This document shows, piece by piece, positions 1 through 64,000 of a stretch of 64,000 nt of DNA (the first letter of the stretch is position 1; every line of letters starts with the position of its first letter). The stretch covers positions 12,310,955 to 12,374,954 of the forward strand of contig NC_049991.1 of NCBI RefSeq assembly GCF_000003815.2, given 5' to 3'. The DNA is from Branchiostoma floridae (Eukaryota > Chordata > Leptocardii > Amphioxiformes > Branchiostomatidae). Made by a program: the position numbers and the translations under genes. The notes below the pieces were generated by a model. The model worked only from the letters and a program-made list of their open reading frames with translations, was not told the origin of the DNA and ran no database searches.

Positions 1-2905
1 CTTTATTTGATGAAGTGTGCCTGTATTTCTTTTTTTCTTGTTAATAAATTACAGTTTTAACAGGTGAACCAAGTTTGTAGAAATGCTCTCTTGTAATGCT
101 ATTCATTACACCAAAAATACCTGTAACATTGTCAGACCACAGAAATAAAAACATAGGGTCTTCTCAACTGCTTTGAAAAGTTATCAGAAGGAAACTTTGT
201 GGTATCATAAGGCTTAAGCTCTGTCTGAATCTTTGCAGAGAATTTGGTAACAACATTTCACTCAAGCACTGGACCAATGCTGACCTACGTGTTCTGCATA
301 GAACAAGAAGCATCAATGTTGATGATATCCCATAAAACAGTAATAAAATGTAAGAAGGGACCAGGAAGTGTGAAAATACAAAAATATTCCAACATGATTG
401 AATGTTGGTACGATTATGACAAGGGATAGCAAACAACGAGCTGGAAACATTTAAATTAGCTGCATATAATGTTATATATTCCGACTGGTCTGTCCTCGAA
501 AAGTTGGCTTCACCAAGTGTGGCACACAAGTAACGTTAATAGCCAACAGCTTAATTGTAAACTTAAAATCTAAGGAAAAGCATTAATGTGCAAATGACGA
601 TGTTGATTAAGTGGGGACAAAAATTTACGACCTCGAAATATTTCAAGAAAGAAGTTGTGTATTAGTGCTGCCTTTGTAAGTGAAGAACCCAAATTGGCCT
701 TTTGGCTTGCTGCTTTTTATTGAGGTCATTAGTGATTAGGTATGACCTGTGTAATTGTTGGACAGAACATCGTGTAGCCGCTTCTGTAAAAAAAGTTACA
801 GAATGGATAAATTTGACCTCCAAAACTCATTGATAACTCTAATCATGAAGCACTGTCCAAACGCTCCCATACCTGGGACTACTTTTTCTCCGCGCATTCC
901 TCCTTGTTGTGCTTGGGCGGAAACGCGGATGGCGATCAGACATACAACCGCACATCCGGCCGCCATTTACCTGACATCAGGAGATCGAGGGGTGGAGTTC
1001 CCTGTTGTTTCTATCACAAGCTCTACATTCCAGTAAGTTTGTCACCTTTTATCTCATCCACGCATACATTGAAATACTTCTTACGTAGTTTGAAAGCCTA
1101 CAAGTGTAGAAGATCGCGTAGGTGTTCGTGATTTTTTCGGGGCGAAGTTTTGTGTGGCCGTGCGACGGTAGCCCACTTCCTTCCTTGGGGAGGGCAGCTG
1201 CAGGCATGCATGACACTATAGAATGGGAGGGCCAAGTCTGGAAAATTCCAATTTTCTGATCAACAGTTAGGTTAGTTGTAAAAACCCTTGCAATATCTGT
1301 CGTGAAACGTTTCATTTCGCCTTCGATGTATGCCGCCTAAGATTTAAGCTACTGCAAAATTATCTCGTAAATTTATGAAAATTTGCAGGTGTAACGTAAT
1401 CTAGCACTCGAAACGTCTAGAAAAATGAAGGCAGTGCAACCAAAATCCTTCAGTTGAAGTGAATAGAAAGTTAAGGGACATATTAAAGGACGATGTTTTT
1501 ATGTTGGCATCAGGACTTTTAAGCATAACACTGCCTTATTTGCATTGCAGTTGTTCCCATTTTCAAGGGTGATGGGCAAACACCACTTGTAAATTTGATT
1601 GCCTTGCATGATGTCACACAAGCGCTGTAGAAGGAGGAAGTTGCGATGATAAATTATACAAATCGTGAGCTGTTGATAATTTGATGTGTGCATTATTTAA
1701 TGCTATCCTTTTCATCTTTTATTCTAAATGGGATCTCTGAAATGTCTTAAAAGACGTTCAACTGGCTTTTCTAGTTACATGTACTGGCTTATTTGTTCCA
1801 CCAGGTCTGAAGAAAACGTGTACTGGTATTTCCAATTTTTCAAACCATGTACAGATAACGTTAACACTAACTGTTAATAATATTACAGCCTTGTCACAAA
1901 CTTTTAGATTAGGGGGCTAATATTAGAAAGTAGCAGGCAATGCGCGTAGCGGCTTGCGGCGAGCCACGAAGTGGCGAGCGGGGGGTAGGTACGGGAGGGG
2001 GGGTCCCTCCGTCCCGTAGGGGGGGTCTGGGGGGGCCTCCCCCTGGGAAAATTTTTAAATTTAGACCCCTAAATATGGTTTGGGGGTGTATTTTGGGTAA
2101 CTTTTATTGTTATCTTTATCTTTAAACTTCCAATTGACAAAAAAATCCTGAATTTCAAAAAAATTCGGCATAGGTTCCCCGCTATGACCCCTAACCGGGG
2201 GCCAACTATCAGAAAACTGCCAGAGGTTTTTATCAAAACAAATTGCTGGGGGATTTTGTAACGGGGAGCACTGGACTTAAACTTTTATTTTTTTAAATTC
2301 TACCCCAAAGTAGCCGGCTGGAAAAATGTAAGTAGGTGGCTAAAATTGCCGCCTGCCGCCTTGTTTTGACAAGGCTGAATATTATCTTACAGTCATTTGA
2401 AGAACAGTTTGTATTTGGTTGCTGTTTGTGCATTTGGAATAGAAGATGTTGCCAAATGTGAAAGTTATGAATCATGAAACAGTGAAAGTTTTGTGACCTG
2501 TTCATGCATCTCATTACAGGGAAGATCATTTAGTAATTGTCAGGGGCATCAATCACAAAGTGATTAGATTTAGTCAGGAGGTTATTATAGGGGGTAGGAT
2601 TTAAGATTAACATTATATATGTAGATTTGGTGTAGTTGCAAGTTTTCATATTCTGAAAATAGATGAATTCTTTTTCTTTTGGTAACAGAGGACTATGCAT
2701 TTCATTTAAAAGTTGTGCATGTAATGATCTGAATAAACCCAACTTGCCCATAAGATTGTTGACTGATCCCTAGGGGCTGAGGCTCAAGGTTCAGGTAGAA
2801 TGGTCCTAATGGAGCGCACCATGGCATGAGAGAATAGTCACTAAAGCAAACAGCACCCAGTGTCAGGTCAGACCAAACTGTTGGATTTCAAGTGGGGGTG
2901 GTATG
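1..2905. other. Intergenic stretch, no supported coding exon
   Basis: Short open frames occur on both strands, but none has a recognisable domain or an exon-like pair of splice sites. AT-rich sequence dominates, apart from a CpG-rich patch at about 890-1035 (listed separately) and a strongly G-rich stretch at 1975-2045 with many runs of five or more G, which could be low-complexity repeat or G-quadruplex-prone DNA. The longest frame is 121 codons on the minus strand at 164-529; it lacks any family hallmark. Confidence 0.5.
890..1032 (+). promoter_or_regulatory. Candidate CpG-rich promoter and noncoding first exon
   Basis: A GC- and CpG-rich patch sits in otherwise AT-rich DNA. It contains GGCCGCCATTT, the reverse of the AAATGGCGGC core bound by YY1, which is common just downstream of TATA-less start sites. 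The patch runs into a good splice donor (TTCCA|GTAAGT) at 1032/1033. On the plus strand the next gene is the Rho-GDI gene, whose start codon lies in an exon that begins with a 3' splice site, so a separate upstream noncoding exon must exist. This patch is a candidate for it, about 14 kb away. The link to that gene is inference. Confidence 0.3.
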
Positions 2906-5102
2906 CACTACAGCGGCGATCCCGTTATAGTTAACACCCGTCAGCGTCAGTGACGCGTCAGAAATCGTCAGTGACGCGTCAGAAATCGTCAGTGACTGGT
3001 CAGAAACCGTCAGACATCGTCAGACGCCCGTCAGAATTCGTCAGAGTCAAACGCTGACCAGTCAGCGTCAGCGTTAATGATATGTATGAGATGGGGTCAG
3101 GTTTCATGTTTATTTTGTACCCCGACAAGACAATAGCAATTTTGTCACCTCCAAGCGTGCGAGTTTTCGTTGCGATGTTGCGGCAGGTCGTTGACCCCCG
3201 AAATACGCAGCTTACGTGGATATGCCACGCTTCTGGGAGGGGAAAGTTGTTAACTTAATAATTGCTCTTCTGAACAGCTAAAATACACACACAAACCTAA
3301 AAGGGGTTGGCAATGATTAGAGTATGAGTCATTCTTGTTGAAGATTAATTGCTAAAAAAAAATTCAGTGTTGTCTTCTCGAGCCGACTGTGGCCATATTG
3401 TTTAAATTTATCACGTTGTTATTTGGGCTCTAACCGCTCGACCGATCTGAGACTGGGAGGGACTTATATACGGACTTTCAGTGCTTTAGCGACTCATTTG
3501 TTAGATCGTTATTTTCTACGGGTTTCATTTGATAAATGTAAAAAAAATGGCATCGTGGTCAATAATGACACCGGGGAAATCGTCTGACACGGCCGGGTAC
3601 AATCGACATTTTTGATCATGCGAAATTTCCAGGTACGGGTGAAGAAAAGCCGGCCTGAGAAACCAATTGTTATATTCTTTAGCAGATAAATGACAGATTT
3701 TATCGAGATCGATTCTTGTCTTGCACTTGTCGGCAAATACCGATATTTTTTGTATTGCTTCAAAAACTCACACATCGACGGGAAACACGTGAAGTTTCCA
3801 ATTTCCCGAGCCGAAACAGTCCGTGCGATTAGAAAAACAGCTCACAAAACTGCGATCTACGTAGTAGCTAAGTGAATACTCGTATATGATTGTAACGCAG
3901 TTTGAAAAGCTAGCAATGATATCCGATGTTACAAAACTGTGTCAGCGTTTTTATGTATCCACGGAACAAAGAAAAATACGGCAAAATGTAAAGCACAGCG
4001 CATGCTAAAGAAGATATTGGACCCGAACGTACCTTACGTGTAAACAAACATGAATGCTAGCGGTACAACTTCTCTGCGGGTTCAAACTGCGATTGATTAA
4101 GCCGAAGATTTAACTAAAATTTGTGCACTGTAACAAAAATAGCGACAACTGTTTGGGATCTGGATGAAACTGAACTATAGATTATACGATTTGATACATC
4201 GGCTTCTGATCGCGCGCGAAACAGCAGCTCCGAGGACGGCCACTACAAATGTACACTCTCCCACGATGCGCGATCTTGATTGACAGATCGCGGTTGTTTG
4301 AAGATCGTGCCGCCCGCGCCGGACTGTCTGAAACTTTGCAGGACGCAAATTCAATCATTTTTGACAGCCAACCAGCAAAGAGGAAAACTGACAGCAAAAA
4401 TAACTTGATACTTGTCTATAAATGAGGTTCTGTCGCCGGCGTTCGAAGAACCCCGAAACATGGCTCGCAAAAAATAAACGAAAGACTTGCAGTTCGAAAT
4501 CTAATACCGGTAAGACCAAGGAGGTTACTTGGTAAGACGGAAAATTTGTGGCAACCAGGAACCGGGATAAATCTAAAAGAGGGAAGGGCCCATGCAGAAA
4601 AAAATGTTTTGTCCATCAGACGTGCCCGTCGAAACATTGAATGAGCCAGCTGTCTCTTTCTGTCAAATTTATGCATGATCAACATATCCGATGCTTTATT
4701 TAGTACATTACTTGTGCTCGCAATTATGAGGGTAACGAATTTCTGTTTAGGCTCTGGAAACTACAAGGGCGTGTTTCCCGTCGGCGTGCGAGTTTTCGCA
4801 GGTAATTAAAGGGGATTGTTGTAAACAAAACAAAACATTATCGTGTTTGGCGATAAGTGGAAGACAAGAATTGATCCGGTAAAATCTCTTGTTATTAATT
4901 AATGTTTTGAGTAGAGTTACTACTATATGGTTCCTCAAGGCGGTTTTATTAAATCCTTAGAATTTTTGAGTCCATGGCAAACGTGTACAATCATCATCAT
5001 CTGTGTACAATACAATTTACCGCCATGGTAAAGATCACCGTAATTACGATAAGTTGATTATTAATTAGACATCATTAGCTACTTTTGTAGGCTAGGAATT
5101 TA

Positions 5103-5710
5103 GGTTTTCGTCCGCCGGCTTTTTCCTGGAAACACTGCTGCTCGTACCGTCAAGGGCGCAACTCAGCATGAAGACCTACCTGTTCCTGAGGGAGCTCTTG
5201 GGTCGGAACATCGCCATCGGACGTTCCTGCTCATCGGACAGTCGACCAGGGCATATTCCAACCATACGCCATGGCATATAATCAACCTTATGTGTTTTTG
5301 AATCTATTTATTAAGTGTGTTTTGTCTGATATCAGTTCAAAAGTTCTGTTGAATTCACTAACACTAGTTCTAGTTCTACTTTGTTTAACGGTAGCTAGGC
5401 TAGAAAAGTAGGATTCAGGTCACCATCCGCCGGCTTCCTTGGCACTTGTCGAGGTTGCAACTCAGCCAAGACCTACCTGTTCCTGGCGGAGCTCTCGGGA
5501 CAGAACATCGCTGACGGGCAGTCGACCGACGAAACCATACTCCAGGGCATATATTCAACCTTATGTGTTTTTTAATCTAATTGTTGTGTTTTGTCTGCTG
5601 TTAGTTCAAAAGTTCTGTTGGATTAACTAACATTGGTTCTATTTCTAATATGGATAAAGGGATTCGGGTTTCCATCCGTTTAATAGCTTCCTTGGCACAA
5701 TGATGATCGT
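5103..5710. repeat. Tandem duplication, two units plus a partial third
   Basis: Unit 1 starts near 5103, unit 2 near 5411 and a partial third near 5660. Each begins with a form of CCATCCGCCGGCTTCCTTGG, and units 1 and 2 continue through shared blocks such as AAGACCTACCTGTTCCTG, CAACCTTATGTGTTTTT and GTTCAAAAGTTCTGTTG. The units differ by several substitutions and indels, so the duplication is not recent. It lies inside the larger inverted-repeat element at 2906-7953. No coding frame runs through the units consistently. Confidence 0.7.
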
Positions 5711-6679
5711 TGAGAAATCTTACGTGCGTGCAACTTATGTACGCTTCATCATAACATATAACGTTTAAAACCTGGAAGGTAAGTTTATACCAGGTTTTCC
5801 ATCATCATTCTGCTGCTATCCGATCGAAAATCATCTATTCCGAGTGTTGGAAATACGGTAAGTACATTGCTAAATGCGCTAGTGTATGAAGAAACCCAAT
5901 GCCTTAAGTCATCTCGAGTCGCTGTGGTACCACATACAAAATGCTTCAGTATAAACCACAACTGAATCTGTCTAACAAAGAGAGAGACGCTTTGTGTGGA
6001 ACATAACGATGTGAGTTTACGATAAATGTCGTTCAAAAATATTCAAAATATATTCATCGACACTAAATATCGCTATCAAGTAGAATAAACCAAGAAAAAA
6101 AATCAAACACGGCGGAAAAACATGCACCGTGCTGATTGTTCTTACAATAAATGAATGAAGACCTTTATTGCACATTTTTGCCACACCGGGCCGGCGGGCC
6201 CGGGCGGTACAGTACCGGCGGGCCCGTTCTTTGAGAATGCCGCCAAACCAAGGTCCTTGGTGAAACTCAAAGAAGCCGCGCCCCGGCCGCATGTGTCAAT
6301 CAATTGAGCGGCGCGGTGGGAGGGTCCGGGTCAGACCCATTTTTGCTACAATTCTACCGGTATCTGAACATCTAATAAACATATTCACATGCACAAAACA
6401 TCTATTGATTTTGATTACAACAATGCAGGCCTCATATTTTCACCCCAAACCCCAAAGATTGACAACATTTCCCACTTTCTAAACGCCACACAAAACTCTA
6501 TCCTAAGCCGTGACGTCGTGATTACGACGTGTACACGCCGCCTGCGTGTGTCATACCGAGGAGAAAATTGTCTCACTATAGAATCTTTGGTTATAATTAA
6601 TAGGAAGCGAGGACGAAGTAGCTCTAATTAGTCTAAAATAGCTCCACCATTCCAGGTGTGTATTTGTCGAACGTTAATG

Positions 6680-7470
6680 GTGCAAAGATATTCCTATCAA
6701 AATTCGTAGGTTTTCCGCGTGCGTGCGAGTTCCCGATCGCTGATCACAAATTCGGCGGCAAAATCTTCGATAAAAAACACACCAAAACCTCTTCAAAGCG
6801 GATTATTTGACAGAGAACTCCTTTTTTTCAGTGCTGTGCCGTTAAATTCTTTATATACACTGATATAAACATAGCCAAACACGTAGTTCCTGCAAGCTCG
6901 GCCTCGCGAGGAGCCGCCAATCCCTTCGTTTCCCGCCAACAGTTGTGCAAATCTTGCCTACAGTAGCCAATCAGAGACACGTATGTGCTACGTCACGTAA
7001 TATTTACATACTGTTACGCAATGCTGTGCCCGTCGTCCGTAATGTAGCAGCTAAACATGGCAAAGTTTTCAGTGGAAGTTTACGCCGTATTTAACTTAAA
7101 AATACCGGGACTCGAACTTATATGATATTTTTACGTCTTGCACAATAATTATATAAATGTAGCCCAGCCAAAAATGTATTTTTGTAGTCGATCATGACCG
7201 GCAGCTCGCTTGTTTGATCATCAAATTGATGGTTGTCTGCCGCTAGTTTCTGGCCGATGGGCGTGCTTTGTGTTGCCGAAAATAATATAACGTTACATTG
7301 CCGCGTTCTTCGGGTTGACTTTTTGGATTGACCTTTATTTTATTAAAAGAAATAGGTATCCTGAGAATGTTTCCCCACCTCAGAACTTTTTTACTACACA
7401 GTGTCGTGAACATGATGTTGACAATTTTGCTCCGATTTTTTGCAAACGTAGCGCTACACTACCTCCCGGC
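6680..7470. repeat. Diverged dispersed repeat, copy 1
   Basis: Segments here recur in order near 11440-12220. Shared parts include a block with TCTTCGATAAAAAA followed by CAAAGCG (6760-6800 versus 11520-11560), and a later block with GGGTTGACTTTTTGG / GGGTTGACATTCATT followed by GAACATGAT and TTTTGCAAA (7310-7450 versus 12085-12210). The copies are well diverged. This copy lies inside the 2906-7953 element. I cannot assign a family. Confidence 0.45.
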
Positions 7471-7997
7471 CGGCGCTCGCTGAGCAGAGTTTTATCGAGG
7501 AACGCTACTTTCGTGATAAAATCTATTGCAACAACAATAATCAACAGGCAAATAAAGAGCTGATGAGCAAAATAAGTAATTGATAAAGTAAGAACAAACA
7601 ACTCCACTCTTTAATAGCAAGCAGTACCAGAAGAAAATGTCTGTATAATTCGATCTACTGAAATGCAGGCAAGATCGCCGTCTCTTTCCGCTGTTCCGTT
7701 TTTGTATCGGCAAGTTACTGCGCAGCATGACGCAAATTAGTTCTCCTCCCACTAATCTGTGATGTTACCGCGGCCTGCATATGAATGGTTCGTCATTTGA
7801 TAACGCTGACCAGTCAGAAATGCGGCAGTCTCCGTCAGTGACGCGTCAGAAAAATGCTGTGACGGAATAATGTCCGTCAGAAATCGTCAGTGACGCGTCA
7901 GAAATCGTCAGCGTCAGTGACGGGTGTTAACTATGGCGCGAACGCCGCTGTAGTATGATGGTGTTTGGTGGGGCAGATCTGGAAATCCTGTGTCCTT

Positions 7998-8350
7998 CAC
8001 AGCGTGCAAAATACCACTTGCACATTTGCACATTGCATCCACTTTTTGCTTGGTGCAACTTACTTCTAAACTCAGGTTGCACAGTGTGCAACATAGATTT
8101 TTGAGCCTCAGAACTTGATTTTGTTGTCAATTTACTTGGAAGAAAAAATGGATCAAGGCAGCTTCATTTTATATCAGCCAAACATTTCAGTAATTGCCAA
8201 TTCCTCAGCAGATGGACATTATCGGAAGAACAGAACAGAAGCAATCATACACGTGCACATGCACACACACGTGCAACTTGAAATTCAGATGTTTTTGCCC
8301 CAGGTTGCACACTGTCCAACCTGGCTCAGAAAAGTATTTTGTACACTGCT
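7998..8350. mobile_element. Possible MITE built of TTGCAC-rich sequence
   Basis: The left end CAGCGTGCAAAATACC and the right end, read on the other strand, GCAGTGTACAAAATACT are imperfect inverted repeats about 350 bases apart. Between them are repeated CAGGTTGCAC-type motifs also present in the elements at 16905-17192 and (more weakly) 58201-58487. Together they suggest a family of short non-autonomous hAT-like elements. The target-site duplication is not clear here. Confidence 0.35.
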
Positions 8351-11300
8351 TCATTTCATGTGTATATGATACAGATCATGCTAGTAATTTTTTGTTATTT
8401 GATGCTGCATGCAAGTCAACATTTCTCAAACCATTTGTACAATGTACATAAGTATTATTATATCTCCTTATGTTATGACTTCTGTATGTCACTGCAACTT
8501 TCCTTTCGAAAAGAACTTAGGTTGTTAGACAGCTCTGCAGCTATGATACATGTACACTAGTAGTACATGTTGGCACTCGTCCTGTAAATATACTAGTAGT
8601 GTCATACTGTTTGATGTTAGAACTGCGAAGTTCTGAGCTGAGGTCACCCTTCGGAAATGGGTCATATCCCAGTGTTTGTTTAAACCTGTGGGGTGCTGCC
8701 TACTGTGGAATGTTCTGGGCCTGGTCCACTGTAGAGTAGTCCTTTCTAATCTGTGCTGCTACCAGGACAACAGGCATGCTAAGCTAACAAAAGGCTCTGT
8801 AGTGTACTATCACCGTGCTGTCACCATAGGATGAAGACTTGTATTATGTTGTATACCATTACAAGTACTACACATGTATCATTGATAGGTAACTGTGACC
8901 CAGCACCTGTGTTTGATGTGGGTAGTACTAGTGGTATATACTTGCAGTCTTTTGATTGATATTCAGAAAATCCAAAGAGTTTCTGAGAGGTCTTTGGTTG
9001 GTCAGTCGTCACCAGGTATTGAGTCCGCTAGTTCTTTAGTTCTACAGTACATAAGGCTATTATATACTGAGTCTGCCTCTGATTAATGAGTGTATTTCTG
9101 TTCAAATGTAAACGTTAAGTGCCTAACAATATGTTTCTTTGACAGCAGGTCTTGAGTACAGTAGTACCACAGGCATTTACTGATTTAGCTTCCTGGAGAC
9201 CCTTGCCAAGGGTTACCAATTTGGGTAGTATTGTTAGGGGGAGATTGAAAAGTTGTGTTGTGCTGGCAAAGCCATAAAACTCTAATGATAACCATGGTCA
9301 AACACTGTGTCAGCCATTAACGTACTTCAACTGTTTAAAGAGTTACTAGGTATAATCAGACGGTATTTATTGTCTGTGAAGTCATTAGCAACAGTTAGAA
9401 TTCAAGTTGAGAATTAGGCACTAAAGCAAATTTTAGCATGTTTCGTTTATTTGCATGGTAGAAGAAAAGAAATAGAAAGGTAAGAACATGTAAGATTTGT
9501 GTTCAAGATTGTGTATTCTTGTCCAGATTTCCTGTTCCTTTGAAGTGTAGAGGAACATTTGTTTGTCTGACATGGGTGTACTGTGGTTTCCACACTATCT
9601 CCTGATCAGATCCATGATCACAGGAAAGAGGAGGCCACAGAAAATTGATCTTCTACCCTGCTTGACTTCACAAGGTCACAGTTCATGGTAGGGAGAACTT
9701 AGTATTTGATCATGTGTCACTCACACTCCCCCTCAACGTATAGATTCAACTTTTAACCAGTCCAATGAAGTACATTTGATATGTTCTATCAAAAAGTCCT
9801 GCTATGCTGTGTGTTTTGTAGTGCCAAACATGATTCTCATCCAAAGATTCAAAATGAAAGGGACAGTTGCTTCCTGTGTGTCACATGAGAAGAGAAACAG
9901 CTTTTATTTACAGGTATATAAGCTGAATTTCAGTCCTCTAAACTGAAAGAGAGTCTGCCATTCCTGAGAGCCAAAATATAATTTTGTAAATAGGTCATTA
10001 ATTTTGAGAAAGCTGTGATTGCTGTTTGATGTCTAAAGGTTGTAAGTTAATGTAACCCAATTGCGCATGCAGTAATAGGACTGGTGATGTCTGTGTGATA
10101 TGCCCAAGGGATGCACCAAAAAGGTTGGATTTTCCCTGGTTGCAGTTGGAGCCCTAATAAAAGCTATGATGTCACTAATGCATTAGTCATAGCTGGCGAT
10201 CACAGAGCTATTTTTGCATCTACTGTAGACCTTTTCTTTCACTTGACTCAAGGTAAAAGTATGTACATTGTATATAGTCAGCCTTAATTTTACTGTTGAA
10301 TGGTTGGACACTGTCCTTTGAGAAAACAGGCCTGTGCAATATAACATTTGGTCTCATAGATTGCATACATATTAAATTCAGACAGATTTAGATGTACAGT
10401 AGTAAACAGTAGTGGGTGAGAAATTAATTTTTTTGTCTCCGTAGTTGAAAAGAAATTCTGCTGAAAGTCCTTTTTCAAAGGCATTGGCCTTTGAGCTTTT
10501 CCATTGAAGTTCCTGTTATATTTCTTGTTAGAGGTGATGTGATTTGATTACAGTCAAAATGCTGAAGGCAACACATGAAAATGAAATGGCAAGATGATTG
10601 GATTTGCACCGGCTTCAGCACGTACATGTAGTTCCACGTATCACATACAAAATAGTCTGTTGGCTGTGCATGTATTAATCATTGGTATGACGATGCTGAA
10701 AAAAATATCACCCCTTTGTTTACACCAGTATCGGGCTGTATCAAGATATAACCAGCAGACCAGCAAGTTGACATTTCCTGTTTACTGAGGATGTTTTAAC
10801 ATTAGTAGTGTTTGCAAGGTAAGAAAAATTATGTCAGCTTCAGACATTGTTGTGAAGGTCTTTATGTATCATATTATTTGTTTTTCTCCATGGATATAAC
10901 ATGCTCAGCTTGCTTTGGGCATCACAAAATAGACCTGATGCAGCTGAGTGAGTGATTCTTTTCAGTCATTTGCTTTGTAAACATGAAATTTTGCATTTCT
11001 AGTGAAACTGTAATCTGGTTCAGAGAATTCCACTTAGCCTGGATATGTAGGTCCATGTTTGCTTTGATAAGCTTTCCTTTGAAAAGCTGCTGTCTGTTCC
11101 TTTTCTTGTAAATAGATGTGATCTAGTCTGTGTAACACAAACTCCGCTGTCCAGGGCTCTAACTGGCGGATGTTTGGCGGGCTGCTATAAGCGAGATTAA
11201 GGCCCACTTTACATTACGCTTTTCGCGTTAGCGGTAAATTTCCCGTTATCGGGACGCCGCTATCGGCACCTCTTTAGACACACCGCCCGGAAATCTGACA

Positions 11301-11439
11301 GGACACCCGCGGCGCGCGGTGGAATGTAAAATCTTGGTGTCTACCCGTAAAGATCGCAGTTTTTTTAGGCTGCGCGTTGTTATATTGAACAACTGTTAAT
11401 TTTTTGTTTGCGTACCGCTACCAAGTGATTGAAAATTCA
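8351..11439. other. Intergenic stretch, nothing recognised
   Basis: No frame with splice sites or recognisable protein similarity was found. There are only short open frames, typical of noncoding AT-rich DNA. The GC content rises around 11150-11340 at the approach to the repeat copy at 11440-12220; this rise may be the start of a larger repeat. A CAGGGCTCTAACTGGCGG string at about 11150 resembles a hAT-type terminal sequence, but I found no matching opposite end. Confidence 0.4.
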
Positions 11440-12220
11440 AATACGTGACTTGCATGAGAAATACAAGTCCCTGACTACGTTGTTGTTTCGCTGACACTTC
11501 CGGTAACTTCGACCACAAAATTTTCGATAAAAAAGCACTTAAAAACCCTTTCAAAGCGAACTGTTTGAACTTTGATAGAAGATCCCTTTCTTTCAGTGAT
11601 AACCTGCTAAACTATGGCTACGTACTGAAATAACCGTGAATATACGCATAATTCCTGCAGGTATAATAACTACCTTGTACGTAAAAACTCAAGCTGCCAG
11701 CAGTTCATGTAGCGGGAATTTCCCCACCAATGTCATAGCAACGGCCACCACTGTCATAGCAACGGCCAATCGGAGACGCGTAATGGGATTACTTTATACA
11801 AAATTTGCAGAGATAGTGGCTTCTGGTTTCGGTACAACGTAACGATGTATTGCAGGAGAAAATATTCGGAATCGAACTTGTATATTTTTTTACAGGTCTT
11901 CCACGAAAATTGTGCAAAAGTAGGTCGTCCAAAAATGTGAGAATGAGACTATTTTTCGCTGACATCCCGCCTCCTTTGAAGGTTGACTGCAGACCCGATT
12001 GACGTAAGAGCCTGCGTAGGTGGCCATTATGGAAAAGGCAGGCCGTGAAAACTATTTTTTCTGCGTAGTTCGAGTTGATTTTTGGGTTGACATTCATTCT
12101 ACTAGTATATAAAAAGCAACTATCGGGAGACTGTTTTCTTATCACTGTATTCTTACCCATCGTTATGAACATGATCGTTGCTCGCAATTTTCCTCCAATG
12201 TTTTGCAAATCTGTACCCAA
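11440..12220. repeat. Diverged dispersed repeat, copy 2
   Basis: Counterpart of the repeat at 6680-7470, in the same orientation, with the shared blocks described there. A minus-strand open frame of 144 codons (11789-12223) overlaps it, but neither the other copy nor any known family supports it as a gene. Confidence 0.45.
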
Positions 12221-12267
12221 CATTTCCGCGCCATATGCTAATAAGCGTGCGCTTTATGCTAAACGTC

Positions 12268-13823
12268 TAAGGGACTGTACGATATTTATCGGGGGGAGGG
12301 CTGGTGCGTTAGGGGGGGAGGGCCATGTTAATTTTTTTTGAGGTGGGGGGAGGGCCATGTTAATTTTTTTTGAGATAGGGGGATGGCCATGTTAATTTTT
12401 TGGAAAGAATTGTTTATACTATTTTTTGTTTTGATATCTTGACATGGCCCTAAAACTGATAAAATAAGCCTTCTGAATAGCCTAAAATGCAAGAGCTTCC
12501 GGGAGCTTCGCCCCCCTAGGTCCCCCAAAGTGGCGCTGCCCTGGATCAGCGTTCCCGCCAGGCATACGTCATTCCGTCTCCGGACTTATTTTTATCTGGA
12601 AAGACGCACTCGGCTCGGCTGAGTTTCCCCAAATATTTAAGTTACAAAAGCGGTGCGCGGTAAATATGTGAAGAATCCAAAACTATACACTTTATTTTTT
12701 ATTTACAACATTTCTTTTGTTTCAAAAGGACAAAATTTGCGGCAGAAAAGGGGCCGCAATATTGTTGTCAAGCGTCGATCGAGTCGGCTGTGCACTCGCA
12801 TTGTCGTCTGTGGCACATGGCGCGGCACGCCCCCCTCCCCAGACGGACCGTCGATCGCAGCGCCCAGCACGTTGGGACGTCTTTTCTGGCTACTCCTTAA
12901 AGGCTACACCGGCACTGATCACTGCCAAAGACGCAGCAGATCACCGTCCTTCGTATAATGTATAACGTTCTTGGTCTCTATGTAAAAAGAAATTCAGCGG
13001 TGAGCCAAAGATTTCACGCCGAAAATGGGGTTACCTGAGGTCGCACGAAACAAACGCACGCTCGTGGAAAATGACGGCGCGGTCTTGTAAAACCCGACCG
13101 ATTCGATAAATGATAAATTTTAGTAAAATCATCGGGCAAAATAGAAAAAAAAACACAAGGTGTGATGGCGCCGTTATTTTATCCTCTGGAAAAACTACTA
13201 GCATTTTATGCAGGAGGGCGCAACATCGATCGCACGAGGTAGGCATTCTTTATTCAATGTCGGAAAAAAATTGGCAGGATTTTTCCATGGGCTGACGAAC
13301 TCACTGGCTAGAGCCCGGTTTGGAAGCATCAAAAACCCAAAATTTTCATATAGACATGACTGGACAAATAATACCCGGGCCAGATCACGGACTGCTGATT
13401 CCCCGAGCTTATAGTTATAACATATTTTTGGGGGAGGGCGGACGTCGATTACTGAAAAACGGGAGTAAAAAAGGCAACCGGCATCCAATCTCAAGGGCAT
13501 AATTTTCCTCTCAAATTGCAGGAAATTCTGTTTTAGAGGGTTTGAAAATCCAAAATTTCCCCTGCCCCGACGCTGTGCAAAAATCCTGACGAGAACACTG
13601 GCGCCCTTGTGCCCTGACGTCTATATTAAGATTATTTTATCGGTTGTTTTTCTACCTGTTTAATTATACCTGTCGGGGGGAGGGTCATGTTGATTTTTTT
13701 TAGGTGGAGGGGGAGGGTCACGTTAAATTTTTTTGAGATCGGGGGGAGGGCCATCAAAAAATTTTTTGATCCGACTTCCAATGCACCAGCCCTCCCCCCC
13801 GATAAATATCGTACGGTCCCTTA
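12268..13823. mobile_element. 1.56 kb non-autonomous DNA transposon with inverted ends
   Basis: The left end reads TAAGGGACTGTACGATATTT, continuing into ATCGGGGGGAGGGCTGGTGC. The right end, read on the other strand, gives TAAGGGACCGTACGATATTT and the same continuation, so the inverted repeats are about 40 bases and differ at few positions. A TA dinucleotide at each border fits a TA target-site duplication. Inside both ends are short tandem G-rich units (GGGGGGAGGGCCATGTTAAT types) that read in the same direction at both ends, unlike the outer repeats. No transposase-like frame is present. High similarity of the ends suggests a fairly young insertion. Confidence 0.75.
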
Positions 13824-14991
13824 CAAACTGATAGCTTCTGTGCAAATTACAATGAAGGTCTTGTTACCACAATTATACTTCTTTTTTCCATTGGACCCAT
13901 GATTCAGACAGACATTTCTGTCCTTTCTAATAAAGGTCATCCTCTAAAAGATGTCTCATCCACATGTGTGGTGTATTAAGATGTAAGTGGGTCATTGCCA
14001 CTTGAAGATCTGAGGGATCTGATTTCAAGATGGCTGATCATCAGAAGCAGGGTCACTTGGGTGGTGGAAACCATGTCTAACCAGCTTCCTCCATGTCCCA
14101 CACCCTGCTGGAGGGCATCGTTTTTCAAACATCACATAAACATGGCCATAGCAAATAGTGGCAGCACTCCAACAAACAGGGTTAGAAAATCACAGGACTT
14201 AGGGAGCTGTTTGTGACAGTTAACGGCAATGTGTTTGAAATCCAAACCTGTACTTAAGAATGTTGTTCATCCAGTTTGCTATGGTCAAAATGTGTGCTGA
14301 GAAAGTGTTACATTAATTCATGCATGAAGAGAAGTGAAGGGAGTGCCAATATGCATTACCACAGTATGCCTGAATAAACTGGTTAGCCCAACTTGCTTTG
14401 ATCAACTGGCCCTTTTTAGATCAAGTAACCAATTAAACATGATTGGTACCAGTTGCTCATAGTGGAACTTATAAGTTATGGCACTTATTGTCCTTTCGAT
14501 AACTTGAAGTGAATTACTCCATTGAATCTGTTGTTACAAAGAATGAATGTCGTATGCCAGGCTTTTAGCTAGGATTTTATTATAGGGGGTCCAAATGTCT
14601 TGGTGAATCACAGTATTGAGTGATATAGGCACGACTATTGTAGGGGGTCCGGGGGCTTCCACCTTCCATGGTGCAGAGTTTTCGAGAATTTTAAGTTTAA
14701 GTGGTACATTCTAAGGTATCTTGAGAGGAGGAAGTACTGTCAAAGAGGTCACAGTACAAAATTGTGACCACAAATGACCTAGTGGCATCCCTGGTCAATC
14801 AGAATTCATACTTGTCAGAGGATCTTCTCCACAGTGTAAGAGTGGCAAGTGTGTCCAATTTGTTGTTGTTTTAATTTAAGAAAAGCCCTAATGACTCTTG
14901 GACGCATGCCTGGCTAAAAGCCTGTCCTATGCTCAGTGTATAACCATTTTGGAATGTTTTGGCGCTAACACTGCCCTCTTTCTGATTGCAG
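13824..14991. other. Noncoding stretch upstream of the Rho-GDI coding exon
   Basis: No open frame with recognisable similarity. By position this is the 3' part of the intron that precedes the first coding exon of the Rho-GDI gene. It ends in a pyrimidine-rich tract and 3' splice site (TCTGATTGCAG) at 14981-14991, directly before a 15-base leader and the start codon. Two short G-rich strings with AGGGGGTCC at 14584 and 14641 may be repeat debris. Confidence 0.5.
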
Positions 14992-15006
14992 TAGTACAGC
15001 ACCAAG

Positions 15007-18000
15007 ATGGCAGATGAGGAGCCCCAGGCCATTGCTGAGGGAGAGGAGCCCGAGGAGACTCCCGGCTACAAGACTCCTGCCATGAAGAGTCTGGACGAGA
15101 TCAAAACCCTGGACGCAGAGGACGAGAGTCTGAACAAGTACAAGAACCAGCTGGGTCTCCAGGATGTGTACGCGCCAGAAGGTGAGCCGCACTTCTCAGC
15201 ACTGGAGTACTTAGACCGATATCTCTAGAACCTCTGGATGGATTGTGATTTCCTTTGCTATGGGGATAGAGTGTGTGACCTATTGTGCTATTAAGTAGAT
15301 TAGAAGTTTGCTGTTGTTTTGTGGTTCGTTTTCTAAAAAATATTTACACCCCTTTTCCTGATATGGAGTGATCTGGCCTCATTCCCTCTGTCTCAACCTC
15401 CCTGGGGACAGCTAGCAGCTGTAACATGTGTTTTGAGTTTTCAGTAGCATGGGAGTGTGTGGAAGGGTCGTTTCCAGTGCTATATCTCCAGAACAGAACG
15501 TGTGATTTACCTCCATGAAAAATGGAGGTATAGTTTTTGGTGTGTCTGTTTGTGTTTCCACATATTTGTGGTCAGCATAACTTTAGAACCTGTTGATGGA
15601 TTGTAATGATATTTGGTATTTGGGTAGGTGTTTGGAAGACGAAGGTCAAAGTCAATTTTGGATCCCCTGGTGTGTGACCTTGGTACTGCAACAGAACTTG
15701 GATTTTTGTATCTTTTGACATGGATATGCTATGGTCTTGATTTTTGGTGGCACATAGCTTGTGGTGTAAGGAAGAAGTGTTGTATGTTTGGGCCCTCTAG
15801 CAGCTTGCTCTAGAACTGCTGGGGCATTCTGGTCAAAATCTTCCAAGGAGCAAAAAAGAGCAACTGTGACCATCGCTGTCACCTCTGTATGGTGTGAACC
15901 ATTATATACACATTGAGATACAATGTATGTGCCAGGTGCAGGTGTAACAATAGGAAATAAAAATGGAATGGTGAGGACACCAGAAAGGTGTAGTTTTGGA
16001 TCTCACTGTTTACCATAGGTAGATATATTTCAATACTGCAATGACTAGGAATTCAAATACTGGTAGCTCACAATCACACTGAAGAAAGCCTGTATCACAC
16101 ATCACAGTGACAATATTTCTGATGTCAAGTGGCATTATTGTCTCCTCAGATGATCCTGCCAGAGTTCGAGTATTGAAGATGGCTCTAGTTGTGGCTGACC
16201 GGCCAGATGTGGAGTTGGACCTAACTGGAGGTTAGAAACTCAACTTTGCACATAGCTTGAAAGTAATAACTCTCATTATATTTGCATATGGTTATGGTCC
16301 TAATCGAGTAATACTCAAAACCTATTCACACTCAAAAACGAAGCGAGTTAAACAAAAAATCCACTTAAAATTTATCTATTGGATTAAAAAATGTGTTCAC
16401 ATTTATTGTAGATAATCAAATTAAACTCAAACTTGACAAAGCTTCTGTTTAGACACACTTGCATATTATTAGTGCATAAGTCAACAGTTAAAATGTAACA
16501 AGCATATTCTAAAATGCAGCATGACATGTACTTTGTACAGCGGACCTGAGCACCTTGAAGGACAAGCCCTTTGTAATCAAGGAGGGGGTGGAGTATAGGA
16601 TGAAAATCATCTTCAGGGTGAGTAGATTTCTACACATCTACATCATCTATACATGTAATGCATCAACATATGTATCAGAAAAAAAACATGTGCACAATAT
16701 GACATAGATGTAGTTTTTGAGTAAAATCATCCCCAATTTTTGTGCTTCAAATTGTCTATTGTTTTGTTACAGTATATCATTCCATATCATCATTTTCTGC
16801 AGAGTTATGACTCAGTAACACTTTTATAAAGTACAAATATCTTGTCGCTCCATCATCTTTTTGACTGACCATGATAGAATGATGGGATGTGTCATAACTG
16901 TAAACAGTGCTCAAAATGCCTTTTTCAGCTGGGTTGCCCAGGCTGCAACCTGAGTCAAAAGCCAGGTTGCACTGTCGACAATTCAGGTTGCTCTACTTCC
17001 AAGTTATGACTTTCTTCAAATCAGCTACCTATCCATTATCTTTTCTTCCAGTTACATGTAACTATTTATGTTTTATCTTAGCAAGAAATACAAAAGCTTG
17101 TACACGTAGGTGGTGGGGAAAAAATGGTCTTCCAACTGCAAAATTTCAGGTTGCACACATTTGCAAGTGTGCAAGTGGGTATTTCGAGCACTATGAAAGG
17201 TCTTGTTGACGATTTAAGTTGTAACGTTTACCCAATTTTCCCCTTCAGTGCCAACATGAAATTGTGACGGGACTTAAGTATCTGCAAAATACCACCAGGA
17301 AAGGAATCCCAGGTGGGTACATTATGAAGTACTTGTATGCATGTGCTCCTGTTGCATTCATTCACTTCAAATGGTAATGCTTTCATTGATGCATTCAGAT
17401 TGGGTTATTAATGTACTAAGGGGTTGAACAATTGGCATGCTGCCATTATCGTGTGTTGGCATCCGTCTGTCTCGGAAGACAATGGTAGGCAGACGGGTTT
17501 GAGGCGACCCGTCTGCCTGGCCTGCACTTTAGGAGGTGAAGGAGGGGTGTGCACTTCCTTTTCCACCCTCTCGTCCATTATACAGTGTAATAAACTGCAA
17601 AGCATTACCTAGCAAGAAGATTTTAATTAAGTTCTGTATATTGTTTATTGTTTATTTGTTTTGCACTTTAAATAATCAGTAAATACATGACAATGAATTA
17701 TAAAAAGAACATGTGCAAGGGAGGCCAAAAGATTCTACTTATGTGAAGGTCTCCCTTTACTAACTTATTAAAATTGATGTAAATTAAACAAAAGAAATAA
17801 GTATGGATAAAACGTATTACACTAAATAGTTAACCATAGAATAGGTAATAGTGAATAGATATAAGGCCACAGCAAGTAAATTTTATGGATGACATCAGCG
17901 CACGCGTTAATTTTCGCCTGATTTCAGGAAAAAAACAAGACTTTTTTTCTTTTGCAGGGATGGTCAATATGACGATAAAGTACCAAAATGAGCAAATATA

Positions 18001-18757
18001 TTGTGTTATAGCCTAATACATTTGTACTTGTACTTGTAGAAGTGACACTTGCGAGGTACCTAGGACTGTAGTTGTAGAAATAAAACTTATTGAATAGTAG
18101 TAAAAGGGACACCAATATGGAAGCCATGAGTGTGGTTACCAACTTTGTTGGTGATGCCAGTCTACCACACTAGTGTCACTTTTACCACACCAGTACATGT
18201 CTTAAATACAGGAATGAATGCCCTGTTGGCTCCGATACCATGTTTTGTCTCTTGAATTCTTTTTACAACAGTCATTGCAACTTTATGGTGCCTATTTTTG
18301 AAAAGGTAGCCATCTTGTTTTTTTTTCACCCGTCTTGTTTTTTTTTGCCCTATCGCACTATTTTTGCAGTCTGCAGTAGATGTCATCCATAAAATTTACT
18401 TGCTGTGGCCTAATTTATAAATTGTTATTATTCCAAATGAATAGATGAATAAATAGATAGATAGATATTGTTACTAGTATATTGTATTGAAATTTTACAT
18501 AGCACTTTTTTGGGAGCTGGTATTTTACGTCCTGTAACACTGTCCCATCTTTGTTGACAGTTGATAAGACCAAGGTCATGGTCGGTAGCTACCCTCCCCG
18601 GAAAGATGAGCACTCGTACATGACCCCGGTAGAGGAGGCGCCCTCCGGGATGGTTGCTCGCGGCCACTACAAGGTCCATAGTGTCTTCACCGACGACGAC
18701 AAAAACAAGTACCTGGAGTGGAACTGGGCGTTTGACATCAAGAAAGACTGGGAGTAA
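15007..18757 (+). CDS. ARHGDI: Rho GDP-dissociation inhibitor
   Basis: Rho-GDI binds prenylated Rho-family GTPases in the cytosol, blocks GDP release and extracts them from membranes. Five coding exons join in frame: 15007-15181, 16150-16230, 16541-16617, 17249-17312 and 18561-18757, giving 197 aa (vertebrate forms are about 204). All introns are GT-AG. The N-terminal arm is acidic with the family's helix region (residues 20-58). It is followed by the immunoglobulin-like domain, with LDLTGADLSTLKDKPFVIKE, the EGVEYRMKI strand, IVTGLKYLQ, the MVGSYPPR block, TPVEEAPSGMVARG and a C-terminal WNWAFDIKKDWE. These are all hallmarks of the family. The start is the only ATG that opens the conserved acidic arm (MADEEPQ). 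A 3' splice site at 14991 implies a noncoding first exon upstream. Which vertebrate paralog it corresponds to cannot be told; it probably predates their split. Confidence 0.96.
15200..15900. repeat. Dispersed repeat sequence in Rho-GDI intron 1
   Basis: Contains the short hairpin ACCTCCATGAAAAATGGAGGT at about 15511-15531 and a half-repeated phrase: AGAACCTGTTGATGGATTGT (15587-15606) echoes AGAACCTCTGGATGGATTGT (15228-15247). The pair indicates repeat-derived intron sequence of a type that I believe is common in amphioxus; that last point is memory, not seen here. No coding potential. Confidence 0.4.
16905..17192. mobile_element. hAT-like MITE in Rho-GDI intron 3
   Basis: Imperfect inverted ends: AGTGCTCAAAATGCC at the left, and AGTGCTCGAAATACCC when the right end is read on the other strand. 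The ~290-base interior repeats CAGGTTGCAC motifs like those at 7998-8350. It ends 56 bases before exon 4 of the Rho-GDI gene, close to the branch-point region of that intron. Confidence 0.55.
17874..18411. mobile_element. MITE in Rho-GDI intron 4
   Basis: Both ends carry AGGCCACAGCAAGTAAATTT continuing to TATGGATGACATC in inverted orientation, over 30 bases, essentially without mismatch. The element is 538 bases, AT-rich and without a coding frame. Near-identical ends suggest a recent insertion. It lies in the last intron, about 150 bases upstream of the final exon. Confidence 0.75.
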
Positions 18758-18930
18758 CACATGTGAACCCTGTCTCCATAACTTACCATTAGACACATGT
18801 ATGTAGAGTAGTGAGAAGTCTAGTCATACTCACTTTTTTTTCTTTTTCAATATTGATGTTGACCTCTGAGTTCACCTCCCAATCCCCCTTGTGTGGCAGT
18901 GACCAGCCTATATTGGTTTTGATGTTTAAA

Positions 18931-18936
18931 AATAAA
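18931..18936 (+). terminator. Candidate poly(A) signal of Rho-GDI
   Basis: AATAAA occurs 174 bases past the stop codon of the Rho-GDI gene. A second one at about 19433 would give a longer 3' UTR. No transcript evidence is available. Confidence 0.45.
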
Positions 18937-21900
18937 ACTTTCCTACATGTAATCATTCAAGTTGGAGTTCTCTTTCATCAGCTAACTCCTCTGTGGAAGG
19001 ATTGCTAGGTGAGCTCAGAGGCGGGCATACCTGTATAAGCTGTAGGGAGAGTAAGGAGGAATAAGTGCATTAAAACAACTGACAATGATTGGAGAAGCAA
19101 ATTAATAACTGTATCAAAGTAGTCACTGAGGCTTTGTGCTTTGCTAATGTGAAATTAGGACTGAGGAATGATATTTCTCCCACCAATGTAGGGAAGCAAA
19201 TTAATAAGTGGTTATGTTGGTGCAGTCTGCAAGCTAAAGCTTGAAGCAAGCCAATGTGATGAGGCTCCCAGCTTTGTGATCATGCTGCAGTGCGAATAGA
19301 AACTGCTTGGTGGCGTTGTTGACAAACCTAATTTTACTGGCACCAAAGCTCTACATGTCTGCCTTGTGAAGAAACCAAAATATTGTCGGAAGTTGCTTTA
19401 GAAGTTCTGTTGAAATTGTGATACTATTTGTAATAAATATACATGCCCACTGCACTATTTTGTATCTGAATCAGGCATCAGAATTTTGTAATGAAAGATG
19501 TAGCATTCGTCCATAATCTCTGCAAAAGTAAGTTTGTATGGTTTTGAGAGGATGTCTTTAGAAAGCAATGATATTGTTATTGTAACAAAGATTGTATACA
19601 TAGCCTGTAGCAGGAAGCTTTCCTTATCAATTATGAAGCAGTACGGTACAGTGCAAGTTGATGATAGTTTCAGACGGTTGCTTTGCTACTTTGTATGTGT
19701 GAACGTGTCTACATTTAATGTAGTTTTCTTGTAATCCAGCTTAGCAACACCAGATGGCTTTCTATTTGAAAAATTGACATGGGGCTGTCATAAAATGTAT
19801 TTCCTCTCCTGGGTTGCCTGCTCCTTTCCATGTTAAGTACTGCATGGAAATTGAAAATGTACTCTCAATGCCCTGTAGTCACCTAAGGCTGAAGAAATAT
19901 TCCACACTGTTATAACTACTGAGATGCAGTCACATGTATCATCTACTGAGAATTGGATAGGACTCTTGTCAACTGAAATTTTCTCCATTTTTCCTGTGCT
20001 TTCATAAAAGATTATTTCCGCATTCCATGTTAGTAATATCTCTACCTGGTTAAGCTCTCCAGTTGATTGCATGGCTCCTGTATTTGAGTTGACTGCTCCA
20101 AATTCTACATGCAAACTAGTTCCCCATTGAATTAAAGGCAAGTGTCAACAAGAATTAATTGAACACTTGTGGTAAGGTCCAGAGAGAGATAAAACGTGTG
20201 AGAGAAATGGAGATGTACATGTAATTCATTGGTTATGCAAGTTGTATTTGTTGACCGTGAGCTGTCGACTTTCCATTAATCCTATACCAAATAGGTGCCC
20301 AGATGCCACAGCTTAATTGTAAGTGAAGTGGAATAACAGGAAGCATACATTATAAGACAAGTTTTTTCTCCAATGTTATTCAAGGATCTGTTACATAGGC
20401 AGTGAATTACATTTATGATCTTCCTTGGTGGGTTATTGAAAAACAATATCTTAAATCTCCCCAACCATAATCCGTGTGATCAAGGATTTTAACCTCCTTG
20501 GTGTGATGAAACATTCCTTGATTTTCATAATTTTACTTACCATTTGCCCCTCTTTCACCTAATGAACTATGTCATTAGGCTCATTTTTGTACCTAGTGAT
20601 AGTTACATATTCTTTTACGATACCTGTAAACCATATCCCCATCTTGCTTTGAAAGATTCCATATAGCACTGCTGATAGAAGTACTAGGAATACTCTCCAT
20701 GCAGTTTTGTTGGACAAACCTACACGTATCACCTTTGTCAACACCGCCTCGCTCTACACTATAGTATTCCTCTGATGAGTTAAAAAAAGTGCCATTCTTC
20801 GCTGGACAAACATGGGTGCTGCATGTGAGGATGCGCTCCTTGTGTCAGCACCAAACTGCCAAGCCTGCTATGTTCTTGTGGTTGTGAAATGTGTGCTTTT
20901 CCTTTCTTTAAAGAGTTGTACATTCCAGTCAAGTGTTGTGTCATCCATGCATAGAAAGTGAATCCTGCCTTTGATATGGGCAGGCTGATTGATAGTCTGG
21001 GGTGGGTGCAGTAAAGATTGCCCATGCCATGCAATGCTAACAACTGGGATGTGTATTGTATGTCACAGTGGGTAGATCTGTCTATTTTGCACTGCTATAT
21101 ATTACTATTAGACACCGGTGGAATAAAAAAAAATGGATAGGCTGCAAATGTTCTATGTGTACTTGGTGTATCATTTTTTTTCTCCTTCTCTTATTGCAAT
21201 TTTGTTTTTACGCCAATAAAATGAAAGGCAGGCACTGTTTGAGTATACATGTATCTGAATGTTACTGTTACTATATCCGACAATGCTTGCTGCAATTTGT
21301 GCCCAGGCTAGGCCATATCAAAGGGGTTGACCGTAGGGGCAGGATGATCAAAACTAATCCAACTACTAGTATATCATATTCGAGTTTATGCTCGTTTCCA
21401 CTTCCAAGGATGTCAATTTTCGTCATCCCATTCGCTACTGTTCAGGATAGTTATGCCTGATGAACGTAGATACATAATTGGACTGATGGCTTTTAGGTAA
21501 GTTGTGACCTTGTATTATTGATCAGTCTCATTCTATTCTATTCACCTATTCTGGTACGAGAATTGCACATACACAGGATTTCCCAACCTATACATATATA
21601 CAACAGCAGCAAAGATTTTGTAACCAATTTAATTTACTTGGAAATTAATAATAATGAACGCAAACTCCATGGTTATACACATTCAGTACACGTACCATAT
21701 GCCGTGGACTAACTAGCTATTGCTATTATTAGTTGGTGAGTACTTCTTTACATTCTAATTACTTTCCGTCTCAGTTAATCATAATTGATTTTCTGTGCAT
21801 TTCCCTCGTTTTATTTTCAGTGTTAGGTGCACTGTGTCTATATAATTTTTTGTTTCTATATAATATTATATGTATAGCGTTATATATGTTACATCAAGGA

Positions 21901-22193
21901 GCTTTTATCCCTTGGTTACATGCACTGTCATATACATGTGTGTGTCTGTGTGCGTGTGTGTGTGTGTGTGTATATATATAACATAAACATGTACATGTAT
22001 GTGAATGTTACGATAATATAGGCATATTGTACGTCATGTGGCAGCCCCCGACTTCATCCCTCTTTTATCTGCGCCTTTGGTGGCACTCCTTGGTGACCGG
22101 AGAATTGTGTCCCTGAGAGATTGATTTTTTTTTGGTTGGGGCTAAAAAATGTTGTCGTCTAAAAGTACAAAATGTATGAAAAACATGTCGCTT
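18937..22193. other. Intergenic stretch between Rho-GDI and the PY-motif cluster
   Basis: Nothing gene-like was recognised. Open frames of up to 134 codons exist but lack splice-compatible neighbours or family similarity. A (TG)n(TA)n microsatellite lies at about 21938-21981. The sequence is AT-rich throughout. Confidence 0.5.
21938..21981. repeat. (TG)n(TA)n microsatellite
   Basis: A run of TGTG with a few interruptions passes directly into TATATATATA. Compound dinucleotide repeat, likely polymorphic. Confidence 0.9.
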
Positions 22194-23316
22194 TCACTTC
22201 ACGGGTTTTGACTTGGTTGCTTCGTCGTAAGAAGGAGGCGGCTCTTCGCCGGTCCAGGCGGCGGGGGTGTACGGTGGGAGCACGGGGTTAGTTGGGGCGG
22301 TGGGTGACATCGGCGACGGCCGGTCACCCACGGGAGGGTACGGCACCTGTTCTGTAGGGTGGTTCTCCAGGGAAAATCTGCAACATAAACAAAGAGGCAT
22401 GCTGTTAGACTTTTCGGTTTTACGCAGAATAATTGACTCGCGGCATCGGCTTTATCACGATTAGAACCCCAACCAATCAAAAGAACGTAGATAAACCTTC
22501 AACTTTGTTTTGTCTGTTTAGCCGCAAGTGGGATCAGTCTTCATTGTACATGTTGCATCTACTTTCAAGACAATCTCTGAACTTAAATCTATATCCTACT
22601 TCCGTGGTATGTGAATTTTATTTTTTTTTCGATGCCCTATATTATTGGAGCTTTTATTATCAGATAGTAAACTGGCATTTGCATTTTCGACTCTCTGACT
22701 ACTATGTTGACGAACATATGCTTATCACCTTACAAAAATAGTGAAATTGCTAATCTCCAAGCAGATCCTACGGTGCCATAAGATAGTATCAAAGCTGGCC
22801 AGGTATAGCCGGCTAAGGGAGTCAAACGGGCACCGGAAGTTTGATACTGTACATTACGCACCGTGGATCTGGTTGGAGATTATGAAATACGTCACCTTGA
22901 GTATGAAGAGTAGGGCCAGGCTTGGGCGTGGGCAGGCGCCATGATGGGCCCCTGTGACGTACTAGTACATTTGTAGTAGCAGCTGGAGTAGGGCGCGCTG
23001 TAACCACCTGTCCCGGCACTGTCCTGGTGGTAGTCACCGCCCGTCCCAGGTACTGTGTAGTCCCGCCTGAAATTTGTGTGCCGCTCTGCCACTGAACACA
23101 CCTCACCAGACATATCACGAAACACACGGCCAGCATGAGCGGGCCGATAAACATCGCCGGGGTGATAAACTCCGTGGTGAAGCCTATTATCGTCACGATG
23201 AAGCCTCCTACACATAGAGCAGTGGCGAACAGTGTCTTTACCAGACTCGGGTCCAGTCTCTGAGCGATGGACAGTCCGCTGGTGGCACTCGCATCATTCC
23301 CAGTTGTCGGGTACAT
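22194..23316 (-). CDS. Gene A: two-helix membrane protein with PPxY tail
   Basis: Leftmost member of the nine-gene cluster. Exon 1 runs from the ATG at 23316 to a donor near 22896; exon 2 is 22377-22194, with a TTGCAG acceptor. Residues 27-46 and 51-71 are hydrophobic helices separated by a short polar turn, followed by a Thr/Pro-rich stretch. Exon 2 gives a Pro-rich tail with VPYPPVG, LPPYTP and EEPPPSYDEATKSK before the stop; PPSY and PPYT are WW-domain ligands. An Arg codon split by the intron (R-FSLENHP) matches gene C (R-FSFPDQP). As read, exon 1 ends in phase 1 while exon 2 needs phase 2, so the latter part of exon 1 appears to be in another frame (one that ends AWPYSSYSR). This is an assembly indel, a true frameshift or an unseen micro-exon. 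Function is inferred from motifs only. Confidence 0.75.
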
Positions 23317-24346
23317 GTTTGTTGTCCAAGATTGCTGAGTCGTCTCTGTTATAATAGCTGTGTCATTCGACTACCACTGAAGACTGAGTCACTAGGCATG
23401 TTGGCATTTTACCCACTAATTATGAAATTGTGGCTATCAAAAATCTTTCGAGGTAATGAAACGTAGACCGAGTCTCTAAAACGTTGCAAGTGCACTACAT
23501 GTACACCTATGTCGAACAAGTTGTGGTCGTCCCTGAACATTTGTTCAAACCTGGTGGCACGGCATGTTGGGATATATAGAACCTGTGTACGCAGTCCGGT
23601 AAGGTGACCCGTGAAACTGCCGCAGGGCAGACTGACAGTCAGTACAACCTACTCTTCCAGTTTTCCCCCAAGCTTCTAAAAATATCGGTTTCATCACTGG
23701 GACACGTTTTAGGAACAAAAAAATATATTGAAAAAAATGTTCATGCAGAGCGAGAGCTTTAGAAATATGTGATTTAATTGGTACTACTAGTATTTGTACT
23801 ACTAGCATTGCTCATCAACATAAACTCTCAACATAAATTCTGCAGTTTAGCTTTAGAAGGAAATCTCATAGTCAATATGTCTCTTATCCAAACTCTATGC
23901 TATGTTATGCTATCTATTTTGTCTGTCTAGCTTTGAAGCGTTGTCGTTGAGTCAGACTAACGGAGCTTTCCCTATACTCCCAAACCTGTCCACTGTAATG
24001 AGACATTACGAAACGACCGTTGGATTGCTGAAGTTTGGTCTGTCTGTGAACTTGACTTTAAACAAACATTGTACAATGAGTACCAACCAGTAAGGTGATT
24101 TGTATAGTACATGTATGTAATTTATTATACCGCGTGACGCGTGTGCCACGAGGGCCCTACACGCATGGCCGTAAACGTCTGATAATATCGTCATAAAAAA
24201 AAAAAATCCAGCAGTTGCAAAAACAACTTGAATCACTCTAGACCCTCCTTGGCAGGTATGGAGGCAAATTCTTTCTCATCCGTCGCCATACTGACTACTA
24301 ATATTTTGTAGAGTCACATATCACTAGCAACCGTAACGTCGTAAAA
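23317..24346. other. Intergenic, presumed promoter side of gene A
   Basis: No gene recognised. The sequence upstream of gene A has no clear TATA box at a convincing distance. Short open frames only. Confidence 0.4.
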
Positions 24347-24910
24347 GCTAAGCGCACAACCCGCCGTACCTGCAAATTCATGAGTGCTGTCTACCTTCAA
24401 AAACGTGGGCAAGCTTTTGGGATTCGTCAGTGGTAAGTACGGCCTCCGTGCGAAATTGTACGGAATCCAGCGGATTTGGGAGCACGCAGACACGCTGTAG
24501 CACTTACATGCATGCAGAACTTTCTCTGCTTTCGGGCTGCGAATTCACCCCCGTATGAGCCAGCACGGGCGACGCGCGTGTCCTGTACAGTACAGACAAT
24601 GCGGGTGAGTAAGGAAACAGTACGTAAGCACCACGTGTAAGTACGGTCTGCATACGGTAACGTGGCAATCGCACAGAGATCGTACGTTGTAAGCACGTAC
24701 AACTCACTTACCACTTGCAATTTGACAATGAACGATGCATGCAACCGCTCATGGCAAGCAGACCACACATTTGTGCGAGTGACATGAGTTGACGTACTTC
24801 CTCCTTACTCTTGCCAGTCCTTCCCCACGTTTTCAGAAAAACAAAAGCGGGGTGGACGTGACCTAAAATGTACGGACAAAAACCACGTACGGCGGGTTGT
24901 GTCCTTAGCT
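24347..24910. mobile_element. MITE, long copy of a two-copy family
   Basis: Inverted ends AGCTAAGCGCACAACCCGCC at the left and, read on the other strand, AGCTAAGGACACAACCCGCC at the right, both followed by GTACGTG-like sequence. Interior segments (GTAAGTACGGCCTCCGTGCG, GGATTTGGGAGCACGCAGAC) recur in the copy at 27308-27605. A 113-codon minus-strand frame here is just an open stretch of the repeat. No transposase. Confidence 0.75.
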
Positions 24911-26009
24911 AAACTCATCGCTATCTCTACGGTTCTGTGAGCGTTGTCCGCCCACTCAGTTCATAAGTCTACGCCGGGGAATTTTTACGGGGTTGGTTTC
25001 AATTACTTGACTTTAGGCGCGGTAGTAATTAGAAAGGCCGACTGGAAATATAGGCTGTCAGAACTAGGTCTATGCTTTATCATAGACTGTGGCCAGTAAG
25101 ACATCGTGACACCCGTGAAGAACGGTATTAAAACCAGGCGAGACATTTGCGATGTTATGTATAAGGTAATGTTGTATATCGGGCAAAGGTTACAAACCTG
25201 CTGTGAGTTGTGAAGTAGAAGCTACATGCCAAAGTTAACTTAAATGTTCATGTGTGGATAAAGCCGTGATGACCATTGGAGGGGCCTTTTGTTTGTCTAT
25301 CATATAGTAACCCGCACAAGAAATTGAAAAAGCGTAAATTCATCCCCAATCACACCCCCATTTTAGAGCCCCCGTTTCGAAAAGCCGCTCGCTCGCTCAT
25401 TTCTTGACTTTGGAAACGAAATGGGTCCCAGTTATTGATACCAGTTCTGTCATGCTATTGTTCTTTACATTGAGACTTTTTTTCTGATCAGCGAAATCAG
25501 GAATGGGCCCATTTATTGGTGGAATTTTTAATTCTAAGACATGCTGTACTAGACGGGCGGGTACGAGCGGCTTTGCGGGATCGACGTCATTATCGGAGTT
25601 TTATCCCTGGAAAGGTCCACTCGACAACGATATCAATAGAAAATAAATTCTACTGCAGATTCCATCGTACATAGCCACTCGACTTGGTAGCTCTTCTCAT
25701 GTACACTATATTCCACATACTTCAGGCACTGTAGTCTTGTATTACACTGCCAACGAAAATGTATCGCTATTCGGAAATATTTGCGCACATGTATATGTCC
25801 GTCGGTTATTCCGTAAGCTGTTATAATAGCGTATAGAAACGATTTTTATGTATCATACGCCAGACGTAAAAAAAAACAAGAGCAGACAATCTACCCCCGT
25901 CACAACTGGAAGCAACCATGTGACATCCCCAAGGCAATGCCCGTGATGGTATACAGTTAACCCACAGCAGCTTACTTACCTGGAGACGGCGGGACAGAAG
26001 CCTTGCTGG
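24911..26009. other. Gene-free stretch between two MITEs
   Basis: No open frame of note and no recognised motif. It ends at the TTAA-flanked element at 26010. Confidence 0.4.
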
Positions 26010-26204
26010 TTAAGCCCCCTTTACAAATCAAGAATTTAGCTCGGCCGAGTTGTCAGCGAGCTCTAAATTACGAGGAGGCATGAATCTGATGCCGACGAAG
26101 GAACTCTGCTATTTGTTCGTAGGCATCAGGGCCATACCTCCTCGTAATTTACAACTCGCTGACAACTCGGCCGAGCTAGATTCTTGATTGTAAAGGGGGC
26201 TTAA
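26010..26204. mobile_element. TTAA-flanked palindromic MITE
   Basis: TTAA at 26010-26013 and 26201-26204 brackets inverted repeats beginning GCCCCCTTTACAATCAAGAA-like and running more than 60 bases each (including CTCGGCCGAG and GACAACTCGGCCGAGC). The central spacer is short, so the element is nearly one long hairpin. TTAA duplications are typical of piggyBac and Kolobok-type transposons. It sits 8 bases from the assembly gap, which such hairpins often cause. Confidence 0.8.
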
Positions 26205-26212
26205 AGGTGGTA

Positions 26213-26312
26213 NNNNNNNNNNNNNNNNNNNNNNNNNNNNNNNNNNNNNNNNNNNNNNNNNNNNNNNNNNNNNNNNNNNNNNNNNNNNNNNNNNNNNNNN
26301 NNNNNNNNNNNN
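26213..26312. other. Assembly gap (100 N)
   Basis: Exactly 100 Ns, the usual placeholder for a gap of unknown length. Genes or exons could be missing here, between genes A and C of the cluster. Confidence 1.
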
Positions 26313-27307
26313 ACAGTTTTGTTATTTTTGCCGATCTGTTTCTAATTCTGCTATTGCGTATACGTTAGAGTATAACTTAGAAGACAACAAAATACACAAA
26401 ACGAAGAAAATTCGTTCATCATTGAAATTCGTTGAGTAATATTTCGAACCCCGCAGTGCCGCACCGGTGCCACAAGTGCAGTGAGATACCACCTTACCTG
26501 ACGCCGTTTTAGCATCTATTTATCTATAAGTCGTCGCTTGTCCGGACAAATCAACCGTTATTAAAATGTACGTCATATAATTACATAGAGGCTATCCAAT
26601 TAATGATCATGTCAAATGTCGTAACCAGAGTTGGGAGCTAACGTCACAGCCCAGGAATCTCCACCACTGACGCTATAGTCTGAATAGTAATGAGAATTCC
26701 CGTTAACTAGCTTCTCATAGAGCCATGGAGATGATTTGATTGACTAATGTTCGGCACATATTATACCATCCATGTGACATGGTGTTCGATGGTCCTGTGA
26801 CAAAAGAATGATTACTCTAAAGGGAAAATACCATTGATTGCGCCTGGATAAAGGAGGATTGAGACTTAATACTAAGATTAGTAAGGTATGCAATCTAAAA
26901 AGGGGTCAGACATTAAAAATATGAGGTCTTTTCCCAAGAGCGTATTAGGTATTTTCCAAAGATTTATGGAAAACTCTTGTAGCGTCAAAGTTTTTTTTCA
27001 TACATTTGACAGCAATTGAGTGAGTTATGATGCTGCCATTGATTTTATTTTCATATCTTTTTATTTTGGAATATAACAACCATACCTTAATTTCATAGAA
27101 ATGTTTTGTTTCATAAACTGATGTGTTGCTAAATAAAATATAGTCTCCGTCTAACACCACATAGCGCGTGATTATAGAAGTCTAGATTAATGTAGAGAAC
27201 ATGTATATTGCTCAGTAAGGCACTTCAAATTTTGAGTGACAAGGTGTCTAAAGCACTTACAGGGTAACTGAATCCGACATACGTAGCTAGTAATTTTTTA
27301 TCACTAA
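26313..27307. other. Intergenic stretch, nothing recognised
   Basis: AT-rich sequence between the gap and the short MITE. No exon-like frame with a Pro-rich tail or membrane hairpin was found, so no hidden member of the cluster is visible here. Confidence 0.4.
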
Positions 27308-27605
27308 AGCTAAGGGCACAACCCGCCGTACGTGCAAATACGTGCTGTCTACGTGGGCAATCTTTTTGGGATCCGTAAGTGGTAAGTACCGCCTCCGTAC
27401 GAACTTGTAGGGAATCTTACGGATTTGGGAGCACGCAGACACTCCGTAGAACTTAACGTGCAGGCAAAACATCGGGCTGCGTACGTGCCAGTACGGGCGA
27501 CGCGTCTGCCCTGTACAGCCTGAACGTTTTCAGAAATACGTGGCGGACGTGGCCTCCCAAAAACGTTCGGACAAATTGCACGTACGGTGGGTTGTGCCCT
27601 TAGCT
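27308..27605. mobile_element. MITE, short copy of a two-copy family
   Basis: Same family as 24347-24910: ends AGCTAAGGGCACAACCCGCC in inverted orientation, with interior blocks shared but about half the length. The outer AGC/GCT bases extend the palindrome, so the target-site duplication is hard to place. Confidence 0.75.
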
Positions 27606-28327
27606 TAAAGCACCTGTTTGACGGTCCATAACGACCACAGCGTTGTTGTGAAACCGCTTGCACAGTTCTTCTGCTATCTCCTATTCTTTCTTTCGTCATC
27701 CTACTAGTTCTTAAGTACTCCTATGATACTTCAAGTGCCGGCCCTATAAGGTCCTAGTGTATCCATAACAGTCATATTTACACGCAAAAGTTTACGTGTT
27801 TTTCTTGGAGAAATCGGAAGAGTGTTTTTACTATGTATCTACCGTAGATAAATCTAACTCTGGAATGTCTGAGGATTTTTCTCCAAAAGGAGGCATTCTC
27901 AGTCTCCATCTCCAGACCTTTGGCAAGGAGCCCAGAAACAGCCAATGTAGAGGGCCGCGCCACACGCGTACTTCACGAGAGTCACTAAGTGTTCAACCAT
28001 TATACAATCAGGACTAGGTATATATTCCTTGCACCATATTTCATCTGCATATTGAAATGAAAAAAGGTTTAATTTCGTATACCAGCTACTAATCACTCGA
28101 GTTTTAAAAAATAATACGGTGCGCCAACGGGCACCGTCATCATATTGCCAACAAAATGGCGAAAGTCACATATTTATAGGCGGCGCTATTTACGCCCCAT
28201 AGATCGGCTAGCTCCTTGCTTATCTCATTTCAGCCAAAGGCTTGCAATTTGAAACATCAACATCCACATTGCACTTGTCTGTACTGTTTCACGAGCGACT
28301 GTTGTTGAATGTGGATGTTTGCTGATG

Positions 28328-30695
28328 TTATACGTCGTCACTTCTCTCGTGTATGACGTGCATAACTTCGTCGTAAGACGGCGGCGGATGGACTATATCC
28401 TCGTCCTCTTCTTCAAACACGTCGTCCAGAGTTTCCGACGAAGCTGTGCATGTTTGGTCAGCTGGGGTGTAGGACGGCGGAGGATGAACAATATCCTCGT
28501 CGATGTCTTCTAAGTCTTCCCTCGCAACCCAAGGGTCATAGTCGCTAGTAGCATCGCCAGTGTCTGTGCAATTATCATTGGGAATTTCGACAAGTGTTAA
28601 AACAACGCGTGGAGCTGGGGGTGTCTGCACCGACGGCACGGTCTCTTCCGGGACTTCCTCTTGATGAATTGTCGGTTGATCGGGGAAGCTGAACCTATAG
28701 GGGAGTACACATCGATTTGTGTAACAGATGCTTTGAGGCGAATTAAGGTCATACAATCTAAACGTATCTACATGTAATTACATGCGCGTAGATGCGTAAC
28801 CGACAGGTGACAACAAAGCATTTCTAAACTAAACGATCCCCCCAAGGGCAAACACCCGTTTTTGTATTAAATTGTAGCCGGGTATCCAAAACTATTGTAG
28901 CTAGCTGTAGAGTCTCTTTCGCCTTCTTACCCGAATTTCGCAATTTGTGTAGGAGGACGACAGACAATCGGCAGCTATAACAGTTTTGGATACTCGGCTA
29001 TTGTTTAATGCCGATGTCTATCGCATTTGTGCCCAAGGGAGCAACATACAGCTTTCCCCTTTTGTACGATAAACCCGCTACTTTTGTACAAAGAAAACGA
29101 AAGAGGCCTAGGAAAAGCACGATGTCGACCCTGTAAACAGGAAGCCGAGAAACTAATGTATACGTAATATTGGTGCGGAAACGTATGCGATAATTGAAAT
29201 GCTAGATTACCAAATGCTAGTTTGGACAACAGAAATACTTAACTGTGTTTTGTTTTTAAAATGTTTTTCTTTGCAGTGCTTTCATTATAAAACAACTATA
29301 TAGCTACTGGGAGTATAAAATGCCGATGACGGGTCTGAAGAATATACAAGGACTACTTGCCATTTCAATGTTGAATGACTTTGTTTTTTTTAATCTGGAA
29401 AAACATTTTAGGCTTTCCCCCACGATACTGATTACAAGCAGGCTAAAAATGTCTCGTTTTGACATTATTGATGATATCTGTATTGTTAATTTCCTTCAAT
29501 ATTCTGTCTGATAAAAAGAACGTTTCTTCCCTACTCCGTGAGCAATGATGTTTGCCATTTGGTGTAACGTCATAGTTGACGTAAAAGATGACGCAGATAT
29601 GTAGTTTGCCAGGACCCCCTCCCATGCATGAATGCAATCTAAATCATTAATTGCCTTTGAAGCTTCCGTGGGGGCCAACATTATTTGGGGGAGGGGGAGG
29701 GGCTTTCGAATGTATTGCTTTCTGAGACATGTCTCCATTTTTTAAAACAAATATAACGTTATATCTTTCACAAGTACCGATTGCGGACATAGAATAAAAC
29801 TAAACCATTCGGTTCTTGATTTTCAAAGTAAAGGCTATGTGTATATGGTGATTGTAGGTCAGTTTTGCAGTGTTCGTATCAAATTATCTATCAATTGATA
29901 CGAATATACATGTACAATCAATCTTCAGTACTTACGAATATACACAAGCTGCTAATCCATTCAATGTTAACAGTTACTGTCACCCCGTTCCGAAAGGTTT
30001 TATGGTTTGAAATGCAGGAGAAGCGAAGGTGCATGTGTATACGTCCGGTAGCGTAACAGCCGAAGCTAGCCAAGGACGCACAGCCCCCCTCCCCCATATT
30101 TTTCATTCGTAGCTTACCTGTTTTCATCCTCGTGTACGATCGTATCGTAACTTGGCGGCGGCGAGAAGCTGGCAGGGTCTGGGGAGGCCGGGCCACAGTC
30201 TTCACCTAGTTCTACGTCTATGTTCAAATTGTCATTTTCGTTATTCTGAATATAAAGGTTCCACCCACACGACAGCAACATCAACAATATAGAAACACCG
30301 ATAGAAACTGGTCCGACGATAAGGAGAGGGTCTCGTCGGGCGATGGCTTCGGGTTCGCCGTACCCGTTCGCCGTCATGATCGCTCCGGGTAGAAATATCA
30401 GGAATGCAACGAAGAAGAGTGCCATGGGGCCAGGGTTCTCGCACGGACATCCTCTCTGTGCCCGCTGGCCAAGGGTACCGACCGAGGACAACACCACACC
30501 TTGCCCGCCCTGACGGGAAACGTTCGGCGACGCCAGGCGGCTGAAGTCGTGGCGTAATCGGGCCCTGGCTCGGTAACTCTCGGTTCTAGTCGGTCTACCT
30601 GTCCTCCGAGGTTCGTCTCGTCTCGCTCTCCTTCCATTGGACTGATCGTTGCCGTTGTGGCGTCGCCCTTTTCCCATAATCACACATTCAGCCAC
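28328..30695 (-). CDS. Gene C: two-helix membrane protein with three PPxY motifs
   Basis: Exon 1 is 30695-30118 (donor AACAG|GTAAGC) and exon 2 is 28694-28328 (acceptor CCCTATAG). The junction splits an Arg codon in phase 2 and restores one frame of 314 aa. A second start at 30677 gives MGKGRR, matching MGKGEG in gene G, and is the likelier one. A long Arg/Gly-rich N-terminus (residues 7-90 from the first Met) precedes helices at about 91-109 and 123-143. A PPPSYDTIV motif comes at the end of exon 1, unusual for the family. Exon 2 is acidic and holds DEDIVHPPPSYTPA and, again, DEDIVHPPPSYDEVM, a clear internal duplication. Probable role: membrane-anchored adaptor for WW-domain ligases of the NEDD4 family. 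The role is inference; the structure is seen. Confidence 0.85.
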
Positions 30696-32679
30696 TTAGA
30701 GAGTTACACGGGAAAGTTCACTGCCCTCCCCACGTCAAAAAGGGAAGTCGCCATAAATCTAAACAAAAGTAGACCCCCATAAAAGGCATTTTCCTGCGTT
30801 CCAAACCGACATACCTCCTCTCAAGACTACCGCAGAGGTTTGAGTCAACTAGGCATGTTGACAAGACAGTCCAGTACGGGTCAGTTTTCTCCAACGGGTC
30901 ACGTAAACTTCTGGTCAACAAGCTTGACTCGACTTGAGAAACAATATTTGCCTTACTCTCATGACCTTTGACACTAGGGCGTCTGGAGGTTAAGCGACTG
31001 GTTTGAATACGAATATCAATCGTTAGCATCAGGTAAACAAAAAATACAAACTGTGTCTGTAACTATAATATTTAGATTTTATAAGATATGTAAAGTTTGT
31101 GAAGAGTTAGGTGATTTGTGCTCGTTTAGCTTTGCATTTACGTGCCGTCGCCCTCTTTGCCACTGTTTGAAGAACCAAGATAGTTTTACGACGCATTTAA
31201 TTGGGGTAGAATTGGGGACACAAGACACCAAAGCAGACACACTGTGGGCCAGCATTAACTGCACAAAATAGTTTATTTAACATGAACCCATGACTTTAAC
31301 TACTATGTGTATTCCTATACTTCTTTGATCCCGTTTTAGTATACAATACAAGGTTCAACGATATTCAATAAGTTAATTCACCAATGCACTTCCGACACAC
31401 AGACTGTTAAGATTATGATAACAGTAACTTGAGTATATGGTGGTATAACTTGAGTAGAGATATGAATTTTTGATGTTTTCGTCGTCACAAATATCAGACC
31501 CAGGCTTCAGAGAAATATGAACCTACCTATATACTTTCTCGATCGAAAAATACGGCATATATTATAAGGGAAAGGGTCACGATTTTCTCCACCAATCTCT
31601 GCTTGGAGAGTACCTTTCACGGCATTAACTGGAGCACTCTTCAATGTTATGTAGGCCTCTGTGCCTTATGGAAGTCGTATTTCAGACATTTACTGTTACA
31701 CATTATCAACGAACAAACATACGTAGACATTAGTTGCATCCAATAATTCATCAAATCTACAGGTACTTGAACTGTATAGAGACAACGTCAACGCTTAACA
31801 GTACACGTATGCAGTCACACGGATGTTTTTTTTTCACAAGTCTTGTATACTATAGAGAGAATAAAATATCAAGTCACTCTATTTCCATAGCCTTTTCTAT
31901 ACAGGCATGTAATAAATACTGTACAGTGTATGTAACAAGTCTGAGTACCATTCTCCGAGGTGACCGCTGGCTCAATAACGGACTGAGTTAGCAAGCGAAG
32001 GCATTGAGCCAGCGGTCACTACGGAGGATGGTACTCAGGCTAATATGTAGCATCACATTGTACTGATTGTACTACAGCCTGAATTATCAGAACGTTTCAA
32101 ATTAAACTCGAGTCAAAAATTGAGTCCTCCAAGGTCACCATCTCTGTTCGCTGTCAGCACTGAAAAGCCATCGTCCATTATACATTGTAGTTGCCAAGCT
32201 GTTATACTTGTAAGTTGTGTTCCTGCGGCGGTGCTGATAAGGACAATGTAAATGTGATGGAATCGCAGTGGGAAATTCCTGGCACTCCAACATAGATAAG
32301 CGGCATTGATCTGGAAACCTAAGCGCGTATAGATAAGGTCTACGTTAAACTTCGGGTTCAACAATCAATGTCTAAGTTGAACCCTTGGGCCGTTTACTGG
32401 ATGAGCAATATTGGCAATGGCTGCCAAAATTCCAATCTTTTTCTCAAGCAGACGAAGATTGGAGGCGATTCTTCATATTAGTAATAAAACTCAAGAGTTT
32501 TCAGTTCCACTTGAAGCAAGTGCAGATGGGGGTGGGCGTGGGTGTAAGTCCGGATCCCCTGACACATTATTGGTTTGGAGATCATGATTGTTTTTCCACC
32601 GTCACTAGCAAAGGTGTTGCCTGGCTGCGTAGCTTTTTTCGCGAAAATAAAAAAAAGTCTTGTTCGAGGAAGGTAACGA
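30696..32679. other. Intergenic stretch between genes C and D
   Basis: No gene recognised. It contains the foldback element at 31941-32038, listed separately. Short open frames only. Confidence 0.45.
31941..32038. mobile_element. 98-base foldback element
   Basis: CTGAGTACCATTCTCCGAGG followed by TGACCGCTGGCTCAA is matched in inverted orientation by TTGAGCCAGCGGTCACTACG and GAGGATGGTACTCAG, with about 28 bases between. The arms are about 35 bases with few mismatches. It looks like a very small MITE; it could also form a stable hairpin if transcribed. Confidence 0.7.
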
Positions 32680-34549
32680 TTAGCTTATTTGAGTCACAGA
32701 TTTCACGACGTCTTCGTAAGACGGCGGTATCTCGTCTTGAGCTGCTCGGACGTTATTTGTCGAACTGCAGGATTTCAGCGACAGACGATCCGCTCCTCCG
32801 GGACATTTTACCTCCGTTTTGTCACCACTTTGGGGCTGTTCCAAACGCACAATCAGAGGACTAGGCGGTAGCAGAGCAACGAGATTTCTGTAGGAGAATA
32901 TCAAGAAAAACATCACTAAACGCGTCTGATTTGCCTCTTTTTCTTGCCAACGCACGGCCAGGCTGGATGCTGCAGCGCTAACATATATAAGCGGAAATGA
33001 CACATGGAAAGGATATTAGCAACGCACAGGCCATAAGGGTTAGGAACTACACCTGCTATTGCAAGCCAACTCATTATAATGCTCTGGAGTTGTGAACGAC
33101 GTCTTTCTGGTATTCATGTGTAACACGTTCAGAATTCAAAGTTACTAGTACGTCGCAGGCAGAAAAAGTCATCGAACGTTAACAGGAAATATTTAATAAT
33201 TTCAAAAGTTCTCTGATCCATTGTCGATCGCAGGGAATATCTATTGATAAAATAGAAATAGAAATTCACATTTCAAAGTGACTTATCGATGACGAAATGC
33301 AGATTTAGAGATTGCATAGTCTCTTACAGGCAGAATATCGGCTTCTTTCATCCCTCGGAAAAACATCCAGATCGGGATAAGATGTGTCAATGGAAAGCAA
33401 TTTGTATCTGTTCCCCTCACAGCGGCCAGTAATGCTGATTTAATTATCCCGGAACGTAGAAGCCTTTGATGTGGCTTCTAAACCTCGCCAGAGACCGATA
33501 TTACGTGAAACTTAATATCGGTCGTCCTCTATTTTACATTTAAGCTGAGACAGAATGCTGTGGTTAAGTTGGTTTGCATTAAAAGGAAGGTTTTATCAAT
33601 TTTGTACCGTCTTAGAATCAGGAGGGGCAAAGCCTCTCTGCGTGTGTGAGTAGGAGGGAGATTACTAGCTGCATGTCGACAAGACGGCAATGTTGCAGAA
33701 TTTGATAACGTATTCCAAAGAAGTACTGTGCTTCCCATTTAAAAGAGAGTTGCGGCGGACGCCTAGTGTACGTTGGTTGAAGAGCGCAGCGGACGTGACT
33801 GCAAGATTAATCGCACTGCCTTAGAACGGCGCCGCAACCGCTTGAAAGCTATATGTTTGATTAATCTATCAGTTACATTCCAGTTTTGTGTAATTTTCTC
33901 ATATACCAACAGGTCTCTGCGATCATTACCTTCTCATACACGTACCATTCTTGATTCTCCCCCTTTGACGCGGGTATTGCTGAACATATGAGTCTGAATG
34001 CATCTCAACAGGTAACATGTGCGCAATACCCCCAGGGATCTTACAAAATCGTCAGCAAGGCGACATTTAACACTGGCTAGATAAAAGCCAACAAACAAAC
34101 AAAAAATGCATATATTGTCTTGTCGAACGTAACATTGAATAAATATGAATACTGTCTCTTTACCTTGAAGATAAGGCTGGAGACGGTCCCCTTATCTCGG
34201 CTGGGGATGATACTACTGGCGCTAAGGATGCAGAGGAAGCCACTGTGACAAGCTGGCTCTCTCCTATAGCTATGTCATGCTCCCCGTCACCTCCTCCTCT
34301 TTTCCACTTGGCCATACTCAAACAACAGTTGACTCCCGTCTCCCCCAGTATGGCTATTAGGCCTAGCGCGATCATAACTTTGCCTCCCACGGAGGAGAGA
34401 TAATCATTCTTCAGCACGAATATTCCTCCGGCTAGGAACAGGATGCCGAAGAAGGACACCCAGCCCGCAAAATGTTTGGGTGCGTGGTTTCTCCAAACGA
34501 AGCGGTGATCCTCTTGACGAGGCGACAAACAATGCTGAGACGGCTGCAT
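32680..34549 (-). CDS. Gene D: two-helix membrane protein with PPxY tail
   Basis: Exon 1 is 34549-34164 (donor TTCAAG|GTAAAG) and exon 2 is 32887-32680 (acceptor CTCCTACAG). Phase-2 junction; the product is 197 aa. The N-terminus MQPSQHCLS matches MQPPPSYLQ in gene D2. Helices lie at about residues 28-46 and 52-76, with FLAGGIFVLKNDYLSSVGGK between and NCCLSM at the end of the second; the Cys pair is a plausible palmitoylation site. Exon 2 has LLPPSP early and ends IPPSYEDVVKSVTQIS. It is 64-75 percent alike to D2 by eye over the hairpin, and lies in mirror orientation to it. Confidence 0.85.
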
Positions 34550-34837
34550 TTTCCCACAGAAACGTCCAGTTCACTCCAGAAATCACGCCGAACAGGACCC
34601 AGCCTTGCCGAGGTTGGATGAACACTGATGTTGTTGTTGAGCTGAAGAAGATTTTTTCAAAGGACGTGTGTTGCGCCGGGCTGGCCAATGCACGATATAT
34701 CATACGCCTGTATTCAGCCACAGTAATCAAAGGATATATACTAGAATGTTCTGTGAATGCTAAAAAGATGTCAAAGATGCCTTGACGTAAGCTACAATAT
34801 AGTTGAAGCAGAAATCACAAAAAATCGAAACATCACA

Positions 34838-35101
34838 ACGGAGGTAACGTTAGATTTGATTTATCAAATACCATATCCAGTCTGTTTATCTGTCACTTTT
34901 AATAATGCTACCGGCAAATTGCAAGCCTCAGATAAAAAATGTATACACATAAAACTGTGAGATTCATGATACATGTAGTTATTTTATTTTGCGATGTATA
35001 TTATTTGATTAACAAAAGATAACAATTCTAACAAATATATCTTTATTACATTATATTAGAATTACAAAATTGCAATCATCTGTATTGTCAAAACCGACTA
35101 G
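34838..35101. repeat. Duplicated noncoding segment, copy 1
   Basis: From ACGGAGGTA to AAACCGACT, this segment matches 35654-35895 in the same orientation. Shared phrases include GGCAAATTGCAA, ATTCATGATAC and AGAATTACAAAATTGCAATC. It lies between genes D and B, downstream of gene B. Confidence 0.75.
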
Positions 35102-35653
35102 CAGGAATAAATTTTGCATTCATGAAAAATGACACAAGTTACTAAATAACAACCTTTATCATAAAGATAAAATGCGGCGGCGGTGTAAGAATAACATTTA
35201 GCCGCGCAAATTCTTTAGAAGGCCTAGCAGAACAGGTCATTTGACTGTAGATGTCTACTGTTATTCTTTCTGATAGAAAAGATTATCGGAATGATACATA
35301 GGCTACACATAAGCTCAAGAAACAAATAAACACAGCATTTTTCCTTCTGTATCATATAGTTTTGTATAGCATTCTAATGAATGTCTAGCTTTAGCACATC
35401 TAAGCATTTTGGAATGCAAGGGTACACACAAATACGATAAATTAAATAGGTACAAAATATCTAATCTATAGATATACTCAATGTTTCTACGTACATTATG
35501 GGGATAATTCCTTCTCTTGAGGTAGTACTGTATCTATTTGAATGACAAGTGGGTTTGTAATCTTAGTAGAAATGTGTATTCTTGTGTCCTTTATTGTTTA
35601 ATTGTTTTAAAAGGTGTGTTTCTTTTCACCTCATAATGAGGGAACAATACAAA

Positions 35654-35895
35654 ACGGAGGTAGATTTAATTAATCAAATATAATTTTTAGTATGTTTATC
35701 TCTTACTTCCAATGTGCACCGCGGCAAATTGCAAACCGACGAAATATACAGATAAAAGTGACATTCATGATACTTATTTCATTTTACGATCTACATTATA
35801 TAACAACAATATATAACAATTTTCAAATATTTAAACCATTAAACATGTAATAGAATTACAAAATTGCAATCATCTGCATTGTCGAAACCGACTTA
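35654..35895. repeat. Duplicated noncoding segment, copy 2
   Basis: Second copy of the 34838-35101 segment, flanked on both sides by TAATGAGGGAACAATACAAA (35636 and 35893), itself a short direct repeat. It begins just downstream of the stop codon of gene B, so it may be part of its 3' UTR. Confidence 0.75.
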
Positions 35896-35944
35896 ATGAG
35901 GGAACAATACAAAATCTCTGAGAGGTTATATAATGTAATTTAAA

Positions 35945-37047
35945 CTATTTTTTCTCCACAGCATCCTCGTAAGACGGAGGGGGCGGCTCGTTGTTAGTAT
36001 CAGGGCGGGGTGGTGGTGCGTCTGGAGCTGGTATGACTGGGTACTGCTGAGACCTGGCTTCGTGGTACGTGGGGAGATCGGCTGGAAAAGTAGCGCCCAC
36101 TCCGCCATTACTCGTGCCAGGGGAGAAAGAGTCTCTTGTGTTGGTAGTAAAAATGGTCTGGGGATACAAGCTGAATGGAAAGAGTACAGAAAGTCAGTCA
36201 ATACGTTCGTTACCAGAATTGATTGGCCACTGAAGTCAAGCACAGTTCGAAATGGTCTCGTTACAAGAGAGGGCTATGGACACGCTAGCTGCTGACAAAT
36301 TAAGATAGCCGATGAACAAGCGACTCCACCATGCTAACAGTTGTGTTCTAGTTACCTATAGCTATGTAAAGGGTGGCCTATATTGCATGGTTCGTGTCTT
36401 ACAGTATGCACCATCACCGTTATGGTGTAAATTGTTACACACGTACCTGTGGCAATGTTTAATTAAGTAACGGTAACTTACATTCACAAATATGATAGTC
36501 CCATTAGCCCATATACGTTACCGTGGTAGAGGAACGGCAAGTCTAATTATCGATTTGGTCAAACGAATACATGTATAACGCTCAGGCTAACTCACCTTAA
36601 TGACGACCTATCCCCGTATCAATATTTTTATGTACATTCAGGATATTGTGTAGTTTATTTGGCACATTGGGCACCATAGTAGGTATATTCAGGACATAGT
36701 GTATCCATTTGGCAAACTGTGGATCCGTACTACATACGTACAGCCATTTTGAAGTGTTGATAAGATACGTACTTGAGAAGTGTGGTAGGTGGCACCCCAG
36801 GTCGCCGTTGGTTGGCTCTTCTCCTAGTTTGAATCTGCATGCTCACACAACAGTTGAACACAGGATAGCAGATCAAGACTGGCACCGGCAGCACTGCTAA
36901 TACTACCCCTATCTCCTGCGGTTCCACAGTCAATGCAAGCGTCAGACCCAAGGCAAACCATATCACTGCTGCAATGAACACGTAGCGAGCATATCGTAGT
37001 CGCTTATCGTCTTCTTCTAAGGCCTGAAATGTGCGCCACCCGATCAT
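35945..37047 (-). CDS. Gene B: two-helix membrane protein with PPxY tail
   Basis: Exon 1 is 37047-36773 (donor CTCAA|GTACGT) and exon 2 is 36170-35945 (acceptor TTCCATTCAG). Phase 2; the product is 166 aa. It starts MIGWRTFQALEEDDKRLRYA, close to the N-terminus of B2. Helices lie at about residues 21-40 and 45-66, ending FNCCVSM, then a short Arg-rich patch. Exon 2 starts LYPQT, has LPTYHEA (an LPxY WW-ligand variant), a DAPPPRPDTNNE linker and NEPPPPSYEDAVEKK at the end. Gene B2 is its closest relative and is transcribed divergently from about 1.1 kb away, so the two may share a promoter region. Confidence 0.9.
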
Positions 37048-38179
37048 TTGGGGAGGTCAACTGTTGTACCGTCTATTAAACGGTTACCTCTTCTTTCGCT
37101 CATGTAACCTGGAATCCAGTCTACTGCTGGCTGGGCCTACCGTACTTAGTGCAGGCTTTGTACGGGGCCAGGGAAGCTCCCAGCCGCTTAGGTAACCGGC
37201 CACACCCGGTAGAATTTTCACGGGGTTAGACTTAGCCTAGTGGGAGTTAATTTGCCCGCCAGCAGTTTGAACAAGGCACTAGTATGCAACGCTGGTTGCG
37301 CCGAAGGCTCTCTTGTTGGCCAAAGTTATGTTGAAGACTAATGGTAATACATATATTTGACTAATCAGTGATCATCAGTTGATTGTTCAGTGATCTTGAC
37401 GTCGCCGAAGTTTGTTGTTACAAACACCTGTTTGCCTACTTCCGGGTTCAAACATAATGGTCTCTCATAGCAGTTTGTTAAGACCAAGACACAAAGCCGT
37501 ACTCAAGATAAGAGTCAAGTATTCTCATGCTCCTTGGTTGGGGATTCTTCTTGGAGTGTACGCTACCACACACATTGCCAAAACTCATAGGTCATGATGT
37601 CTTGGATGATTGGTCAAATAGCACTAACAACAAGGGCACAGAAAATTGCAATAGACCTAGATTTCGCAAGGAGTCCTCACAGTTTATGCATAGAACGCAT
37701 GAGTTACCCTCCCCCTCTGTGATTGTGTACACTTTTTAAGTCGACCCATTCTTTGTTATTGATTCTACTAACTGTCTTTAGCAGGCCAGGATGTTTCGTT
37801 AGGTATGAGATTAGGTATGAGATTCCATGACTCGTGATAGTCTCAGTCAATGTCATGAACATTAGAACTGCAATGTGAGACTCAAGGCGGGAAGAAAAAC
37901 AGGTACGGTACGTGTAGCACACTCTAGTATCTCAGATCAGGGTTTTCAGGAGAACTGACGTTTTATGCTTCCTGGTCCACCGTGTTACGTGATCTTGAGG
38001 ACAACGGTAAGCTTGAAGAAAACCTGCCGGGCACATTGAACAAGTAAGAACGTTGAATAACCACCCGGGACGATACTACCGTGACATGTAACAGAGCATT
38101 CTTGGGGTCACTAATCTTGGATACCAACGGTAGACAGCCCATTCTGTTCAGCGACAGCTAGCTACCTGTGGTAGCAACA
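37048..38179. promoter_or_regulatory. Shared intergenic region of divergent genes B and B2
   Basis: This 1.1 kb lies between the start codons of two paralogous, divergently transcribed genes. I see no clear TATA box or palindromic operator-like element. A common regulatory region is inferred from geometry only. Confidence 0.4.
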
Positions 38180-38894
38180 ATGTCCACAATCATTCAATGG
38201 CGCTGTTTCGCGCCCACAGAGGAAGACGACCAGCGGCTACAGTATGCTCGCTACGTGATGATCGGTGCGGTGATTGCTATCGCCATTGGCCTGGTGCTGT
38301 GTATTACCGTCAACGTAGCAGGGTTGGCTCTGGTCCTGTTGGCACTGGTGGTCATATTCGCTGTGATCATGCTCAACTGTTATGTAAGCATGAAGAAGAG
38401 GCAAGAAAGGCTGGACCGGCACCACCGACCACCTGAGGCTGCAGCGGTACATACTGAGTACGTATTCAACAGTTCCGCATAATCTTTGACAGGTCAGATA
38501 CTAGTAGTATTGACAAGGGCGTGATTCAGTTACCCAGTCTCACACAGAATGTTTGTGTCTTATTGTCATCAGTAGTCACTTGGACCAAGTATCATTGCTT
38601 CTACATTTGTATCAAACTAACATGTAACGTTATTGTAACCGTTCATTCTTTCCGCTCAGTTTGTATCCCGAGACCACTACTCCCATCAACACCGGAGATT
38701 CGTGGCTTCCGGATACGAGTAATGGCGGATTGGATGCTGCTTCAGTACAAGCCGATCTCCCCACGTACCACGAAGCCGGGTTCCAGCAGTACCCAGTCGT
38801 ACCTGCGCCAGACGTTCCACCACCCCGACCTGTTGCCGACAACAATGAACCGCCCCCTCCGTCGTACGAAGACGCTGTGTCATCAGGGAGATAG
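38180..38894 (+). CDS. Gene B2: two-helix membrane protein with PPxY tail
   Basis: Exon 1 is 38180-38457 (donor ACTGA|GTACGT) and exon 2 is 38660-38894 (acceptor CGCTCAG). Phase 2; the product is 170 aa. It starts MSTIIQWRCFAPTEEDDQRL and matches gene B from EEDDxRLxYARYV onward. Helices lie at about residues 25-44 and 46-67, ending LNCYVSMKKRQ. Exon 2 has DLYPETTTP, ADLPTYHEAGFQQYPVVPAP, a PPPRP linker and NEPPPPSYEDAVSSGR. Donor sequence, split codon position and nearly every tail motif are shared with B. The intron is only 202 bases. The start is the first in-frame ATG; a GTG lies 12 bases upstream. Confidence 0.92.
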
Positions 38895-40069
38895 AAAACG
38901 TCGGTTGCAATTTTCCCCCTAACACTTTTCATATGTTTTCCACGTACAACAATTTTCCACGTACAACGATTAAATGTGAAGTTTTGAATTCCGTTTCTTA
39001 TATTGCTGTTATCGAAGAAAATGTTCTGTAAATAATTTGCTTCGTTGCCGTTCGGATTGCAATGACAAAACGCCCCAGCAACTTCGGTGCGAGACTGTTT
39101 GTTGACTAGTAATGTACGATCATAGGTCAAGGTAAGGTTATGCAAATGCCATCAAACAGCGCTAGCTTCACCTTGGCTACAGCGGAAACCTATCCCCCTC
39201 TCATTCTCAACACTCCGGATCCCTTCCACTGGAGCCAGCGACCCCGCTGCGACTACTCAGCGACCTAAGAGTTACCTACAGATCTAGAGAACCTAAGAGT
39301 TACCTACCAGCGACCTACAGATCCGACACATTTCATACATGAAGAACGAATTTCTATGTTTTGTGTGCTTGGTTGTATTTTAAATCATACTTTTCTATCT
39401 TGCATCATATTCCACTTCCTGTGGAATATGATTTTGATTTCTACATGGCCGCTCAGTGATAGCCGTCTAGTGGGAAGTGAGAGTATACCTTAATGTACAT
39501 AAATGAAGACAAGACAATGATCTTGTTAATCTTGTTCTTAGTGTGGCTACTTAGGGTTATATATATATATTATTGTAAGCAGATCTACATTTTGGTCACG
39601 TTTGATCATGTTTTCATGTTATAAAGGGAAATAAATGTACACGTATATGTGGGAAGGTCAGTCTAATTCATTTGCCTCTAAAGACAAGCCTTCGCTATTA
39701 AGATAATGAAAGATTTCCTTCTTTATTGCGCAATCTTTAATGGCAATGGAATCGTTCCTCGGTTGTTAAGGTAACACACTCAGGAATGAGCTTACTCGGA
39801 TTGGATTTATTGTACAAGAACATCCAATAAATCTGTTTCTCTGTGCTGTACAATATCGACTGGCAATTTTTGAAATATAAATACCTACATTAGGGCCTCC
39901 CATCTGGATAAGTATATCAGGCGTATAGTATATCGTGCGGCGGACAGCCTGACACGACGCTCAGGCACGAATTTGTAGCTGAAAAACAACATCTGTGGTG
40001 AATCCAACATCGGCAGAGATGGGGCCCTGTTCAAAGCAATTTTTGGATCGTTGCTGAGAGGATGTGAAG
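38895..40069. other. Intergenic stretch between B2 and D2
   Basis: Mirror counterpart of the D-B spacer (34550-35944), but I see no obvious residual similarity by eye. A possible poly(A) signal (AATAAA at about 39650) lies in it. An open minus-strand frame at 38630-39145 is the shadow of gene B2. Confidence 0.4.
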
Positions 40070-42030
40070 ATGCAGCCGCCCCCGTCCTACCTCCAGAATT
40101 ATAACCTCTCCTCTCTGCTGACGGGAGGTGTGGAGGACCCGCCTGCTCTGAGGAACGACGTGCGGAGACAATGGGCCGGCTGTGTGTCCTTCATGGGCGT
40201 ACTGCTACTCACGGGCGGAATATTCGTACTCAAGGAGAATTTCTCTGCCGTAGGAGGGAAAACGATGATAGCTATAGGCCTGCTGGCCATACTGGGAGCC
40301 ACCGGAGTCAACTGTTGTCTCAGTATGGCCCAGTGGAAGGGTGAAGATGATCGGAGAGGTCGTGAGATGGGGCAGGGTCAGCTGGCCACGGCTTCCGCAG
40401 CATCATTCGCTCCAGCATCCTCCAGAGCCAGAGCTGAGATGATAACGGGACCGTCTCAACAGTGTTTGTCAGGGTAAGGCGCTCGTCGTGACTTACGTTC
40501 ATACGCATGGCACAGCAGGGAAATGCGTCATGCATATTCTACCTGTTGAAATATATCTATAGACCCTTGTACCTTTCGGTGTGCCGCAATTTCCATGCAT
40601 ACCTCACAAGGGCTGAACCAGGAATGGTCGCGAGAGCACAGGGGTATGCGCTTATCGTAGCGATGGGAAATTAAAAATTAATGAGTTAGTCAGCCACACA
40701 GCTTTCAAAACTGTGCATTGACCTCAAGCAAGGACGTTATATCTGATATAACGTCCTTGCCTCAAGTAAAGATGTTAGATATGTGGGATGGATTAAGAGC
40801 ATTTGTCAAGAGATGCACATGCAACATTAGTTTCTGATGGGTTTGAGATATAGTCGTTCGCAACAAGTGATGCATGGCGACATTTAACCAGCAGTCTTCC
40901 TTAAATTGACGCAGGAGTTGCCTACAAGGATTTATTGCCAATGATATCCGCACATTTAGCAAACGCTATCTACGCTGAAGCAGGATGTCCATACTGTGTC
41001 TGAATAATAGTAAATCGTAGTAGTTGCCAGCAAAACTCAACATCAAACGAATGATGGGTTGTAACCAACGTCAGTCTTGGGCAGAGCATGGTGATCTTCA
41101 TTGATAATTGGCCATGGGGGCAAGACACAAGCACGTTAGAAATATAATCATCGTGAATAATTCCTACCTAGATCTTGTATCTAATCTGTATTCTGCTACC
41201 AGGTAGAGTCTACCATTGCAAAAAAGTTCAATTACCTGACCGCAAATAGCCTGTAGCTGAGCATGAGTGAGAAGTAGTTACTCCATAATATACAGCATCC
41301 GAAGTTCTGGTGAGTCGATAGCTTAGGGCTCACTTTCCAATTCGAATTCGTACCAACTAACGACTTCTAGATTGGAGAGATAATCACATCAGTCGCAGCC
41401 GCGTCCAGAAAAGGTTGCGTACAAATTACTGGCCACGTACCTTTATGTGGTTTTCCGGGAGTTGAAAGAATCCGTAATTTTAAATGTTTTGCCCAAGGGC
41501 AACCGCCCAATCTCAATCACATCTCCATAAGTCATTACCGACCTTTTAAACAACTCTTTCATTTTAACATTCTCATCAATAATCACAAATCTGAGGGAAA
41601 ATTATGGCCTATGGAATTCTGCAGGTAAACTGATCGTCTTTTCGTTTGTATGTATAAATTGATCGTGTATAAATTGATCGATTTTTTTCCATTTTCACCA
41701 ACTACGATGTTAAAGATAAGCCTGAGGAAAAATATGGCCCGTGGTATTCTGCAGGTAAATTGATCGTCTTTTTCTATGTATTCTCTCCTTAGAGCCGACC
41801 TTGCGGGACAACCACCCATTCCCTTGTACCTCTGCGAAGACCCGGCACCCCAATATGACGACAGACCAATAGGCCCGCCACCTAAATACCCCGGAAGAGA
41901 AGACCCTCTTGATCAGGCACAATCCTTCAGCTCCACAAGTAACCTTAGCTGCCCGCCGGACGACCTGCCACCGCCGCCATCTTATGAGGACGTCGTGAGA
42001 GCCACACAGTCCAGACAGACTAGTCTGTAA
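40070..42030 (+). CDS. Gene D2: two-helix membrane protein with N- and C-terminal PPxY
   Basis: Exon 1 is 40070-40473 (donor TCAGG|GTAAGG) and exon 2 is 41793-42030 (acceptor CTCCTTAG). Phase 2; the product is 213 aa. The N-terminus MQPPPSYLQNYNL adds a PPPSY motif absent from gene D. Helices lie at about residues 36-54 and 61-82, with LLTGGIFVLKENFSAVGGK between and NCCLSMAQWK after, nearly the same as D. Exon 2 has GQPPIPLYL, GPPPKYPG and DLPPPPSYEDVVRATQ. With PPxY at both ends, and both termini predicted cytosolic, one chain could bind two WW domains at once; that is inference. Confidence 0.9.
40728..40760. repeat. Perfect 33-base palindrome in the D2 intron
   Basis: Arms GCAAGGACGTTATATC and GATATAACGTCCTTGC are exact inverse complements with one base between. 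CCTCAAG is repeated directly at both outer borders (722-728 and 760-766 in the 40 kb block), overlapping the arm ends by one base, as expected for a miniature insertion with target duplication. Confidence 0.8.
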
Positions 42031-44052
42031 CCTCAGTGCAATGCCATATCTCAACTTTTACTATTTACTACACAAAAATGTTTTTCAAATGTTTTTATGT
42101 GTACACTAGCTACATGTACGTGTAACGCCGTGTCATGGGCCGTATCTTCTTATATAAGGCTATAATAAGGGGTACTGTTTCCTTTCAGTGGACAATGATT
42201 GCATACGCCACCACCCAAATAATCATTGTGGCTTTCTATTGTTCGTGGCTATACATGTATACGATTTAGCGAAAATCGCTTTTCAGAGTTGGCTATGTAT
42301 GTCATTTTTAGTGCCAAAAATTCGGCTATCCATGTAACACGTTATTGTTTTGTTCGAAAATCATTGTCGTGGAAAACCCGTGCTAAGTACACCGATATGT
42401 AATAGCGATGCCTACGAATGTCCCGATGATTCAGACATAAACTGTTAGAAGATCCTTGCAGCTGAGACTAGGGCTCAGTGAAGCTTATCATCCAGGCGGT
42501 TTTTGATCGATGTCCCCTGCCCGGAATGGCGAGCATTTTCCGTGCCAACAATCATGCCTGTGAGACAACATCGCGTTTTTATTACCCACACTGATGTCTC
42601 AGGAACACAATCTAATACAGCCACGCCATCATTACAGACCGAATGGTGCTACTGCACTGTGGTCAGAACGACCTTGGAGAATACAACCTTTTGACTTGGA
42701 TTTGAAACGTTTTGATGATATAGATGGCCTGGGTTCACGACACGCCACATTGTACATAGAACCATGAATGGAAATAGTTTTGGCTTTTCTAGCGGTCATC
42801 CCCAGTCGGATGAAGCCAAAAACTTTGTCAAAAATCGTACGTGTGATTTTGTCCTGTTTGTTGGGATCACATTATTGGATGTGATTAAAAATTATAATGT
42901 GATTGATACTTGGTAAGCAGTTTTGTCCCTTTGTAGCTTTCAAATGTTTACGCCGCAACGTTGGAATAGACTCTACAAAGCATAAACTCATTGGAAATCA
43001 TGTACATGTTGCTGTTTAAAGTCTTACTTTATCAATGCACTCTAACAAAGGGAAAACTTTGGAAAAATCAAACATATCAATCTTTACATCATTGTTCTAT
43101 CGGCATGATATTTAGTTTACACATTTAAGTGTGGGAGATACAATCTTATTGGCCCACGGCACTGATTATTTGTTAGAGGTCAAACTTGTCATATATATAT
43201 ATAGAGAGAGACAAGTCATAAAAATGACTGTAATTGAACTGTATTTGCGACAACAGTCTGTATACATTTATGATTGAGTGATATCGTTATCGTTAGACTC
43301 TCCCTCTTGAGTTGTACAGTGTCCTTGTTGTGTAACTGAAAGGTTGGAATTGTGATGTTGTTTGTATGTGACAGCAATATAAATGCATTACACAGTTGCC
43401 AATAAAACTGCATTTTCTTTTGTAGCCACGGCCTCTTCTGACTTGGCGAGGAACTACACCATCCATCTTTGAATGACCTTGCAAATTTTACACATCCTTC
43501 ATAGCCATTTATCCAGGGCCCCACTGTAAAGTAGTGCGATGCACTGAGCTGGGCTACCCTGGCTAAAGAAAACAGAATAAAAAAAAAAAAGCCAGAGATA
43601 TACAGAAACACTGTTCTGCAAATTTCCAGACCTAACACCACAGATATATCTATATTCCGCACCACTTGGTTCCATTTAGTTCAGTTCATCCAACAGATGA
43701 CGTTATGGAGTCCCTCCAGATGACACTATAGCTTGTTATGGGACTACAAACATGTTAGAAGAAACTGGTGGGGAATTATATTGTGCTACACTTTAAATGC
43801 ATGATCTTGTTGTGTTACTTTCTACATGTATGATATATACAACGTCTAAGGTAAAGTACTATACCGTACTATATAATCTATTTTCTTGTCGCAAAAAGGA
43901 CAAACTTTCAGTTAACGTTATTCCCTTATCACAAAACTATGCGATCACAAACGTCATAGTTCACTCAAGTTCAATCTGTAGCAATGAGTAATGAACTTAG
44001 TTGTGAGTAGTACGTCGTGTTTAGCCATATTTCGAATTTCAGCATACTGAAA
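42031..44052. other. Intergenic stretch between D2 and E
   Basis: Convergent spacer (D2 runs right, E runs left), so it should hold both 3' UTRs. A short AT dinucleotide run followed by GAGAGAGA lies at 43190-43212. A 149-codon minus-strand frame at 43216-43665 has no recognisable feature and is not accepted as a gene. Confidence 0.45.
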
Positions 44053-45333
44053 CTATTGTTCTTTTACGGGGCTGACTGCCTCCTCATACGGCGGGGGAGG
44101 GACTTGGTTGTAAGTGGCGGTGTTGCAGACATCTTGCATCGTTTGTTCCTGATCCCGACTTTCCAGTGGCTGTGAGGTGTCTGGGTACGAGAGTGGCATT
44201 TGTAGTTCTGCCCCTGGGTACGAGGCTGTCTGTCCATTGCAGATAACGTCATACTGAGGAGGCTCCTCTTCAACACGCGTGTAAGGTGGTAACGTAGCCT
44301 GTGGGTCGTACCTGCAATAATGGGGGTAACAGACAATTACTGTCTACACAATTTGGTTTTAAGGACTGACCAAAATCTTTGTACAATAGGGGTCGGGCGA
44401 AATGAGAAACGACGTTGTGTTTTTTTTTTTTATAATAAGATGATGAAAATGTATTCTTTGCACAACAGAATAAGCAGAAAGGAACGAAGATCGTCCAAAA
44501 CCAATAATCAGAAAAAATTCTCACATCCCAGCAAACCTCCCCGATCGACCCAAACAATATGTAACAGCAAAGACGACGTTGGGTAACCCCAAACTGGAAG
44601 ACAAGGCCACCAAGACGACCATTTCGACGACAATTTAAAGTTATGTCTGTAAACATGATATGTATAGACAATTGTTCAATTGGGGGCTAATACATAAGAA
44701 CACTGCAAAGCAGATAAACCGGATATGCTACTTTTCTTAAGCCAAACATAGTACTGTAGTGAACAAGGCGAGGAGAGAGACGTCGTGTAGTCTTAAGCCT
44801 GTGTTACGTTATGAATATCTCTATTATCGACAAGTCAGTATCAACTTTTCGAACTGCTGGGGAAAAAGATAGAACTTGTGATGGTAACCTCTTTAATAGT
44901 ATTTTCATGTGGGTACATGATCATGATGGACAGGATCAAACATAAGCCATAAACAAAATTAACAAATGATCAGGCATGAGTTTTTCGGTTCGGATCAATG
45001 TACAAATCAACCCAAAATGCAGTTCACATACCCCAGCAGTGTCGTCGACGGCTCTTCAAAATCACGAATCCCCACTGTTACGCACTGTTGTCCCGGGCGG
45101 GCCCCGTGAAGAGCCTTGGTGCGACAACAACACTCGAACAGGATCGCACCGATGAACAGCGGCGTCGCAACACCCACCATAATTTGCGATGCTACGGTGG
45201 AGTATCGATATATCAGAATCACCAGGACTGAGAACAAAACGAAAGTCAGGGCGAAGATACATCGTTTTAGTCGTCTTTTCTTGTTCTCGTCTGACTGATT
45301 CAGATCTGTCGATAGCACCGACAGAGCTAGCAT
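44053..45333 (-). CDS. Gene E: two-helix membrane protein with PPxY tail
   Basis: Exon 2 is 44311-44053 (acceptor TTATTGCAG), with the frame RYDPQATLPPYTRVEEEPPQ to VPPPPYEEAVSPVKEQ; it has no internal start codon, so it is easily missed. Exon 1 ends at 45032 (donor CTGGG|GTATGT), phase 2. The upstream frame is open to 45567, but the ATG at 45333 (MLALSVLSTDLNQSDENKKR) best matches the short polar N-termini of B, B2 and F, giving 186 aa. Starts at 45438 or 45567 cannot be ruled out. Helices lie at about residues 25-42 and 47-68, ending FECCCRT, a triple-Cys version of the family's juxtamembrane Cys motif. The tail carries LPPY, PPQY and PPPPY. Closest relative: gene F. Confidence 0.85.
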
Positions 45334-45567
45334 TTCGGGTGGCTGACTGTGTCCAGTCTCTATCAGATGAGTTGCTCTCTGTGGCCTAGTGGGCCTCCAC
45401 AAGTCACTCCTCACTGTTGAGAATCGTGGGTTTAGCATGAACAAATTTCTCTCGCGAACAAAAATGCTGAAGAAGGTCTGACAGTTTGTACCAGGCCGCA
45501 AAAAGACGGTATCAGGAACAGGTGCGAACGAAATGCGAACAGTTCCTCGGCATGACGATCGCGACAA

Positions 45568-46398
45568 GATCTCCAGTTTTCTTCAAGAAGCCACTCGCGT
45601 GCAGACCTAATTCAATCAGGACGGAACATTACGATTATGATTACAGCTTTCTGATGACTCTGATTAACAGTTTGTATGTCTTGTAGGAAAGAGGAGACGA
45701 CCCTTATTTAGAACTGGAGGTGAACCGGGTGTTGTTTTTCGCAGCTCTTTACCGACTTGACCAACCGGCTCAGTCAGATCTGTTGACCCGTGACACATCT
45801 ATTAGGGAGATGAAGCCCTAGGCCGTACCTTGCTTCACCTCGTAGGTTTGGTTGCTAACCGCTTTTCGATATACAAACTACCAATACATGTCATCATTAC
45901 ATAAGGTGTATGCCTTTAATGTGAAATAGTCATCGCATACAATAACCCTTCCTTGTCTCTTGAAATGTTCCCAGTGATATAGCCGATTTGCAGAATCAAA
46001 GAAAAGTCTGGATCCAGAAATATGTAGAAATATTGCATATTTTATTGCAGTTGTAAGTACAAAATTTGAATAGAATTTACATTTTAAAACATTATTATGG
46101 GTTAAAACATTTTTCACTGAGAATAACAAAATGTTACATATGTCTACACATATCAATATTATGTTTTGTACCTGCTTACTTCTTTCTATTACATTTACAA
46201 GAAAATGTCATGTTATACACATGTTATGTGTAATAATACATACGTGATACAACGTTTTTGGCAATGGGACAGTCAATATGGCTGGATCAATGATACAAGT
46301 CATTGAGTTGACACTTTTGGAAAATTTCAGCTTAGTCTAATTCATGGTTGGTTAGTGTTCCACATATTTTCCATCAATAGGCTATCATATATACTATT
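45568..46398. other. Spacer between genes E and F
   Basis: Downstream region of F and upstream region of E. Nothing recognised beyond AT-rich sequence. Confidence 0.4.
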
Positions 46399-47436
46399 CT
46401 ATTTTGCAGAATTCACTGCCTCCTCATATGAAGGTGGTGGTTGGTAATCCTCTGTTGTAACACCAGTAGGGTATAGGTACGTGCTCCTGTTACGGTACTC
46501 CTCTGGGTCCTGTGGGTACCTAGGTTGAGGCTCAGGGTACCCCACTATTGGTGGTAGCTCGTGGTACGGAGGTGCTTCCTCATACTGTGGTAGGTCCTCT
46601 CTACTGGTGTAGGGTGGTAACGTAGTCTGAGGGGTGGGATTGCTGGGGAAAGGCGAAAAGTAAGAAAAAAAGATCGATGTATTACAACTCTCAAGAACTG
46701 TGATGTTCATGCAGGAAGGAAAATCAACGTGAATAAATGAATGAATAACATTAAATGTTTTCCTATTTCGTTTATGCCTCTCTCTCACAAACACAGTAGG
46801 CAGACGTAGCGGTTTCCTCTCTATACATCTGCTTGAACATTATGTAAATACAAGGGTCCTTCAGAGAGGATTTTAGCCCAAGGGATTCAGGAGCAAACAT
46901 ACAGTATGTATACCAACACACCATAACACAGTCTTTGATAAGAGCAAGGCGTGCGTTCAGTTGTACATGTAATTAGTATAACTGCGTAGTACAGTGGTAC
47001 ACGGATGTTTGTCGGGATGTGCATGTGTTTACGTCTGACTCTGACGTTGTACATAACAAAGATTGTTTCCGGTCCACCTACTTTTGCAATAGAAAGACAT
47101 CTTACCTACAAGCTGGCTCGATCCCTGGTAGAGAGTCCTGCATGTCCTGTGGACACACAGCAGCGATTCGCGACTCCCGGTCGCTGTTTCGTCTACAAGT
47201 TTTGTTTACACTCACACAACAGCTGACACACCAACAAGAAACACCAGCAGCGCGGTGAAACAGACGATGATTTGTCCCGCGATCATGGAAACCCTGCTCA
47301 TGACGATAATCCCGGCTGTGAACAGAGTCACTGTTCCTATGATCATCAGACATCGCGTCCTGCGCCTCTTGGTGAAGGCCTCCTCCGCCTCCTCTTCGAT
47401 TCTCTCAACCCTCACTAGTGATGATAGAGGAATCAT
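46399..47436 (-). CDS. Gene F: two-helix membrane protein with PPxY tail
   Basis: Exon 1 runs 47436-47106 (donor TGTAG|GTAAGA) and exon 2 is 46642-46399 (acceptor TTTCCCCAG). N-terminus MIPLSSLVRVERIEEEAEEA, helices at about residues 29-46 and 51-70. The read-through frame then stops just after VFLVGVSAVV. In the neighbouring frame the family's motif continues as SCCVSVNKTCRR and runs open to the donor. Reading one GT fewer in the GGTGTGTCAG string gives VGVSCCVSV and also restores the phase-2 junction. So either an assembly or polymorphic dinucleotide change, or a disabled copy. Exon 2 is intact: NPTPQTTLPPYTSREDLPQY, APPYHE, and YQPPPSYEEAVNSAK at the end. It matches E in QxTLPPYT and the acidic stretch after it. 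Confidence 0.75.
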
Positions 47437-49212
47437 GTTCCTTCACTTTACCTGGTATCTGCAGGTGTGACAGTACTGGGAAGGATACGAAGTCTGCGCG
47501 TGAACAATAAAGAGCTAGAGAATGGCTTGACATCAGCGTATGTCCGTGGCCAAACCGACACAGCTCGGACTAGCAGTTGAAAACTTGGCGCCAGTTCGCC
47601 ATCATGGATTCCACATTCCGGCAATGCGCAGTCAGCTAGCGCTGCAGCCCCGCAGGTTCATAGGCGGTCTCTGTGCCTGAGTGGAACAGAACAGCTGCCA
47701 GATTCTCTCAGCTATGTCCATGAAACACTGGGTTCACATCTTCAAGACTTGGAGACCGAATACCCTACCTACCGTGAAGTGTTATGAAGTTATGTAAGGA
47801 GATTTAGGGCTAGCTGCCGACAGTGCCATCCCCACCCTGGTCAAAGTTCAGCTTGCCGAGGCGGGCCCACGCTGAGCACGGGGGTGGTCAGGATGTCAGA
47901 TTAAAACTGCTTGACTGGCCAAGCATATCAAAACATACGTTTAGAGTATACATCTATTCTGTTCTAGGTAAGCTGTTCATAAGTGAAACATGAAGTAAAA
48001 ATGGCTGGTCTATCAGTCAAGTGACAACGTTATAACAACAAGTGTGACTGGGCGATACCACATTTTTGAATTAAATGTGTCTCGTAAAGTTCTTTACTTG
48101 CATTGTACTATGCTGTATATTGTTCAGTTATCAGGGTTAGCTCTGAAATTTATAATAGACCTCGACAAGGTGGGTAGCCCTGGTTGTATGTTTTATACAG
48201 TCTAATAAATCAAATCAAACATGTAGGGGACCTTGTATCTTTATGTAGGCCATGTAAAGTCTGAAGGCCGGGTTTTGCCAACAGCGCTGTTTTCGCTCAA
48301 TGTCAAGCAAAAGTAGGCGGACTGTTTTGAAGACAAAGCATGACAAGTGAAGGTGCGTTGTAGTATAAGCAAGTGTTGTATTATCAAATACAGTTATTCA
48401 AAACGTTAGAACTGTCTTTTATATGACGAGTGAAGTAGAAAATATTATCGCTCCATCATTTGAACACATAATGATCACATATTGGTGTTTTATACTATAC
48501 TTTAGGTAATACTTTACTTTTGGTAATACTATACATTAGGTAACCTTCTCTTCTGTTTTCCCATATCGACATGTTGGTACAACAGACGCTTGCACATGTA
48601 AAACAAACAAAAGGTAAAGTAAACAAGACGTTTAAACACACTCCATTGTGGAAACAAGTGGCAAAAGTTTGCATAGTTGACTGCATAACGTATGTTTTTA
48701 TTATGATAGATGGCAGATACATATACACTACGATATAAGTTTTTAAATACAAGGTCCTTAGGTATATTGAAGCGTTTTAATGAAGAATAATTTAACAATT
48801 AAAGCTAATATAAAAAGTTAGTACGACAAAAAATACTCATTCGACAATATTGATACCAAGGTGTCTTGGCGCTAGGATTCGTGTGGCATCAATCAATATG
48901 AAGCCACTCTCTAGGTGACATATTAGTTGTGTTTTTACCAATGGCAATACTAGAGCGCGCACAGAGTAATATCCGTTAGACGTGTATATATCGTTAAAAT
49001 TAAGTTTATCGGTCTCTCGGATTGTGTGTTATATTCATATCTAGCAGATGCGATTCCGGACTAATTCAGGGCCATTTGATGATGAAACAAGCGCGTAAAT
49101 AAACAATAATTCATAAAGTCTGTAATATTTCATAACCGATCTCTGTTCCTATACAAATCGGAACTTAGTCTTTCGGTCACAACAACGACTCACTCGAAAA
49201 GAACTCTCTTCG
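47437..49212. other. Intergenic stretch between genes F and G
   Basis: No gene recognised. The region upstream of F includes GC-rich sequence to about 47720, then AT-rich DNA. No extra family member is visible. Confidence 0.45.
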
Positions 49213-50263
49213 TTAGTTTTTCGGGTTCATAGCGTCCTCATAAGATGGGGGAGGTGGGTACGCAGGGCTAGGGTAGGTCAGCGGGACTGGGTACTGCGGT
49301 GGGGGAGACAGGGCGTAGTCCTGCGGTGGTACTCCAGACGGTACTCCTGGGTACGGCTGTGGTACCGATGGTAGTTCAGGGTAACCAGGTGGTTGTACTA
49401 TACCAGTCGGAGTTGGACCTGGGTATTGTGCTGGGTATGCCGGAAAACCAGTCATGAAACCGTATTGATCATGATTCGGGACTGGAGCGGCGACTTCGGG
49501 AGAAGGAGTTGGATATCTGAGGAAAGGGAAAAAAGAAGTATGACAAGTGGGTAGCATGCGTCGCAGTATCAAACCCAGTACCAACTCAAGGAATTCTTCA
49601 GGCTCAGCCCGTGCATATTGTAAATTTGTCATGGTTAAGTGATTTGTCACAAGCGCTGAGTAAACACCCAGTCCAAGTTGCAACGAGAAACTAGAATTAT
49701 CATGACTGAATGTTTAAAAAAAATACACTTTTGATTTACCGAAGTCTGCGTCAATATCCGTGAATATTCATTGCTGGTTACTTTGCTAGTTATTAGTTAG
49801 TTTTTTTGCCATAACCTTACCCGATAGTCGGCGGTGTTGTGGTCACGGTCTGCAGGCCACCTGTCCGTGCGCGCAGTGGTTGTGTGTTCACGGCCACAGT
49901 CTTCCTCATGTGCACGATGGAGAACGCCAAACTAACGAACACCATCCCTGCTCCCGTGATCATGATGATCCCCCAGATCATGGACCAAGACGTGAAGACA
50001 TAAACTCCCGACAGAATGACGACAAAGGCCAGGAAGGACATCAGGCGGGCCATGTTGATCCGCCTGTCCAGAGCCGGGTTCCCGGTGGCTGGTGCCCTGA
50101 ACATAGCGGTCCCCCCGCCACCCCCGCCCCGGTGATGTGCGCGCCGATGCCGCCGGGCCCGACCCCGACGTCCGCCTCCACCCTCTCCCTTCCCCATGGC
50201 GGCTATAAAGTGGCTCAGATAGATGTTTGTCTCGCACGGGTTCACGCCTGAGAGCGGAACCAA
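49213..50263 (-). CDS. Gene G: Gly/Arg-rich two-helix membrane protein with PPxY tail
   Basis: Exon 1 is 50263 (or 50197) to 49821 (donor TATCGG|GTAAGG) and exon 2 is 49516-49213 (acceptor CCTTTCCTCAG). Phase 2. The start at 50197 (MGKGEGGGG) is preferred because gene C also has MGKG; that gives 226 aa. The N-terminus is rich in Gly, Arg and His (residues 5-30), then helices at about 51-69 and 72-95. The juxtamembrane Cys pair of subfamily I is absent. The tail, about 100 residues, is Pro/Tyr/Gly-rich (YPTPSPE, YPGPTPTG, QPYPGVPSG), with SPPPQYPVP and YPPPPSYEDAMNPKN. Such tails resemble those of known small membrane adaptors with PY motifs. Rightmost member of the cluster. Confidence 0.87.
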
Positions 50264-52217
50264 AGCTGCCAGGTCGCCATGTTTGCCCTAGTAGCTGGAG
50301 TGTTGGGTAATGACGAGAGGACACACCTGTTATGCTGTACGGTCCTTGGTCCCAGGATTAAACTGGGGTTTCCAGCGCTTATTCAAACAGATATGTACAT
50401 ATCGCATTTCGCAATGCAAAGAGAAGAATGAAACGATGGACTTGTGTAATATATACCGATTTAGTTTTTTTTGAAATTGCCAACTTTAATTTATCGTCCC
50501 ATGACGCGACATAAATGTAGGCCACCTGTACATGTATTATATACACAAGACTGTACCATCAGGAACATTTTTGGGGTAGGTGTTTGTGTGTGTGTGTGCG
50601 TTGTGGGGGTTAACATGTGCCTCCATTTTTTTTGTACCGCTGTCTTTTTAACTTCCATCCGATTTTAGTAGATGAGTTTCCATGCCTGAGAATATGTGCT
50701 CCCTCAGAATCAAAGACACAGAAACAACGACTCTCATACAGAGAATTTACTGTACTATTTAAAAAAAAAAACTGTTGTTTTTTGTCATAAACCTTCTCGT
50801 TGAACAGTATAGACAATAAGATATGTCCAGGTAAGGTTTACAATTATCACTTTGAGACAAAGCATCTCGTATCTTTCACATATTTCTGTACTGACTGTGG
50901 AATATGCAGACAGGAAAAAAACAATGCTATTACATTGTATAATATTGCTGACGAGATATCACAATATCACTAACATGAAAGGCAAAATGTTTAACCCAAT
51001 GTAACCAATATACAACACTAACTGCTTTTCTCAACTGGATCTGAAACAAAATGAATTACTAATGTTTGATGAAAACTTGTTGAAGATAAAATCATCTTCC
51101 GTGTACATATTAAGGGTACAAATGACATGTTCTGCTGCAAAATATGATAGAAATCTATGGACAGGAGTAATGCCATGACCTTCTCATGATCAGTTTTTTC
51201 CTAACATAGATCTGATGTAGATCTAATGAATTCTACGGAACTCTGGTTAAAACACCAGAGAACTCTGAAGCTGCTTCCATCCTGGGATTCCTGTCACATT
51301 ACAGAGGAATAGCTAGTGCATCTATCAGTACAAATCCAGAAGGAGGTACAGAACAGCAAGAGTCTGACATTTATGACAGTGTAGGCATTCTAAATGTCTC
51401 ATAATCCCAGCCTTCTCACTGTCTTGCAGTGAGAATCAGTAAAATTAAAACTACCATGATTTTAGCCCCCAGTAGCTGTCATACCCCCCATCACATGCCA
51501 ACACATCTACCCCTGAGATTGACTGTGACATGTTCACAACTCTGATAGGCAAGTTTCTCTGATAGGCAAGTTAACAAGATCTACAGTGCCCATGTTGGAA
51601 AGTGCAAAACTGTTTGCCCCACATGCAAATACATCTCAGTAAATTGGAGAAATAAATAGACTACCATTTTCATGATATATGAATATATGATAGCTCTGCT
51701 ATCACTACATATACAAGCACCATACACCAGCAAAATAACAGACAGACCCACATAATCTATAAACAAGCCATATCCCAGCATAGACATGCAGCACTGAGAA
51801 TAACATACTCTACATGATTGATGAAAAAAACATCAAAAGAAATAAAAAAAGACATATCTTTAACCACATCATTTTAGATTGAATGGCACTTTCTCCTAAA
51901 TTAAATAGATTCTTAATAATTCACTTGTATCATCTACTTGTAATCAACTTGTTTCCCCTTTGCCTTTAGCTCCTTATATAAAATTAAGGAGGTCCCTACA
52001 GTATTGTAGCTGTTGTACAGGCAAGTTTGCATTGTGTTGTTGTTCACATTGAAAACCATTCACAGTTTACATAATAATGTACTATACAATATCTCTTCTG
52101 CATCAGAGCTACACTGGATACAGAAGCACACATTTGTAGTCATCAGTGGTTGGAAGTGTTGTAGTGAAACGATTGCAGTTCTGAGAGCAACATCTCACAG
52201 AAAATCAAACAACTACG
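50264..52217. other. Spacer between gene G and the BTB gene
   Basis: Presumed promoter side of gene G and downstream side of the BTB gene. A (GT)n run lies at 50582-50600. No coding exon recognised. Confidence 0.45.
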
Positions 52218-52223
52218 TTTATT
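52218..52223 (-). terminator. Candidate poly(A) signal of the BTB gene
   Basis: AATAAA on the minus strand, about 530 bases past the stop codon at 52752-52754. It would define a 3' UTR of moderate length. No transcript evidence. Confidence 0.35.
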
Positions 52224-52751
52224 GTTTCCTGGGTATTCTAAAGTTCAGGAGCATCTGGTAGAATTCTTTGGAACAGACATTGTTGTGGTATAACTGGCTT
52301 GTTTATCTGTAAGGTACCTAATGTAAAACCTTCTTGATGAACTAACATCTAGGCAAGTTCAAATTGAAAGAGAAGTGATTTGTTTGAAAAAATTGATGTC
52401 CAACACCTAGATTTGGTCTATGGCATTGAAGGAAGATTCTCCAAAATTGACAAGTGGTCATCTTTGCGCAAGGGAGATGAGAAAAAGCCAGATACAGAAT
52501 ATCAGTTGCCATCTTCTTAGAATTTGGTAGTGTGAATTCTATTACGACAAAATCTCTGGGTAACATCATCCTGCAACATACAAAATTGTCTTCGACTTCA
52601 AACATTACATTTTGACACGGTCAGTCTTCGCAACTCTTCCAATACAGATGCTTACTTTTGGTTACAAATGTACATGATCAAGAGATCCTTAACAACAATA
52701 ATGTAGTTTATAACAAACAACATTGCGCTATACAACAACCACTCAGTTCTG

Positions 52752-55700
52752 CTACGACGAGAAGAAGAAATTCAGCGCCCTGTTGACATCGTAATCAGCA
52801 GCAAGTGAAACACGGACGAGCTCCTCTTGTGGAACGTCATCGCCAACGATGTCTCGGAGCGCCGAGAGGCACGCGTCCAGCCTGACTCTGTCTTCTGTCA
52901 TGCTGAGGTCAGACGAGGTCGTCTCATCAGTTCCTCCTGCCTGGATGTGGGAAAGGAAAAGTGAGTACAAGAAACATTTGAAAGCAAAGACATCATGTTT
53001 ATCTTTAGTATATATAAATGATAATCACAAACTACTGCTCTGTTAATTCTTAATCAAAGACATTCATATTCAGCCCCTCCAGCTTTGTCCTGCCACTTGC
53101 TACATTACTAGTGTGTAATGAAACACATATTCTTCAAGCAAGGGGACAGCCTTCTGCTTCTGGTCATTGACATTGCTTGTTTGGAGAAGAAGAAGAAGAG
53201 GAAGGAACAGAGCAAAAATAATATATTTCTTTCCATGAAGGTTAACATAACGAGGATCCGAGAATTACATTGAATAAAACACTTAGCCGACATACATGCT
53301 TAAAGCAGCAAACATCAATCAAGGCAAAGCAAATCACAACTTACTTCTTCATCAGATATACTGAGGGCACAGGCCATGTCTTCCAGGGCTGTTCCACTCA
53401 GGTGGGAGGGGGGTGCAGCTGTCGGATGGGCTGTTCCAAAAGGGCCTACATGCCTAATAACAAACCAGATGTAAAGTAAAGCAAGGAGGTTGAAAGTAAG
53501 TCACAGTATGATTGATTTAAATACAATGTAATGAACATAACAGAAAACAGAGAAACAATATATCATAGGAAAAAAGAACTTAGCAGTTGGTACCTGAGCT
53601 TATGCAAACTATTTGAATGGTTGACAGAAATTTTCTTGCCCTCTTTAAAATAAGCAATGTTCTCTTAAGAATAAGGATGCCCCAATCAAGGCATGCACTG
53701 ATGAAATATCAATAAAATCCACTCCTCTACTGACCCACTCCATGCCAACATGTCCTCCACCTCCTCCTGCAGCTGTTCTGGCAGCTCACTGAACACTTCG
53801 ATGTCCTCCACTGCATTGGGATGGTCCAGGATGAAGTCCATCACTGTACTCTGCAGGTAGGAAATATTCTGTCTAGTGTAATGTTTTATGAACAATACAC
53901 ACGGTCCAGATTTTTGACAGTACTATCCAACAAATGGCTGCATCAACACAATTTCCAAATTGCAGTTATTGGACGACAGAGGCCATGGCAGACCAAGTGT
54001 TTTGAGAAAGACAGCAAAGTGCGCAACCTCGCTTGGAAGACTAGCCAACTGTATGTAATCAAATGGATACTACTGGATACTTCTACTACTAACATTTTGG
54101 ATACAAATCCAATGCAGAAACATCTTTGTAAGTTAAATTTACTACCTACTTCTCAATGAGTGGAAAGCTATGAGATAACAATAATGTTTGCTCTAATATC
54201 AGAGTGTTATGGAAGCATGCATGGTGTGAAGCCTAGCCAACTGCTGCTAACCCCTGTATCAGGGACCCCAGCAATATTATAATCAAATACTGGATACTAC
54301 TACTACTACTACTACTATTACTATGTACTTTCTTCAGTGGATAAGTTTACCTTGAGGGAAGTGGCCCCAAACTGGTCAGCCAGGCCCAGGAGAAACAGTG
54401 CAGTATCCTCCTCTAGATGGGCCTGTAGAGCACCTTCACACAGCCTCTTCAAACTGTCAACCTGAACAGACAAGGCAGTTTCAGATGTCAGACTTTTGTG
54501 GTACACAAGCTTGCAACAAATGTCTAGAATATCTAGAGAGGGCAGACTTCACTCACTGTATTTGTGATCCACACATTTATAGTTTGTCTGTTACATTTAA
54601 TAACAAATCCTCTGGAATCAATCAGAGATGACAAACTTCACACCCTTCACACCTTTGTAGTTCACAAATCCACACTTTATCTGCTAAGAACAAAATGTTT
54701 GGCATATCTTGAGATATATGTGTGGTTCACTCATTAATAACAAAACCTCTGGAATCAAATAGATGACTTCACACCCATCACACATTTGTGGTCCACAAAT
54801 TTACAGTTTAACCTCCATAACAGAATGTCTGGAACACCAAGAAATGGAGAGTTCCCCACCTCATATCTGTCGCTGAGTGCGGTCATGTCTGCGAGCTGGT
54901 CCAGTGTGAGTGTGTCTGTGGCCAGGTTCCCTACATACAGGTACTCCAGGAACAGGCGGAACAGGGCAGGGCTGGTGTCATGCACCGTGATCCGTCTGAA
55001 ATCACACAATAGTCAGTGGGTATCTCTTCCATGATAATACAATAATCTCTCTTTTGCCACAAAATGGTAATTGGTATCTCTTCTATTAAGCATTTGCTGT
55101 TATAACCTACAATGGAAACCTTATTAATTGTGTATATTTGCCTCTGTTGATATGTGAAAATGCACCTTAAGAACATGAATGGTAGAAAAAAAACATTTCA
55201 CTTTCTTTCATTGTGTTAGTTTCAAACAGTTGTATCGCTTCTATCTTTGCAATCCGTCTATCTTGCTTCTGTCTTGGCATATCATCATATTTCATATTTG
55301 ATTGACATTGTTCAACAAATAAATGTTGGAAATTAGCGTAGTGGTCCTCATTTTAGCGTGGTGGTCACAAATTATAGAGAAGTGGCCCGTTACCCTAAAA
55401 ATGCACTAGCTAGAACCCTGCCCTACTGACCTGTCAATGGCTTCCTTCATGCCACTAAGCAGAGCCCTGCGGAACCAATCACAGCGAGCGGCCACGATGA
55501 CGCGGTGTGCGTGGATCTCCTCCACCTCGGGCGTGTCGTCTGTACGGGACATCAGCCCGCCCGCTGAGTGGTCAATCACCAGGTCTGACACATCTGTAGA
55601 GGATACAGTAAAGAAACATTCATTTATCATTTTGTTTCCCTTAGCTGTTAACTGCCTTTAGGTGTAACACACCACAGTACTTTATAGTACATGTACATAC

Positions 55701-58700
55701 AAGCAGCATAACACTGGACTATACGGTTTGATCTACTCATACTAGGATGGATTGGACTCCAGTCTTTCTGATATTTGTGGTAGGTTATCTAACATGCACG
55801 AGGTGTGTCTCTCCTCGAACAAGGGACCTCCGGCTTTACGTCCCATCTGAGAGGAAGTTCCTAACTGAAGCTTGGTACTCATTTTCAGTTGAGTAGTGTG
55901 ATACAATGTATGCATTGCCAAGGATTCAAACCAAGACACACAGAGCCTTCAGATTTTAAGTCAACAACAATAACCACAAGACCTCCTTGCCACCCTTATG
56001 TTAAAATACTCAGAGGTGCATGTACTTAAAACAATTTGTCTATTCTGCACTGAAAGGAAGCCATATGCACACAGAGTACATTGGGGGAACCAAAAAAGGA
56101 CTCATGTAATTGTAAACACTGATGAAGCAGAGAGCCAAATGCATGTGTCATTTTTGGGGGGGGGGGGGGGGGAGTTTAGCCCTTTTTGTAAATCACACCA
56201 CATTACATTCATACAGACTGCCAGTGTGACTATGCCACTTTGGGCTAAACAGCATTTATCTTCTGCCACAGTTTCAATCATGCCCATTCTGCCCAAGTTA
56301 CAGAAAGCTACGTATACGTTACCCTGTGGGTAGATGACATGGAAGGTCATGTCTGCCAGTCTCCTGGTGTGCAGCACGTCTCCCATGCGCCTGGCCAGGT
56401 GACTGTCCTTGGGGGAGGGGGGCACCGTCAGGGACTCCACACAACTCAGCTGAAAAACAGGGCCAAATTTTAAATACAGAACTTCAAGTACAGATAGCCA
56501 GGGACCTATCTGGACAGTCACAAATCTGGACAGTCACAGTTGGGATCAAACTTTATAAAGTAAATTGGATTTCCCAGACTTCATAAATACAAAATGTAAC
56601 AGCCATACAATGCCTCATTCAAATTTTGGCCCAAATCTTAGCTTTATCAAACCATATCATGAGGAGAAACTTCCAGGTACATACCTTGCCAAAGATGTAA
56701 AGAATACAATTGCAGTCATTTTCATGGAGAAGTACTATGGGTTACAGAGAGACACATAGATACCTACCTTATAATTTACTTGGGTTGTAGTTTTACTCCT
56801 GACTGCCACAGGGCTGGCTGAGGACTTCTTGCCGGGACTGTCGGAACTACTTTCCTCCTCCTTACACGGCTGCCCCAGGAGACTCAGCTGGATTAGGGTC
56901 TGAGTAAATGGGTCTCTGTGGACCAGCTCACATGCTGACTGGAGGAAGGGTTCTATGGAGGAGCGCTGGGTGGCCATCTTACTGAGAGCCCAGGACTAGA
57001 GAAGGATAAACACATTGTAAACAATTTTTAAAGGCTCTTAATGGACAATTTAAACTTAACAATGGTGCATTCCTTTTCACAGTCCATCAAAATGTTGAAA
57101 CGTAGATGAAAACCACCATGTTCTCTGCCTGCCTACTTCTTTCAGTTGTAAAGTTAAAACCACACGAACACTCCAATTTCTTCCTACTGTGAGAAAAATC
57201 CCTGCAAAGTTACAGTACTTACCAGTTCTGAAGTTCCCAGCTTGAAGATGTACTTCCATTCTCGCCATGTTATCCTCTCATCCAGGGTTCGGGCAAGCTC
57301 TTCTGTACTGCGCACTATTACTGGTACCTGGAACAACAAGAACATTCAAATCAGTACCTTCAAGTGTTTTCACAATATAGCAACTACATGTAACGTTACG
57401 TCTAGTGCTGGACCAATTATAAAATACTTAACTGAAGTTTTGTGATCAAGTTAACACCAATGCTTCAAGTCCAAAGCTTTCAGAAGTTTGAACATAATAT
57501 AATCATAACATACTTTGATGCATGAGAATGATATAAAACAATAATTGACATGAAAAATTCTAAACAACAGCACTGCATAAAAGTATTACAAGTGGCACAG
57601 TACCTCTTCTATACACTGCTCCAGACTTCGTACAACAGACCTAGTTTTCTCCTCTTGAGTCATCTGGTCAAAGTGTTCCCTGAAATAACAGAGGAAAGTT
57701 TTTAAGACACATACAAATCTCCTCTCCATGACCAAGAATCTACATCTCTCAACATTGATTATATCAAACGTACAACAGAACAAACACCCGGAAATGTCCG
57801 ATATCCATGCATTAACTATGAAAACATACTCATTGAGTACTAAATAAATTTCAGAAACTCCAGCTGACCTTTTGTTGATGAGCACCATGAGTCCAGAGGT
57901 GATCCTGTCATGGACACGTCTCAGCTTCATCAGTTCTTTCATGTGGAGAGCCTGGATATGGATGCAATAGTAAAGGGCATTACTGTAGTAATAATACAGT
58001 AGTAGGCAACCTTCCATCTTCACAGATACAATAGCAAATGCCTGTTTGCAAGAGTGACTATAAATATATTATTCACTGTAAGATTCCATATTCTTACTAT
58101 AGCTATCAGAAGCTGTTATTCATCTAAACCTACCACAAAAGGTTTTGGAAACTTAATTTTCAATTGGCTGATTGACTCCTGATGGACTGTATTCCATCAA
58201 CAGGGTTCGAAATACCACCTACATATGCAGGTAAGTGCAGGTAAAATTGCAGCTGTGCAGGTATTTCTGGTGTCTACTTGCACCTAACCTGCACTGGTCC
58301 ATGTACTGGGTTTTATACATTAAATATCATATCAGGAGTATATGGATTGTTGTTAGCTGCATTGACTGTTACCACCTGCAAAGTATGAAAGAAAAAATAG
58401 CAATGGTTTCTGAACATGATCCGTACTTCCGTGTGCAGGTAAAATTTGTCTGGTGCAGGTATGCAGAAAAAAGTATTTCGAGCCCTGATCAACATAAGCT
58501 AACACAAGCTTTTTGTGTTGGCTTTGTTTCTTATCTAACAAGAATTTGACGTCTAAGCATTAAGACGGTGTCAACTTATTTACATTCTTCAGAGTCCTTC
58601 CTATGAAGTCCCCTGCATTTTTCTTGTGTTTGTGGTGGTCGTCCTTGTTAGCTGCCGTCAGTGCCTGTTCAACCGCACCCTTGGCATCACAGATGACAGA

Positions 58701-61700
58701 GGACAGCTGCTGGAAACTTTGGTCAATCTGGAAAAAAAATCCTCATTATTTTCTTCTTTGAAAGTCAAGTCTCAGCAGACTTGAACAGTTATATATGGTT
58801 TGGGCGATATTTTAGGAAATTGAAAAATTCTGATAATGTAATACATAACCCAAGGGTATTAATGGCCTTAAGACCCATATCCCAGTCTGAATTATTCATA
58901 AATACTACCAAACTATTTCCACCAAGCCCCAAATACAAGGTTTTGAATGCCAGCAGTTCCTCATTTATCCTTATAAGCAATGAGGCTGTAACATTGGAGG
59001 CTGACTATATCCCAGTATTTCCCCTGCTTGTAATGCAAGTTCAGTTCTTTTACCCTCGTCCTTGTCTCAACATTTATCCTGTACCAGAAGTTGAGAGTGG
59101 CCTTACCTCTGGCACCAGGTACACAGCGATGTCCTGTAGGTTCCTGGTGGTCAGACATCCCAGCTGATTCCTCACCACACGTAACAGCTTCTGCAGCTGC
59201 TCCAGGAAGATGGGTAATCTGCCAAGATATAAGAAACATCAAGCAGATTTAACCAGAGGTCTTTATGTAATGTTTACAAAATCAGTGTTTGTTTTTACTG
59301 GTGTGTGTTATTCGTATTCCTCTTCTGTCATGAACCAATCAGAGCTAGATGACATCAGCATATTAGCTGTTCCAGCAAATATGAACAAGTTCATCTAACA
59401 GATCTGCAATGGCAAAACCTGTATTTGTAATTACAGGTTTGCGATATAGCAAAACTTGTATTGGTTTCGTAAAAGGCAAATTACTGGAAGGGAAACATAC
59501 TTAGTTTTCTTGAAAATGTTGTCTTTCTAGTTTTAATGATGATTTTTCCACTTAGCGGCAGAGTCTTGCTTAAAATTCGAATTTCAGTCTGATTTTTTTT
59601 ATCAACAAAGTACAAACATGTAACGGGGGCCGCCCTAAGACGGTTCCCGTCGTAAGACGGAACGGATTTTTTGCTGATCTTATCATCCATAAGTACACCG
59701 TGTTTGTTACCAATGACTATGCTGATTACAAAGGTAAATAAACCAAGTCCATGCACACAGCTTTAATTTGCATTCCAAGTATACTTTAACATATTTACTT
59801 CATGTTTTTTTTTAAACAGAATTCTAACAGTAATGTTGACAGTGCTGAATCACTGCAGTCACCAGCCTCTGCGTATTGGCGGCTCGTGTCGCTAACTATA
59901 CGAACTCTTTCAAGCAGTCACAAACTGCCATGATACACATAAATAAAGCTCCATAAAACACTATGAATATGGGTCTTCAAATGTTTGTTGAGTAGAAAAG
60001 GAAGCGACATAAACATTGCCACCATTGTACTCCCAAGGGAGTGTGGCCGCGAAGGTGGCAGACTAGAGAACGCTCCAAAGATTTATTTGACTGTAACAAA
60101 TGATTCGTGCTGTCTATGAAAATAAGACTTGATAGAGAGATGTAGATGATATTTTCATATAATCAGACAGAGTTTTGTTGATGTTGGCGGTGTCGTTTTT
60201 TCGTAATGGTATTTTTAGTCGGGCATTCACAATCAGTGCATTTAGCCCATTGCCCGTAAAAACATCAGCTGGATTGTTCTAGGTACAGCCTTCCTCATGT
60301 GAGACAAGAAGTACATACAGTCATGATTTTACTGTCAAAAGAAAGCTAAAATATCATACTATTAATTTTTCTTCTGTGTACTTGAATTTACCACTTACTT
60401 CTGAAGAGAGCAAAATGTAAAAAAAGCGTACCGAGTTAGGCACACTGTCCAGCGTAGCACAAAATTGGAAGGCTACATACACGAAATTGTCTCGCAGTGT
60501 TTGCCGCTTGTAACACGCAGCGCGAAAGGTTCATGAACCACATGAATGCATTTCTTATTCAAGTATGTTGTTCAAATCTATGTGTAAAAAATTCAGTCAT
60601 CAAAATTTGACCACTCTCAGGCAACTAGCGATGGAGCGCCATGAGTTTGAGCGCAAGAAAAAGCGTACCGTGTTGGGGCACCTCCCGTTACTTAGTATAA
60701 GTTTATCAACGAAGTACTTAGTAATATATAACAAGGCCTTGGATATTCTTTAAGAATAAACTCACCTAGAGTGTGCATACTTGATGATATCATGTCTCTC
60801 TTGTCTGGACAGTTCCCACTTCCTCTTGTTGAAGATGTCACACATCAGCAGTACCTTGGTGCCAGCTGGATGGGGGATCAAAACATAATGTAATCAACGT
60901 TAAAGGTCATAACATAATGTCATCAATCTTTCAAGGTGGTGCAGGGACTGCATTGTCGGGTTATCCTGTAGATAACTGTACATATACATGTACATTACAA
61001 CTGCATTGGTAGGGCGGTAGACAACTTTACATAGTGAAGAAAACTGATACAAATTCATTCTATTGTGTTAGTCTGTTTCTACCCAACTGGACACCAATAT
61101 GCCGGGGTCTGTCCATACAATCAGATCTTACTAGGCAATGATAAGCTAGGTCTTTAAGTTGTACGTAAGGTAAAGCTAAGGTGGTGGGTTGATGAATCGC
61201 TGTGTCTAGGGCACAGTACTGGAGGGCGGAGCCCATCCCTATCCTTTCACTGCATTGTACCTCCCCTAGGCTAATGGGTACCAATTTTAAACCTGGGTGG
61301 AGTGAGGAGAATTGTGCATAGTGCCTTTTCCAAGGACATGACATCTAGCTAGGCATGAAACCCAAATTGATCTTGTGTCCACTAGTCAAGCCAATCGGCC
61401 AGTCAAAGCCCCCAAAACACAACTCTACAAACTTACCAACTGCAGCCTCTCGTAATGCCTGCTTCACAGCGTAGCAGAGTTTAGCAGGGTCTGCCAGGTG
61501 AGACTGAGCGGGGAGGCCGTTAGTGTCACCCAGCCCCCCCACTCCCTGTTGTCGTCCAGTAAAGATCTCAATAATACGGTCAGCGCAGGTGTGCACGTCT
61601 GTTATCAGCCCAATGATTTCTACATGGAGAGAAGGGTAGGAGAGAACACTGTGAACAAAAAGTCATTTAACAGTACACATACATAAAAGAATGCGGAGAA

Positions 61701-63704
61701 TATAACCTGATACACAAAGTATTTAAGTTGATCTTACTTCATTAATTATAAGGCCTATAAATAGCAGTAGAGGACACTAGAAATGGATATTTGATTAATA
61801 AGTGTGCTTCCCTTTCAATATAAATTTGAGATTACATCTCAAGAAAATCAGGATGTCATACCCAGCAATGCCATAAACGTATAAATGTCTTGACTCACTT
61901 TTTTTTCAAATACACTTTGATCTCTACAACAGGATAAAAAACGGAGATTTACTTCCGAACGTTTCGAGTGACATACAACACAGTGTCACTAGAGTTAAAC
62001 TGGCAGGACAATTCAATACAAGTACAGCTAGCTAGATACACTGCTTGACTCACGTTGTTTGAGTGCTGAGTTATCTACAAACGTCTGACACATCTCCACA
62101 AACTTCTCCAGCCCAGCGATCTTGCCAGCCACTCGGACACACAGCTTGGCCACATCCTCGGTCAGGTCGCTGGGTAGGGACTCACAGTACACGTAGTGTA
62201 GCACCGTGTAGATCACATCTTTGGACTGTCCCGTCAGCGGGCAGGGGGACTTGGTCCAGTCCACAGAGGGGCACACACTCCCAGCTATGATTTTGTGGAT
62301 TTTGAACTGAGGGAGAAGAAAGCAGCATCACCCAAAGTCTGACATTTTTCATGACAAACAAGATGGAGGTCCACAAATATTACTTTTTCTAAACCTCATT
62401 TGTTAGTACGATCCACACTTGTCTTTTCTAATGCTATGCACATAGCAGTATCCATACACATAGCACAGGAAGGATAATATCATTACCCAAGGTGGAAGAT
62501 GGATTAAAGGCCTCAGGGTAACTACAGATTAGATGATAGATCAAGCCCAGAGTCATGACCATCTCAGTGAAAATGTAAAGTACTGTGCACTACAATGCAG
62601 AGTGATTTGAAAATCTTTGATATATACTACTAGAAAGGCCAGGAAAATGCAGAATGTTTTCCTGTAGGATTTTTGTGTAAATATAGTACACATGTACAGT
62701 CCTGGGTTGCAAGTTTTCCCACATAGCCAGGACTGGACTATTCAAAATTAATCATATTCAAGCAACTTTTTCAATGATAAAAGTTTTAAAAAAAAGACAG
62801 TTATTCTTACATCAGTCCCATCATCTGCCTTGACTGACACATCTGAGAAATACCCCTCCTCCAGGGCACTTAGAAGGGAGTAAGGAGAATCTGGACCTTG
62901 GTCTGATGGGGACATCTATGGAATACAAAAAAACGTGCTCAGGAAATGACGGTCACAATCATTGTCCCAACAGCAAATAATCAGAAGCATTCACATACAT
63001 CATTTTAAAAATTGATCCAGGAATAAAACAGCAACATTCTTTTTTTTTTCATATGAACAGTCATGTATACAAAAGCGAGGCACAGCTCATTTCTCCTTAC
63101 CTTTCTACATTGTAAAATGAAGGACTTCTCATATGTCAGAACCATGTGGTCACCTGGTAACTCTCCAGGAAAGTCAGCCTGAGACAAACGAGTTGATATT
63201 TTGATACACAAAATTAAAGACAGTGTTTTTGTTAGAACTCACAGTAATAGAAATATTAAATATGTAAAACATTCAAAAATAATCAATATGATGATTGAGA
63301 GGAAGATTGCGATATAAATTTCTTGAAGGGTACAGAAGAAATAGAATCTAGACAATCACAATTGTTTCAAGTAAAACTGCTCTTATATACACTTTGAGTT
63401 GCAAAATGGTATTTTCAATGTTTGCAGATATCTAAGAACATGAGTAAATGAACTGTTCTGTGTATCAGAATAAAATGTTTCTATACGTCAATGAAGGTTA
63501 GACATTCAGGTAATAAGATAAGTTACTCAAGCAACTAGATATGATTTTCCAAAATCATATCCAACTGCTTTTAAAAGTACAACTGCTTTTTGATGTTTCT
63601 ATACTTCATTATAAAACTAATACTATGGACCTCACCTTGAATGCTATAACATCACCAGTTGATGTTCCCCCATACCTCAGTACTGCAGGGTCACCCAGTA
63701 TAAC
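52752..63704 (-). CDS. Large double-BTB protein with UBA-like C-terminus (5' end missing)
   Basis: Nineteen exons can be chained, every junction GT-AG and in frame, for 829 codons before the stop. From the right: 63704-63636, 63178-63101, 62915-62811, 62306-62054, 61619-61437, 60865-60766, 59218-59107, 58727-58584, 57951-57869, 57679-57604, 57327-57223, 56995-56768, 56449-56323, 55593-55431, 54995-54860, 54461-54348, 53850-53735, 53453-53345, 52940-52752. Residues about 71-128 look like a first BTB/POZ domain (YFSDVSVKADDG, FKIHKIIAG). A helical middle follows. A second, clearer BTB spans about 530-700 (LADMTFHVI, EIHAHRVIVAARCDWFRRAL, FLEYLYVGNL), with BACK-like helices after it. The last 45 residues (LDACLSALRDIVGDDVPQEE to NRALNFFF) resemble HBS1-N/UBA-type ubiquitin-binding folds. 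BTB proteins often recruit Cullin-3, so a ubiquitin-ligase adaptor role is plausible but not shown. I do not recognise the exact ortholog. The start is off the window. Confidence 0.85.
54295..54318. repeat. (TAC)n microsatellite
   Basis: Run of about seven ACT/TAC units in an intron of the BTB gene, 30 bases downstream of an exon. Confidence 0.85.
56154..56172. repeat. Poly-G run
   Basis: An uninterrupted G tract of about 18 bases in an intron of the BTB gene; such tracts are prone to length errors in assemblies. Confidence 0.9.
58201..58487. mobile_element. hAT-like MITE in a BTB-gene intron
   Basis: Inverted ends CAGGGTTCGAAATACC and, on the other strand, CAGGGCTCGAAATACTT, with ATCAA directly outside both (58196-58200 and 58488-58492). 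The CAGGG terminus is typical of hAT elements, although their target duplications are usually 8 bases. Interior GTGCAGGT-type motifs repeat in both orientations. No coding capacity. Confidence 0.75.
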
Positions 63705-64000
63705 CTAGGTAAGGGGAGAGGGAACAACTCAGAAGAATTGACAGTGCACATAATGCACAATAAAGGACAACCTACACAGCACAACAGATCTAGATTGGGT
63801 GGTATTTGGATATCTGTTGCAAGTTCCAAAGTCAATCCAACTATCCAAAACATGAAACCTTTCAATCCCAGTGAAAAAGCTATTCCATTTGATTTATCTA
63901 TCTCATTTATTTGATGCAAAAATACATCAAACTGTAATTTTTGCAATTGTCAATTCCACTCCAACCCCTAGCTAGACATAACAAGATAGATAAATACATA

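What the first reader, a model, noticed from the sequence alone, without database searches (positions are those of the whole stretch)
22194..50263. Nine-gene cluster of two-helix membrane proteins with WW-ligand (PPxY) tails
Nine genes in 28 kb share one design: a membrane hairpin in exon 1, a Pro-rich tail in exon 2, and a C-terminal (P)PPxYEDAV-like motif. Sequences outside the hairpin and tail motifs are divergent, so the array is old and functionally constrained at those points. PPxY binding to NEDD4-family WW domains is established; a dedicated, locally expanded set of membrane adaptors for such ligases is my inference. Vertebrate TMEM51-type proteins have a similar layout, but homology is uncertain. 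This is the strongest candidate for an undescribed system here.
Basis: partly seen in the sequence, partly recalled or inferred. Interest (0 to 1): 0.85.

Follow-up and report, generated by a model that had tools for sequence, protein, structure and literature searches.

The report
Array of PPxY-tailed membrane hairpin genes
A 28-kb stretch of what looks like a lancelet genome carries nine genes for small membrane hairpins whose tails all end in the kind of short motif that ubiquitin ligases can grip, so it is probably a locally expanded set of membrane adaptors or self-sorting cargo for such ligases; genes of the same layout lie elsewhere in that genome.

Summary
Nine two-exon genes lie in 22194-50197: a two-helix hairpin exon, a phase-2 intron, and a Pro-rich tail exon with PPxY[DE][DE] within 16 residues of the stop. 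The window has nine such terminal motifs, all here; 100 shuffled windows average 0.02. Genome-wide, PPPxY[DE][DE] occurs 33 times (2 for the reversed pattern), 8 of them here. Seven hairpins (D-J) are alike beyond their hydrophobic pattern; A and CB fit dispersed genes better. D-E and F-G are an inverted block duplication.

The layout is not confined to this locus: nine more hairpin exons were found on C3, C14, C15 and C150, four of them traced to a tail with a terminal PPxY. No Pfam family passes its cut-off; TMEM174/171/51 match only weakly and inconsistently, so that homology is undecided.

Best reading: N-in/C-in membrane anchors presenting PPxY/LPxY motifs (8 of 9 have at least two) to WW domains, probably of NEDD4-family ligases, as Ndfip-like adaptors or Sna3-like self-sorting cargo. 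Binding, transcripts and conservation in other species were not testable.

The parts
22862..23316 (-). gene A exon 1 (hairpin); donor uncertain (22861 phase 2, 23101 phase 2, or 23106 phase 0)
22194..22377 (-). gene A exon 2, tail ending EEPPPSYDEATKSKPVK
30118..30677 (-). gene CB exon 1 (hairpin plus a PPPSY); apparent stop is part of donor CAG|GTAAGC; start codon uncertain (30677 or 30425)
28328..28694 (-). gene CB exon 2, two further PPPSY motifs
34164..34549 (-). gene D exon 1 (hairpin), paralogue of G
32680..32887 (-). gene D exon 2, tail IPPSYEDVVKSVTQIS (only PPxY/LPxY of D)
36773..37047 (-). gene E exon 1 (hairpin), paralogue of F
35945..36170 (-). gene E exon 2, LPTY and PPPPSYEDAV
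38180..38457 (+). gene F exon 1 (hairpin); weak phase-2 donor chosen to fit
38660..38894 (+). gene F exon 2, LPTY and PPPPSYEDAV
40070..40473 (+). gene G exon 1 (N-terminal PPPSY and hairpin)
   Evidence: AlphaFold helices 25-55 and 60-109
41793..42030 (+). gene G exon 2, PPPKY and PPPPSYEDVV
45032..45333 (-). gene H exon 1 (hairpin)
44053..44311 (-). gene H exon 2, LPPY, PPQY, PPPPYEEAV
47216..47436 (-). gene I exon 1 (hairpin)
46399..46642 (-). gene I exon 2, two LPxY and PPPSYEEAV
49821..50197 (-). gene J exon 1 (hairpin); start codon 50197 or 50104
49213..49516 (-). gene J exon 2, three PPxY, ends PPPPSYEDAMNPKN
32680..42030 (.). inverted block duplication: D-E (minus) mirrored as F-G (plus), centre near 37.6 kb
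   Evidence: the four blastn matches with E<1e-4 between the blocks are inverted and collinear, best 1e-49; D-G 45% and E-F 52% protein identity

Best explanation
The array is a local expansion of PPxY-tailed membrane hairpins. Each protein has two helices with a hydropathy-defined luminal loop of 1-14 residues and, most likely, both ends in the cytosol. A Pro/Tyr-rich tail of about 80-170 residues carries PPxY[DE][DE] near its end, usually with further PPxY or LPxY motifs. Most likely the tail docks on WW domains of NEDD4-family HECT ligases: multi-PY members (8 of 9) could recruit and disinhibit the ligase at the membrane as NDFIP2 does, while single-PY D would need a partner, like TMEM127 with SUSD6. 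With almost no luminal domain, selectivity would have to come from the hairpin, by choosing compartment or cargo. Shown: anatomy, relatedness of seven hairpins, local expansion, similar genes elsewhere. Outline only: codon-level constraint in three pairs. Inferred: topology in cells, WW binding, the ligase as partner, cargo.
For: Anatomy and chance controls. PY counts, short loops, and more Lys/Arg on both flanks than in the loop in 6 of 9 (D, E, F, G, H, J). Relatedness: with target and sister gene left out, 2 (D), 0 (G), 2 (E), 0 (F), 0 (J, no sister), 0 (H) and 31 (I) of 1000 segment-preserving shuffles reach the real score (for D, G, E, F, J; for H and I); with H kept in the profile I scores 0 of 1000. 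0 of 13 unrelated hydrophobic hairpins reach the top 5% with the seven-gene model. Best acceptor phase 2 in 9 of 9, best donor in 7 of 9. Inverted block duplication. NG86 dN/dS 0.16-0.47. G's hairpin is modelled as two helices with low-confidence flanks, mean pLDDT 65. Precedents: NDFIP2 needs multiple PY motifs, TMEM127 uses a single C-terminal PPxY (PMC12720080, abstract and passages); Sna3 has two TM domains and a C-terminal PPAY that binds Rsp5 (PMC2171029, abstract and passages).
Against: No binding, expression or localisation data. PPxY also binds non-ligase WW proteins. The motif is not special to hairpins: of the 25 other PPPxY[DE][DE] places, 9 have a strong TM helix (mean hydropathy 2.0 or more) in the same ORF and two more a single-TM exon upstream, so it marks a general tail type. 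L054/L056 has lost it. YN00 dN/dS is near 1 for two of the three exon pairs it could solve. The charge pattern is one-sided in A and I and absent in CB.
Confidence: 0.55

Rival explanations
1. Self-sorting cargo: the PPxY only brings the ligase to the protein itself, which is ubiquitylated and sent to multivesicular bodies, as for yeast Sna3. The proteins are not adaptors for other cargo.
For: Sna3 has two TM domains and a C-terminal PPAY needed for its own sorting. Single-PY member D fits. All nine have at least one cytosolic lysine.
Against: Nine divergent copies, mostly with several PY motifs, are more than self-sorting needs (inference); CB has a single cytosolic lysine by the count.
Confidence: 0.2
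2. The WW partner is not a NEDD4 ligase but a WW scaffold such as YAP, MAGI, KIBRA or WWOX; the hairpins anchor a signalling complex at the membrane.
For: PPxY is a general class-I WW ligand (established knowledge); nothing in the sequence picks out the ligases.
Against: None direct. PY-bearing membrane proteins with ligase roles are the better documented precedent.
Confidence: 0.13
3. They are counterparts of vertebrate TMEM174/TMEM171/TMEM51: two-helix regulators of transporter endocytosis whose C-terminal tail binds the transporter.
For: TMEM174 has two TM domains and 243 residues and at least two exons (PMC9012787, passages); its C-terminal part is needed for NPT2A endocytosis (PMC13252570, a preprint, passages). 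Weak Pfam matches: TMEM174 to H (0.049), CB (4.6), L039 (0.58), the L058/L014 gene (0.88); TMEM171 to the L014 tail (0.078); TMEM51 to part of a C3 hairpin exon (0.069). In the scan of nine PPxY-tail ORFs, the eight not known to be hairpin genes hit none of the three models.
Against: None reaches the curated cut-off (best 13.7 of 27 bits). The matches are not stable: the L039 hairpin alone no longer hits TMEM174, CB exon 1 alone hits nothing, and the longer version of the C3 exon no longer hits TMEM51 but TMEM100 (0.07). Family searches of the genome gave nothing over cut-off for PF15029, PF15345 or PF15471. The preprint calls the TMEM174 C-terminus extracellular, though an abstract in a listing puts both ends inside (PMC3820833). 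PPxY, PY motif and NEDD4 do not occur in the main text of either TMEM174 paper searched.
Confidence: 0.22
4. The terminal Y[ED][ED] is a phosphotyrosine/SH2 or endocytic signal rather than a WW ligand.
For: Acidic residues follow the Tyr in all nine; V at +3 in D, G and CB also fits YxxPhi.
Against: PP before the Tyr is invariant in nine of nine; 8 of 9 carry further PPxY/LPxY.
Confidence: 0.07

Closest known systems
NDFIP1/NDFIP2 (canonical Ndfip adaptors of NEDD4-family ligases)
   Same: Membrane protein with several PPxY/LPxY motifs; NDFIP2 has two PPxY and one LPxY, the mix seen in H.
   Different: NDFIPs have three TM helices and PY motifs before them (recalled); here two helices and a C-terminal tail. 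No NDFIP family match in Pfam at E<=10.
TMEM127 / SUSD6
   Same: TMEM127 ligase binding depends on a C-terminal PPxY.
   Different: TMEM127 has one functional PY motif and more TM helices (recalled); SUSD6 is single-pass with LPxY.
Yeast Sna3
   Same: Two TM domains, C-terminal cytosolic PPxY.
   Different: A family of plants and fungi; the Pfam scan of the nine listed no such family.
TMEM174, TMEM171, TMEM51 (vertebrate)
   Same: TMEM174 has two TM domains and at least two exons; weak, unstable Pfam matches to some of the genes here.
   Different: No match above cut-off.
IFITM/dispanin (CD225) family
   Same: Small proteins with two membrane segments that occur in gene clusters; IFITM3 has a PPxY (recalled).
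   Different: No CD225 hit at E<=10 for any of the nine; the PPxY is C-terminal here, N-terminal in IFITM3 (recalled).

Membership tests
One paralogous family (the nine with each other) | hairpin similarity beyond hydrophobic pattern, D to J | tested here: met
   With target and sister left out: D 2, G 0, E 2, F 0, J 0 of 1000 shuffles; H 0, I 31 of 1000. Controls: 0 of 13 unrelated hairpins in the top 5%.
One paralogous family (the nine with each other) | hairpins of A and CB fit the same family | tested here: inconclusive
   Against the seven: 80 and 307 of 1000. Against dispersed genes plus each other: 0 and 0 of 1000; against all others: 3 and 25 of 1000. With a dispersed + A + CB model 1 of 13 unrelated hairpins also passed (1 of 500 shuffles).
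One paralogous family (the nine with each other) | same intron phase and place | tested here: met
   Best acceptor phase 2 in 9 of 9, best donor after TM2 phase 2 in 7 of 9; A and F donors chosen to fit.
Wider family with dispersed hairpin genes | sequence link between the seven and the dispersed hairpins | tested here: inconclusive
   Seven-gene profile: L036 198, L039 33, L054 166, L058 226 of 1000. Profile of all others: L058 3, L039 6, L036 82 of 1000. Layout and mostly phase-2 donors agree.
Ndfip-type ligase adaptor | PPxY/LPxY motifs on the cytosolic side | tested here: met
   1-3 PPxY plus 0-2 LPxY each; two or more in 8 of 9. The cytosolic side is inferred from charge, clear in 6 of 9.
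Ndfip-type ligase adaptor | binds WW domains and disinhibits the ligase | not testable with these tools
   Needs pull-down and ubiquitination assay.
NDFIP1/2 | sequence family membership | tested here: not met
   No such family among Pfam hits at E<=10 for the nine; the tool's filters drop most matches above about 0.1.
TMEM174 (PF15029) | score over curated cut-off | tested here: not met
   Best 13.7 bits of 27 (H); own genome nothing over cut-off.
TMEM51 (PF15345) | score over curated cut-off | tested here: not met
   No hit among the nine; genome search best E 1.99, below cut-off; best 13.3 of 25.5 bits for part of a C3 exon, absent with the longer exon.
TMEM171 (PF15471) | score over curated cut-off | tested here: not met
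   12.4 of 27 bits for the L014 tail; genome search below cut-off.
IFITM / CD225 | CD225 domain | tested here: not met
   Absent from the Pfam results for the nine at E<=10.
Sna3 family | two TM domains and C-terminal PPxY | tested here: met
   Layout only.
Sna3 family | sequence family membership | tested here: not met
   No such family among Pfam hits for the nine.

The most novel reading that the evidence does not exclude
A lineage-expanded, modular set of membrane adaptors: the tail exon (ligase-docking, usually multi-PY) is kept while hairpin exons diverge to pick different membrane cargo or compartments, giving one or a few NEDD4-family ligases a repertoire of membrane targets. Hairpin and single-pass genes with phase-2 PPxY tail exons across the genome would be parts of one such repertoire.
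Probability: 0.22. Interest if true: 0.68.

Novelty: new variant of a known kind. Interest (0 to 1): 0.45.

Why it matters
PY-motif membrane adaptors are known one by one (NDFIP, TMEM127, SUSD6, Sna3). A tandem, diverged set with invariant PPxY tails would be a natural experiment on how hairpins choose cargo for one class of ligase. It may also offer an invertebrate relative for poorly placed vertebrate TMEM proteins such as TMEM174, a regulator of phosphate transport, and makes that homology directly testable with lancelet sequences.

Tried and rejected
Pfam scans of the nine and their relatives at E<=10 gave only sub-threshold matches, many to bacterial or viral membrane families. SPC12 to the A hairpin (0.0029, 18.1 of 23.6 bits) and DUF7544 to F (4.5e-05, 23.3 of 27 bits) are treated as hydrophobic chance matches. 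NCBIfam on three of the nine gave nothing near its cut-offs. The PDB profile search gave one weak match, a zinc-uptake membrane protein at E 0.053. hhalign between clades gave low E-values, but had no control and was not relied on; the shuffle tests replaced it. Best places of PF15029 and PF15471 in the own genome were read: L009 shows no hairpin; L059 has two hydrophobic segments but no PPxY tail after them in the fetched flank, and failed as a control hairpin; L060 is low-complexity with an N run. L057 (PF15345) was not read. Rfam and tRNA scans of the window found nothing. No fold search was run, because a two-helix hairpin matches too much. Flank ORFs: five scanned in Pfam, one weak Prp18 match (E 0.1) that a PDB search did not support.

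Literature: no listed paper joins these genes with PPxY. The ten searches: 'amphioxus + PPxY + transmembrane' 0 papers; 'TMEM51 + PPxY' 0; TMEM174 20 of 53 listed; five-term PPxY/NEDD4/TMEM search 20 of 32 listed; TMEM171 12 of 92; 'Branchiostoma / WW domain / PY motif' 15 of 374; 'amphioxus + Nedd4 + ubiquitin ligase' 5 of 5; TMEM51 8 of 136; six-term search 4 of 4; 'two transmembrane / PPxY / gene cluster / lancelet' 3 of 3. The library is open-access only. Passages were read from PMC12720080, PMC2171029, PMC9012787, PMC13252570 and PMC8509885; all other papers were seen only in search listings.

This weakened I (31 of 1000), strengthened the phase result (acceptors 9 of 9, donors 7 of 9), and with the unstable Pfam matches lowered the TMEM rival from 0.25 to 0.22.


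Full report
What is there. The window lies at contig C13:12310955-12374954 of a 513-Mb genome. Between 22194 and 50197 are nine genes, here A, CB, D, E, F, G, H, I, J. Seven are on the minus strand, F and G on the plus strand.

Gene structure. Each gene has a hairpin exon and a tail exon. The best-scoring acceptor of the tail is phase 2 in 9 of 9 (for eight, for CB). The best-scoring donor downstream of TM2 is phase 2 in 7 of 9; in A and F a phase-2 donor was chosen to fit and is not the best one. CB looks at first like an intronless gene plus an orphan tail. Its apparent stop codon is the TAA inside a strong donor CAG|GTAAGC (11.2, best in that exon), which joins in phase 2 to the tail at 28694. 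All nine tails carry PPxY[DE][DE] near the end; P, P and Y are invariant.

Chance. PPxY[DE][DE] within 16 residues of a stop occurs nine times in the window, all in the cluster; 100 windows shuffled in 2-base blocks average 0.02, maximum 1. In the whole genome the DNA pattern for PPPxY[DE][DE] has 33 matches, the reversed pattern 2; 8 of the 33 are in this array (the ninth tail, D, has only two prolines), against about 0.002 expected for even spacing.

Are they one family? BLASTP links D-G (45% identity), E-F (52%), H-I (30%) and, more weakly, several others. I tested the hairpins alone with profiles that left out the target and its sister, against 1000 shuffles that keep helices and loops as segments. 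D 2, G 0, E 2, F 0 and J 0 shuffles reach the real score; H 0 and I 31 with both H and I left out; with the sister kept in, H and I are 0 and 0. Thirteen unrelated hydrophobic hairpins, tested with 500 shuffles each, all stayed outside the top 5% with the seven-gene model. A (80 of 1000) and CB (307 of 1000) do not match the seven. They do match a profile of dispersed genes plus each other (0 and 0 of 1000), and less so a profile of everything (3 and 25 of 1000). That kind of dispersed model let one of 13 unrelated hairpins pass, so this is moderate evidence.

History and constraint. D-E and F-G are mirror images: of 11 blastn matches between the blocks, the four with E<1e-4 are inverted and collinear; among the weaker ones one is direct and one is clearly off the diagonal. 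So an inverted block duplication made these two pairs, and H, I, J are same-strand neighbours. dN/dS by NG86 is 0.37, 0.34, 0.47 for the hairpin exons and 0.38, 0.34, 0.16 for the tail exons of D/G, E/F and H/I. YN00 failed on three of the six and gave 0.38, 0.82 and 1.02 on the others; dS exceeds 1 in five of six by NG86, so this supports purifying selection only in outline.

Protein design. Two helices with a hydropathy-defined loop of 1-14 residues. Lys/Arg are more numerous on both flanks than in the loop in 6 of 9 (D, E, F, G, H, J), on one flank only in A and I, and not in CB (2, 2, 0 before, in and after), which suggests cytosolic ends for most. AlphaFold with seven window sequences gives helices 25-55 and 60-109 for G exon 1, pLDDT 78-89 per ten-residue block over residues 31-90 and low elsewhere, mean 65. 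PPxY plus LPxY motifs: A 2, CB 3, D 1, E 2, F 2, G 3, H 3, I 3, J 3.

Not a lone cluster. Of the 25 other PPPxY[DE][DE] places, three are tails with a compatible hairpin exon upstream: L036 (C14), L039 (C15) and L014, whose hairpin lies in L058 on C3. Nine others have a strong TM helix in the same ORF. L025 and L026 (C13:5.46 and 5.48 Mb) have a single-TM exon with an 11.5 phase-2 donor. The remaining 11 were not resolved; most were read only within about 1.5 kb on each side, three only on the upstream side over 5 kb. Protein searches added L054 on C15, whose tail exon ends without the PPxY, L062 and L065 on C3 and L063, L064, L066 on C150; L065 and L066 were weak matches (E 0.02 and 1.2). L065 has a hairpin, a phase-2 junction and a PPPAYNEIVQA tail in one locus. 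So four dispersed genes (L036, L039, L058/L014, L065) were traced to a PPxY tail; tails of L062, L063, L064 and L066 were not found in the fetched flanks and not sought further. Best donors after the hairpin are phase 2 in 7 of these 9; L039 and L058 have a better site in another phase. By sequence the link between the seven and these hairpins is weak: the seven-gene profile gives L036 198, L039 33, L054 166 and L058 226 of 1000, a profile of all others L058 3, L039 6 and L036 82 of 1000. A common origin of the whole set is therefore likely from layout and junction, not proven.

Known relatives. No Pfam model passes its cut-off. TMEM174 recurs weakly (H, CB, L039, the L058/L014 gene), TMEM171 for the L014 tail, TMEM51 for part of a C3 exon. 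In the scan of nine PPxY-tail ORFs the eight not known to be hairpin genes hit none of the three. Against this, the hits vanish or change with the stretch given: the L039 hairpin alone and CB exon 1 alone miss TMEM174, and the longer C3 exon hits TMEM100 instead of TMEM51. This is a lead, not membership. The six-frame genome searches with the three models give nothing over cut-off.

How it probably works. Precedent supports two mechanisms for such a layout. NDFIP2 needs multiple PY motifs to bind and activate WWP2, whereas single-PY TMEM127 and SUSD6 act as a pair. Yeast Sna3, with two TM domains and a C-terminal PPxY, is itself sorted with Rsp5. The array members mostly carry several PY motifs, which favours the first. 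The hairpin has practically no luminal part, so recognition of cargo or compartment would have to lie in the helices. WW binding, identity of the ligase and cargo are inference.

Limits. No other animal genome could be searched, so conservation and absence elsewhere are open. No transcripts were available. Coding exons upstream of the hairpin exon cannot be excluded, and start codons are guesses for CB and J. The 100-N gap at 26213-26312 could hide sequence between A and CB. The genome searches score only the best candidates, so the count of dispersed genes is a lower bound.

Noticed in passing
window 30114-30123: The stop codon closing the CB hairpin ORF is made by the donor itself, so a transcript that keeps the intron would still encode a short PPPSY-bearing isoform; isoform control by intron retention is possible.
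   Followed up: no
L054 / L056 (C15:3.874-3.875 Mb): A 77%-identical hairpin paralogue of L039 whose tail exon has an expanded GAVPHLPAAVQP-type repeat and ends at PPPPC, without the PPxY: a natural copy that has lost the motif.
   Followed up: partly
L025, L026 (C13:5.46 and 5.48 Mb): Two oppositely oriented single-TM genes: TM exon, 11.5 phase-2 donor, best acceptor phase 2, tail with SYSPPPSYDEVVK. A phase-2 PPxY tail exon is thus found behind single helices too, which would fit exon shuffling.
   Followed up: partly
L022-L024 (C12:6.919-6.921 Mb): Three closely related tandem single-TM ORFs within 2 kb, each with repeated DPPSY motifs and a terminal PPPPSY(D/E)DALNMT.
   Followed up: no
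L062, L058, L065 (C3:15.610-15.636 Mb) and L063, L064, L066 (C150:18.7-25.7 kb): Two further local groups of hairpin exons (LGPIIFAVG / IGPVLFGIG type), several followed by an acidic stretch and a phase-2 donor.
   Followed up: partly
window 61348-61662 (-): ORF with a weak Prp18-domain match (E 0.1, below cut-off) around WPIGLTSGHKINLGF; a PDB sequence search gave nothing. Possible flanking gene or a relic.
   Followed up: partly
window 26213-26312: 100-N assembly gap between genes A and CB.
   Followed up: no
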